64,000 nucleotides of DNA from Bryum argenteum. Lineage: Eukaryota; Streptophyta; Bryopsida; Bryales; Bryaceae. Below are positions 1-64,000 of this stretch, one piece after another; within the stretch, counting starts at the first letter, position 1; each line of letters begins with the position of its first letter. Location of the stretch: assembly GCA_037043015.1 (NCBI GenBank), contig CM073323.1, positions 18,919,758 to 18,983,757 of the forward strand, read 5' to 3'. A program made the translations under genes and the position numbers. A model generated the notes under the pieces. That model was given only the letters and a program-made list of their open reading frames with translations, was not told the DNA's origin and made no database searches.

Positions 1-1679
1 GTCTAAGCGAACGATTTGTCCATGTACACGTTTCTCGACATATCGACCTTGGTTTCGACGACGGTATAAAACATGACCATCACCATCTACCTCAGTAGTA
101 TCTCGAACTTGCATAGGATAGTTTTTTGTACATCTACTATTGTCTTCCATGCATGGACAATTGGGATTGTCCAAACCACAAGGTCCATGCATCATATGTT
201 TGGCAACTGCGGCATACAATTGAGGTTGTCTATCTAAATCGGGAATCTCAGCACATACTATTCTATCTATAAGGTGACAGTCATTGACCTTGTCTTTTAA
301 CCAAAGAAGAATGTGTGCATGAGGAAGACCACGTTTTTGAAACTCAATAGTGTAACAAAAAGCAATTGTCTCTCCCATGATATTCTTCTTGGTAATCTCA
401 TCCATCAAAGTTTTTAATTTAAGTTCAAAAACACGTACAACAACATCTGGACGATCTGGAGGACTTTGACCTGGTTCAAGCTCATTAAGAATCTCAGGCC
501 AGGTCGGATTACACGTCATTGTCACAAACAAATCGGGTTTTCCTAAAACTCTAACCAAAACCATACTATCATGAAAAAGTTTTTGCATGTATCGAGGGGA
601 GCCAATAAATGTTGCGGGTAAGACAATGCGACGCCCAATGCGTGCTCTATTGTCCTCCTGCAAAGCATCTACAATCCCCTGATAGCATTCTGCACGAAGT
701 TCATTTTGATGTTGTCTAATGAATAACAAATTTTCATGTTCTACACGTAAATATTGATCTACCACATATTGCTGGAATAATCTACCAGCCCTATGTAGTA
801 CATTAGATTCCGGTCGCTTTTGAAGCAAATATTGGACATATGACTTTAAAGTCACTCCAGTATTTGCTTTAAAAGTTGGTGACCATCCACATTGTTCCTC
901 TGGAAATAACAAAGGATAGGATAAAGCATCGTACGCTGGGTGAATTTCTTTTATTCGTAGTAAATTTCCACCGTGTTGGTGAAGAATAATATCTCTACCT
1001 AAATTCATGTACTGTTCGTCAAGAACAATAGCAGCAACTTCTGGAACTACTTGGCGATTATATCGACGGGGATGTTCTCCAGAAGGAACTTCACCGGAGA
1101 TACGAAGTCCCATGTTTGATCCCCTTTGAAGAACATCACGCGAAGACTTAAAACCTCGAACTAATGCATTTACGGATTCTAAAACTTCTTGAATGTTATT
1201 AAGAGTATCACGATGAAGATCATCAAAAATCTCCATACGACGATTCGTTTGTAAACCATCATCCAAAAAATAAATTTGTGCAAATTTAGCACCTTGGTCT
1301 AAATCGGGTTGTAAATTTCAAATGTGGTGGCATAATTCTCCGTTTACACACGAAAAGTATATACCCCTCTACCTTCAACTTGGCTAGATTGAAACTTACT
1401 TCTCATACTCGTAAATGCAAAAGCTTGATTATACTTTCGAATATATTTAATAAACTCTCGAGATTTAGGTGTAGTGCCCATATAAAGCTCATTGAGCATT
1501 GGATGGACAATTGGGTGATTAACATGTTCATTGGCAATTTTGCCATTGTAACAACAAATGGTATTTTTTTCTTTTTTAAAACGAAATGCCAAACATTTTG
1601 GACATTGGATGCACATTGATCCAACACTATCAACATTGACATCTAGAAAATTATCAATGGTAGACAAAGCACGTGCCAT
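1..1679 (-). pseudogene. Helitron Rep/helicase, N-terminal part
   Basis: The reading starts at 1679 (MARALSTIDNFLDVNV) and continues to the window edge through the replication-initiator region. Helitron RepHel proteins join an HUH rolling-circle endonuclease to a PIF1-type helicase; only the Rep half is in view. Near 330-345 the frame that copy 2 has lost is intact here, because copy 1 has five A residues where copy 2 has four, and it reads through the HUH motif GLPHAHILLW. A 2-bp insertion near 1353 relative to copy 2 ends the first open stretch after 111 codons (...VYTFRV), so this copy is broken too, at a different place. The sequence is otherwise very close to copy 2, so the damage is recent. 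Confidence 0.85.
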
Positions 1680-2096
1680 TGTCTAAAAAGACAATAAAAA
1701 AAGTAGGATTTATGATAGGATGATGAAGATCCTATCATAAATCATATAAAGTCTACAAAATTTCAACGAAGGTTATCAAAAATATAAGATTTAATATAGG
1801 ATAACAAAGATCCTATTCTAAACCCTGTAAATCCAACAGAGATTTCAAAAATTATTATAAAGTAGGATTTAGTGTAGGAAAAAAATCCTACTATAAATCC
1901 TAATTTCAATCTTTTTAAAATCACAAGAGTAAAGTCAATGATAATACCTTTTAGACTTGTGCTCCAAGAGATTCCACTCCAAGAAGTTTACCACCACTTG
2001 CTCCACTCCAAGAAGTTTACCTCCAATGCACTGTGCTTCACCAATCATCATTCCAAAAGAATAATAAATTTAGGTTTTAAATTTTGAAAAAAAAAG

Positions 2097-2132
<36 letters not shown>

Positions 2133-2150
2133 ATCAATCAATCAGATACA

Positions 2151-2306
2151 ATTCTGCGTTTCACGAATCTGCGCCCCGCGAACGAACAGCGCGCGATCAG
2201 CGCGATTCTGCTCACGCGAATCGCGCAACTCACGCAGAAACCACGCGATCGCGCTGAGCTTGCGCGCGCGGTTCGTTCACGCGGGCGGAGTTCGTGAACG
2301 CAGAAT
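2151..2306. repeat. GC-rich palindrome in Helitron 1
   Basis: An imperfect inverted repeat of about 155 bp bounded by ATTCTGCGTTTCACGAA and TTCGTGAACGCAGAAT, rich in GCGCGAACGAACAGCGCG-like blocks. It lies between the short tandem repeats and a run of about 38 A residues at 2091-2128. The matching palindrome in Helitron 2 (8871-9046) is longer and more perfect. Confidence 0.8.
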
Positions 2307-2338
2307 CTGCGCCACCGCTTGCCTCTCGCACACCACCG

Positions 2339-2862
2339 AACTTCAATTTGTGAAATTTCAACTTCAAAACTTGCAATCTCACCTCAAAACTCGCAATTTC
2401 AACTTGAAAACTTGCAATTTCAATCTCCACAACTTGAACTTGCAATTTTGCAACTCCAAGTTTGTAAATTCCAACGTCCAAGATCACAACCTCACAACTT
2501 CACAACTTCACAATTTGTCATAAATCTTCAAGTGTTGAACTCAAATGTGTCAAAAAAGTTTGCAATGTGTTGTGTGTAAGCTCAAATTGCAACATACAAG
2601 TGCATTTTCCACAAACCCACAAACTCAACGTTCAAAAACACTGTGGAGAAGTAGAAGTACAGTTAAGAAGTAAACATGTATAGAAGTAAAAAGTAACATA
2701 AAATGTAAAAGGTAACAGTAATAGTAAAAGTAAAGTAAAAGTAAAGTAAAAGTAAAGTAAAAGTAAAGTAAACGTAAAGTAAAAGTAAAGTAAAAGGTAA
2801 AGGTAAAGGTAAAGTAAAAGGTAAAGTAAAAGTTAAAGTTAAAGATAAAGTAAAAGGTAAAG
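2339..2862. repeat. Helitron 1 5' tandem repeats
   Basis: Two arrays. 2339-2520 is built of about 21-bp units around TTGCAATTTCAACTTGAAAAC. 2651-2862 is an imperfect array of AAAGTAAAGT and GGTAAAGTAAA units. Both recur in inverted orientation in Helitron 2 (8640-8850 and 8281-8475), so they belong to the element. Open frames through them are low-complexity artefacts. Confidence 0.85.
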
Positions 2863-2900
2863 TACACGTCCAGCTGGGTGTTGTGATTTTAGTAGTATGA

Positions 2901-4132
2901 TGAGATAATAAAAGATAGTTGTATTTTACTTTATAAATATTTATTTTAAATTTTTATTATTATTATTAATTGTCCTTAAATTTAGTCTTGTTTTTAGAGT
3001 AAAGAACATACCAACCAACTACTTAACCCCTAACCATCGTTGAAACCAGAAATGGGTTTTTGCAATTTTAGGCAGCCTTGATGAAGGGATTAAAAGTAAT
3101 ATATTTGTGTAAAAATTTTACTGTGTGCTTCTTATATTGCAAAGTGTATGTGGTAAAAGGGCAAGTCCAAAAAGGGCAGCTTAAATTTATTCTTTTTTGA
3201 GTTTTCAAAAAATATGTTTATAACATAATCACTACTTAAGTACCAAAGTGACCCAAGTCAAAAAAAATATCAATTTTAGAAAGGCAGCCTCCAAAAATTT
3301 CAAAAACAATCTTCACAATGTCGAAAAAAACTTGGGTTACAAACTTTCGATGCTACGATCTCTAAAATGGTAAACATTCAACAATCAATATTTTGAAAAA
3401 TAACTAAAAATAGGCTTATGTACAAGATCTCACAGTTGGAAGTTTAAAAAAAGAAATTCCAATTGGTTCCCACCCTCAGAAGTGAATAGAGGTAGAAAAT
3501 CTTAGTTTTGAGGTTTCTAAGTTTTCAAAAATATATAAAGACGGTTAGGGATTAATTCATTGCTTTATTATAGGTGACTCATAACATCAAGGTAAATAAA
3601 TTTTATTTTATTTTCAGTTTATAAAAATTTGAATAAAAGTGGTTCATTGGATGTTAAAGGGCTATTTCAAAATAAATCTTCCACTGGTCTATTAATGTAA
3701 AACTTACTTGTTTTGATATATAAATATTCTTGTTTCAAGGTTGGTATTGGACAATTTGTAATCTATTGTCTAGTATGGAATTTGAGCCAATCATATTTAT
3801 TTTGAATCAAATTTTAATTTGATAAAGTTGACAAACTTGGCGAGTTTTATTTTGTAATTTTAAATGTTAAACATTCAAGACTGAAATTTCTAAATTATAA
3901 TCACTTTCGGTTATGTAATTTTAATTCAAAATTAATTCAAATCCAATCAAATGTTGGAATTTCAACCTATTTTTTCACTTTTGATTTTTGTAATATATTA
4001 ATAAATTATGATCTTGCAATCTATGAGGTTAATTTTAATGGTAACTTATCTAATGTAGAATGCATATTATTAAATTACAATATATATTTTTACCTAATTT
4101 TATTGAAGATTGATGTTTGAAGTTATATTTTA
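2901..4132. other. AT-rich intergenic DNA, no gene seen
   Basis: AT-rich sequence without a credible open frame, RNA gene or terminal repeat that I can see. Confidence 0.6.
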
Positions 4133-4623
4133 TTAAACTGGAATAAGAAGAGGGTGGTATTGTACAATATGCTTTACTAGAGTAGAAAATGCGCAACCAA
4201 CAATTTTAACATATTTTCGTAGTGACAGATATTTGGCAAAGTAACTATTATAGTGTTGTTTTATTGTACCATATCGTGGTAAAGAACGTTTTACTGCACT
4301 CCATGTTCCTTCAATAATATTATTGTGCGCTTCCATATTTGGATCACGAAAATGTAAAGAGTGATTGACCGTTTCGTGAGAATAGTCCAAATGACACAAG
4401 CGTTCTATATTATAACCAAGCCAACAATCGCTAATCATACTACTACCGGGTTCAACAAATTTCACAATTATTTCTTCTAATGTATGTGCCGTTTGATTTG
4501 AGACACATGTTTAAAAAATATTATCGGAGCCACACTCTACACCTCCAAAAACCTATTGTCCTTCTACTCGCCTACCAGGGTTATATTTTTTTTTACAGAA
4601 CTTACTTTCATCAATCTTCATTA
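4133..4623 (-). pseudogene. Merlin/IS1595-like (ISXO2-type) transposase fragment
   Basis: On the minus strand the frame reads IDESKF from about 4620, then a NPGRR block, FGGVE, SDCWLGYN and later NNIIEGTWSAVKRSLPRYG. These are the blocks of the ISXO2-like DDE domain: first acid in IDES, second in ISDCW, third in IIEGTW. IS1595 and eukaryotic Merlin transposons use this domain for cut-and-paste transposition. The 110-codon open part covers the second and third acidic residues. Upstream the same frame has two stops, one where the family has tryptophan (GQ-W-VFGG) and one after DNIF. It is a dead fragment without its N-terminal part. I did not find flanking inverted repeats. Confidence 0.75.
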
Positions 4624-4785
4624 TTTTTCCTACTCCCCAATTCTTTCCATATCTTCATCGTTCATTACTAATACACATTTATCAATCTATGGTGGTATGA
4701 TTATCGCCAATTTTACCATGCAGAAGACCTACCATTTAACTAGTTTGAGTAGCCCAACAATACATTAAAGTAAGTGCTTGCTTAA

Positions 4786-5221
4786 CACTAGGACCGAGAA
4801 GCGTAACATATATGTTACGCGTAACATATGTGTTACGCTTATAGGGCTGAAACACACCTATCTTTTTCTTGTGCTTTGAGCCTGAAGCCTTGATATTTCT
4901 ACATCAATGGTCTGTATACATTGCCTAGCAACTATTTTGATTGATTAGACCTTGTTGATGTGGGATATGACCCACAACTTTGACCAATCAGAACTATCCA
5001 TTTTGAATCATTTCCAGAATCTCATGGCGTACTCATTTCACTCCGTATGAGTGCATCTAAAGTATGTTCCATTGGTATATTGTTGTTGTAGCTATTTTAG
5101 GCAAGTTGTTAGGAAGTGCTACACCAAAGTCTAAGTCATTTCGTGCAACCAATGAACCTCCACCACCCTATGGATAAGCGTAACTTATATGTTACAGATA
5201 CGGTAGCAATCGGTCCTAGTG
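4786..5221. mobile_element. 436-bp MITE with CACTAGGACCGA ends
   Basis: Perfect 12-bp inverted ends, CACTAGGACCGA at 4786-4797 and TCGGTCCTAGTG at 5210-5221, each flanked by TTAA (4782-4785 and 5222-5225). Because TTAA is its own reverse complement, the duplication could be read as TTAA or TA, so the superfamily is uncertain. Next to the left end is a nested palindrome, GCGTAACATATATGTTACGC. No coding capacity. Confidence 0.75.
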
Positions 5222-5240
5222 TTAAGTGTTTAGGTTGTTT

Positions 5241-5295
5241 CACCGAACGACCTCCTTCGGTAAGTGTTCGGTTGCAATCGGAAGGAGGTCGTTCC
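5241..5295. repeat. Inverted repeat (hairpin)
   Basis: GAACGACCTCCTTC near 5242 pairs with GAAGGAGGTCGTTC near 5281, around a short loop. It sits just outside the MITE. Function unknown. Confidence 0.6.
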
Positions 5296-7459
5296 TGCAA
5301 GCAACCGCCTACCGAAATTGAACTGCTCTACGAACAGCGCACTCGAACAGCGCTATACTTTTGCCCGCCCGACGACACACTCTCGATGTGGAACAAACCC
5401 TAACAAACAGTCATACACACTAGCTACGATCGAATTGAGAAAATTTGCTTGTGTTCAATTTTGTGATAGGAGGAAATTTATGTAATTTGTGTACGACCGT
5501 TGGTGTTCATTATCCGCTCAAAGTAGGTGTGCAACGATATCACTTGGGAGTCAACGACGCTGTAACGTTCCGTTTCTGATTTCATTGAGACGAATAGAGA
5601 AGAAAATTTGAATGTGACTGAGACGAATAAATAAGATGCTTCGGATGCGATCAAGACGAATCAATACTAGAAGCGAATGACTTCCGTCGATGGTGAGCGG
5701 TATCCGCTAATTCTATTGGTCGTGGCGACAGAGATCGCCGTTACTACATGTGTCTCAAGAGTCGAACGCGTAGTGAGATTTCTAAGTAATCGTTTTTAAT
5801 ACATAAAAGATCATGATACATAATTCCATCGCCTAAATCCCAATTGATTTAGCTATGTTCGATGGAGGAGGTTGGTCTAGATGGACGGAAATCTAGCGAC
5901 TGTCGCCAACTTATCGTTCAGGATTAACGATAACATCAGTACTTCCCTCGTAATTGTTGTAATATTGTCGCGATACTATTGCAATATTGCGGCCAACAAA
6001 TAACAATATAGTACACACGTTGTACTGTCGCAGTATCGCAACAAGTACGTTCATCGCAGTGTAGTTGCAATGGTGATGTTTATCCAAATTTTGTATATTA
6101 CGTTGTAATTGTGCTGTTGTAGTATTGTGTAATTAAAATAGTGATGTTTATCAATGTATTACAAAATCTAATACATACATAAATCAGACTAATTGACATG
6201 ACAAAAGTCTTAATTTAATTATAGAAATAGGGAAGTTTATCCCAAACTTCATACAACCAATACTACCGCAGAAAGCATCAAACTCAAATAGATTATCGCT
6301 TTTACGCCGTGTAACACCAAATCCCTTTTGCAAGAAACGAGGACACAAGATTGGGCCGAACGATGGTGTGTACACAAATTGTTTACCTTTCAAGCAATGG
6401 ATTAATCAACTCCTCATACAATATACAACTTAGATATAGACTCATCCAAGATATTCAAACATACATGCAAACTTGGTTCCTATTGAAACATGCACCTTGC
6501 AATTATCACAAATGCAAACTAATGCAAAAAACAATCAGGATTTTGTGCATTCCGGGCGGCGCTTCCTTGCTATTATCTTCACTAAGCCAAATTCAAGAAC
6601 CAATTCAAAACTACAAAATTTAAGCACAGCCTATTTAAGCCAAGCCTCAGTCAAATCACATCAAGCCTTCACACAACTTTTGTTGGCAATTATGTTACCA
6701 TTTCAATGTTAAGATCCAACCTAGACTACTAGCATTCTAAAACACTAAATCAAATAAAAAGAATTGCAAGAATGTAGAAAAAATGAAGAAGAGATCTCCC
6801 TTTTTGTCGTACCCCACCACCGCTGGACCCTTGGCCACAAAAATGGCTGTCAGTCTCTCCTTCTTGATCTATTGAAGATGAGGCTAGTCTTGTTGAAAAG
6901 AAGACTCGAAAGCGCTTCCGGATCTGTAAAGTTCGTCCTCTAGTTCATCCTCGATCGCGAGATCTTGCGCCTAAAGCCTTCTGAACTACCACCGCAGCCG
7001 CCCTTCCTTCCTTCCGCACCTCTCTCTTTTCCTTCCTACACACACAAACCTCTACGACACACTCTCTTACGTCTTTTTTATCATTCATATCCTACCATTT
7101 TGCATCTCAATACCCTCTTCTCTCTTTCTTCGTCTTCCTCCCATGCCATGGACTTCTATCACACACCAAAAAAATACACAACCCACATTCATCAATTTGT
7201 CGTTAACACTAACCAAACTTCATCCGTCAAGCTCGGCGACATCCATCCGGCAGTTATCAAGAATCATCGATTAGAGGTTTATCTCTTAGTATTAGTCAAC
7301 ACTTAGGCAATCTACTCTTTTAAAAAGACAAAGGACACAATCCAAGAAGTATTAAAGTAAATCAGACATAATTATAAGCAATCTAAAGTAATAACCAATC
7401 AATATAAAATACCAAAACCTTGCCTCTAATATATTGGTGCCTCACAAAAATACCGACTT
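5296..7459. other. Intergenic DNA, no supported gene
   Basis: Mixed AT-rich DNA. An open stretch at 6965-7306 encodes a Pro/Ser/His/Thr-rich peptide with no recognisable domain, and I do not treat it as a gene. The last 11 bases before the next element (7460-7470) belong to a target-site duplication. Confidence 0.5.
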
Positions 7460-7470
7460 AGCAGGAAATG
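7460..7470. repeat. Left target-site duplication of the 24.5-kb element
   Basis: AGCAGGAAATG, repeated exactly at 31932-31942. It lies directly outside the terminal sequence GGGAAACCACGGGTGTGAGCG. A duplication of 9-11 bp is characteristic of MULE insertion. Confidence 0.75.
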
Positions 7471-8131
7471 GGGAAACCACGGGTGTGAGCGTTGAGCGGT
7501 GAGCGGTGAGCGGTGAGCGGTAAAGTTCGAGCGGTAAGAAATAAAAATTTTAAAAGTTAATGGCCCTATTACCATGGAATAGGTGGTTTTAAAATTTTGA
7601 AATGGTTATTTTTAGGCATAAAAGTACCCAAAACCGTGGACATAGGGTACTGTATCCATTTCGATATATGGTAATGGGGTCCTACAATATTACATAATTA
7701 ATCCACATTTGCAAATTTAAATGAAAGTCAATTAAATTATGGGCTCGCATCATCATGTGTAACCAATTCAATTTAAATCAAATACAAAATATAAACCAAA
7801 AGTTGAGATAGCCATTTCGGTAATCAATAAGTTTTATTTATTGTTTTAGGATTTAGAGACTAATTAGGGCTGACGTCATCAATTTCCTCTTTCACATGTT
7901 AGAATTATATGCAGATGATTCAGTTTATATAATCTGAAAATTATAACTACGGGTCGTCCTTCCATGTCTCCTTGAAAGGTGAACAGAAAGACATTCATGA
8001 TTTCACGTGGCATTGTAGTGGTCCGAGTTCGATTCTCCTCGGCCTCGTTTGAGCGTTGCATTGCGTCGTGCTGCAGCTATCCTGAGCTATACAAATACTA
8101 GACTAGAACCCCTACCATCATTGGCAAGTTT
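7471..8131 (-). repeat. Left terminal region of the MULE-like element
   Basis: About 660 bp that recurs in opposite orientation at 46920-47637, at the 3' end of the second methyltransferase unit. It begins GGGAAACCACGGGTGTGAGCG, then four GAGCGGT-type units, then AT-rich DNA, and ends inward with the block GCTATCCTGAGCTATA. It contains GAGTTCGATTCTC, which resembles a tRNA B box, but the arm does not fold like a tRNA. Confidence 0.75.
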
Positions 8132-8280
8132 CAAAAAATTCAAACTGGAAATAAAGAAATGTTTAGAAACTTTTAGTTGGCATCGAGTTTAAAAGTTTAA
8201 CATTTACATGAATTAAGAAACTGTAAAACGTTGATAAGTAATAGGTAAACGTCATCATACTACTAAAATCATAACACCCA

Positions 8281-8850
8281 GCTGGAAGTTTACTTTTACT
8301 TTTACTTTATCTTTTACTTTATCTTTTACTTTATCTTTTACTTTATCTTTTACTTTATCTTTTACTTTATCTTTTACTTTATCTTTTACTTTATCTTTTA
8401 CTTTACCTTTTATTTTACCTTTTACTTTATATTTTATTTTACTTTTACTTTAATTTTACTATTACTGTTACCTTTTACATTTTATGTTACTTTTTACTTC
8501 TATGTTTACTTCTTAACTGTACTTTTACTTTTCCACAGTGTTTTTGAACGTTGAGTTTGTGGGTTTGTGAAAATGCACTTGTATGTTGCAATTGAGCTTA
8601 CACACAACACATTGCAAACTTTTTTGACACATTTGAGTTCAACACTTGAAGATTTATGACAAATTGTGAAATTGTGAAGTTGTGAAGTTGTGAGGTTGTG
8701 ATCTTGGAAGTTGGAATTTACAAACTTGGAGTTGCAAAATTGCAAGTTCAAGTTGTGGAGATTGAAATTGCAAGTTTTCAAGTTGAAATTGCGAGTTTTG
8801 AGGTGAGATTGCAAGTTTTGAAGTTGAAATTTCACAAATTGAAGTTCAGC
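8281..8850. repeat. Helitron 2 5' tandem repeats
   Basis: 8281-8475 is a pyrimidine-rich array of CTTTTACTTTAT units, about eight of them nearly perfect. 8640-8850 is a degenerate 20-22-bp array around ATTGCAAGTTTTCAAGTTGAA. Both match the reverse complement of copy 1, but the first array is more regular here. Confidence 0.85.
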
Positions 8851-8870
8851 TGCTGCGCGAGACAGCAGCT

Positions 8871-9046
8871 GGCGCAATTCTGCGTTTCACAAAACTGCGC
8901 CCGCGCGAACGAACCGCGCGCGCAACTGCGCGCAGTCGCGTGGTTCTGCGTGAATTGCGCAGTTCGCGCAGAACCGCGCGACTGCGCGCAGTTGCGCGCG
9001 CGGTTCGTTCGCGCGGGCGCAGTTCTGTGAAACGCAGAATTGTGCC
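8871..9046. repeat. 176-bp GC-rich palindrome in Helitron 2
   Basis: Near-perfect inverted repeat centred near 8958. The outer arms are GGCGCAATTCTGCGTTTCAC and GTGAAACGCAGAATTGTGCC, and the inner arms contain CGAACGAACCGCGCGCGCAA and its complement. It would form a very stable cruciform or RNA hairpin. T-rich repeats (TTTTTTG units) follow at 9057-9115. It lies between the tandem repeats and the Rep gene. Confidence 0.9.
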
Positions 9047-9576
9047 GATTGATGTTCCTGTTTTTTGTTTTTTGTTTTTTGTTTTTTGTTTTTTTATTTT
9101 TTATTTTTTTTAAATTTTTTATTTTAAATTTTTATTTTTTAAAATTTTTTTTAACCTAATTTTTTTATTTTTATGGAATGAATGATTCGTGAAGCACAGT
9201 GCATTGGAGGTAAACTTCTTGGAGTGGAGCAAGTGGTGGTAAACTTCTTGGAGTGGAGCAAGTGGTGGTAAACTTCTTGGAGTGGAATCTCTTGGAGCAC
9301 AAGTCTAAAAGGTATTATCATTGACTTTACTCTTGTGATTTTAAAAGATTGAAATTAGGATTTATAGTAGGATTTTTTCCTACACTAAATCCTACTTTAT
9401 AATAATTTTTGAAATCTCTGTTGGATTTACAGGTTTAGAATAGGATCTTTGTTATCCTATATTAAATCTTATATTTTTGATAACCTTCGTTGAAATTTTG
9501 TAGACTTTATATGATTTATGATAGGATCTTCATCATCCTATCATAAATCCTACTTTTTTTATTGTCTTTTTAGACA

Positions 9577-12500
9577 ATGGCACGTGCTTTGTCTACCATT
9601 GATAATTTTCTAGATGTCAATGTTGATAGTGTTGGATCAATGTGCATCCAATGTCCAAAATGTTTGGCATTTCGTTTTAAAAAAGAAAAAAATACCATTT
9701 GTTGTTACAATGGCAAAATTGCCAATGAACATGTTAATCACCCAATTGTCCATCCAATGCTCAATGAGCTTTATATGGGCACTACACCTAAATCTCGAGA
9801 GTTTATTAAATATATTCGAAAGTATAATCAAGCTTTTGCATTTACGAGTATGAGAAGTAAGTTTCAATCTAGCCAAGTTGAAGGTAGAGGGGTATATACT
9901 TTTCGTGTAAACGGAGAATTATGCCACCACATTGGAAATTTACAACCCGATTTAGACCAAGGTGCTAAATTTGCACAAATTTATTTTTTGATGATGGTTT
10001 ACAAACGAATCGTCGTATGGAGATTTTTGATGATCTTCATCGTGATACTCTTAATAACATTCAAGAAGTTTTAGAATCCGTAAATGCATTAGTTCGAGGT
10101 TTTAAGTCTTCGCGTGATGTTCTTCAAAGGGGATCAAACATGGGACTTCGTATCTCCGGTGAAGTTCCTTCGGAGAACATCCCCGTCGATATAATCGCCA
10201 AGTAGTTCCGTCCAGTTCTTGTCGCTATTGTTCTTGACGAACGAACAAGACATGAATTTAGGTAGAGATATTATTCTTCACCAACACGGTGGAAATTTAC
10301 TACGAATAAAAGAAATTCACCCAAACAGACGATGCTTTATCCTATCCTTTGTTATTTCCAGGAGAACAATGTGGATGGTCACCAACTTTTAAAGCAAATC
10401 TTTGGAGTGACTTTAAAGTCATATGTCCAATATTTGCTTCAAAAGCGACCGAATCTAATGTACTACATAGGGTCGGTAGATTATTCCAAAAATATGTGGT
10501 AGATCAATATTTACGTGTAGAACATGAAAATTTGTTATTCATTAGACAACATCAAAATGAACTTCGTGCAGAATGCTATCAGGGGATTGTAGATGCTTTG
10601 CAGGAGGACAATAGAGCACGCATTGGGCGTCGCATTGTCTTACCCGCAACATTTATTGGCTCCCCTCGATACATGCAAAAACTTTTTCATGATAGTATGG
10701 TTTTGGTTAGAGTTTTAGGAAAACCCGATTTGTTTGTGACAATGACGTGTAATCCGACCTGGCCTGAGATTCTTAATGAGCTTGAACCAGGTCAAAGTCC
10801 TCCAGATCGTCCAGATGTTGTTGTACGTGTTTTTGAACTTAAATTAAAAACTTTGATGGATGAGATTACCAAGAAGAATATCATGGGAGAGACAATTGCT
10901 TTTTGTTACACTATTGAGTTTCAAAACGTGGTCTTCCTCATGCACACATTCTTCTTTGGTTAAAAGACAAGGTCAATGACTGTCACCTTATAGATAGAAT
11001 AGTATGTGCTGAGATTCCCGATTTAGATAGACAACCTCAATTGTATGCCGCAGTTGCCAAACATATGATGCATGGACCTTGTGGTTTGGACAATCCCAAT
11101 TGTCCATGCATGGAAGACAATAGTAGATGTACAAAAACTATCCTATGCAAGTTCGAGATACTACCGAGGTAGATGGTGATGGTCATGTTTTATACCGTCG
11201 TCGAAACCAAGGTCGATATGTCGAGAACGTGTACATGGACAAATCGTTCGCTTAGACAATCGATGGGTTGTACCATACAATCCATATTTGATAGGTCGAT
11301 TTAATTGTCACATTAATGTGGAAATTTGTAGTTCGGTAAAAACAATCAAATACCTCCACAAGTATATTTTTAAAGGTCCGGATCGTGGTATTGTAGAAAC
11401 AGATGAAGTTGTAGATGAGATTAAAGATTTCTTGGAAGGTCGTTATGTGGGTGCCAAGAAGCATGTTGAGACTTTTTGGTTTTGAAACTAACAATAAGAG
11501 TCATAGTATTTGTCGTTTACCCGTTCACCTTCCCTGGTCAACAATATGTTACTTTTGAGGAGGCAACATCTTTGCAAACGGTGATTGATCAAAATCTTTG
11601 AGACTAAACTCACTAAGTTTTTTGAGCTCAATCGCCACATTCGTGCCTTGATTGCTTCCGCAATCAAGGCAATCATATGCTTCTTCGTTACATGGATCTT
11701 CCACTCCATTACAAGTGGGATGTGAAGAAAAACATGTGGGAAAGAAGACTACGTAATATTAAAGTTTTTGGTAGGATAAATATGGTTCCCATGGGTACCA
11801 AGTATTTTACTTACGTTTGTTGTTGACTCATGTTGAGGCACCAACTTCATTTGATGACCTACTTTGTTTTAATGGTATTGTGCATTTAACGTACAAAGCC
11901 GCTTGTATTGCAAGAGGACTTTTACATGATGATATTGAGTGGGAAAATTGTCTACAAGAGGCAACTCTCATTGCGTTGCCTAAGCAAATTCGGCGGTTGT
12001 TTGCAACACTTCTTGTGTTTGGACAACCACTAGATCCTCTTAGTTTATTAAGGAGTCATCTTGATGCTATGTCGATGATTGGCGCAATGATCAAAATCGC
12101 TATTGCAAAGCGATTTTGTCCATTGAAGAATATTTGTCATCATCGATAAACATCTTACTGATTTTTTAATATCGAAGAATTGAATGAGTTTGGTTATCCA
12201 AACATTGTTGATGTTGGTAGTGATACCAATGACAATATTGATTTTGATAACCAAAACATTACTTTTCTAGAAGAGGATGTAGGTAGACTCAACGAAGAAC
12301 AAAACATTGTTTTTAATGCAAACCTGACCTCTCATTTTTTAAATTCGATTCTTCAAATAGGCTTTTCTTTTTAGATGGTCCTGGTGGTACAGGTAAGACT
12401 TTTTTGTATAACACCATATTAGGTTATCTTCGTGGTCGTAATGTCAAGTGTATGGCAATGGCAAAAAGTGGAATTGCCGCATGCCTTTGAATGAAGGGCT

Positions 12501-13620
12501 TAACGGCACATTCATCTCTTGCTATTCCTTTACAGTTGCACGATGCATCAATTTGCAACATTAGTGCCCAATCTACATTAGGTCAAAGCTTACGTGAAGT
12601 ACAATTGATTGTACTTGATGAAGCTTGTGCTGGACATCGTTTTATGTATGAAGCTATAGATAGATCTTTGCGAGATATACGCGGTATAGACAAATCAAAT
12701 GGCGCGTGTTGTAGTTTTATATGGTGGTGATTTTCGCCAAACTTTGCCCGTAGTTGTATGCGTGGAGGTCGCAAGCAAACCGTTGAGGCTTGCTTGCGAC
12801 ATTCATATTTATTTCCACCGATGCAACATTTTCATCGACCACTAACATGCGTTTGCAAAGTCAACCGGACTTTCAACGATTTTTGCTAGATATTGGTGAA
12901 GGCAAAACGGTCCAAAGGTAGATTTACCGCCCAATTAGTTGCTCCGGAAATTCTTTAGATGGTCTCATTGATGCTATTTTTGATGATCCGGTTGATTTTT
13001 CCGAACGTGTCATTTTGGTCATTTCAAATGATGATGCTCAAGAAATCAACCGAAAAATTACCGATCGTTTACCCGGTGATGTGCATCAATGTTTTAGTGC
13101 TGACTTTGTTCACGAGAATGATGAACATGCTCATCATTATCCCGTAGAGTTTTTGAATTCTTTACAATTGAGCGGTTTGCCTCCTCACCAATTAGATCTT
13201 AAATGTGGTCAATATTTGATGTTGCTAAGGAACTTGAATCCGCAAAAGGTTTGTGCAATGGTAGTCGTTTGCGTCTTTTGCAAGTGTCTTCCAAAGGTGT
13301 TGTTGTGCGAAATTGTAGAAGGACGCTATCGTAGCCAAGAGGTGTTGATTCCTAGAATCACCCATCATTGCAATGATAGCCGCTTGCCATTCACACTTTG
13401 CCGGAAACAATTTCCTGTCACTGGTGCTTTTGCCATGACAATTAACAAATCGCAGGGCCAATCATATGATCGAGTCGGCATTTATCTTCGTAATGAAGTA
13501 TTTAGCCATGGTCAATTATATGTGGCATTGTCTCGTGGTAGACATCCTCGCAAACATTAAGGTTGCCAATGACAACAATGAAGCCGTGAGAACGGTGAAA
13601 AATGTTGTTTATCATGAGGT
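9577..13620 (+). pseudogene. Helitron Rep/helicase (RepHel), frameshifted
   Basis: Helitron transposase joining an HUH Rep nuclease and a PIF1-like helicase. It starts at 9577 (MARALSTIDNFLDVNV). The Rep part includes FVTMTCNPTWPEI (about 10735), the HUH block around 10930 and KYIFKGPDR (about 11360). The helicase part includes the Walker A block GPGGTGKTF (about 12375), LIVLDEA (about 12605), GGDFRQTLPVV (about 12727) and the C-terminal block TINKSQGQSYDRVG...YVALSRGR (13440-13550). Several indels break it: one base is lost near 9989 (copy 1 has GGATGATGG) and one A is lost before the HUH block near 10928. More breaks and missing segments lie between 11.2 and 13.0 kb. It cannot make a full protein. 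Confidence 0.9.
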
Positions 13621-14600
13621 TTTTACATGACATTGTCATGTATAATATATTATTAATTCCTCTTAATTTTTACACCAAACAAGTGGATGGAAAAGTTAAG
13701 AGTTTGTTTCAAACTCGCATGTTTAGGGTTCATGCACGCTTCGGCGACGTCCCCTTCCATCCAATTGTATTCTTTTGGTGTTTATCATTATCATGTTATT
13801 GTTTCAAATTGTTTCAAATGAGACATCTTACAAGTTGTGTAAATGAAGATTGCTATACATAACCGGTCAAGAACCACAATTGACATGTAACACACAAAAA
13901 ACATGCATAAAAACAAATGTGATGAACATATTCTCAAGCCTTCAAAGTTTAGACTCTAAATTCTTCTTTTTGAAGACACTATAAAATGTCGATTTTCGAA
14001 AAAAATTGTCACAATCTTTTTTCTATCCTACAAGATGAAAATGCACCTAATAAGTTCGAATCCGAAGTCGGAATTCAAAAAAAATATGTATTTTGGGAGA
14101 TAATAACTCACTGTTAAATTAATTCTGCACAAAATACAGTTTCATCCACACTGGATGAAAATATGTGCGATAGATGAAAAATCGCGAAGGGATGACAAAT
14201 CTCACAGTGGATGCAAATCGCGCGTTGAATGGAAAAATGTTGGGGATGCAATGGATGAAAAATAGGTTATGGATGAAAGTTGTTGCAACCTCGCTCCCCA
14301 CTTCAATTCTTTTACCACTCACATTTTGCTCAAAAATGATCGAAATGAAGCGCCGTTTGTTGCATCATACTTGAAAATGTTAAGATTTTGTTTGAGGAAT
14401 GTCTGCTTCGGTCATATTGCATTCTTTTGGTGTTCAATTATATTGTCTCCCTTGAAGCAATGTATCATTCAATTGAAAAAGGTTATACTTTTGATTTTAC
14501 AATTCAATGAATGTATATTTTCCAATGCAAACATTCTTTTGTTACCTTCCTTATTTTTTTACTTTCCTTTTGTGTAATAATATAAAAACCACATTAAAAT

Positions 14601-14640
14601 GGTTGGACTAATGCGTTGCAACGCAAGCGCCAACCGCTAG
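14601..14640 (+). other. Helitron 3' terminus (hairpin plus CTAG)
   Basis: GCGTTGCAACGC is a 12-bp palindrome at 14613-14624, and the element ends CCAACCGCTAG. An outer pair, GGTTGG at 14601 and CCAACC at 14630, could lengthen the stem. In Helitrons this hairpin stops rolling-circle transposition. Confidence 0.85.
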
Positions 14641-15275
14641 TATATATATAAAAAAAGGTATAGCAAAACCACACGTATGACCAATGCCGTAGGTCAACTA
14701 TAAATATATGACCCTACATGGTCCAAACCAAAACTAAGAAAATAAAATCACCTAGGAAGCTGATGGTGAACGACCACTAAAGTGTTGGTCACACTGATCA
14801 GCCTCATCGTCTATAAACGCAAGCACTCTTGAGCTAAAGCGTTGACGTCTACTCTTGTCGATAAGACGGGAGAAGGGGCGACCACAAAATTCTTGAGCTA
14901 TCCGCTCCGCATAAGATGGAAGGGTGAAAGTTTGCGGAGGATCAGCTGAGAGACTTCCGTTGCCAATCAAACGCTCGGTTCGAACTCGATCCTAAAAGTA
15001 CGAAAAGTCAATACCAATAAATTTCAACCAATTGAAGGTGACAATAGAAGGGGAGGAAAGTAAGAGATAAGTACGCACAAAATGTTGGGCGTTGCTTCTT
15101 CAAAAGCGGTTCGAGATGTGTCACCGCTGTCGTAGTCATATCTTGGACCGAATCACCGCTTTCTTCCTCAAAAGCGGTACCATCGACGTATGCCGATAAA
15201 AAAAAGTCCGTCAAATATCTCTTCATCGCCTTCAACAAAGAATGAGATGACGGTTTGATCGCGCGCGTGTCGTGA

Positions 15276-18200
15276 GTTACTGCATCGAGAAGACCAAAAA
15301 CAAAGACAATTTTACTTATACAACCAAGCAAAATGGTTCGCCTTCCGGGTAACGTTCCACGGAGATTCTCAAGTGTGAAGACCAAATGAAATCCGGACCA
15401 ACAACCTATGGACGCTTACAACGACGAAAAAACGTTCTAATCTACCGGATTAGGGAACTCGGGGAGGGGGTTGGGGTCGACTAGCTCCCAAACCCAAAAC
15501 CCCAAGGAAACCAAACTTTTGCGTCCGATCCGGTGGTTTTCTAGATTGAACGGCCTCCCCCGTCCGGGAGGGGGACTTAGTATCCTGTGGTGATTTAGTT
15601 TAACCTCCGTAAATCCTCGGAGGGGTCTTTCCTATTTATTTGGAAGAGCGCGAATGTCGCTCCCTACCGGTTGATTAAGGTGTCCGGAGTTCCACCCTTA
15701 GTATCTCGACTACCCTTTCCTTCTCTCTCGGAGTTCCTTCCTTGCTACTCTTGCCACTATCCGGATTCTCACCCAAACAAAGGGTCACACAAAGAAGGGC
15801 CCGGTTTCCTCCCTAACTGAGCCAACGAGGGGGTTGTTTACTCGTGACCCGGATCACAGTGGGTGGTATCCGCCACTTAATCCATTAGAGTTCCAATAAC
15901 ATAGAACCGGGTTCGTACCCTACTCCCGGGAGAGGCTTTCTCAACCGAACATCCCATTCGGGAGGTTGGCAATCGTGTTAGCGTTTCTTGCTAACCCTAG
16001 TACCTCACCCCAACCCGGTTAGTGTATCACCTTCCTAGGTGACGACTACTCCCGATATGCTCTAGTACTTCTCACACGGACCTCTCACCGACTCTGTCAC
16101 TCTCCTAGAGACCTCTCCCGGGTTCCTGGGATTGCAACCACCGAATCTACGAGGGACTTCCCGTATCCACGACCCGGCTCGGACATCAACTACGCACACA
16201 CAATTACAAGATCACGACTTACACACAATCACGAATTTTAGGTGCAAAGATCAACCTTTACTCACAGTGCGGAAACACAGAGAAGACCCGAAGGACTCCG
16301 AGAGTCTTCGGTAAAGTCAGAGGGTCCCGGTTTTCCCGGAAACCCTATCGATCCGGAATTCTCGCCCGAGATTCCCGGTGAGTGGCCAAAAAGGCACCTA
16401 CTAATCCTACCCATTCTAACCTAACTAACTACTGACTAGTGTCTTCTTCCGGCGGCGTGGGTCGGCTCGAGGGGTTTGACGGCGGCGTATTCATCCTGGA
16501 AGGGCCTGCCAACTCGCGGGGAGGAATCTCCCTCCCTGATCAACCCGGGGTGGATGTAAAATCTCGGATTTTACTGCGTCCTCCGGCTCTTCCACCTGTC
16601 CCGGAGTGCCTTCAACTTCGATGGAGGGGGCACGGGGTGGACTTCCTCTTCTTCATGAGGAACCACGGGTTCCTCCAGCTGTACCTGAGGGCCCACGGGT
16701 TGGACCTCAACTTCCTCTTGAGGGACCTCGGGCTCCTCCTGCTGCCCTTGTTCGCCCGGATCTCCCACCTCGTTGACTTGGGCCTCCGGGGTGAGGTATT
16801 ACCTCTTCAACCTTGTTCGTGAGTACGCCTTTCTCCCGCGACATCGCCATCCGGGTGCTCATCCGGTTGTTGAGAGGGGTTCACCTCTCCTTCCACCACC
16901 TGCTCCACCTCGGAGGGACCGGGTAATCCTGGTTCTCCCGAGGTATCCGCTACGAGGGGAGTCGCAGCTCGTTCTCCTCCCCCCGTTCTCCGGAATGGCA
17001 CCGCTCGACCGGGATCCTTTGCTCCTTCAAGCGGTCGGGGGCACTTCTTCTATTTCCATGGGCACCGCCCCTCCGGCACCTGCTGGGGTGCGATTACCTC
17101 CTCTTCCGGAAGGGCTTCCCGAATCTCCACGTGGGGAGGGCCCCAACACCTTCCAGGTGAGGGTGCGGAACTCCTTGAGACACTCAAGTTGATGCCGGTG
17201 GCGTGCCTCTGGCGGCTCCGAGGATTGGGGTGATTCACCGATCCCAATCCGAGCATCATAGAAGGCCGCCTTCGTTTGGGCCTCTGCATCCGGTTGCGGC
17301 ACCTTCAAGATGGAGTGCGGACTGTCCGATCAATGTTCTGCAACCTCCGGAGTGCAGCCTCCTGCTCCTCCACAATCCTCCCGAGGGCTTCCACCTCCGG
17401 ATGTGCCTCCGTGTCCGAGGGGTCCGGTCCACACCGGACTCCCACGGATGCCTTCTCCTTTGGCCGGGCCTTGGCGCTACTCCACCTTCTCTCTTCTCAG
17501 CTTGGCCGTTTCCCGCCTCAGCTATCTCCTCAGCCCTTCGTTGCTGGGCTCTTGTCCTCCGGATGAGGGGGACGACCTCTTCTTCTTCCTCCTCTTCCTC
17601 CTCTGCATTTGGCATGAACAGGAGGGCATGGTTTGAGAAGTCCGGGTAGGATTCACCCGGTTACTTCCTCCTTCCCCGGTGGCCACCGACCCTTTGTCTT
17701 TGGGTCCGGCTTGGCTGGGTCCCACCGCTCGGGCTGTCAGTGGCTGGTTCGGTGACCCCTCCAGGTCGGTAGCCCTGGACTTGCTCCATCTCCTCCCGGA
17801 CTCGGAAGAGGTTGGCCCTGCGGATCTCCTGGATGGGAGGTCGTGTTTCTCGTGCCAATAAAATATCTCCCGGTCGGTGAGGATGCCGTGCCGTTGGTAG
17901 AGATGGAAGATGTAGGGGCCGGGGGGCACCCTTCCGATTCCCGATCTTCATCACCTCTCGCCGCACCACCTCGGGGATGATGTGGTGCCACCCGACCGCA
18001 TCCGCCCATCGTAATTTCCCAAGATAGCCTTCATCGCCTTCACGGTGCGGGTGGTCGGCTTGTCCGGCCGAGTATGGGGAGAAGAAACCGGAGGAGGCGC
18101 GTCACCGGGGTCCTTGCGCCTCTCCGGTTTGAATCCGTCCTTCTCCGTGGGCCCCTGCGAAACCGATTCCTCAATCCGTCGTCGCCCTTCTTCTTGATGT

Positions 18201-19081
18201 AGCCGATTGGGGAGTCCGGAAATTTGTAAGTCGCCCTCCAATGGCGGGGTCCCGATTTGTCCGTCTTCCCCTCGAGGGTGCGTCACGTACATCTCGGGAA
18301 GCGGTGGGTGATCAAGCTCGATGATGGTCTGTCCGCCAAGTCCCACGGGGCATCGTCTGACCCCGGCGCACCCCATCCGGAGGAGGTCATCCTCGCCTCC
18401 GCTTGGGTGCAGTGGAAGCTCGGGTACTGCGGCTTCACCGACTTGAGGGGATCGGCATCCCCGGCCGCCACGGGACCACCTCCCTCCTCTTCGGCATCGC
18501 TCCGGTATCCTCGTAGTCGCCCGGAACTCTTCTCTCCCCGCTTTCCCGACCGATTCCGGTAGAAACCCTACTTCCCGAAACCCTAATCTCTCCAAACTCG
18601 CTTTTCCAACACTCTCGGATCGGGCGAGCTCTCAAAATTGCTCTATCTCTCAAAACGCGCGACCGAATGGCCGAGAATGGAGGCGGCGGCTCCTAATAAC
18701 AACAAACCGAACTCTCCTTCCGAGACATCATCACCAGGCTTTCGAGACGTACACCGGGAAGTACCCGGTCATCATTGAGCCGCCGGTGATTATGTCGGCG
18801 CCCGCGAGTTTTCGGCCCTTTCTCCTCCGCCGACCGGCGGCTCCGGTCATCAACCCTAGGGAGAACCGGGCCATCCGGCATCTCGGGGTATCGGCCGGGT
18901 ATCAACCCGGCTATCCAAAGAAGCTCTAAAATCCCATAAGGTTAGCCGGAAGAATCTTAACACAAAATTACTACCTACGAACCGGTTTAAACAGGCGGTT
19001 TTTTATTCCTATTTGCTAAATCAGCTATTTTACTCCTAATTAATTGCTAAAAACAAAAATATTGGAGAACAGGGTTCGACA
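15276..19081 (-). mobile_element. GC-rich 3.8-kb insertion in copy A
   Basis: Homology between copy A and copy B breaks after GGTGCTTCCGTGATTGCCTGC (reading minus, at 19082) and resumes near 15275, within an exon that is continuous in copy B. The inserted piece begins TGTCGAACCC and ends ...CTCACGACA, so it has TGTCG/CGACA ends like an LTR element. I could not find two direct LTR copies or a clean 5-bp duplication. Its centre is much richer in G and C than its surroundings. Type unresolved. Confidence 0.5.
16500..18653 (-). pseudogene. Decayed GC-rich coding region of the insertion
   Basis: Overlapping minus-strand open stretches change frame several times. Protein-like blocks are ELDHPPLPEMYVTHP (about 18320), VKAMKAILGNYDGRM (about 18030) and FHLYQRHGILTDREIFYWHEK (about 17910-17845), followed by Pro/Gly/Arg/Glu-rich sequence. 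I do not recognise a family; a retroelement gag-like protein is possible. Plus-strand open frames in the same interval look like mirror images caused by the base composition. Confidence 0.35.
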
Positions 19082-22000
19082 GCAGGCAATCACGGAAGCA
19101 CCTACATACCAGCAACCAACATCAGAACTACAGTACTGAATAAATTGAATGAGAGTTGGTATTAGCAACAACTAACCAGTACTAGGGCTCCGTCAAAGAC
19201 GATTCCCCGCTCGTCTGTGAGAGAATCTATAAAACACTTTGATGAAGGAGGGATCCTTCTCTCGAGCCACGCCACGGAGTACCATCTTCCTTCTTACGAA
19301 TGGAGTCATTGCTCGCTAAATTGAAAACATGGTCTTCCTCGTCGGGAAGAATAGGCACACCTGCGTACTCTTTCGCAACTTGTCTTGTGGAGAATCTCGT
19401 GGCAAATGACTTCCGAACAAAAACTTTAATGTGGAAGTTGTGTGTCTGCAAAATTCAATAGATGAGAGAGATTTAAAGAAACGTTGTAAATAATCATAGA
19501 CGATGATTTTAATGCAGAATAATAAAGACCATACCGTTTTCACGTGTGGGTTTGTTGAGGCCATTGGCATGGGATTATATCCCCACCAATCTCGCACCAT
19601 TCGGAAATCGAAAGCCTTCGACTCGGCATCCAGAGCTTTCTCGACTCGACGGTCCTTGGGATGCATAACAAGTATCGCACCCTCGTCTGTCAAGTTGTAG
19701 AAAGCAAAAAGAACACACTCTCGAAGTAGCTTTTCTCACGCTTGTTCCATGACGGGATTTCGGCGGGCGACACGTCAGGTACGGGTAAGTTCTCGGGAAC
19801 GTCTGCGTAGAGGAGATCAATGCCGGGATGTTTCGTACCCATCTCCTTGCATGGGTACTTCCTGTCTTTTCCAATCTTTGGAAATCACAGAAAATGACAC
19901 ATGTTGTAAGCGATCTATTCCCATCAAAATTTAAGAAATAAAAAAATGTAAGAAAAGAATTAAGACACAATACCTTTCTGATGTGGTTGATGATGTCCAT
20001 GACTTGTGTGTCCCAATCCTTGGTTTCATGAGTCGCCTTTTGAATGAAGCTCCGATGTCCCCTTTTTCCAAGTACATTGGAAGAGAAATTGTAATCTCGG
20101 ACGACAAACACTCAAAGAACATGCTTCGGTTCAAGAAATGGGAGTGAAGCGAACTTCTTTCCGGAGTTGTGATCGGTGTGTGATGATTGAGGAGGAGACC
20201 ACGCATTTGTAAGAGCGCTGCGAGAAAGTCGAGTCAATTGTCGACCGCGTCTACGTGCATTGTTGGTCGCACCATCCGATGCCCGAGTCAAATCGCCTTC
20301 TTCCGGACCTTGGATGTCATTGCGAGGGAGGAATTTCTTCGGATTCTTCTTGAAGATCTACTACAGCTCCGCTACGCGTTGCGTCGTTTTTGTTGGCCCG
20401 ACGTTTGAGCGGTTGAGCGAAGGAGGTGAAGAGAGAAGGGCAAAAAGCGGGCCGGGCAAAATGGAGAGGTCCTCGTCGTCGTCATCGTTGTCTATCTCCA
20501 TAGGTGCGGTGCCGCCAGCGCTTGTACCGAGGTTTCGAATAAGATGCTTCTCCTCCTTATGAACGGTTATCCTGGCACTCAAGGAACCAACCACCAATCG
20601 ATGGTTGTGTTGTGGTAAACCGCCTCTGTTGGTCACCGGAGAAGAAGGTGGAGGGATCGTTGGCGGCGAGACGTCATCGAACTCGACGGGAATGGACCAA
20701 GAAGCTAGTGCTCCTTTCGCAAGAAGCTCTTGTTTCAAGTACCTACATTCAAGGGAAGAAATTAGAATGACAAAATTGAATGATAAACAAAAATTATGTT
20801 ACATTGAAAACATAATAGATATACATACCGGAATAAAAGACGTTTTTTATTGTAACTTTGCCACCACCAATCCTTTGAAGATCGGAGCCTTTAATGAACC
20901 TTGGGCTAGCATTAAGAGAAAGGTAGTTCCCAAATGCCTTCTCCCATAAAAGCAACCTCCACTTCTCAACGTCTTTCGGATGGTTTTAAGACGGAATCAT
21001 TCCATTGAATGTTGAGATTGTCATCTTCCGCTAGTTTCTCGCAATTCGGTTGAAAGGGATTGCTCTAGTTGAAAAGAAGAATTTTCGTTAGAAATTAAAA
21101 TATTGTAAAGCCAAGAAAATAGAAAACACGGAAAATACATTTAAGTTACCTCGTGCCCAAAGTGATGCGCGATGGAGGAAAGCAAGCAATGATTTATCTT
21201 TCATTGGCCGGTCCTCCGGAAAGTGAATGCAGATCAACGAGCTTCGAGGATGATGAGTTCCACCATTGCGGCCACTTTCCTTGTAATCGAAGTGCACGTT
21301 CGTGGTGGCTACCATTTGCAAACGATCAATTGTCATATCCGGTTTGTGGTTATTGCTGTAATGAGAGTATATCTGCGCATGAAGGAGATTGACAAAGTTT
21401 GAATGTGATAAAGGTCAAAAAGACGATTAGGCTTATATTGAATTTGAGTAGAATGCGAAAAATACCTCTTTTGGGAATACTTTCCCAAGTTTGTTGTTGG
21501 CGACAAACCACCATTTTGTCGAAATTTTTGCCACGAATGGACTTAATTTCTGATTTGATGGCGTTGTCCATGGCACTCAAACTCCCGGCCCTTTTGTTTA
21601 TCCTTCGAACAGTGGCGTAGTAAGATGCTTCAGCCTCGTCGGATGCTTTCGCTAACCTCCTCTGTAAATAATTTATAACGTAGTTAAAAGGTGCAAAAAA
21701 TCGAAAGCAAATTATAACGATATAGCACATAAACATAAACCTACCGCATACAAGAATTTGACGAAAACGTCAAGTGTAACCGGATACCAAGTTTCTTTTT
21801 TAGCTTTGGCGTTCTTGCAAATTCTGTAATCCTCCTCCGGAAGATAAGGTCCTTGAAGTCCTCAAGTTTCGCTTTTCCAAATTTTCTCATGCGTTGTAAT
21901 TTTGCACACGACCGTCTTTCAACATGGTCATGTTCCGTAGACCTACACATCGATATCGATATCGATATATCATAGTTGAATATACAAGAACATAATTAGA

Positions 22001-23600
22001 ATGAATGTGACAAGTACTTACCAATTTATGTCGTTCATGGCGTCTAGGAGGAGATTGCTTTCTCCACGAGCATCGAGAACGATGCGATCAATCGATATGT
22101 ACCAAGAAGGATCCATCTTGTGGTACCTTTCAATATGACGCATCCAAGCGGTAACCGGTGGTTACCTTCGTACACATAATAATACTTGCCACTCTGGTGT
22201 TGAAGATCGTGATCGAGACTTGAAAGATCGTCTCGAACTCTTCATTTGCAAACTTTCCACGGAGGATTTGTCCACACCGCATCTTCACAAGAACTCAGCT
22301 TTCTCTCTCCCTTTCCTATCGAAGGGAGAAACGTACATCACCCGATCGCCCTCCCGATAGCCTTTGTTGAACTCATTCTCCAACTTCCTCACGTCTTGTT
22401 CGAAATAGGACGAATCTTAGGATAGCATACGAGACGACACAAAGGAATTAGCATGCGAGACTTTTTAACGAGTTTTGAATCGAAACCGCGTTAATGATCG
22501 CAATGGAGTCACTTTTGTGAATCATTCTCATTTCATTTGCACTCCAATCGGGATCTTTGTCTTGAAGATGAGTTGGCATATGGACGATTCCAACATTGAC
22601 ACTCCCGGCAACGGAGTGTCTTCATCTTCGAAATAGTGTCCATCCATCATGTTCTTGCAACGCTTGAGGATGACGGTGAATTTCGGAAGGACAATCTTCC
22701 GGGACTCCACCGCAAAGGTTACCATCATTTGGGAGAGATTCACGATCGTGTTCATCTCTAACGCACGAGAGAGGTCGTGCGGGAAGGAAGAAGAGGCGGG
22801 GTGGTATTGTCATCTTCATCGGTATGGACTTGAGCTATGTTCATCCGGCATTATAGAAACCAAGTACAACACAACACGCAAAAAAATAAGAATGTGTGAA
22901 GTTAACAAAGCGATAAGATATAAGAAACACAACGACTTTATAATTAAGTTCATGATAAAGTCATCAAATCATCGACAATACAATTGAGTTGAGCGCAATT
23001 TTGCGGCAAGACGGGGAGAGCGTCTTGGGGTAACTCTTGCTAATGCATTTGCGTAAGTACGTCTAGCTTTGGCCTCATTTTGGTTAATTTGCATGTTAAC
23101 CGCTCGTGCAAACCGATCAACGTCAACACGTGAAGTGAGACGGACGGGGAGGCCGGAGGAGGAGTTTCGGTCATGAGAAGACAAAGGTATCACTAAACGA
23201 CGAGACTCTACTACAACCATGACATGATCTCTCAAAGTTGACAAATCGCTCTCGGCAAGATCGAAATCCTCCTCACGATGAACTTTCATCGCCGCTTCAA
23301 CGGATCCCGCAAAACCTCAAAAATCAAAGGTAAGTAATTTCCCAGTAAGCGAACACCAATATTGAACATTAACTTTCATATACCAAATAGTCATATGTAA
23401 TGGAACAATGAGTATGAAATTTCAAACTAGAAAAATTAAATGATGGCTACACTTGACCCAAGCAAACCAAGAACAACGCTCCACTTCAACCCCAAAAACA
23501 AAAAACAAAGCACTACTTCCACAAAGAAAACCAAGATCAGGCCTCAACTTAGCCGAAATTCACTAACTTTCAATCAAGTAAAAGAAAATGTTGAAAGATT

Positions 23601-24815
23601 GAAAATCACAAACGAGGTAGCCTCCCCCAGCCTTGCGTGGACGAGAGGCTGGCAGGCAGGGCTCCACTTCCCCGCAAAAGCCATCACCAGGACCAAGCAA
23701 GCTCACAGCAGGGCCCCTTCGTGCCAACATCTGCTTCCCCCGGGGGCTCAAGTCCGAGCAAGCATAATCGAGAGGATTCAAGGGCTCGACCTTGGTTCCA
23801 CATGCGCATCCCGAGAGGCTCAAGTCAAGCCAGCTCTCTTTGCGACGTGGTGTATCAAGGCGTGCCATCGTGCCAATACCGCCCGGGGCTCGAATTCCAT
23901 CAACCAATCTCAACAACGGGGCTTGACTTTGCCCGAGAAGAACAACACGGGGCTCTTGACCAAAAACGACCAACCCCCCTCCCGTCAAAGGTCTTTGCAC
24001 AAACTTCACAAAAGTGCCAAAAAACAGGATCGAAAATCACAAACGAGCTAGCCTCCCCCCTTTGCGTGGACGAAAGGTCGGGCAGGCAGCTCCGCACTTC
24101 CCGCAAAAGCCATCACCAGGACCAAGCAAGCTCACAAAGGGCCCCCTCGTGCCAACATCCGCTTCCCCGGGGCTCTCAAGTCCGAGCAAGCATAATCGAG
24201 AGGATTCAAGGGCTCGCCTCGGTTCCACATGCCGCATCCCGGGGCTCTCGAAGTCAAGCCGCTCTCTTTGCGACGTGGTGCTGGGCGTGCCATCGTGCCA
24301 ATACCGCCGCCCGGGGCTCGAATTCCATCAACCAATCTCAACAACGGGGCTTGACTTTGCCCGAGAAGAACAACACGGGGCTCTTCACCAAAACGACCAA
24401 CCCCCCCAAAGGTCTTTGCACAAACTTCACAAAAGTGCCAAAAACAGGATCGAAAATCACAAACGAGCTAGCCTCCCCAAACCTTGCGTGGACGAAAGGT
24501 GGCGGCGCGCCTCCACTTCCCCGCAAAGCCATCACTGGGACCAAGCAAGCTCACAACAGGCCCCTTCGTGCCAACATCCGCTTCCCAGGGGGGCTCAAGT
24601 CCGAGCAAGCATAATCGAGAGGATTCAAGGGCTCGGCCTTGGTTCCACATGCCGCATCCCGAGAGGCTCAAGTCAAGCCAGCTCTCTTTGAGACGTGGTG
24701 CTCGGGCGTGCCATCGTGCCAACAAGCGCCTCGAGGGCTCAAATTCAATCAACCATTGGCAAGAACGAGCTTGACTTCGCCCGAAAAACATCGGGAGGGC
24801 ACTCTCACATAACAT
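23601..24815. repeat. Three tandem copies of a ~425-bp unit
   Basis: Units start at 23601, 24032 and 24452 with GAAAATCACAAACGAG, giving periods of 431 and 420 bp; the third is shorter. Each unit contains phrases such as GGACCAAGCAAGCTCAC, CCGAGCAAGCATAATCGAG and GGCTCAAGTC. The 325-codon plus-strand open frame across it is a product of the repeat, not a gene. It lies just upstream of the methyltransferase-like relic, possibly in an intron or promoter region. Confidence 0.85.
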
Positions 24816-24978
24816 TCAATTCATGCACCCTCCCACTCATTTCACATCCGACCATCTAAGCTCTCGCTACCACTCGATCATCATCCTGGAGCAAACCGAT
24901 TCATGCAAAAAGGTCCAATGCGATCCAAAGACTTCTAAGCTCGAAGTCAAGCCAGCAAATGACCCAATTTCAAGGATT

Positions 24979-25248
24979 CTAGATTTCCATACTCACCTTC
25001 AAGCGGTTAAAGTAGAAAGCTTCCAATTCGGCCCGCGTTTTGATTGCATCTCGTTTTGATGGACAACTATGTGATCTGTAATACTCCGTGTAAAACTCCG
25101 CGAACAAGTCGGACTCTGACGATTGCGTACTCACATTTTCCAGATCCAACTCGACGTGCTCTTCTTCTAGCCGATTCGTTACTTCATCTTGTTCACGCAT
25201 TCGCGCCATTCCTCTCTGCACTTCTGCTACTGCACCTCCTTCCTCCAA
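24979..25248 (-). CDS. Possible first exon of a minus-strand gene
   Basis: An 89-codon frame starting MEEGGAVAEVQRG and reading through ESDLFAEFYTEYYR to AELEAFYFNRLK. There a strong donor (AAG|GTGAGT) follows, so the coding part probably ends near 24996. Composition is acidic and protein-like. It could be the first exon of copy A, with the 425-bp repeats as its intron, but the frame does not join cleanly to the block at 23289 by the acceptor I can see. No family recognised. Copy B has no counterpart because it is cut at its 5' side. Confidence 0.35.
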   Translation of the reverse strand: MEEGGAVAEVQRGMARMREQDEVTNRLEEEHVELDLENVSTQSSESDLFAEFYTEYYRSHSCPSKRDAIKTRAELEAFYFNRLKVSMEI

Positions 25249-25639
25249 CCCTAACTGGAAATTGATGAAACACCCTCACTTCAGAAGGAAAGAGAGGCCC
25301 TGAACGTTCATTGTTCTTATCGTGATTGATGACGTCCACTCAATTGCTATTGTTAAATATAGCTACCTCTCTGACAAAGCTGGATTCTATTATGAGTGGG
25401 ACAATTTCTCTTCCAAGGCTTTTTCTCAACTACCTGACACTTTCTAGAAATATAATCCTGCCGAGCTGTTAACTTCGCGTACCCAACCGAATCGGCTGGA
25501 ACAATTTAATGCAAGGTTCTAGCAATGGCGGCGATGTATGGGGACCTGAGGCTGCCATAGTCACGCAAAAACACCGCCGCGGAGAAGTCTGCGGATCGCG
25601 AATGCGGACCTCGCGAGGAATCATCGAACTGGCGTGCGT

Positions 25640-26065
25640 GGCCTGCTCGGCGGGGAAGCATGATGTTCGGGCGGGTACCATGGCCTCATCGGACATCGGG
25701 CGGGTACCATGGCCTCATCGGACATCGGGCGGGTACCATCGAATAGCGGACATCGGGCGGATACCATGGAAGATCCGACATCGGGCGGTTACCATGGGGA
25801 CGGGACATCGTTCGGATCGAAGGGGACCCGCATCGGGCGTATATATTCGGAAGGACATGTGGCGGATACCATGTGGACGGACGTCGGGCGGATACTTAGG
25901 CGGACATCGCGGATAACATGGGGACGATCATCGTGCGGATATTATGGGGATGGTCAATGGGCGGATACCACCAAGACGGACATCGGGCGTATACCATCAA
26001 GACGGACATCGGGCGGATACGATGGGGACGGACATGGGGCGGATAACCTTGGGACAATACCTCTT
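25640..26065. repeat. ~27-bp GC-rich minisatellite
   Basis: About fifteen degenerate units of the form CGGACATCGGGCGGATACCA plus TGGGGA. The array produces open frames coding GGY/DIG-type repeat peptides on the plus strand; these are not credible genes. It sits between the two divergent genes of the MULE-like element. Confidence 0.85.
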
Positions 26066-26380
26066 TATTAAATTTTCTAGTACAACACTATGTCTCCAAT
26101 GAATTCATAAACACAATGTACTGTATTTTTATTACCGCACTTAGGTTGTACACTTAATATAAATATGAATAAAATGTATGACACCAAGAGATCATGACAC
26201 TCGTTAATATTTTTCCAGAAAGTCCTAATATTTGCATCCATCTCTCATACATTTGAATACGCAAGTTATGTGAATTTGAATTACGCTTGTTACGTATTAT
26301 TTGCGATCTTACGACATATATTACTCGAGTCCTATGTCCTTATATATCAAGTATCTATATCATGTCAAAATTGAACTACG

Positions 26381-27103
26381 TCATATCAAGAAAGAACTCT
26401 CGTTGACTGTATACTTAACCAGCCCTACGTCCTCCCAGTAAACCAAGAAGTAAGGTTTATCATGTACCTCCTCTACTTCTTCGACGCTTGTCTCAAAACC
26501 ATCCGCTACCTCATACTGTGTCCCCTGCTGACAAGTGGCTTCAGCTCCCTCACCGATTTGAGTGACTCTCTTCTCTTCAAAAGATGCTACTTCATCTCCT
26601 GATCCATCGTCTACCTCTTCCAATCCTACACGATCCTGAAGACAACCCATTTTGTAATTAATCCATATATGTATTTAGGAATATGTTGACCTTTACAAAT
26701 ATTTACATAATTGTATCATAGAAAACTTTAGTACCTCATGCGTAGATTCCACACCTCCATCGTCATGCCCATCCACGCAAAGAGTATCAGTAGACGTCTT
26801 GAACTGCCTGCTACGCCCATCGTCCTCCTCTTCTTCACCTTCGTCCGTCCCCACACTGAACACTCACCGAGGTTGAGCGAGCGCATCTTGATAGTCCGCC
26901 TGAATGGCGGTAGCACATCATCGTCGATCAGTAAATCGTACCCGTCTGGCTCCCGATCATCGCCGCTTGAGCTTCTTTCATCACGCTTCCGCATAGCACT
27001 ACGCCTCTGTGCTTTAGAGTTAGTGAACTTCGTACCACCCCTCCGCTTCTTCTTTCTCTGACCTATTTCCTTTCCTCTATCACTACCGCTAGCGATTTCA
27101 TCC
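26381..27103 (-). CDS. Short acidic two-exon gene, unknown function
   Basis: Starts at 27103 (MDEIASGSDRGKEIGQRKKK), with a basic nuclear-localisation-like stretch RKKKRRGG. Exon 1 runs to about 26735, where a donor follows THE (GAG|GTACTAAAG). Exon 2 begins after TTGTCTTCAG at about 26640, reads DRVGLEEVDDGSGDEVASFEE and ends PYFLVYWEDVG...ESSFLI with a stop at 26381. One frame change near 26860 is needed to keep the acidic reading (GTDEGEEEEDDGR), so it may be a pseudogene or have a tiny extra intron. The ending YFLVYWEDVG vaguely recalls a chromodomain but is too short to call. Confidence 0.4.
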
Positions 27104-28285
27104 ATGCTGCCTGCAATGAGATAACTTATCACTCGTCTCACATACCGAGTCCAAAACTTCTCTATGCATATGAAGTTGTCGAACCCTAATTCTCAACTCC
27201 ATTATATAAGTTGCTCCATGCGGCTACGATACCCTAATCACCCAACGCGTATTCCCTAATTCCCGCCATCATGGTGTCTGACAATTCAAAATAAGCTAAC
27301 TTCCGACCGCATCTATTATCCAACTAAACCTCGACAATGACTCGCCGCCACTTTACCGTCTACCCATACTTTTTTAATCGTGGAATCCAATATTTTTAAT
27401 CGTTTGTATTTAATGCGCTTTTCTCGATTCATATTATTTAAGTATTTTAAGTAAAGTGCTTTAAAATCATCATCTTTGACGATTAAGAGTATCCGATATC
27501 TGGACTTTTTATTATAAGAAATAACGTTTGATATGTATTCAATACGTGCACGCAAACACCGTACACCAATGTCTCATATTTGAACATCCGAAACGCACTG
27601 AGACTCTCTTTCTCCGCACACTTGTTGATGTTGTCTTCTTCCCCTACGCCTATCATGGCATCCTCTACTCCCTTACCTCCCCCGCGCGGGCGTCATTGCC
27701 ATTAGGTCCAAGACTTAAGTCCTCCCATCCGCATTCCTCAGGGGTGGACGGAGTGGTCAAGTCACTCCGTCTTGGCTAGCAATTCGTTTCGGTTTTGATG
27801 AGTCATCTCTTTGGTTAGAGAAACATGTCATGGATCCAAACACTAATCTTGTCCAAGATTTCCGCGTGCTTGTCGAACCAAATACCTAGACAAGAATTGT
27901 AGAATATATAAGCTACAAATGACAAGATCGATCGGTATCGTTCGGCATGACAGAACCTGTCATGAACGCCTCCACCGTCCTCCTCACTCCTCGTAGTTCT
28001 TCTACCATCTCCACAGCTTGTTCCGATTCTTGCTCGTGTCAAGGTCGAACCCGGACTCAAGTCCGAATCGATATTTCGATTCATCCGACGATGAAAGAAA
28101 AGCGTCCATGCGATCCGTCGACTATCATCGAATCGCATCCACCCTCGTCCTGCAGTTACGAACGCGATCGCAGAGAACCACCCCCCTTCCTCTTCCCGCG
28201 TCCAAAGTCGTAAAAACCAAAAACATTCTTTCCTCTCTTCGTAGACTTGGTAGTATGTCTCGCAACAAAACTATCCTCAAAAAAT
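27104..28285. other. Upstream region of the SWIM transposase
   Basis: No firm gene. A 9-bp hairpin (ACGGAGTGG, then TCACTCCGT with one mismatch) is at about 27749-27771. An open frame in 28018-28287 (ending MSRNKTILKK) may be the N-terminal part of the transposase in a shifted frame. Confidence 0.4.
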
Positions 28286-31200
28286 AGATTTCCATTCCAT
28301 TCGTACTCACAACGTCTCTTTCCTGCCTCCCACTTTCAACGGTGATGTCCTCTATGTTCTCCCTCCCGTTGTACCAACCACTGCTGTCAAGGTAGCCAAA
28401 TCTATGGAAGGGATGGACAAAAGATACGACGGTCATGTGTGGACCAGGACAATGACTACTAACATTAGTAACAACCTCGGTTTGTCTTTCCGCTACTCTA
28501 ATTGTGTTGGTCATCTTCAATGCCACAATGGGAATTGCGGCTACTTACTACGGCCTGACCGCAGAGCGGGTGAATGAGGTGGAGTTCGAGGGCTTTACTA
28601 AGGACCCCTTCCCGATCGGCCACGCGCCTCCTCCTTCCTCAACACTAGTCTGTAAGATCTGCAAAGAACCTCCCGTTTGTGTTGCTGTATGCCCTTCTAA
28701 AATATTCTACATATTTGGAGATGAGAGTCAAGAGCGGGCGTGTGTGCATATCGGTACCTACGAACATCCTGTCAAAAAGTCGGAGATTACGAGATGTGCA
28801 CGTAAAATAATTGATGAGTTAATAGAGGAGCACGTAGAACGTAACCCACAAGCTACAACGTCCAAAATAGTCATGGAGGCTAGCAAGGACTTACTCGAAA
28901 CTTACTTCTCCGTGAAGAAGGTGACCTGTAACCTCCAAGCTCACCCTCCGGGAGCTAGAACCTATCTTCGATCAATGTAAAGAGTTGAACTCTCCCAGGC
29001 GTCGTAATCGTATTACCACTTTTAAGCACTTGCGCAGAGATACGGTGTCCTCGATGGGATCACCAAACTTCGAGGCCTCGGCAATCGGGCTTACATCCAA
29101 CGTAACCGGTTCCCGGGCCAAGGAGATGAAGGTGACAAAGTTTTCATTTTCAAGATGTCCGAGGTCGGCCCGGAAGGTGTTGACCTTGTTCGTCGATCAC
29201 GATCCGGAGGCGACAGTCCCACGCGTGGTTAATGTTCGACCACGTCAAGCGTGTCAAGAATCGACCTCCATGGCGTGCCACGTTTATGACTCAAAAATCG
29301 CCGCATTCTAACTATTGCATGTCGTGATTTCCGATCAAGACGGAGAAGCTCAAATCGTCTTCTGGAAGAACCTAAACCACGTCATGGGCAGGAACGGGGT
29401 GGAAGCGCCGCAGTTTCAAGGGTTCATGGCCGACAGTGCGCAAGCCAACTGGAACGCTGTGCGGATCATTTACGGCTCCGGTGACCCTAAAGTCCCTATG
29501 GAAGGCCGCGAACGAACTTGCTACTTCCATTGGACGCAATCCCTAGAGAAACACACCAAACAATACATCGTGCACGAGCTGCAAGATCAACATCGACATC
29601 TTTGTAAGCAATACAAGGATGCACGCACCATGGCTGAGGCGGAGACAAGATACTGGGCGATCCGAGCGTGGTGGGCGTCGGCGCAGGCCACCTCGGAAGT
29701 TGGATTAGGTCACCTTGAACACTGGCTGGCATTCTGGCACTTCCGATACAGACAATGGGGTGGCTTCATGGAACTAGTGAGTCCGCAGCCACTATACAAT
29801 TATGTTCACGTGCGTTTATGTCATGGAAATCCGCAAATTTTATTTACTTTTTTATCATAGAGTATTTATTTTTACGATTACTGTAACAACATTTTAAAAT
29901 ATTTAAACTTTTAAAAAATCTATTTTTAGATCAGCCTTTCGGTGACGAAAGTCTAACAACTCTGGATATCTTGACCAAGTTTTTTTGTTACTAAGTTAAA
30001 TGTCTTTGCACATTACAGGAAAATAAATATTCGGCAGAAGAGCTGGCGGAGATGCCTTCATGTAACCTTGCGGAATCTATCCATAACAAATGGTTGCAAG
30101 CGTCCGGCAACAAGGGTGGGGACTTGTACGTTGCAGCTGTTGATGATTATGTTCGTGCTTTCCTCCAAGTTGTCGGTTACCACGACTTCAACGGAGGTGG
30201 CAAGGGTGGTAGTGGACCAACATCTGAAGAATCACATTGCTTCGTCTTGCCCATAAAGCTTCACGAATCAAGCGATCCATCGAGCCTCACAAAGCAAAGG
30301 TGTCGACTATCCAGAGCCGAGAAGATTTGTACCGAGACGCCCACCTTGAGGGGCCGAGGTGTTCGGATCCAAGAAACGTAAGGGCGATGTTCCGATTGGG
30401 CCGATGATGAAACGCACACGACTGACACCGTGAGCTACTCACGTCCCGAATTGGGAGAAGGGTTACCCGAGCCTTGGGCGAAAATCGAGTACTATCCATG
30501 AAGAGGATGAAGTTGAGGAGCCACCGACATTTCCATCCACTTTTCTTGGACCTAGTATTGAACGTGTGACCATTGCTTCGGAGACTAAAGTTGACGAAAG
30601 GTTGTGGCACATTGCCCGTTTGAGGAGAGAATTTCGCCAAGGCTTGTTGGGGTATCATGCGAAAGAGTAAAAAAGATGTGACTCACGAATTATTCGAAGG
30701 GGAAGGCGACCGCGGCTCAACTTACACCGGAGTATGGCAACGCCCTCAAGAGGGGCCAAGAAAAATTGATCGATTCTTCTTTTTTTTTGTGCGGATGATA
30801 TTGTGGTGTGTGAAGGGTCATCGTCGCAAGTGGATTGAGCCATTCTCTCAAAGCGAGGATAGACCCCCTATTCCTTCAATATGGCCTGTTAAGATAGGGA
30901 CTAACCTCACACGAGATGAAATAGAGGCGTTGGAGAATGCGGGCTTTCGACTACCACAAAAAGAATGACTTCCTACGAACCGTACTTTCAATAATGCTGC
31001 CCCACCAAGAAACTTGTCCCATATTCTTGTCCCGGAGAAGCCGGACGTGTTCCCGAGGTCAAGAAGATCGAAGAACATGAAACGCATTGCGGCGATGACT
31101 TCAAAGCACATGAAGAATATTGAGTCCGCCACCTCAATGCGGGCCAAAATTAAAGGTAAACCATGATCCCGCAGACCAGTTTTGGGTGTATCGTAGACTT

Positions 31201-31399
31201 GGAGTCGGATTCGGATGCGCTTTATAGACTATCAATTAGTAAATTCCCGGATTGCTCATGCCCGGTGTTCAAGAAAACAATCTCTTCGTTAGGACGGAGA
31301 GATCCATACCGACCTTGCAAGCACCTATACTACATCACGGTATTGGTTTGCAAATTTGATCCGGATGCGGAACCTCTTCATCCACGCGGCCACTCTTAG
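28286..31399 (+). pseudogene. MULE-like transposase with SWIM zinc finger
   Basis: Blocks in order: FLPPTFNGDVLYVLPP (28321); a cysteine block NCVGHLQCHNGNCGYLL (about 28502-28555); FKMSEVGPEGVDLVRR (29150); the catalytic-core-like block GFMADSAQANWNAVRIIYG with its aspartate near 29431, then RTCYFHWTQSLEKH (29515); an intron with GTGAGT at 29777 and CAG at 30018; SCNLAESIHNKWLQ (30056); and a SWIM motif, C-S-C at 31253-31261 and C-K-H at 31318-31326. SWIM fingers are usual at the C-terminus of MULE transposases. Stops and frame changes near 28577, 28980, 29300 and 30380 make it dead. It faces the right end of the flanking element, opposite to the methyltransferase-like gene. Confidence 0.65.
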
Positions 31400-31639
31400 T
31401 TTCAATGAGGTGAAGAAGATTCTGGAGGGAGGAATCCTAGACCATGCTCTGATTAGAATGCCTTATATCTCCTCATCTACGTACGCTATATGTTACTATT
31501 ACGATTGGGTGCTCCACACTACATGTGATATTTTTTTCAAATCTTACTAAAACTTATTATACCATTACATACATGTACAAAAAACCTTGCCAATTTGTCT
31601 AACTCAAAGTACTACTCACTTAGAAATATTACCTTAGAA

Positions 31640-31931
31640 ACCTCTTAACATTTAAAAATTTGTGATTTGCTGTCGAGTTTTGCCGCTCAAGTCTCACAAA
31701 ATTCAGGGAATTTCAGCCTTATTTCCACGGGTTTGGGTCACTAAATCCACGGTTATAAGTCTAGAATATTCAAATATTCTTGAGAATATTCGAAAATTAT
31801 TCTCAATTTTTTTTGAAAAAACTATTTTTAGAAATATTTTTGCTAAAATACAAACTCCCCACTAAAAATTCAAAACCTTACCGCTCACCGCTCACCGCTC
31901 AACGCTCAACGCTCACACGGTAGCAACGTCC
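31640..31931 (+). repeat. Right terminal region of the MULE-like element
   Basis: It contains CCACGGGTTTGGGTCACTAAA (31727), then AT-rich DNA, then CTTACCGCTCACCGCTC and CAACGCTCAACGCTCACAC ending near 31916. It is the inverted counterpart of 7479-7525. The last bases (GGTAGCAACGTCC) differ from the left end. Confidence 0.65.
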
Positions 31932-31942
31932 AGCAGGAAATG
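31932..31942. repeat. Right target-site duplication
   Basis: AGCAGGAAATG, an exact copy of 7460-7470. Confidence 0.75.
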
Positions 31943-33873
31943 AGGTAAAGAGGGGACACGCACACAACTCCTTGCAAGATATTACCTAATTTTCTAGAAT
32001 TAAAGACTTTGGCCTAAAAGCCCGGATTAGTATAATAAAGTAGGTCTGAGGAAACTAAACCTTGCGGGAATAGCTTCGTGCAAGTGTAAACCGTATCGAC
32101 GATTCACATGCCGCAAACTGCAATCTTCGTACCCGAGGTGTGATGCTCTCCTTCCACATGACAATCTTGTTGGAGGTGTCATTGATTGGCTTCGGAATGC
32201 CCAGAAGACGCCACATGCACTACATGTTGTTGTTCAGAACCGCCCTCGACAATTGCTTATGGTAAGTAAAACCGCTTCTTCAAGTCTGTTGTCCAAACCC
32301 TGTCAAACTACTTTCGAGTAATGACATCGTCCTCGCCAATGTGAGAGGCACTAAAAATGCTTCTTTTCATCGGATCCTCGAATAAATACATATTATTTCT
32401 CTCTTTCTTTAGATCAAGCATTAACTGTTTTGAAATTCTCCTGATATGTGGACGAATACAACTCCGCGTACAAACGTTAAGTTAAATATTTAGTTGTTAT
32501 CGATCAACAAGGGCCTGCAACAACTTGTTCCGCGCCCTCAAGTCTTGCATTTGTTGTTAGAGCATCCTCATCATAGCTTGCTTACTCTTCAGTAAACGAC
32601 TGGAGGGAGTAAGAAAGATATAAGCGAGAAATCTTAAAATGGTGAATGATGATTGGGTAAGTGAACGATGATTTGATGAGTGCGCAAATGATTAATATGA
32701 TTTCACTTTAAAGAGTGGTTAGACAAAGATCGTGTTTGACAATCGAATTGAGCTAGAAATTGAGTTTATTGCAACACACTTGATGACGAGGATATTTTTG
32801 CAATTTGAGAATAAAAGAATGTGATTAAAAGAGCAAGTGATGCGGTAAAATGCTAAAATCGTTAATGTATTCGATTTTTTATGCAGTTTTTTTATCTCTA
32901 CTTTGATTTTCTTGCATGTTATTTATGGAGTTCGTGAAGAAATATTAACATTCGGCAATTTTTTTGAATCCCAAGCTCTTACAGAAACTACTGTCATAAA
33001 ATAAGTAAATATTCTAGACAATATTTCATACATAAAAATACTTAACTCAGTCAAATAATCAAATATATTATAAGATTTTTTTTTGAGGCTTTAAATGATT
33101 TCACATGTACTGACTGTTATCGGTAATGTTCTTAAATTCAATTTATTTGTAACAAGAGATTTATGGCTCATTTCTTAAATCTGGGGATAAAATTAGTTGG
33201 TTAAATTCTGTTACTTATTGAGTAATCTTAATTGATGTGCGCCGTGGCTTAAGTCATTTTGTTAAGATCACCCTCTTCACCTCCTATAAAATTCCTGCCC
33301 CTTCAAAAACTTTTACTTCGTCCTTATTCATTTATTGTAGACTATATAGTTAACTTCTCAAAGTTTTGAAAAAAAAGACATTGAGAATCGCATCCTCAAT
33401 AAGAATCGCATCCTCAATGAGAATCGCATCCTCAAAGATAATTGCTCCAATCTCATCCTCGCGAATAATCATCACCAAAATATCAGCTTCTCGAAGACGC
33501 AAATTGCTCGTTGTACGCACGCATTGTAATTTCAGTTTTTTTCTTCAATCTGTGCACGACAAAAACCTTCATGTTTGTAACCATCGAATATCTACGCTTA
33601 CGAAACTCCTCGAACATGCATGTTACTTTCAACGAAAGCTTCTATCGACGTCGCTACTGGAGATTCTAATAGCTAACCAAGTCGAATAGTTGTTGGTACG
33701 TTGAGTTTCAGTCAACGGAATTGAGCATTCTGAAATCCGGCCGCCTTGTGGAAACTTTTTTGCGTAGATCTAGAAGCTCTAAGTGTGAGTGTAGATCTAT
33801 CATTGTAAATGAGGTGCTAGAGGATTTCCAAGTCATTTCTTTATGAGTCAGAAAGCACAAGAAACGCAAGACG
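31943..33873. other. Intergenic DNA with a degenerate coding trace
   Basis: Mostly AT-rich. On the minus strand 32600-32100 gives broken peptide stretches (DLRARNKLLQALVD, LYAELYSSTYQENFKTVNA, FEDPMKRSIFSASHIGEDD) separated by stops. It may be an old transposase or gene fragment that I cannot name. 33366-33480 has short repeats of AGAATCGCATCCTCAA. Confidence 0.35.
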
Positions 33874-34261
33874 TAACACTACTAGAAAACTGTGACCGAA
33901 TCAACATAAAATCAACTGATTTTTGTTGTTTGGGGCACTGCATTGACCGAATTCACTGATTTTTTGAGCTTTTTGTAAAAATCAACAGTTTGATTTTTGA
34001 GCTTTTTGTCAATATATTTTGTTGATTTAAGTAGTGTAATGACCGAATCAACAAAATTGCATCAAATGTGGAATCTTTTGAAATCTTTTTGAAATCTTAG
34101 GAAATAATTTTGAAATCTTTTTGGAATCTTTCAGAATCTTTGGAATCTTTGGGAATCTTTGAGAAACTTTTGAATCTTTTTCTGACATTGATTAAAATGC
34201 AAAATGAAAAACGAAGATGTTTTGGGGCATCCTCACTTCTTCAAAAGAAATAGAATTCAAA

Positions 34262-34830
34262 TTTTTTTGATATTTTTCCTACATGTAGAAAAATACCTGC
34301 ACAAAATAGAGCATAAAAAAATTTTGAAAAAAAAAAAAAAAAATTAAATCGTGAAAAATATTCAAAGTCTGCTGGGCAGTAAAAAGACGCCCAAGCCTCA
34401 AAAAAAAATTCTAAAAAATTCGAAATTTTTTCTACATGTAGAAAAGTACCTGCATGAAATAGTGCAAAAATAGAATTTTGAAAAAAAAATGTTTTTTTAC
34501 ATCGTGAAAAATATTCAAAGTCTGCTTGGCAGTAAAAAGACGCCCCAGCCTCAAAAAAATAAAAAAATTCAAAAAAATTCGAAATTTTTTCTATATGTAG
34601 AAAAATATCTGCATGGAATAGAGCATAAAAGAATTTTTTTTTTAAAAAAAAATTTACATCGTGAAAAATATTCAAAGTCTGGTGGGCAGTAAAAACACGC
34701 CCCCCCCCCCAAAAAAAATAAAAAAAATAAAAAAAAATCAAAATTTTTTCTACATGTAGAAAAATATCTGCATGAAATATTGCAAAAAAAAATTTTGAAA
34801 AAAAAAACGTTTTTACAATGCAAATTAATA
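34262..34830. repeat. ~158-bp tandem array inside CACTA element 1
   Basis: About four units marked by CTACATGTAGAAAA (34277, 34431, 34589 as CTATATGTAG, 34750), each with CGTGAAAAATATTCAAAGTC and A-rich runs. The 239-codon minus-strand frame here, rich in Phe and repeats of DFEYFSR, is a by-product of the array. Confidence 0.85.
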
Positions 34831-34884
34831 GCCAATGAAGCAGTTTCCCTATAAGTACAAAATTAAAACACTCCTGTACATGTA

Positions 34885-35060
34885 TGGACTTAGGTGGTGT
34901 AGTGCCGAAGGACGTGGGGTGAGAGCCGGGAGGTCTTGGGTTCGAACTTGGTCCTAGCACTTAGGGTAATGGTGAGGTCGAAGGTGGGCTTTACTTGTGA
35001 GACGGTTGGGCTTGAGATGCGCCCCATCTAGTTGTTTTAATTTTAATTTTAGTCTAATAA
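34885..35060 (+). mobile_element. tRNA-derived SINE-like insert
   Basis: TGGTGTAGTGC (A-box-like, about 34893) and GGGTTCGAACTTG (B-box-like, about 34949) are spaced as in a tRNA promoter. A T-rich tail follows (TTTTAATTTTAATTTTAG). It lies inside CACTA element 1. I did not identify target duplications. Confidence 0.5.
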
Positions 35061-35407
35061 AAAATAAATTATGCCTGACCGAATCAACAGATAATATCAA
35101 CACTTTTGTGTTGATCAATGTCCGGATCAACGCGTCCGAATCAACCAAAAATTTCAAAGTTTTCATGTTGATTTGGACGCTGAATTTTCTAGTAGTGTAA
35201 GGAGGTTGGAAAGCGCTGCTATACCAGCTACCGGCTAACGTACGAATGTGGCATCCAGTTCCAGAGGAGACGACAAGATTGTGTAAGTGTCTTTAAAAAA
35301 AATAATTGCTGAGACTTAGGTGGAAGAATCTAAGCCGTAGGCAACCTTTTTCGTTCCGCATTCTGAGCAGGCGGGAATAGTAGAATCGGAACTAGAAGCT
35401 GTTGAGA

Positions 35408-36790
35408 TGGCACCCCATACACGTGTGAAATTCAGACAGTTTCGTGGAAACGGAAAAACAGACGTGAAAGATTTGTATGGAGGATTTAAGTCTACGGCTA
35501 TCGCAAATGAAAAAAGTCCAGATTCAAAGCACCGGATCTTCCAAGGACTACTGAAGGGAGAAGTAGTGAGGTGGTACTAAAATCTGGAAGGCGCTGAATG
35601 AGAGGATTGGAACACCTTGATCCCACTGTTCCTACATACTTTCAAAGAAGCCGGAAGAGAAGATCGCGCGAAGGTACATAGAGCAAAATCTACCTCAGAT
35701 CGGATAAGATCGTATTAAAATACGGCCAGAGAATGAAGGCACTCATTAAGAAGCTGACAGACAAAATAGCGTCCAAGATTGAGATTGCTGGTACGTGGCT
35801 GGATTATTATAGGAGATGAGATTCCAGATCTGACAGACGCGGCCGACTAGCCTTCGTGAAGCTATGGATTCTGCTCAGAATTACAAAAATTGTGCGAATC
35901 TACGGACATCCGTCCTTACGCTGAGAAGAAGAAGGAGAAAGAGAGACATTCCTCGAAATGGAGCAAAAGGCGTATTCAAATTGAGGACGCGTCAGAGCCG
36001 GATAGCGACAGCGAGGATGGATCCGGATTTGAATCAGATGCGGATTCTTCTTCCATTGAAACATGTTAGAGACGTCCAAAAAGTCGCACAAATGTAAGAA
36101 TATGAGATTGGAGAAGGATCGTAGTGCACGGCTAGCCTTGAAAGTCAAGAAGGAAGAAGATGAATCTAAGAAGGCATTCAAGGGCATCCAGAAAATTTTA
36201 GAAGCTATCCGGGTAAATCTGGCTGAAGATCGAGAACCAAGAAAACTGATTCCGACTTTGCGGGCAAACATCTGGTGTATACGGTGTGAGGAACCCGACA
36301 ATTATGCCAGTGAGTATAAAAAGCGTATGCCAAAGAATGTGCAGTACGTAAATGCGGAAGATGTTGTATGGTACACGAACAAAGAGGAGGACCATGATGA
36401 GGAAGAAATGTATCCGGTCTTTCAAATCCAACCTTCATGTGTCGGGGTAATTTTGTGGCAAGACGAGACGAATAGAAGGAGTGCTCGATCTATTACGCCT
36501 GCAGACAGATGAGTCAGGCCGAGCGTAAGTACACCACCACGGAAAGAGAGGCGCTGATAGTTATTTACGCGTGCAAGAAGTTTACACATTACTTCCTATG
36601 TTATCTTGTGATATTTCATACTGATCATGATGAGTTGAAGTATTTTATAAACAAGTCGGATCTGTCTAAGCGGGTAGCACCATGGATCCTTTTCCTTCAG
36701 GAATTCGATTACGAAGTACGGGCCAAAGTCGGCAATGTAAACGTAAATGCGAACCTTCTGTTGAGACAGCGCAAAAAGAAGCTGTATCCG
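35408..36790 (+). pseudogene. Ty3/gypsy retrotransposon remnant (gag, then RNase H)
   Basis: Gag-like reading from 35408 (MAPHTRVKFRQFRG, then FQGLLKGEVVRWY) with several stops. A degenerate CCHC zinc knuckle follows (WCIRCEEPDNYASEYKKR at 36273-36325). From 36509 comes the C-terminal RNase H block of Ty3/gypsy reverse transcriptase: SQAERKYTTTEREALIVIYA, HTDHDELKYFIN, and WILFLQEFDYEVRAKVG ending near 36780. Protease and most of the reverse transcriptase between them are missing, so this is an internally deleted, dead copy. No LTRs were found. Confidence 0.75.
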
Positions 36791-36894
36791 ACCTTAAGGC
36801 CGAGTTCTCGGATCCAGATGAAATGCTAGTCATGAGCGTTGCGAGTCAATCGATCTTTCAGACCTGCAATGCTAAAAATACAAAGAAAGTTAGT

Positions 36895-37160
36895 ACAATA
36901 TATTTAGAAGTGCGGAATTCAAATTTGAGAAAGAGATTAGATGATGATATTTGGCACCAATGAACTTTCGTGGCCTTTTCACTTGCGATTTGTCAGAGTC
37001 ATAATCAGCGGGAGGGGCTGATACTCCACTTTCTTTATCAACAGGAGGACCATCCTTAAAGTCCGCAAATACACCATCAAAAATCTTTTCATCAGGTTCC
37101 ATAGCGATAAGGTGTCGGTTTGAGCGCGCGGAAGCAATTACAGATGCTCCTAAAGATTCG
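36895..37160 (-). pseudogene. Third fragment of the methyltransferase-like family
   Basis: The exon starts at 37149 after TTTAG and reads GASVIASARSNRHLIAMEPD, then EKIFDGVFADFKDGPP and PPADYDSDKSQVKRPRKF to about 36955. This is the FxGxG-like exon of copies A and B. Similarity with copy B continues into the next intron. Here the reading around EKIFDGV is intact where copy B has lost a base. It lies between gypsy and copia remnants, with neither the rest of the gene nor a terminus. Confidence 0.75.
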
Positions 37161-37234
37161 GAAATTGTTGTGGAGGAACTCTGCGCATCTCCCGCGTCGC
37201 CGTTCAACCACTTTATTCCTTCTCCCACAGTAAC

Positions 37235-37442
37235 TGTTAAGGCCGTTAGCGGCATTGAATAGCGTAGATAGCGGAGATCGTGGAGGTTCGTGCATTAAAT
37301 GCATGAGGCGGCCAAGCCGGCACTCCTCATTAATCTGTAACCACTCAATTCTCCCTACTTAAGCTTCAACTCCCGCTATTGTCGGACTCTTCTTCTTTTG
37401 CACTTCCTTCGTTTCCCCAGAGCTCTGTTCAAGCTCCTAACA
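37235..37442 (+). repeat. 5' LTR of the Ty1/copia element (208 bp)
   Basis: Starts TGTTAAGG and ends CTCCTAACA, so TGTTA/TAACA inverted ends. Directly after it comes CGTTATCAGCATCG, which resembles the primer-binding region of many plant copia elements. The gag frame begins about 345 bp downstream. Confidence 0.6.
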
Positions 37443-37787
37443 CGTTATCAGCATCGTCTCTTTGAATTTTCTCGCTGAGCTTTTCTTGTCTTTCGATCGT
37501 CCTACCCACTCCCGAAAGATGATACACGATGATAGAACACCATAGGTCCGGTTAGGCACAGAGTCAAAGCTTTACGAGAAGTCCAGCCGCCGTAACAGTA
37601 GAAAGCAGCACCGTCGTTTTGACTTTCCCACTCCCAAACTTTTTCCCCGCAGACAGCAGCTAATATCGAAACATCGTAGACAGAGATAGACAGCCAAAGT
37701 TGATAGCTCCCGTTCCTCCGGCGAGTAACTAGAGCCACCGTACCAGCATACATACCACAAAACCTCATGCTCAATCCCGTGATTATG

Positions 37788-39676
37788 GCCACCATGCGCG
37801 AGAGTCGCACACAGACGCTGATGTTCGACCCACTCGCCCCCGATGGCACCAACTTCCTGGAATGGAATAGTGACGTAACAACGTACCTCTGCGCCGAAGA
37901 ACTAAACGGTGCACTCGACCGAGCAACAGCAGCTGAGATGGCAACAACATGGCCTTACCAGACGTTGATGATAATCAGGCGACACCTTGACCCGTCGCTC
38001 CGCCAGCAGTACATTGAATTCCAAGATCCCGCGGATCTTTGGCAACAACTTCAGGAGCAGTTTTGCTATGGTACGAGTCTCTTACTCCCGCAAGCTAGAA
38101 TGAGTAGATGAATCTTCGAGTTTTGGATTTTCCTAACATGCAAGTTTTTAATGCCGAACTTCATCGCATCGCCGCACGACTGCAAATGTGCGGGGACCGC
38201 GTCACGGACGCGGAGCTGATCGACAAAACATTGTCCACGTTTCTACCGGCAACCGCGATTTTGTCCCAACAATACCAGAACAGGAGATTCGTGACCCACA
38301 ACGAGCTCATGTCGTACCTACTAATGGCCGAGAAGCAGCAAGTCAGCCTACTCAAAAACGCAGAATCTCGACCTACCCGCAAGGTGCACAATACGGAACC
38401 AGCACCGGTATCCCAACCTGCTGTCACCACTGCGCCGGGACCAGCAAGCACCACTACCACGACGAGCACCGATCGTGAAACTCACAGCACGGAGGCTGCG
38501 AAGCAGAACCCCCGTGGGCACACTCGCCGATGAGGAGGCCGCAGCCGAGATTCCAGAGGTGAGCACTCCCGAAATTTCTACCGTGACAATCGCATGGATG
38601 GCAACCGGAATGACAACCGCGATCAAGACCTAAGCTAGAGGTACTCAAACAACACCCGGTCAGACTCTCATTACGAGAGACATGGCCAATCTAGTCGGTC
38701 ATCTAAGTCCGATCACGGTCCCGGTCCATGTCAATGATGTCATAAGTGCGGGCGTCACGGGCACTTTGCCCGGGAATGTCGTACCGCACCATACTTTGTC
38801 GACATGTATCAAGAATTGCTAAAATTGAAGGAGGAGAAGAGGGAGGTGCACATCCTCAATGCTCCCTCCTTCAGCAATGTCGACATGGAAAACTACATGA
38901 CACAACTTAGTCCAGACATTGTGTCAAAACCGGGGATCGCACTGCTTGATTGTGCGTCTACCCACACGATTTTGAGAAGTCCGATGTTCTTTGAGTCTTC
39001 GTGTATGCACGGACCCTGACAAGAGTGCAAGGTGCTCACCATTGCCGGAAGCCGGAACTTCATGTTCTGGGAGGGCCGGGTAATGATTGAATTGCCTGGG
39101 GGATTCTCTCTCGTATGTGAACAAGCCATGTATGGCCCTGACGCACCCTGGAGCCTGATCAGCTACCGGGACCTCTGAAGAATGGGATCCATATCTTCAC
39201 TTCGGTGGACAATAATGATGACGGCACGAAGGTGCTTAAACTCCAACCTCGCACCGGCGCACCCATTGCAGTGAGAGCAACCACGACGGGCTCTACCCGG
39301 TCCAAGTGAACGTGCCAAATTCAACCCAGCTAGAATGTCACTTCACCGCGCTGCCCCGTGCACAGCTTTGGCACCGGAGATTCGGCCACCCCGGCACCAC
39401 CATACTCCGCGGGATGCTGCCGATAATTGAAGGCCACCTGTTGAGCACAAGTGATGCTAATAAGGCGCCAAGCTGCGTTGCTTGCATCCAAGGCAAGTAC
39501 TCGAAGCACCCAGCGATGTGGAAGCTCCCCACCGAACTCCCACAACCGCTGGAGCGCCTGCACGGTGCCATTTGCGGCCCGACCAACCCCCAATCGGGTC
39601 AGTTCTAATATTTTCTTAGTATTAGTAGATGCTTCTGGTAGCCACGCCGAGGTGTCATTGTTGACAACTCGCAATA
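37788..39676 (+). pseudogene. Ty1/copia gag-protease-integrase, 5' part
   Basis: Gag starts at 37788 or 37767 (ATMRESRTQTLMFDPLAPDG) and reads through the UBN2-type gag domain (YIEFQDPADLWQQLQEQF) to 38101, continuing shifted at 38108. A CCHC knuckle CHKCGRHGHFARECRT is at about 38735-38785. A protease-like ALLDCASTHTIL is at 38940. The pre-integrase block reads LWHRRFGHPGTTILRGML (39366), then CVACIQGKYSKHP. It ends in the integrase core at DASGSHAEVSLLTTRNMAF (39627-39676). Several stops and frame changes. Integrase resumes at 47638, so the element was split by an insertion. Confidence 0.85.
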
Positions 39677-41404
39677 TGGCGTTCATGGTGTTCGTCCAGA
39701 AGAGGAATTGGATGCAGATAGCGACCTCTCCACTTTGAGAGACCATGTGTTGGCCATAGTGGAGTCCCGTCGATTAGTAATAGCATTGTTTTCGGTTCCA
39801 TAAACACCACCTCCTGCCTCACCTGTCCGTCACACTTCACATGCTGACTTTGATCAGATTGCATGGGCGGTTAACATGCGAATTAAAAAGAATGAAGCCA
39901 AAGCTCGTCGTATCCAAGAGAAAGAATTAGCTAGACTTGCAGCGACACGTTCTCCGCGACTTGCCGCAAAGTTGCGATCTCCTTAGTTGTATCGTCAAAT
40001 TATATGATATGTTTATCATATACTTGATATCAAGAAGATTATCTATTATTTTTTATATATTATTCTTGATTTGACACTATCTTATAATTCTTTTTGTGGT
40101 ATGTTGTACATGGTTTTTTGGACCGCCAGATGAACTTAGCTCTAGTCCATCTTATTCAAGATGAAGAAGCAAACCCGCTTCTTCTAAATCCTCCTCAAAC
40201 TATATCTTCCGAAGGGGATGAACTCATACTTGATAGTGTGGGAAATGTTGAAGACTTTGGAACTGGAGTTCCGCATGAGAGTCCTTCGGAAACTGATCGC
40301 CAACCTTTGGCAGGCGCATGCAATGCACTTTCAAGCGACAATCCTCTCGACGGTGCCGATATTCAACTTCCAACTCAAGACCATGATGACCACCATTCCC
40401 TCTCGGATGATGAAGAAACTACGTTGCCTGAAGGTGTCAACGTTGGACTTATTCACATGCCTTAACATCTTCAAAACAAGGACCCCGACTGGAGTGCGAA
40501 TGAGATGCATATGGTGCACAAAAGTGATTCGATTGCAATCATCAATAGGTTACGCTACAAACCTGTAAAGAAGTCTCGAATGCTTATTCCACTTTGTCGC
40601 CTTGTTTGTTATCCAAAAATTTGCCCGATCTCTGAACAAGATGTCAGAAAACTAGAAAATGAGTTCAACAAAGGATACCGGGAAGGCGATCGGGTCATGT
40701 ACGTGTCTCCCTTCGATAGGAAAAGCCGAGAAAAAAACGTTGACAGTCAAGATGAACTTTGGACGAATCCGCTTTGGAGAGCTGCTAATGAAGAGTTCGA
40801 GAGTTCGCTGTGGTCCGATCCTGATCTTCATGCCCTTAGTGACAAATATTTCTATGTCTACGAAGCTAACCATTGCGTTACAGCGTGGATGCGCCATATT
40901 GAGAGGTACTACAAGAATGATCCCTCATGGTACATTTCGGTTGATTGCATCGTACTCGATGCCTGTGGCGAGAGCAATCTCCTCCTCGATGCTATGAACG
41001 ACATAAACTGGTAAGTAAAGTCGCATTCCTTAGAATCATTTTATTTTATGATTTTGACATAGAATCTTTCTCATCTCCCGTTCTCTTTTGAAGGTCCACT
41101 GAACATGATCATGTCGAAGACAATTTGTGTGCCAAACTCCAACGCATGAGAAAGTTTGGTAAATTGAAACTCGAAGATTTCAAGGACCTCATTTCTCCAG
41201 AGGATTACAGGATCTGTAAGATCGCGAAAGCAAAAAAGGAGACTTGGTATCTTGTCACGATAGACGTTTTCGTAAAATTTCTATACGCGGTACGTTCAGT
41301 ACATATGTCACTACTAGAAAAATCAGCGTCCAAATCAACACAGAATCGTTGATTTTCTCTGTTGTTTTGGACGCGTTGATCTGGACATTAATCAACAAAA
41401 ATAT

Positions 41405-41665
41405 GGTGAAATTTTCTGTTGATTTGGACAAAAAAAAAAAAAAAAAAATAAAATAAAAAAAATAAAATAAAATAAAATAAAAATTGAAAAAAACAAAAAT
41501 TACGGATTGGGAAAGTATACTTCATTCTACGGGCCGGGGAATTCCGGACAGCCTCTTCGCTCCCCTTTCCGTCGCCCTAGAGGCTCGAATCCCCGACCTC
41601 CCAACTATCGACCGAGCCGCTTACCATCAAGCCACCATCTCATGCACATGTCTGAAATGGGAATT
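41405..41665 (-). mobile_element. tRNA-derived SINE-like insert, minus strand
   Basis: On the minus strand TGGCTTGATGGTAAG (A-box-like, about 41625) precedes GGGGATTCGAGCCTC (B-box-like, about 41590). The T-rich tail corresponds to the A/AAAT-rich run at 41430-41490. It is not closely related to the SINE-like insert of element 1. Confidence 0.5.
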
Positions 41666-41700
41666 GTGTTTAACTTATAAGCTTACAAATCGGTGATATA

Positions 41701-42058
41701 AACTTCAGCAGACTTTAGGGGCCGTTTAGGCATAGTAAATTAACTTTTTTGAAAAAACTTCGAACTAAGAAAAGTTTCTAAATGAAGTTAAGTTTTATCC
41801 CCAAAAAACGGATTGACATTTCGATTCTCCAATCAAAAGTTATGGACAAAAATCAGAGAGGGGTTCAAGTGGACATTTAAAAAATTAATTCGAACACCCT
41901 CTCTGATTTTTGTTCATAACTTTTGATTGGAGAATCGAAATGTCAATCCGTTTTTTGGGGATAAAACTTAACTTCATTGAGAAACTTTTCTTAGTTCAAA
42001 ATGTTTTCAAAAAAATTAGTTTACTATGCCTAAACGGCCCCTAAAGTCTGCAGAAGTT
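41701..42058. mobile_element. 358-bp fold-back MITE
   Basis: A nearly complete palindrome. The arm AACTTCAGCAGACTTTAGGG at 41701 pairs with its complement ending GAAGTT at 42058. The inner arms include GGGGCCGTTTAGGCATAG and ACGGATTGACATTTCGATTC with their complements. The spacer is short, near 41880. It is nested in CACTA element 2, flanked by TA. Confidence 0.85.
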
Positions 42059-45000
42059 TAACCCCTAAAGTGGGAAGGCCCCAAAACTGCCAAAACTGCC
42101 CTCTTTCGATGCAAGGCAAATAATTTCAATCTTTGACGTTTTTTCAAGTATGTAACCGTAAGATCTAGTACTTAACTTGAATATCGATATGTGTACCAAA
42201 TCTTACATTCAAATTCCTTACCAATTGTGAGATCATAATGTTCAAAGTTGAAAAAAACGTTTTTTTCCCTTGTTGCAAAATGGGTTTGAAGTTTTTTGTG
42301 AGTTTTTTGTGAGCCCAAAAAACCAATTTTTAGAGTAAATTTGAATTGAGGGTCTTCACATTCTTGTTCCTAGGTGAGTTAGGAACATGTCTATGCAATG
42401 TTTATCCTCATGCGACCTATAAAACCTAAAGAAATGCTTGAATTTTCACATAGAGGTATGCTGAAATTCAAATACAAAGGCCCCTCTTTGATAATAAAAA
42501 TGGCATGTGACGAATGATTGGATTGAAGATCCGAACGGTAAGATCATCCCTTCAAACCATCTTTACATGTACGAAAAACAAAACTTGAAAAAAAATAAAA
42601 TCTCGGTTTTTGGTGAATTTTCAAAGTTAATGCGTTTTAATTTATTTTGGGCAGAATTTGAGAATAAATGAGCATATACCGCAGTCTGGGAATTTTTTGG
42701 CAGATTTCAAATAGTGTTTTCAAACTTTGATCGTGATTATCTCCTAAAGTATAAGGAGTTTCGTAGCATGAAATGACTTTTCCGAAAGGTATTGAAAAAC
42801 TCTACAACCTGCGAAAGGTTCTAACTTCATGCGAGCTAAATATAGTAAATCAGAGGCTGACCAAACCCCAAACGACCCGATTCCACATTAGGGGTTGAAA
42901 TCACCAAATTCTGAAGTTCTGAAGTGCTTTTCCGACATTCACAAGTTTCTATTTCCAAATTTTGAAGTATTTTTTGGATTTTCCAAGTGCTGATTTCATG
43001 TTTTGAAGTGTTTTTTTGGCTTTTCCAAGTGTTGATTTCATATTTCGAAGTATTTTTTTGGGGTTTTCAAGTGCTATTTTCAAATTTTAGAGTGCTTTTT
43101 TGATGTTTAAAAGATTTCTTTATTAGTTTTCAACTATCTTTTCAGCGATCCTAAAGATTCCAAAAACATTCCTAAAGATTCCTCAATGATTCCAAAGATT
43201 CCCAAAAGATTCCCAACAGATTCCAAAAGATTCCAAATTCCAACATAATTTTGTTGATTTGGTCATTGCACTATCTAAGTCAACAGAAATTTTTGTTGGT
43301 TTCTACAACTATTCAAAAATGTGTTGAAACGGTCAATCCAGTGTCCCGAGCAACGTAAATGTGTTGATTTTTTGTTGAATTGGTCATGATTTTCTAGTAG
43401 TGTGTGCTTGACTCCTTCCCTTCACAATTCCTTTAAGACAAATTCTGAATGGTTTTTTCATTGGTATATAGAGGAAGTTAGCGAAAGCATCGGACGATGC
43501 TGAAGCTACGTACTACGCCACCGGTCCAAAAGAGAAACAAACAGGACCTGGAGTATGGAGTGCTATGGATATCGCCATTAAGGCTGAAATCAAGTTAATT
43601 CGTGGGAAGAATTTCGACAAGATGGTCGCTCTGGCTAATAACAAACTTGGGAAAGTTTTTGCGAAAGAGGTATACGTGGCTGAGTTCTTCGATTTCTTAT
43701 CATTGTTTCCGTCTTTCTGATCTATTGCTCTAAAGTATATTGTAATTTTCATGTGCAGATTTATTCTCATTACAGCAAAAACTTGAAGTCCGTTATGACA
43801 TTCGATCGTTTATACATGGTAGCCACTACCAATGTTCACTTTGATTTCAAGGCAAAGTGGATGCAATGGTGGAACTCACCAAACGAAGTTTGGCGATCAT
43901 TTCGCTTTCCCGAAGAACGCCCAATGAAAGATAAAGCTTTGGTGGGATTTCTACATTGGGCTTCATTCTGAGCACAGGTAATTTGCAATTTCGTTTCATG
44001 ATTTTAATATTTTAGTTTATCAGTTACTTGAAATTCTAACATGTTTTTTGTATTTTCAGCTAGAGCAATCACTTGAAAGTGAATTGCAGTATCTCGCTGA
44101 AAACGAGAACGTCAACATTGAGTGGTCTGGTGTTGTCCTGAAGCCATCAACGTATGTCGAGAAGTGGAGGGTGCTCTTATGGGAGAAGGCATTCAACAAC
44201 TATCTTGGTCCTAATACAAGCCCAAAGTTCATCAAAGGCTCAGATATGCAAAAGATTACTGGAGGCAAAGTTACAATTAAGCGGCTGTTATTCCGGTATG
44301 TATTCAATTTCCTAAAAAATATTAATAAAAGTCATTCAACGTATTCTAATTGGTTCCTTTTTTTTAGGTACTTAAAACAAGAGCTCGTTGCCAAGGGAGC
44401 GTTAGCTACGTTCTCCATTTCAATGGAGTTCGAGGACGTTGCAGTCACCAATGATTCCCGCAGCTTTTTCTCCTCAGCCCAACAAGAGCGGTTTACTAAC
44501 TCCCAATTGACGACCGGTAGATGGTTCCTTGAGTGCGACGACAACTACGTGCACAAAGAAGAGAAGCATCGTCTTCAAAACCTTGCTTCAAACCCAGCTG
44601 ACTCTGCACCCATGGAGATTGACGACGATGACGATGACGACATCTTCATTTTACCAGACGCATCTGATCCTGTCTCTTCTCCTTCTTCATCAGTTGCAGT
44701 GCCCAAATCTCGTGTAAACAGAAAGCGTCGCAACGCTGTTGCAGAGCCCGTTGTTGAACTTGACGAAGATTCCGAAGATATTGCTCCTCCCCAAGAAGAC
44801 ATTGCAGGGCCAGATGCAAATCTGACTCAGGCTTCAGAGGGAGCGACAAACAATGCCATTCGACGCGGTGCAAGATTGACTCAGCTTTCTATAGGTGGAC
44901 TTACAAATGCTGGGTCCCCTCCTCAATCATTCACCATTGACCACAACTCCTTGCGGTCCCCACGTCGCCTCAGCCAGCCAATATTCGCCAAACGCCCTCT

Positions 45001-46919
45001 TCCGAAACCCCAACACATTAGTAGCAGCTCGTCGTCTAAAATTACAGTCATTTTGCCTATGTATCTCGAGAAGGGGAACATCGGAGATTTTGTTTATCAA
45101 TCGTCGAAGACTGCAAAATGGGATTTGCAAATCTTCGATATCGTTGAGCACATCAAGAAGGTATTATTTCATACATTTGTCATTTATAATCTTCCTTATT
45201 ACGTTTTGTACTTGTGAATTTTTTAGCCACTATATAATTTTTCACCTGTATCTCAGATTGGCAAAGACCGTAAGTACCTGTGTTCGGCGATGGAGTATAA
45301 TCCCAAGCATCCAGGGATTGATCTCATTTTTGCAGATGCTCCCGAGAACTTGCCTGTACCGGTTGTATCTCCAACAGAAATTTCATCCTGGAAGCGGCGT
45401 GACAAAACCTACTTTGAGAGCCTCTTCGTGTTTGTCGCGTATCATTTGATAGATGTTGGAGCCATTCTTCCGATGCATCCAAAATGTCGTAGATTCGAGC
45501 GTACTGTCGATTTTGAGTCCCATACATATAGTTTTCGCCTTGTTCAAGACTAGTGGGGATATAATCCCCACCCTATGACCTCTACCGTACCTAAACCGAA
45601 AGAAGTACGAAGTAGATTCTAGTTTCTAATTTCTCAATTTCTGATTATTGCCTTCTAGGCTTGTATGTTAATGTATCTATACTTGTGTTTTGCAGACTCA
45701 CTGCTTTCATATCAAAGTTTATGTTCGTAAAGAGTATCTTTCAAAGTTCCAAACTCGGCAAGTGGCTCACGCATACAAAGGTGTGGCAATCATATCTGAT
45801 GAGGAAGACCACCTCTGTAACTTTGCAGATAAAGAGACATTGCGTTATCGTCCGGATGGTAGGCCATGGCGAGGATCACGAGAGAAGTACGTCGTTTATT
45901 CAATGTTTCATCGATTATCTTACGGACGGGGGGGTATAGTCTTCGACTGGAGCGCAAGTACAGGTAATGTTTCCGTAGACTCTTCATTAGAATTTGTTTC
46001 TACATTTCGCATTTCTAATATGGGCTTCTGATTTTTTAGGTGCATCTGTGATTGATTGCGCGCGCTCCAACCGACACCTCATCGCTATGGAACCTCACGA
46101 AGAGATCTTGATGGTATACTAGCGGATTACAAGAATGGACCGCCCGGTGATGAAAAAAGTGGAGAATCGGCCACTCCCGCGGATTATGACTCTGACGAAC
46201 CGGTCGTGAAGAAGCCACGAAAGTCCATTGATGCGTAATATCATCTTGTACTCTTTTTATCGATTTTAAATTACGCACTTACAAATCGGTAGGACTGACT
46301 TTCTTTGCAATTTTAGGATCGCAGGTCTAAAAGACTCGCAACGCTCATCTCTACAAGAGCCCTCCATCAAAATTCACCCTACCAACGTACGCTGAGCGTC
46401 TTGCTCAAGAGTTTGTTCAAGCTCCATCTCCCATTTTGGCTGACACTCCACGTCGACGTTATAGCAATAATGTGCTTAAGTTTATAGACTTTGAGGCCGA
46501 TCAGTGTGATCAGCACTTTAATGGTACTACATCGTCTGCCTAGTTTGTGATTTTTTTTCTGATAGGTACCAGACATGGTAGCGCCATACATTTATAGTTT
46601 ACCATTATCTATTATTTATATACTATCTATATGTGGTTTTCAATATATACGGTTTTATATTTTTATTTATCGTGATTATTGTTTATAGCTTAACCTACAC
46701 TAAGTGCTTCAAGTATTACTCTAAGTATGTCAATACAATGTATTCGAAGCCATGATTGCCTCTAATGGTGACGTCAACCCTAATTTTGATGTGACTTCTC
46801 AACTCCAATTTCAATGCATCAGTGTATGTAAATGTTTAAGTTTTACACTCAATGTAGACTAAAAGTTTCAGAAGGTATTTTTATTTTCTATTGGAGTAAT
46901 TGAATCTTACCAATGTTGG

Positions 46920-47464
46920 TAGGAGCTCTAGTCCAGTATTTTTATAGCTCAGGATAGCTGCATTAAGACGCAATGCAACGCTCCAACGAGGCCGAGGAGA
47001 ATCGAACTCGGACCACTACAATGTCACGTGAATGTCTTTCTACACACTTTTCAATTAGAGACGGAAAGACGACATGTAGTGATAAATTTCAGATTATATA
47101 AACCGAAGCATTTACATATAATTCTGACAAGTGTAATAAGAAATTGATGACGTCAGCCCTAATTAGTCTCTAAATCTTAAAATCGATAAATTAAACTTAT
47201 TGATTACCTAAAGGGCCATCCCAAATTTTGGTTTGTATTTTGTATATGATTATAATTGTATTGGTTACACATGATGATGCTTGCCCATAATTTAATTAAC
47301 TTTTATTTAACTTGCAAATGTGGATAATTTATGAAATATTGTATAACCTCAATATAATAAAAATAATTGATAAAGGACCTATATCCACGGTTTTGGGTAC
47401 TTTTTTGCCTAAAAACGACCATTTCAAAAATTCAAAACCACCCATTTCATGGTAATAGGGCTAT

Positions 47465-47521
<57 letters not shown>

Positions 47522-47553
47522 AATGAGTGGTAATAGAGTCTTAATCTTTCATG

Positions 47554-47592
<39 letters not shown>

Positions 47593-47637
47593 CCAATCAT
47601 CGCTCTCCGCTCGCACCCGTGCATTCCCCATGCTCAT
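46920..47637 (+). repeat. Terminal region of the second methyltransferase unit
   Basis: Reverse-complement counterpart of 7471-8131: GAGCTATAAAAATACTGGAC and AGCTCAGGATAGCTGCA (46945), the block CGAACTCGGACCACTAC (47000), CCACGGTTTTGGGTAC (47384) and the end CGCTCGCACCCGTGC near 47630. It contains 54 consecutive T (47466-47519) and about 37 A (47552-47588), which replace the more regular sequence in copy A. Confidence 0.75.
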
Positions 47638-48560
47638 AAATTTTAGAGCTCATTTTCCCGATAAACCAATAAAGCCTCTAAGAGTAGATAACGCCATGAA
47701 ATTCCGATCTCACTCATTTGAGGACTATTGCACGGCGTCCAAGATTGCAATTACATATGCAGTCTCGTACGAGCACGCGCAAAATGGACTTGCCAAAGCT
47801 TACATCAAAAAGGTCCAGTTGCTCACTAGGCTTTTACTTATACATGCTAACCTTCTCGCAATGATGTGGAGAGTTGGAGACGTGCAGTTTTGCATGCCGC
47901 TACGTTACTCAGGTTTTGACCAACGCTAATTAACTCACAGACACCCTTAGAATTGATTTCGGGAAGAACCCCAAATGTCCGACACTTACGTGTCTCGGGT
48001 GCCAAGTGTTCGTACCGGCACCCGAATCTCAGGTCAAAACCATTACCATCTACCGAGTTGAATGCGTTTATGTGGGCTTTGACAGCCCAAGTATCATACG
48101 TATGTGGGCTTCGACAGTCCAAGTATCATATTTAGATCCCAAAACCGATGCCCTTCACAAGACACGGTTTGAAAACTGTCGTTTATAGACCATGTTTTCC
48201 CCTCGCATTCCAATCAAGGAGAAAACAAACCACTTGTATTCCGCGCCACCCAAAGCTTTACCATGAATTCCAATCCCAGAACCGCCATTTCTGAGCCGGA
48301 GGTCCTGAAACTGCTACAGCTTCAGAGTATTGCAAACAAGGTGCCGGATAGCTTCGACTCACGTCCTAGAATACTCCATAATCCCATCTCGGGCTCTGGA
48401 AATCCAAAACCAGCACCTGTAATGAAGTCAGTCAAAGAATCTAGAGCTCCCCCGGAACCTAGAACCCCCAACGTCCCAAGGCAGCCCAAGCCGACCAAAG
48501 TGCCCAACTCAATATGTGATAAACCTCTTGTTCCAAATAAATTTAATTTACAAACTCAAT
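47638..48560 (+). pseudogene. Ty1/copia integrase, 3' part
   Basis: Resumes the integrase core of the element at 37235-39676: LINFRAHFPDKPIKPLRVDN, then KFRSHSFEDYC and HAQNGLAKAYIKKVQLLTR. It then frameshifts through LISGRTPNVRHLRV and VYVGFDSPSIIR to SYLDPKTDALHKTRFENC, the end of the integrase domain. A Pro-rich stretch follows at 48263-48560 (PPEPRTPNVPRQPKP), like the linker before the reverse transcriptase. No reverse transcriptase and no 3' LTR are seen. Confidence 0.8.
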
Positions 48561-48599
48561 TTGTGACAATCAATACATGTTGAAATCTTGTTAAGTCTC

Positions 48600-49192
48600 A
48601 AGAGAAAATCTTATAATATATTTTACACTTTCATCAAGTATAAGAGTATTTTTTAAAAAATAAAAATTACAATTATTCAAGTGGTCGATAATTTGAAATT
48701 CAATATTCAATAATCCGTTGTCTTGCTTTACAATCTAAATATTTTTGACAAGTCTACTTACAAAAACGTAGTAAAACAAACCAAATTGAAACAAAACGCA
48801 ACAAAACGCATTAGCAACGCAGGAAAAACACAATAAAATGCAACAAAAACAGAACATGAACAAAATGCAAACGGACTTCAAATAAATATCAATAAAACAA
48901 AATATGACTAAATAAAATAATATAGAAGTGACGAAAAATAGTGCAACAGAAAGAAATAGAATACAATAGAATATAATAGAATTGAACAAATCAGAATAAT
49001 ACGGAACAAATTGAAAAAGAACGGAATGAAACAAACCAAAACAACACACAATAGAACAGAACGAAAAAGAACATACAAGATGTAACAAATCGTAACGAAA
49101 TAACCTGAAATAGTAAGTATTCAGTTACATAGCAAAACACCAAATGGCAAAAAGGTTAAGGATGTACACAATAATGAGTATGTGTGACACGA
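48600..49192. other. A-rich spacer, no gene
   Basis: Purine-rich low-complexity DNA, with AACAAAACG/AATAGAATA-type repetition between 48770 and 49080. The minus-strand open frame here is Phe/Leu/Cys-rich noise. Confidence 0.6.
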
Positions 49193-49660
49193 TGTAACAC
49201 CTTTCTAAGTATGGGGAACAAGAAGAGGACTGAGACGTGAGGAGGAGACTTGTGATCATTGTAAGGATAGTCTCGGATGAGAGAGTCAGCCGAGAGTGAG
49301 AGTATCTCAGTTGGTCCATATAGAGCTTAAACCCGTGAGCGAGTTGAAAGGGATTGCGACGTGAAGCTACACGCGGCGATGATGAAGAAGACTCGAAGCT
49401 TACCTAAAGTGAAATAAAAAAGTTGTGTCCGATGCCTTACACAAGTTGTGTTGGCACATGGGTTCTCGAGGGTAATACCAAGAGAGACCCACAAGTTGAA
49501 CCAATGTAAGTAATGGCCTTGCACGAATACTGTTACTAATAGCATGGCGCTAACCGTGTGCTTGTATTGCACGGTTACTTAACTGAGCTGATGGGGTAAC
49601 GCTGGAGCGGCTTGGAAGGTTGAGAGTGACGCGGAGCTAGACTAGCGATACATGTAGACA
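49193..49660 (+). repeat. Putative LTR of an unclassified retroelement (468 bp)
   Basis: Starts TGTAACACC and ends ATGTAGACA, so TGT/ACA ends, two bases before a primer-binding site complementary to initiator tRNA-Met. No second LTR copy is seen, so the start is a best guess. Confidence 0.5.
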
Positions 49661-49662
49661 TG

Positions 49663-49674
49663 TGGTATCAGAGT
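49663..49674 (+). promoter_or_regulatory. Primer-binding site (tRNA-iMet type)
   Basis: TGGTATCAGAGT closely matches the TGGTATCAGAGC primer site of many plant LTR retrotransposons and lies directly after the putative LTR. Confidence 0.6.
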
Positions 49675-50872
49675 CTTTAAGCGTGGTATCTTGGTGGAGT
49701 CAAATTCCGCTACTTAGAAGAGTGAAGGGCGTCCGTTTAAATTATGCGCAATAGACTCTTCAGAAGTCAAGACAGGGGTCTACGAGTAACGTGGAGACTC
49801 AACTTAACAGCATAGCAAAGCTGAAGGAGCTTGAGGTGCGCTTAAGAAAAGAGGTTGGTCTTTTAAGATTTCTAGGATAAATAGAAATCTATGAGAGCTT
49901 TCTAGGAATATACGATATGCCCCATTCCGATCTTTAAAGAACGAGAAATTTGCTCCCAAAGTCAGAATGTTGAAAACAATAGCCACCTCGTCGACGAACA
50001 AATCAACTAAATTTGATCGACGATCAGTCATCGAGTTCTCGTTGTATCGTTTAAAAAATTCTACAATAGATAGAGATTTATTAGTGCTTTCTAATAATAT
50101 GAGGCATGCTCAATTCTAGTAGGTAGAGGAAGAGTTATGAGCTTCCGAAGTAGGGGTGTTGAAAACATTTTTGCCAAAACCGCCACAGTCAATCGGCAAT
50201 TAGTTCTAGTTCACAGATCTTTTGCTCCTGAGATTTTAGAGGTGAGTGCACATTGAGTTTAACTTTATAAATAGTCATTGTACGCTCCATTTAGAGCTAG
50301 GACAAAAAAATCGTAGCTCAAAACGTAAGGGTCTCCTTAAATTCTATTCGTTTTCCATCCTTTTCTGTTTCGTCTCATTCTTTTCTTCTCTTTCTCATTT
50401 TTTCATTGTTCACAATCCGTACTAACCAAATGCCACCTTCACGATGGTCTTTTGGCTCACATGAGTTTAGAAAGTTGTGGTGGAATGGGAAGAAGAAGTT
50501 TTACAAGAGGAGGACCATAACGCTCAGGACCTTGAAGAGAGCAAGCGAGATGCAGACTCAAATAAGGAGAATTCGCATAACCAGAAGCAAGTGCGCCGCC
50601 ACGAAACGTACATCCGTAGTAAACTTACCTTGCAAAAGAGAATGAATAAAATGCGTGGGCAAATGAAGTTGTTGATGAGTATTTTGGAGCATGGGTCCCG
50701 GTAATGGGGAAATCAGAGGATAAAGCTCAATATTCTCAAAAATAGGTCCCTCAACATACATAGCTCAAAAAATAAGATTTTATAGGATAAATTTGATAAC
50801 ATCTCCTATATTTAAAAAGAATTAAAGAATTTCTAGAGTTCACAAAATGGTTGCAACACTTGTTGGTTACTG
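49675..50872. other. Retroelement leader or spacer without coding sequence
   Basis: No gag or pol motif. Only short frames, one of them Lys/Arg-rich at 50406-50704. Confidence 0.5.
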
Positions 50873-50874
50873 TA

Positions 50875-53359
50875 CAGTGGAATACAGTTTGCTTACAAAT
50901 TCTGGCCCTCTGCTCCTTGAGCTTCATTTTCTCAAGCAGTATAATATGGCCCATAACTCACAGATTCCACCCCTTCTAATCATGAAATTTGGTGGCTCGT
51001 TCCTCAATATGTTTAAAATATGTGGAGATTAAATATTTGCATGAGGATATGGAGCATTAATGACAAAGATAAAAATTCCACCACCATCTACCAAATGGCT
51101 CAAAAACATTGCATAGAAAATTGCACGTCGCACGAAATCGGGCATCACACACCACCAATTTTTTTGGCGGCTGAAATTTATCATCAAGGTGCCTTATTTT
51201 TGCCACATGGCATTCAATAAGTAATGAGCTCTAGATATTTAAAATGGGCACTGTTTCCAAGAGGGGTTCAAGAGAGCATTCTCCAAGGCTGTGAGCATAG
51301 TGAGTAGCATGTGTGAACACATCGTGAGGAGGCAATGAGCATTATGTGTGTTTCATGGTGAGTGTTACAGGCATCATAGATTTATGAGACCAAAGAAAGG
51401 AAACGGTTGCTGATTTACATGATTCTCCATTTGCCAATTCTTCTGAAAGACTATCCAGGAACTTAGTCTCTTGCATGACACTAGCTCTGTTGGTAAGACA
51501 GTTTCCAGGTAGATGGGACAGTTTCCAAATTTTAGTATACATCACTCTTAGAATGATTTATAGCTTGCACTAGAACATACTTCTTTGAAACTTGTTGTCT
51601 AGTGGCTATGTGAGTTCTTGTTAATTCCAGTGAATTTCCACGACGATTCCAGTCATGACTGAAATTTTTTTGTGCTGTCAAGCAGAACCTTGGTGAAGAA
51701 TCATGGAACAAAATAATGCTTGGACATCGTGAGATGATCAATGGTGTGGTAAGTAATGTCTTCTTGTTCATTTACTTGTTTTTGGAAAACGTATCAGTGT
51801 AGCATGGAAGTCTCATGATTGTGATTTATCCTCCATGAATTGCAGAGGCATGGAAGTATGTATGGTGCACTACAAGCACGTTCATTACAATGTGATTGCA
51901 ATTGGTGCTGCTATTTACAAAGTTGGTGTGCTGCCGGTTAGCTTCCGTTCCCTCATGTGTATTTTACTCAAGAAATACTTAGTCTAGGAAGTTTAATAGA
52001 CGGACGGGTTCAATTGGATCTGTTGATGTGATGCTCGAGTTCTTGTATCAGGTTCCTGCTGATTTGTTGGCTAAAGCTAAGTCTTGAACATGAGTTGTAT
52101 TGAGCAACATTTCTATCAAGGTGTGATGCGGTCATGCGAACACGTACACTTTCAAATGAAGAGCAGACACTTATTATTAAACTCCGTCGAGGTGGCATGA
52201 GGCCATCTGATATTGCAAATCATTTGAACATGCCTCGCTCTACTGTTTCAACGGTTATCACAAAATGGAAGATATCTGGTTGCATGACAACTCAAAGTAG
52301 AGGACACAACTCTTGCAAAATGTCAGATCGTGCGCTACGCAACTTAGCTCAAGACATTCAACAAGATCGACGCCAACATTTCCCTAGTCGAGCTGCAATA
52401 TCAGGTGCATCACAATACCATGCGAAAATATATTCGAAATCTGGGCTTTGGAAATCGTATTGCTGTAGAGAAGCCATACCTCAATTTAGTGCATAGAGCA
52501 ACTAGGTTAGCATTTGCCCACAAATATAAGCAATGAACGGAACAAGATTGGTACAAAGTCATTTAGACAGATGAATCGTCATTTGAACTTTGAAAGAATT
52601 CTCGTCAAATTCGAGTATGGCGCAAACCTTACGAAAAGTATATGTCAGAATGTCTGGTGCCTACCTTCAAATCTGGAAGGACATCTGTGATGGTGTGGGG
52701 TGCGTTTACAGGTTTTGACAAATCTCCATTAGCCATTATGCCTCAAGGAGAAAGAACTGGTGCACATATTGTGAAGAATGTGTATAAAAGCACTTTGAGC
52801 GGGTTTTATTTCATGCACGATAATCCTCATGACCTCACTCTCATGGAAGATGGAGCTCTTGTGCATCGAAGCAAGATGGCAGAGAATTGGAGACTAGCTT
52901 ATGGCATAAAGAAGTTGAAGTGGCCTTCAAACTCACCTGATCTAAATCCAATTGAGAACATTTGGAAGATACTCAAAGATTGGCTTCGTTACCATAGCAT
53001 GCCACAAAATAAGCTAGAATTGATAGAATGCATTCGTAAAGTATGGGATGAGGTTCCCTTAGTGCAATTGAAATGCCTCATTTCAACTATGCCCGATCTT
53101 ATTAAAGCAGTGATCTCAGCTAGAGGTGGAAGCACTAGGTGGTAGATAGTGTAGAAGGAAAATACAAATGCTTATTCATTTTTCAAGTTTTTATGTATAT
53201 ACTTTTTGTAACCTCAAAGTAGACTTCACTAGCATTCCGACGCAATTTGAAATTTCAAAATCATACAATTTTTGAGCAAGTTATTGCATTTTAAAGTTTC
53301 CCAGTTTTTCCACTGTCCTGCACTGCGGCCAGAATTTGTAAGCAAACTGTACCCCACTG
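50875..53359 (+). mobile_element. Tc1/mariner element (2485 bp)
   Basis: Inverted ends of about 33 bp: CAGTGGAATACAGTTTGC then TTACAAATTCTGGCC on the left (50875), and the complement GGCCAGAATTTGTAAGC then AAACTGTACCCCACTG on the right, ending at 53359. The target duplication is TA on both sides (50873-50874 and 53360-53361). The transposase lies in the right half; about 1.1 kb of non-coding DNA precedes it. Confidence 0.9.
52134..53145 (+). pseudogene. Tc1/mariner transposase, broken
   Basis: The N-terminal helix-turn-helix domain starts MRTRTLSNEEQTLIIKLRRG and includes PSDIANHLNMPRSTVSTVI. The frame shifts near 52405, and the true reading continues RKYIRNLGFGNRIAVEKPYL with stops near 52533 and 52562. 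The catalytic triad is visible: TDESSFEL (52568), MEDGALVHRS (52843) and NPIENIWKILKDWL (52945), i.e. a DDE signature with the last spacing as in Tc1 elements. The C-terminus ends GGSTRW. A further stop follows TDESSFEL. The transposase is dead, but the ends are well preserved. Confidence 0.88.
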
Positions 53360-53361
53360 TA

Positions 53362-54447
53362 CATCATGGAGGTACTCTACGTCGATAGGCCTACCCGGAT
53401 ATTAACATATTTGTTCGTTTCTAGATTCATTTGCCCTACGAGTCTAGGTTCTAGATTTTTAGTAATTTGGATACTTTTCCAACAATTTTTGCTACTGCTA
53501 TCAATGCTGTCAACATTGACACAAACATACAAACAAGTCCACTACAAGCAGATTGATACCGTCAAACGAAGGCAATCACAACTACAACACTCCAAAATCT
53601 TGTACAAAGCACAAAGATTTTACCCTTGAACTCCGAGGAGTCAGTTTTAGGCTTGATTATTTTTCCAATCATACATGTTCTTTTGAAAATTCTGGGTCAA
53701 AGCCATCTCTCCACCCACTTGATGAGAACTGTATTCAATGTACAATTTACTCCATACAGAATTCCTGAAAAATTTTATCGAAAAAACTTATCACTATCTG
53801 ATGTATTTTCACAAGCTCCAAATGAGAATACGCCGGATTTGTTCCAGGAATCTTTCAGATTTTATAGTACTTAGAATCTTCTGATGATGGGTATTTACAA
53901 GTATGAAAGATAGTATATATTTAGCCGAAGTTTGAAAACACAGGAATATACCTGTACTCCAGTAACCTTGGTTTTGACCATCAACTTTAGTGTAAACTGT
54001 GCTCCAATTTGAGAATTTGATAAAGTGCTTATATCCAGAAGATTCCGTTCTCTAACCACGGTGTGCTGTTTCCCGACTGAAAACATGACACGAAGTGCTT
54101 GTCTTCATCGTACTGTCAATACATACAAAAATCTCAGGCTCATATAAAAAAGAACATTTGAGCATTCTCGTCAGTTCTTCAAAGACTCACAAATATTTGA
54201 GAATTTCACCAAAAGATAAGAGCATGTGAAAAAAGAAAAATTCCTATTATTTACAGTGATCAACTGGACTTACCAGTTGTGGAGCTTCAGAGCATGCCCT
54301 GGCGTTTAAAGGTGAAGAACTCATCTCAACTTGACATCCCGTGTTAAATGCACGTTCTGCTTAGATAACGCAATATATGCAATCCTCTTGCTAATGAAAG
54401 TATTTGATCGATATAGAGCCGGCGCGTGTGATTACCTTCCTGGCATT
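53362..54447. other. Intergenic DNA downstream of RECX
   Basis: AT-rich, no gene seen. It probably contains the RECX 3' untranslated region near 54.3-54.45 kb. Confidence 0.5.
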
Positions 54448-56114
54448 TTACTCCAGGAATTGCGTGTTGTGGTCTTCAGACTCCAGGGACTTGAGGATCT
54501 GTGAAGTGATGGACCAGTTGAAGCCACGGCGCTGCAACCACCCGACCATGCGTCGCTTGCGAGCCTCCGCTGAAAGTTGACTGCCTCCTCGAGCCCACTG
54601 CAGCCTTACTTTCTGCAGCAGATGCTCTCTGGCTTCTCTGGTCATGCCCCACACCATCTCATCTTCTGCTTCGTCGCCTTCTTCCTCGTGGATGGCATCT
54701 TCCGTGCTTGTGAACACCTTCTCTAGAGCTGTGGCCACGTCCTCGAGCCCCACTCCTCGTAGTTTCAGTTCCTGCACACACGAAGTTTATGGTCTCATCT
54801 ACCCCTCCCTCTCGAATGCAGTACACTCATATCAAATGTCATTAGGCTCACAAACCATGGAACATAATCGAGAGGAAATTTGGTTTGGCACAATGGTAAT
54901 GGTGATGCAGGGTTGAATGGCTGCACGAAAGGGGAAAGTGAAACTTGGGAGAGTTTGCACAAAGAACTTTTGAAGCTCGGTACTTCGGGAGAGTCAGATT
55001 TGGTAACAGACATTCCCGACTGAAACATATTCAATGAAATTAGAGCTATTGGCTTGGTACCTGTTTCAGACGTTGGGGACCCCAGCAAGCCGACCGCCAT
55101 CGAGACCGGACAAAAGCCTCAGCGTACTCCACATCACTTTGCAATCCACTGCCAAGAAGAGCACTCACATTTCACTATAAAGACGAGGCAACTCAGAGCA
55201 GATATGACTAGGGAGAGCACCGAACCAGGATCTTTTGCTGTTCTAGAGATGAAGAACCAGAGAAGCTGGATTAGCTAGAGGTTGAAAAATGAAAAGAAGT
55301 GGTATTCGAGCATGCGAAAGGAATGCAGGGGATCACCATCTTTGAAGATCAGCGATGGTGGACTCAATGACGGGTTCAGGTACGCTCCTGCCGATCAGCT
55401 TCTGTCTCAACTTGTGTGCGGTTTGTGGGCTGTCACACACAACATACCGATCAATACCAATCAATTTTGCTGAGATCAACAAAAGAGTGTTGTTATTAGG
55501 GCTTACGCTATTCCGAGTAAACGCAGAGCGTAGTTTTTAGCTGCCTGCTTCTCCTTCGCAAGCTTCTGGTCTTCTTCAGTCTCCACTGCTTCTTCAAAAA
55601 GATTGCTATCAGTCAGCAGACCTTCAAACTTCCTGCCATCCCCGTAAAACAGTCCTTGAAGCGGCTTGTTCTCCTCTAAACCCTCAAAATTTCGACCGTC
55701 CCCATAAACTAGCCCCCCAGCAGGCTTGGAACTCTTCTTTAGGTCGGGAATCGCTGCAACTGGAAAAATTCTCTCCCGTTTTTGATGCGTGGATGAGTCC
55801 CGCAACTGGAGCTCTCTCTTCAGGCGCTGCAATTCGGCGTTTGGATCCGTTGCCTCTACATCGTCCTGCTCCTCCTGTTTGCGCACATCCGATGTACGTT
55901 GTTTCCATCTGGGGCGCGAGTAAGAGACTCCTAATGCTGGTGCTGCATCGTCTGAGGTACGAGTGGGTTTTTTTGCACTTGCAGGGACCTGCGGATTGTA
56001 ACGAATCGGGCCCGAAGCAGCACGGATGGTGCTTGCAAAAAAGCTCCGGGTCGCAATTGCAGTGCTGTAAACCCTAATCATCGCTCCCTCAAGCACCGGC
56101 GTAATCAACGACAA
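54448..56114 (-). CDS. RECX: RecX family regulator, organelle-targeted (RECX)
   Basis: RecX binds RecA filaments and limits recombinase activity; plant versions are nuclear genes acting with organellar RecA. Four exons join in frame to 370 codons: 56114-55507, 55429-55337, 55148-55061 and 54771-54448 (donors GTAAGC, GTGATC, GTACCA; acceptors end in CAG). The N-terminus (MIRVYSTAIATRSFFASTIR) is basic and rich in Ser/Ala, like a transit peptide. A hydrophilic region (residues 45-130) follows. Residues 136-166 hold a twice-repeated YGDGRxFEGL motif. The RecX domain runs from about 190: NYALRLLGIA, LRQKLIGRSVPEPVIESTI, DVEYAEAFVRSRWRSACWGP, ELKLRGVGLEDVATAL and WLQRRGFNWSITSQIL. No breaks. The start at 56114 or at the internal Met 12 is not resolved. 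Confidence 0.88.
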
Positions 56115-57561
56115 CCATGCCGTTGTGCTCTGGAATTCGGGTTTCCTGATTCAGATTGTGCAGGAAGATCATTTCTGCGAAGAGTGCATCCTCTTCTAAG
56201 CTTCATTCACTCTCGAATTTTTCTGATATTGTGGTCACTGTGGTCAGACCCACGGTGGTAGGGGGTGTGATATTATGGAGTGGTGGTCGGAGTTGTGGTG
56301 TTATAAACTTCAATGGATTTGAAAGTTTTATGATGGAGTAGGTTCAAGAAGTGACCTTGTATGAAAATGTGAGTCAATTTGAAGTTGGTGATAGAGTAGG
56401 TACATTCGTTAATAATTGCCAAATTAGAAAGCTAAGTAGAAGATATTTTAAATGTTGAAGTTTGTGAAAGAGTAGGTACAATCTTTAAAAAGTCCAAAAT
56501 ATTGATCTTACATTTGAAATTGATAATAGAGTAGGTACAACCATTAAACCCTAAATGTGTCAACCAATTTCGAGCCAAAAAACACATTTCCAAAAAAAAA
56601 AAAAAAATCATAAATGAAAATGAAGGTAGGTTATAAGAATCTTAAATGTACAAACTTGTAATAGACTTGTTGTAAGTCATGTGGACCAAGATTTGAGTCA
56701 TGAGGCCTCATAGATCGAGAGATCAGAACTGCTAGTACTAAAAATCGCCTCAACAATCACCTTAAGATCATGATCATGAAAAGATTAATTCATTTTTTAA
56801 AAAAATTGATTTCACACAATTGGCTTGCAATGGATTAATGTGCCTCATGTTTGGAAATTCAAATACAAGAGTTGTCTTCACTAAAATGCATGCCATTAGT
56901 TCATTATTCATAATATGGATTCACAATTTTAAACACACAAACTAGACTTGATATGGAACCTAACCCAAGTGATTTCATCCAAAACAGACCGTGGATGAAG
57001 GAGTTATGGCTCTTCAAAGTTCGAATGTAGTTTTTCTACATTCAGCGCCGGAAGAGGTTAAGACAAAAAATGTACAGATCACACTTGAACACTTGAACAC
57101 CTGGGGTTTTTGAGAGGGTAGGTACATCCATTAGTAAAGTCCCAAATAATGATCGTGTATGCAAATGTGTGACACTGAACCACTCCAAGACCGATCAAAT
57201 CTTTATCCTTCCATATTTCAACTTTGGCTTGAGGTAGATAGAGGCAAAGTACCTTTTAACCCTTTTCCGCTGAGGGCATATGCAAATCCACAGGTACAAA
57301 ATCTACAAGATCGTTTTCATAGGCGGAAGAGCTTCACACAAACGCAAGAGTAACACTGTGTAATCATACAAAATCCACAAGATCGATCGTATTCATAGGC
57401 GGAAGAACTGTCTCAAATTGATGGCTTTCAAATGAGGGTATTATTACAAAGAATGGAAGTTCGACATGCGCCTATTAAGAAGGGGACAAAAAAAAAATGT
57501 TGCAAAAAAATTTGATCGTCATCATCTCTCACTCCCAAGAGGGGAGTGGCAAAAGTACCCA
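56115..57561. other. Spacer between RECX and the kinase gene
   Basis: AT-rich. GTAGGTACA-type phrases recur (56338, 56397, 56472, 56532, 57118), suggesting a degenerate repeat. It should contain the RECX promoter and the kinase 3' end. No gene seen. Confidence 0.5.
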
Positions 57562-58872
57562 TCAGGGCTCCTCCGACAACGGATTGTCCAAGTCGTCAAG
57601 GGTCTGTACAATTTGGTAGAAGTTGGGGCGTCGCTCCGGGTTCGAGTTCCAGCAATGCTCCATCAAATGCCGTAAAGCCATCGGACAATCCTCAGGAATT
57701 GGGGGCCTAGCATTCTTATTCACCACCGCATATGCAACCTGCACAGGAGTCATATCTTGGAACGGCACTTCTCCAGTCACAAGCTCCCACAGCACGACTC
57801 CGAAACTGTACACATCCACTTTCTTCGAGTAGTGCTTGTGACTGATCATCTCCGGAGCCATCCATCGATATGTCCCTGTATCTGCACTGCGAGAATCACA
57901 CTCCGTTTCCAAGCAGCCCACCCCGAAGTCTGTCAGCTTGAGGTGCAAATCCTCCGTGAGCACTAAATTCTCGGATTTCAGGTCTCGGTGCACCACCCCC
58001 TGCGAATGCAAATACTCCATCCCCATCGCCACATCGAGCGCCATCGACAACACTGTCTTCATCGGTAGAGACCCTGATTCGTTCCTGTGCAAGAAAGCTC
58101 GCAACGAGCCTCCCGGGACATACTCCATGATGAGGCAGCACACTGGTGGCTTCCACGACGCTGCCATGAACTTCACGATATTGGGGTGATGCAGTTGGGA
58201 GAGACAATGAACCTCTTGCATGAACTGACGCTCCAGCTTGGCGGCGATGGTGGCGTCCTCGCAACAGTCGAGGCGCAAAAGTTTTACAGCGACATCCTGA
58301 TCCTTGTAAATGCCTTGATAAAGACGAGTGTGGTTCCCTGAGGCGAACTTTTGGCCCAGGAAGAGGCACGACATGTCGCAGGCGTAAGCCTCGGGAACCT
58401 CCATCTCCAAATGCGGTGCTTCCGGTTGTGTAACTGCCACGAAATGCGCCCAGGAAGCGGATTTTTTCAAGTCCGGGAACTTGATCTTCTTGTGCCCCCT
58501 GGAGGTTGGCTGCTGCTCCAAGCTGCTAAGCCTCGGCAACGCTGAGGTTGGTGATGTTGTTGATGTGTCGTGGTGCTTCCCCAACCAGTGGGAGATTCCA
58601 TGATACTCATGGCCTCCTCCATCTATCTTCTCTCTCGTCTTCTGGGGACTGCTTTCCAGCGACCTCGACTTCGCCGCTGGCTGCTCTTCTTTTCGGGACT
58701 TCTCTGGTCCTGTGAAGTGAGGTCCCAGCGGGATCGTCTTCGTCTTGTGACCTGCGAAAAACGGTAGTTTCGGATGGAATCCGAAAAGCACCATACCATG
58801 CCGTGCGGTTGAATGCACCGGCTCTGTAATCGTCAACTTCTCACGGTGCTTCGCCATCTCAGAAAAGCTCAC
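57562..58872 (-). CDS. Raf-like protein kinase, HT1-like (MAPKKK group C)
   Basis: A 436-codon uninterrupted frame. Residues 1-160 are a variable, Ser/Lys-rich N-terminal region. The kinase domain spans about 168-430: glycine loop GQKFASGNHTRLYQG, catalytic lysine K197 in DVAVK, helix-C glutamate E220, HRDLKSEN (H295-N302), DFG at 315-317, the activation-segment end GTYRWMAPE (to E341), and DVYSFGVVLWELVTGEVPF. All residues needed for catalysis are present. The closest family I recognise is Arabidopsis HT1 (HIGH LEAF TEMPERATURE 1), a cytosolic kinase of CO2-controlled stomatal movement, and its Raf-like relatives. That role is not certain here, because group C kinases in other plants have other jobs. 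The gene is intronless and intact, with start MSFSEMAKHREK. Confidence 0.93.
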   Translation of the reverse strand: MSFSEMAKHREKLTITEPVHSTARHGMVLFGFHPKLPFFAGHKTKTIPLGPHFTGPEKSRKEEQPAAKSRSLESSPQKTREKIDGGGHEYHGISHWLGKHHDTSTTSPTSALPRLSSLEQQPTSRGHKKIKFPDLKKSASWAHFVAVTQPEAPHLEMEVPEAYACDMSCLFLGQKFASGNHTRLYQGIYKDQDVAVKLLRLDCCEDATIAAKLERQFMQEVHCLSQLHHPNIVKFMAASWKPPVCCLIMEYVPGGSLRAFLHRNESGSLPMKTVLSMALDVAMGMEYLHSQGVVHRDLKSENLVLTEDLHLKLTDFGVGCLETECDSRSADTGTYRWMAPEMISHKHYSKKVDVYSFGVVLWELVTGEVPFQDMTPVQVAYAVVNKNARPPIPEDCPMALRHLMEHCWNSNPERRPNFYQIVQTLDDLDNPLSEEP

Positions 58873-59660
58873 ATCGAAGTTCTCGCTATCAACAACAACA
58901 CAACATCGCAGGACCTTGATTTTCCCCAGCGCCTCCGATCGATACAGTAAAACCCTTAACGCTTAAATCCTTGCTACAAGCGCACTATCTTCTCGGTCTC
59001 GTCACCAACTCCTGCTCCATCATCACCGTCTTCCATTACCCTAAACCCCGGCTCCCACTTTCTCCAACCTCAACATGTATCCCAAGCGCAGAGAAAGATT
59101 ACGTCTACTCAAAAGCAACAACAAACGACTCCTTATACAAGAACGTTACCAACCCTCGAGAAACAAGAACTGGCTGCCAGCACGCTTTGAAAAGAATCAG
59201 TCGTATTCTGCAAACTACAGATCGTGCGAGGGGTTCCTCTTATGTGGAGCAAACCACCGGCGGCCCGCAAGGCAGAAGCAGAAAAGAAGCTACTCGAGGG
59301 CGACCTTCGAGAGCGTGGTGGCAAATGATGCAAGCTTCCCAGCAGGCTGCAGAGCACCCCTTGCCGAGTCAAAACGTTGCTTCCCCGAAAACGCGCGTAA
59401 CATGGTCGCCGGCTTGAAATAGGGTGCTCCTTTTAGTATACACACAACGTCCGCAGGTCCGCTGCTTTGAATTCACTTCAACGAATCTTGCACACGAAGA
59501 TGCTGGCTCAAGACCAAGTGGGCGCTGAAATGGATGCTGCAATTCAACCTTTTGAAATCCCTGCTCGGATTATGAGAGTACGCTTAGCCAGAGTACAATT
59601 GCGCCACAAAGAAGAAACAGGGGACATCTGTAACGGAAGCAGCACACTTTGAAGCAGCAC
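58873..59660. other. Kinase upstream region with a broken coding trace
   Basis: Just upstream of the kinase. On the plus strand three frames share protein-like stretches (EKQELAASTL near 59155; VRGVPLMWSKPPAARKAEAEKKL near 59225-59295) that do not join into one open frame. It could be a small gene with introns, or a pseudogene sharing a bidirectional promoter with the kinase. Not identified. Confidence 0.3.
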
Positions 59661-59689
59661 CTTGGTACAGTAGCATCGTTCTGACACGC

Positions 59690-60935
59690 CGGAAATCACT
59701 ATACATCGAATCGATACACATCCTCGGCTCCATCCCCTCGAGCTCGAACACGTGGCCATCTTTGCCCTGAAATTGTCACCACAAATACCGCATGAGCAAT
59801 TGGATAATGCCACACTCTAACCTAGCGTATGCCGCTAGGGTTGACATCTCAGAACACCTTTTGCATTGAAGTGTTGATATCACGGGCTAAATTTAGCATC
59901 CCCGCCTACTGTTGCATCGAGGTGTGCGACGCAGCGAACAACCGCCGGCACGCTCGTCCCACCATGACATTTGATGAATTTCCGCTCGTCGGTAACACGG
60001 ATTTTTTTTTAAAGAAAAAAGAAGAAATTCTGAAATCACCTGGTTTGTCAAAGTGGCGCCGCGCTGGGGGGTTATGACGCTTGCAGCAGCCATCGCAGCG
60101 CCACATGCTGTGCCAAAGACTCCTCCTACTACTGCAGGGAGGTGGCCAGGAAAGTCTCCGCTGGGGTCCACTGATCTCCTCATCTCTGGTGGGGTTACTG
60201 TAGCAATTTCTTCACAGTTTTAAAACGCACGAGAAGAAGATGTCTGTCGAAGTCAAATGAAGGCGACCCCGAAATTTCAATTCCTTCCGGAGGCTGCAAA
60301 CGCAACCTCGTACTCCATCACATGTATGGAGCCTTGGACACTCTGAGAGATCGAAGCTCCTACTCCAGCTCTTGTTGCCCACACGGAATTCCATTATCGC
60401 TAAGTATCACGGGCAACGGATTGACGAGTCCTTCACCCTAATCTCGTCTTCTGCGCCCTTGACTCTAACCTGGTACGGGTGATGCCTAGTCTCCCTCCAT
60501 CCTTTTGCGATTCCAATGTTCTTGTAGATCGACACCTCGCTGCTGTGAGCGACTTTGCCGTAAGTTGCGAACGCTATTACCTGTAAACATTTCAGAAATG
60601 TTACCAGTAATAGCGACCTTCCCACAGTTTGATTTGTTTAGAAAGCACGTGGTTTTTAGTACCACTCAAAGTACAGGAGCAAACGATTAGACATTTGTAA
60701 GCATTTACCTCAAAGATTGTCTCCATCTTCAACCCGACGCTGGTGTTGGTGAAGGCAACCATCGAACGTTCGTCCATTTTCATCCCGATGCGTTTCCAGA
60801 GACTGCTCTTGATCGCACAGCGGGAATCGATTGAATCCTATCATTCTCTGTTGGGTTTCTCCATGATTTGCTCATGCAACCTGATTGAGAGGCAGGCACT
60901 GTGGGCATTACTCAGCATGACTGTTGCGAATCCTA
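59690..60935 (-). CDS. Unidentified multi-exon gene (exon-like blocks)
   Basis: Minus-strand blocks with good splice signals. One at about 60815-60708 reads SLWKRIGMKMDERSMVAFTN to KMETIFE before GAG|GTAAAT. One at 60580-60407 follows TTTACAG and reads VIAFATYGKVAHSSEVSIYK then GWRETRHHPYQVRVKG, to a stop. One at about 60207-60042 follows CTACAG and reads GDFPGHLPAVVGGVFGTACG then ASVITPQRGATLTNQ before CAG|GTGATT; it contains a possible membrane helix. One near 59770 follows TTTCAG and reads GKDGHVFELEGMEPRMCIDS. Whether they form one gene or two is unclear, since the block ending at 60407 has a stop. I do not recognise a family. Confidence 0.35.
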
Positions 60936-63900
60936 ATGCAGATTGAGTGATTGCTTTGCTTTTTGGTGCGCAGGGACAGATGTCGAGAAGATGCTTCCGG
61001 CAGTCAGGCACTCGAGCATTGGCCAAGCCATGATCATCATCATTTGTTCTGAAGGGGCACCGTATAGAATGCGATTCAAACCAGATTTTTCATGTAGCTT
61101 ACGACAAGACAACCAAGTCAGCGGCATAAGACACACTCTCTTTTTTGGGGTTTTGTAGCAATGGTAAGTGCCATGTTCCAGATTGATGCCCTCCCTCCTG
61201 TGCATTCCTTGCTTTGCTTTACATGCCTCTCTACTCTCAATACAAGACTTTGCAATAACCATTTGTTATCTCAGTGCAGGACTTTGCAATAACCATTTGT
61301 TAGAGTTCCAAATCTAAATTTCAATGTATACGGTCGAAGTACCCATAACCACCAACATAAGAAAATTCGCCCATTTGTAGCTGGTCTAATTATAGTGGGT
61401 AATTTTTTGGGGGTGGCAAGATAGTTTTTATGAAGGTTTGTAACTTTTTTATATTTTTTTGTAAAACACATGAATTAATACAAATTTTCAAACAGTAAAG
61501 TACTACAAGACCCGTAATCAACTTATAGGGTATGCAAAAACCACCTTAGCTGGTAAAAATTTCCATTCATGATTCCACCCAAAACCACCAGCTTTTTTAT
61601 TGTTTTGATTGGTCAGTTTGAATTGAGTGTTCTGACAATGCTAATTCAGGCTAGGTGCGGTCATGGGGAGACCTATAAGTTGATACTGGGGTGCTAGTGG
61701 TTTTAGGTACTTCTACCTTATATACTCCTAATCAGATGTTATTATGTATCACTAGTGCTTAAAACTAGAGCAGTACCAATAACGAAGCCCTAGGCTTCTT
61801 CACCCACATGTACATAACAGTTTCACACTTCAAGAGAATCATGTACGAATCCAAACATTATAGGGTGTCAAATTAGGGCACCAGTATAGAAACACCTGTT
61901 AATCTACCTTCAATAATTCATATCAGATTGTAGAAAAAACTAAAAATGATAAAATTCACTCTACTATCCTTTCGCTTACTTTCCCTGTGCACAAAAATTG
62001 CTTATGTGATACACTTCACTACAAAGTAAGGGATCTGAATCTTGAGCCATTATTGAGCACTATTCCTTAGAATGTTATCGATCACCGTTGAAATCCATTT
62101 CTTTGTAGACCACTTCCTACAACACTAATGGCTTTTCTTAGTGGATTTAATCACTACAAAATGGATTTGAATTCATGGACTTTCAAGCTTAGTTGGACGT
62201 CAAATCAGTTTGTGTGATGAAAACTTAGATCCATGTAAGAAATAATAAATTTATAACATGTATTTTAATGGAAGGAGACTATGTTTGTGAATTGTACGCT
62301 ATTAGGGAACTTTTTTCTATTGGTAGCCCTTTCTTTGAGTTAATTTTTTTCTTCATAAGTTTGATCTAAGAGGAATGTTCCCAACGTCATTTTTCTACAT
62401 TTTGAATGAAAGGCAGAAACTTTGAAGAATTAGAACTTCTTCATTCAAACTCCGTTTTTGAGAAATTTACTTGGGTTGGGTCCCAAATCAAGTTTAGTTT
62501 GTGTGGTAAACTTTGTAGACCCGTGTACTCAAGTATGAATCAATGTCATGCATTTTAGTGAAGGCAGCTCCTCGTTTTGGGAATTCAAACATGGGCATGT
62601 TTTACCATTGCAAGTCAACTATGTGAAATTAAAAATAGTTTTCGATGAATTTTTTATACTTATAATCTTTACAAGCACTCTAACAACTTTCTAGTTGCAA
62701 GTTTTTGATCCAAGTAACTTTGGTATTGGATTTTCAATGTTGTTTCTACGATACAAAAAGTGAAAGAAAGAACGCTTTTTGAGAAGCTAGCTCTCCTTCA
62801 TCCACTATGAGATTTCATCTCTATTTTTTGGGATGGATTCTAGTCGTAGTCTAGATTTAGTGGTAAAACTTGACCTAATTGAAGATGTATTAAAGATACA
62901 ACATGAATTTGAGTGCAAAGGGTTTAGTTGTGGACTATTTTTCTTTTATAAATTTTGGGGCAGTATTCACTATTAGAAGGCTACTATTTAAGATAAGATA
63001 TTTTTTGTTGAATTTTCTTGGTACAAAAGTGTAATTGGAATGAAGATGAACAACTTTTTAGTTTGTGATTTTTTTATTTTTTTTCCCAATTTAGATGTTG
63101 GTAATCTTCACAGCTCTTCGAAATTATTAATGCACAAGAGTACAGAAACACACTATATGAGCATGGGCTCAAACAAACTCTTCACTTGATTCAGAAAGCC
63201 GCAAGTACCTCATCTCCATCAAAAGCCACGAGTGAAGACATCATTAATTCATGACCTTGGGGAAAGGAAAGTTGGCCAAATCGCCGTTGCAAGGTTAGAG
63301 GAAAAGAAATGGTTGTCCTTTGGTGATGCGTTCCAAGGGCTCAATCAAGTATTTTTTTACAAAACAATGCTCTTAGCCCCTAAAGGAGAGTGGCCTCGAA
63401 TCTGCCAAAAGCCCTCAAAATTGCCCACTTGTGATGCAAGATGCAACTTTTCATTATTTGAGAAGTTTTGAAGTATGTAACAATATAATCTAGGAGCTAA
63501 CTTGTACATTTACATGTATACAAAATCTTACATCCAAGTTCTTTACCAATACTCCAGCATTCTTGATGGAAGTTGCAAAAGGATTGGGCGTTCGCCGGCA
63601 GAGGGAAATGAGAGGTGTACGCTTATATTTTGCTCCCGCATCCAACTTCTTATCTTGTGAAAGAAATAAGCATAAGTCTCTCCCTCATTCAAACCTAAAA
63701 TCCTCACAAACTCTATCACAAGTGGTAAACCAAGAACAACAAAACTTTAGTGAATACACTTGCACATAATTCATGAAAAATACTCTAAACACCTACTTTC
63801 TCTCTTGAGAAGGAAATAAATAGCAAAGGAATTTAAAATCACAAAAAAGCTCAAAAAATTTAAACCCTAAAATCGCAGCTTCCCTCTATTTCCCACGGAG

Positions 63901-64000
63901 TCTTCAAAAGGAGCACCAAAAGGAGTCCAAAAGCTAGTGACCATACACCGAGAATGAGGTCGCTTCTTCGCCTTTGTTGCACCATAGAATCACCTTCGCT
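60936..64000. other. AT-rich region, no supported gene
   Basis: A plus-strand block at 60973-61080 (GTDVEKMLPAVRHSSIGQAM) follows a CAG acceptor but stands alone. From 61.2 kb the DNA is AT-rich without genes. 63345-63560 resembles 42057-42250 inside CACTA element 2 (shared phrases such as CCCCTAAAG, AAGTATGTAAC and CAAATCTTACAT), so an unclassified interspersed repeat is present. Confidence 0.5.

What the first reader, a model, noticed from the sequence alone, without database searches (positions are those of the whole stretch)
7460..31942. A 24.5-kb MULE-like transposon with divergent transposase and methyltransferase-like genes
Inverted terminal sequences with GAGCGGT repeats, an exact 11-bp direct repeat (AGCAGGAAATG) directly outside both ends, and a SWIM transposase relic inside all point to one MULE-type element. 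Its other half is a large gene with amino-methyltransferase-like motifs, pointing to the opposite end. MULEs are known to carry extra genes (for example VANC-type anti-silencing factors and ULP proteases), but I know of no MULE described with a DNA-methyltransferase-like gene. The gene could counter or redirect host silencing. The duplication, ends and gene order are seen; the unity of the element and its biology are inferred.
Basis: partly seen in the sequence, partly recalled or inferred. Interest (0 to 1): 0.9.

Follow-up and report, generated by a model that had tools for sequence, protein, structure and literature searches.

The report
Jumping gene carrying altered methyltransferase gene
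A family of mobile DNA elements in this plant-like genome carries, beside its transposase, a conserved gene built from a bacterial-type DNA methyltransferase whose catalytic motif has been changed, a candidate tool for dealing with the host's silencing machinery.

Summary
The element is real. The window copy (7470-31931) is a ~14.3-kb element swollen by a 6.4-kb Helitron and a 3.8-kb insertion that splits the methyltransferase-like gene. Both divergent genes occur in 10 of 11 copies read whole, in 6 of 6 diverged copies sampled, and in an ancient relic at 31-45% protein identity: an old partnership. The + gene is a MULE-like transposase (CxxH and SWIM signatures; no Pfam MULE hit). The - gene joins a ParB-like region (weak evidence) to a beta-class amino-methyltransferase domain (DpnA kin, E=1e-5). 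Its catalytic DPPY reads D[V/A]PE in 16 of 18 copies and DPPY in none, yet selection is purifying (dN/dS 0.04-0.16). No copy read across the - gene is open throughout, but differences crowd on CAG/CTG sites and are not tree-like, suggesting base-calling errors at methylated cytosines more than decay. Best guess: an accessory DNA-binding pseudoenzyme, perhaps an anti-silencing factor like VANC; function untested. Family searches of the genome could not be run.

The parts
7460..7469 (.). left copy of 10-bp target-site duplication AGCAGGAAAT
31932..31941 (.). right copy of 10-bp target-site duplication
7470..31931 (.). whole element in the window, 24462 bp including two nested insertions
7483..7527 (+). 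left terminal GAGCGGT-type repeats, inverted relative to the right end
31874..31918 (-). right terminal GAGCGGT-type repeats
8255..14640 (+). nested Helitron (5' TC, 3' hairpin plus CTAG, between A and T; Helitron_like_N and Pif1 domains); not part of the core element
15267..19082 (.). second nested insertion, about 3.8 kb (bounds approximate), ends near TGTCG...CGACA, kind not determined; splits the last methyltransferase-like exon
15074..23220 (-). ParB-like / amino-methyltransferase-like gene; pieces of all 11 coding exons recognised, last one split by the second insertion
22021..22780 (-). exon with ParB-like region (frame broken in this copy)
19535..19863 (-). exon with motif IV position reading DVPE and the NPMP motif
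23597..24784 (.). central tandem array, about 428-bp unit, 2.8 copies here; 3.8 in E12 and 6.8 in E6, the other copies judged from interval length only
25667..26055 (.). central 26-29-bp minisatellite
27655..31433 (+). MULE-like transposase gene, five recognised coding pieces
29324..29782 (+). transposase core, open here (FMADSAQANW...CYFHW...MAEAETRYWAIRAWW)
30903..31433 (+). transposase C-terminal piece with SWIM-type CxC...CxH (broken in this copy; open in E7 and D1)

Best explanation
This is a member of a multi-copy family of MULE-like cut-and-paste transposons. Shown: ends plus 10-bp duplications, two divergent genes, a central block of noncoding tandem arrays between them (A and D lineages), near-identical ends in many copies, and long conservation of both genes. 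Inferred: the family moved recently; the + gene is the transposase. The - gene encodes an accessory protein made of a ParB-like region and a CcrM/DpnA-type amino-methyltransferase fold that no longer does ordinary base methylation (DPPY changed to D[V/A]PE, FxGxG changed to SxSTG) but is kept as a DNA-binding or SAM-sensing factor acting on the element's own DNA. Most likely it binds the element, perhaps its central arrays, and shields it from or relieves host cytosine methylation, a role like that of VANC in VANDAL elements.
For: TSDs in 17 of 18 end pairs and in 4 of 4 related elements reached at both ends, of 6 sampled. Both genes in 10 of 11 A copies, in 6 of 6 diverged copies sampled, and in an ancient relic. 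Methyltransferase homology: profile to DpnA E=1.1e-5 and, below usual significance, CcrM E=0.012, with colinear motifs; PF01555 in 4 of 5 rows at E<=1, best 3.4e-6; phrog_3008 in 4 of 5 rows at E<=1, best 2.8e-7. ParB-like: phrog_1033 in 2 of 5 rows at E<=1, best 8.1e-4. Motif IV reads D[V/A]PE in 16 of 18 copies, DPPY in none. Selection: A consensus vs B dN/dS 0.16 over 917 codons; single A copies vs D: exon 9 0.04, transposase core 0.03, SWIM piece 0.07. The ParB-like exons and central arrays differ together between the A and D lineages while the ends with the methyltransferase C-terminus, and the transposase side, stay 83-87% alike in DNA.
Against: No function was tested. No copy read across the - gene is open throughout as assembled. 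The array and the ParB-like exons lie next to each other, so their joint change may be mere linkage, and D6 has no large array. ParB membership is weak: no Pfam ParB hit, and the AlphaFold model was poor (mean pLDDT 41). No Pfam domain of known VANC-type genes was found. A changed motif IV does not prove loss of all catalysis. The A copies used for the lowest dN/dS values were chosen for clean frames, which may bias them down.
Confidence: 0.45

Rival explanations
1. The second gene is a working DNA methyltransferase with an unusual motif IV and marks the element's own DNA (6mA or 4mC), either to hide it or to regulate it.
For: Fold-level homology spans motif IV to motif I in the right order; purifying selection across the domain; the E of IAVEADEE after motif I is invariant in the five rows (its role in SAM binding is recalled).
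Against: The aromatic residue of [DNS]PP[YFW] is replaced by E and the first G of FxGxG by S in lineages A, D and B/D6. In the bdelloid N4CMT, SPPY to APPA abolishes activity (PMC8885841, passages seen).
Confidence: 0.15
2. The second gene helps transposition itself, for instance by binding the ends or arrays or nicking DNA through its ParB-like region, like an accessory transposition protein.
For: A ParB domain fused to an adenine methylase (Bce_0392) has nicking activity (PMC5512222, passages seen); the gene is found beside the transposase in the A, D, D6 and C lineages.
Against: Not tested. Copy E7 lacks the transposase core but has the second gene, which does not discriminate between roles.
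Confidence: 0.27
3. The second gene is a passenger captured from the host, without function for the element.
For: MULEs often carry host fragments (PMC13317346, passages seen); the gene is broken in the copies as assembled.
Against: dN/dS 0.04-0.16 between A and D or B; the same divergent gene pair in a relic at 31-45% protein identity.
Confidence: 0.05
4. The element belongs to another DDE superfamily, or a new one, that happens to make 10-bp duplications.
For: No Pfam MULE profile hit; SWIM only at E=0.051, below cut-off; poor structure model, mostly helical.
Against: 10-bp TSD, CxxH after the second acidic motif, and a SWIM pattern together fit MULEs (motif reading by eye; TSD and SWIM ranges in PMC6446971, passages seen).
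Confidence: 0.13
5. Chance or separate insertions: the two ends and two genes do not form one unit.
For: One pair, E19, has ends of different lineages and no TSD.
Against: 17 of 18 end pairs with perfect TSD and both genes inside 10 of 11 copies read whole.
Confidence: 0.01

Closest known systems
VANDAL MULEs of Arabidopsis with the VANC anti-silencing gene
   Same: MULE-type element with a transposase plus an accessory gene; noncoding tandem repeats that differ between families (PMC10398659, passages seen).
   Different: VANC is not described as methyltransferase-derived in the passages seen; no PMD, DUF1985 or Ulp1 Pfam hit here; sequence-specific demethylation not tested here.
MuDR and related MULEs with an antisense second domain
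   Same: Second domain in opposite orientation; 9-10 bp TSD; SWIM (table in PMC6446971, passages seen).
   Different: Extra domains in the part of the table seen are PMD, DUF, SET, FAR1, OTU and others; the word methyltransferase does not occur in that paper's main text.
Bacterial and phage ParB-methylase fusions (e.g. Bce_0392; polyvalent proteins)
   Same: ParB-like part joined to an adenine-methylase domain (PMC5512222, passages seen).
   Different: Here in a spliced nuclear transposon gene, with motif IV changed; the ParB-like part here is only weakly supported.
CcrM / DpnA beta-class adenine methyltransferases
   Same: Colinear domain, IDLIFAD-x-PE-NL aligned to VDLIFADPPYNL of CcrM; NPMP; C-terminal motif I.
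   Different: Catalytic DPPY and FxGxG not kept.
Bdelloid rotifer N4CMT
   Same: Bacterial amino-methyltransferase in a eukaryote, linked to transposon control (PMC8885841, passages seen).
   Different: N4CMT is a host gene with intact SPPY, fused to a chromodomain.
DIRS retroelements with a Dam-like domain (recalled, no call)
   Same: Mobile element carrying an amino-methyltransferase-like domain.
   Different: Different element class and different methyltransferase family.

Membership tests
MULE (Mutator-like) superfamily | 8-11 bp target-site duplications | tested here: met
   10 bp in 17 of 18 pairs and 4 of 4 related elements reached at both ends
MULE (Mutator-like) superfamily | terminal inverted repeats (often long; absent in some MULEs) | tested here: met
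   short: 45-nt arms, 96% complementary, starting 13 bases inside each end; outermost bases differ
MULE (Mutator-like) superfamily | DDE transposase with C2H motif, matching MULE profiles | tested here: inconclusive
   motifs read by eye; no Pfam MULE hit; structure model too poor
MULE (Mutator-like) superfamily | SWIM zinc finger | tested here: inconclusive
   CxC...CxH pattern; PF04434 E=0.051, below cut-off
MULE (Mutator-like) superfamily | placement in a transposase tree | not tested
   no reference MULE proteins at hand; protein database switched off
beta-class amino-methyltransferase | sequence homology over the domain with motif IV before motif I | tested here: met
   the A row alone is weak (E=0.015)
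beta-class amino-methyltransferase | motif IV [DNS]PP[YFW] | tested here: not met
   D[V/A]PE in 16 of 18 copies; D1 frameshifted there and D3 GVPE; none DPPY
beta-class amino-methyltransferase | motif I FxGxG | tested here: not met
   FDWS[P/A]STG in A, D, D6 and B; C lineage LDCSAATG
ParB/sulfiredoxin domain | profile match and fold | tested here: inconclusive
   phrog_1033 in 2 of 5 rows at E<=1, best 8.1e-4; no Pfam ParB hit; model pLDDT 41
VANC-type anti-silencing system | noncoding tandem arrays in the element | tested here: met
   E1, E6, E12, D1, D2, D4 have them; D6 does not
VANC-type anti-silencing system | homology to VANC genes | not tested
   no VANC sequence compared; only Pfam scans without PMD/DUF1985/Ulp1 hits
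VANC-type anti-silencing system | sequence-specific loss of methylation on expression | not testable with these tools
   needs a plant experiment

The most novel reading that the evidence does not exclude
A transposon family has turned a bacterial-type ParB-methyltransferase into a conserved pseudo-methyltransferase that recognises the element's own, fast-changing tandem arrays and blocks or reverses host silencing: an anti-silencing system built from a DNA methyltransferase, evolved independently of VANC.
Probability: 0.27. Interest if true: 0.88.

Novelty: new variant of a known kind. Interest (0 to 1): 0.7.

Why it matters
If right, a parasite has recycled the very enzyme class used to mark DNA into a factor for its own escape, apparently unrelated to VANC. 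The family is convenient for testing: many copies with near-identical ends, lineages with different arrays, and modules exchanged between lineages. The CAG/CTG pattern is also a warning: some 'relic' transposons in plant assemblies may be intact elements misread where they are methylated.

Tried and rejected
Considered and rejected: two unrelated insertions (17 of 18 TSDs); 11-bp duplication (10 bp); the Helitron as part of the element (absent from the 10 other copies aligned); genuine old decay as the main reason for broken frames (inference, no reads seen). Simple deamination at methylated CHG was considered: transitions are the commonest single class near CAG/CTG, but indels and transversions make up about 53% of the differences there in both parts.

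Led nowhere: AlphaFold models of the ParB-like exon (pLDDT 41) and transposase core (41), not used for fold search; the search for related loci in viral contigs with the methyltransferase and transposase-core peptides and with alignments A1 and A2, and in genome contigs with A1, no relatives; Rfam on the window at gathering thresholds, nothing; PDB searches with the ParB-like peptide and alignment and with the transposase core, nothing useful; NCBIfam, only a weak DNA methyltransferase match (E=0.039); a Pfam PulA_N1 match of one A1 row (0.0024), taken as chance; the NDC10_II match of ORF 19578-20111 (E=0.0097), which overlaps exons 8-9 of the methyltransferase-like gene and was not taken further. 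In the script the left end of E18 was misplaced; one search settled it.

Papers: searches listed no description of a MULE with a ParB-methyltransferase gene (listings; passages of five papers). Searches (genome identity; nanopore errors) gave listings only; neither named the species or was used as proof. Iyer et al. 2016 (PMC4738411), a likely place for such a description, is not held; the Marchantia 4mC paper did not appear in two searches and was seen only as a reference. So novelty in print is not established.

Full report
1. The element. AGCAGGAAATG occurs only at the two reported places in the window. The outer 441 bases of each end were searched in the whole genome (G000, 258,844,377 bases, 25 contigs): of 618 and 718 first-look candidates the tool scored 40 each and listed 40 and 42 matches, so total copy number is unknown. 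Among the 40 listed left ends, 18 have a listed right-end partner in matching orientation 10-55 kb away. Of these 18 pairs, 17 have a perfect 10-bp direct repeat outside the ends: the window copy and ten others, five, and E18 from its right flank and left flank. The exception, E19, joins ends of two lineages and has none. So the true duplication is 10 bp and the element spans 7470-31931. The insides of the long pairs E2, E10 and E17 were not read.

2. What the window copy consists of. Ten other copies (9.9-15.9 kb) were read whole. Against them the window copy has two extra stretches. The first, 8255-14640, has Helitron ends (TC..., hairpin and CTAG, between A and T) and Helitron_like_N and Pif1 domains. 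The second, about 15267-19082, is of undetermined kind and splits the last exon of the methyltransferase-like gene. The core is therefore about 14.3 kb. Its centre holds a tandem array of about 420-428-bp units (2.8 copies here, 3.8 in E12, 6.8 in E6; intervals of 573-4145 bp in the 11 copies) and a 26-29-bp minisatellite.

3. The damage. In the assembled sequence none of the 11 A copies has every coding piece of either gene open: the ParB-like exon (253 aa) reaches at most 164 aa in one stop-free match, the transposase core (225 aa) at most 132. Among the 11 copies the first 250 alignment columns of the left end show two single-copy differences; other left-part windows of 250 columns show from about 15 to 100; the right end is less clean than the left, partly through repeat-length variation. 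Stretches around CAG/CTG make up 11% and 10% of the left and right parts but hold 882 of 1803 and 852 of 2129 differences (E7 left out on the right because of its deletion). CAG/CTG shows 3.6 times the mean, the next pair (CGC/GCG) 1.6 times. Shared differences conflict in 12090 of 20706 and 20115 of 34980 column pairs, so they do not follow a tree; recombination between copies could add to this. I infer base-calling errors at methylated CWG sites in repeats that could not be polished, and hence a young, methylated family. No reads were available; real decay in part cannot be excluded.

4. The + gene. Five coding pieces (27655-31433) include FMADSAQANW...CYFHW...AEAETRYWAIRAWW and a CxC...CxH SWIM pattern. 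In related copy D1 all five pieces matched without a stop, and in D5 the pieces reached, T1 to T4, as well; D2, D3, D4 and D6 have breaks. Pfam gives no MULE match and SWIM only at E=0.051. A MULE-like reading rests on the TSD, CxxH and SWIM together.

5. The - gene. Eleven coding pieces with several GT-AG junctions. The C-terminal pieces form an amino-methyltransferase domain: a five-row profile finds DpnA at 1.1e-5 and CcrM at 0.012, colinear, with IDLIFAD[V/A]PENL aligned to VDLIFADPPYNL; Pfam PF01555 matches 4 of 5 rows at E<=1, best 3.4e-6; phrog_3008 matches 4 of 5 at E<=1, best 2.8e-7. The A row alone was weak (PF01555 E=0.015-0.017; DpnA E=0.14). The N-terminal part has a GNHR motif and a ParB-like PHROG match in 2 of 5 rows at E<=1, best 8.1e-4, without Pfam support.

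6. The altered motif. The motif IV codons are identical in 11 of 11 A copies and read DVPE (E8 has a nearby frameshift). In seven others, D2, D4 and D5 read DVPE, D6 and B read DAPE, D1 is frameshifted there and D3 reads GVPE after a stop. None reads DPPY. In the bdelloid N4CMT, changing SPPY to APPA abolished activity (PMC8885841, passages seen).

7. Age and selection. Six diverged left ends, chosen from the list, were sampled with further stretches. All six carry the methyltransferase-like exons and transposase pieces; D3 is rearranged, and the right ends of D3 and D5 were not reached. D1, D2, D4 and D6 were read end to end: 12.2-16.2 kb, each with a perfect 10-bp TSD, none with an - gene open throughout. 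D6 sits beside and, judging by the two flanks, inside an ancient relic, C, that has the ParB-like exon (38-39%), methyltransferase C-terminus (31-35%) and, divergently oriented, a transposase piece (45%); the motif IV exon of C was not found. The window itself holds an older relative, B (39750-47629), with stops; no transposase was found for it. A consensus vs B: dN/dS 0.16 over 917 codons in 9 of 11 exons, two exons skipped for lack of one frame; single exons with a defined ratio 0.09-0.28. Single A copies chosen for clean frames vs D: exon 9 (E13) 0.04, transposase core (E12) 0.03, SWIM piece (E7) 0.07. A vs D6 exon 9 0.10; D6 vs B ParB-like exon 0.14; D6 vs D1 transposase pieces 0.17 and 0.22; B vs D6 exon 9 0.46, as expected of a decaying copy. 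Seven comparisons had saturated dS and give no ratio (three, four).

8. Modules. ParB-like exons group A with D6 and B (83-86%) against D4 (61-64%); methyltransferase C-termini group A with D2 (94%) against D6 and B (57-65%). Parts have been exchanged between lineages. The D elements also have entirely different central arrays (116-118-bp and about 500-550-bp units in D1, D2, D4), and D6 has no large array. Array type and ParB-like type change together between A and D, as expected if one recognises the other, but they are neighbours and linkage explains it equally well.

9. Function. Most likely an accessory DNA-binding pseudoenzyme, with an anti-silencing role as the boldest reading and a transposition helper as the main rival. 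No step of the mechanism has been shown.

10. Limits. The species is not identified; introns and the CWG pattern suggest a land plant, perhaps a bryophyte (recall and inference). Searches of the genome by protein family could not be made. Papers were seen as search listings or passages only.

Noticed in passing
window 39750-47629: Older reverse-oriented relative of the element with its left end and the ParB-methyltransferase-like gene with stops; its right half was not found.
   Followed up: yes
window 36968-37150 (-): Fragment of a third copy of the methyltransferase motif I exon (59-63% identity).
   Followed up: no
window 8255-14640 and 1-2903: Nested Helitron, and a 92% identical Helitron fragment at the window's left edge.
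   Followed up: partly
window 15267-19082: 3.8-kb insertion of unknown kind, ends near TGTCG...CGACA, 214-aa ORF without Pfam match; self-BLAST shows no LTR-like repeat, TRF a short 63-bp tandem pair.
   Followed up: partly
A family: window copy and L013-L032: Differences between copies concentrate 3.6-fold at CAG/CTG sites and are not tree-like; looks like a footprint of CWG methylation in base calling.
   Followed up: yes
L055: In diverged copy D3 the transposase core and C-terminal pieces are inverted relative to its N-terminal pieces.
   Followed up: no
L058, L064, L065 around D6: Ancient relic C with the same divergent gene pair at 31-45% protein identity, split by D6.
   Followed up: partly
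C2:34539451-34561908 (E19): Pair of ends from two lineages without a target duplication, perhaps a recombinant element.
   Followed up: no
window 57565-58872 (-): Open protein kinase ORF (PF07714, E=2e-68), probably a host gene.
   Followed up: no
window 52642-53142 (+): DDE_3 transposase fragment (E=1.5e-12).
   Followed up: no
window 36545-36736 (+): Peptide that looks by eye like a retrotransposon RNase H region.
   Followed up: no
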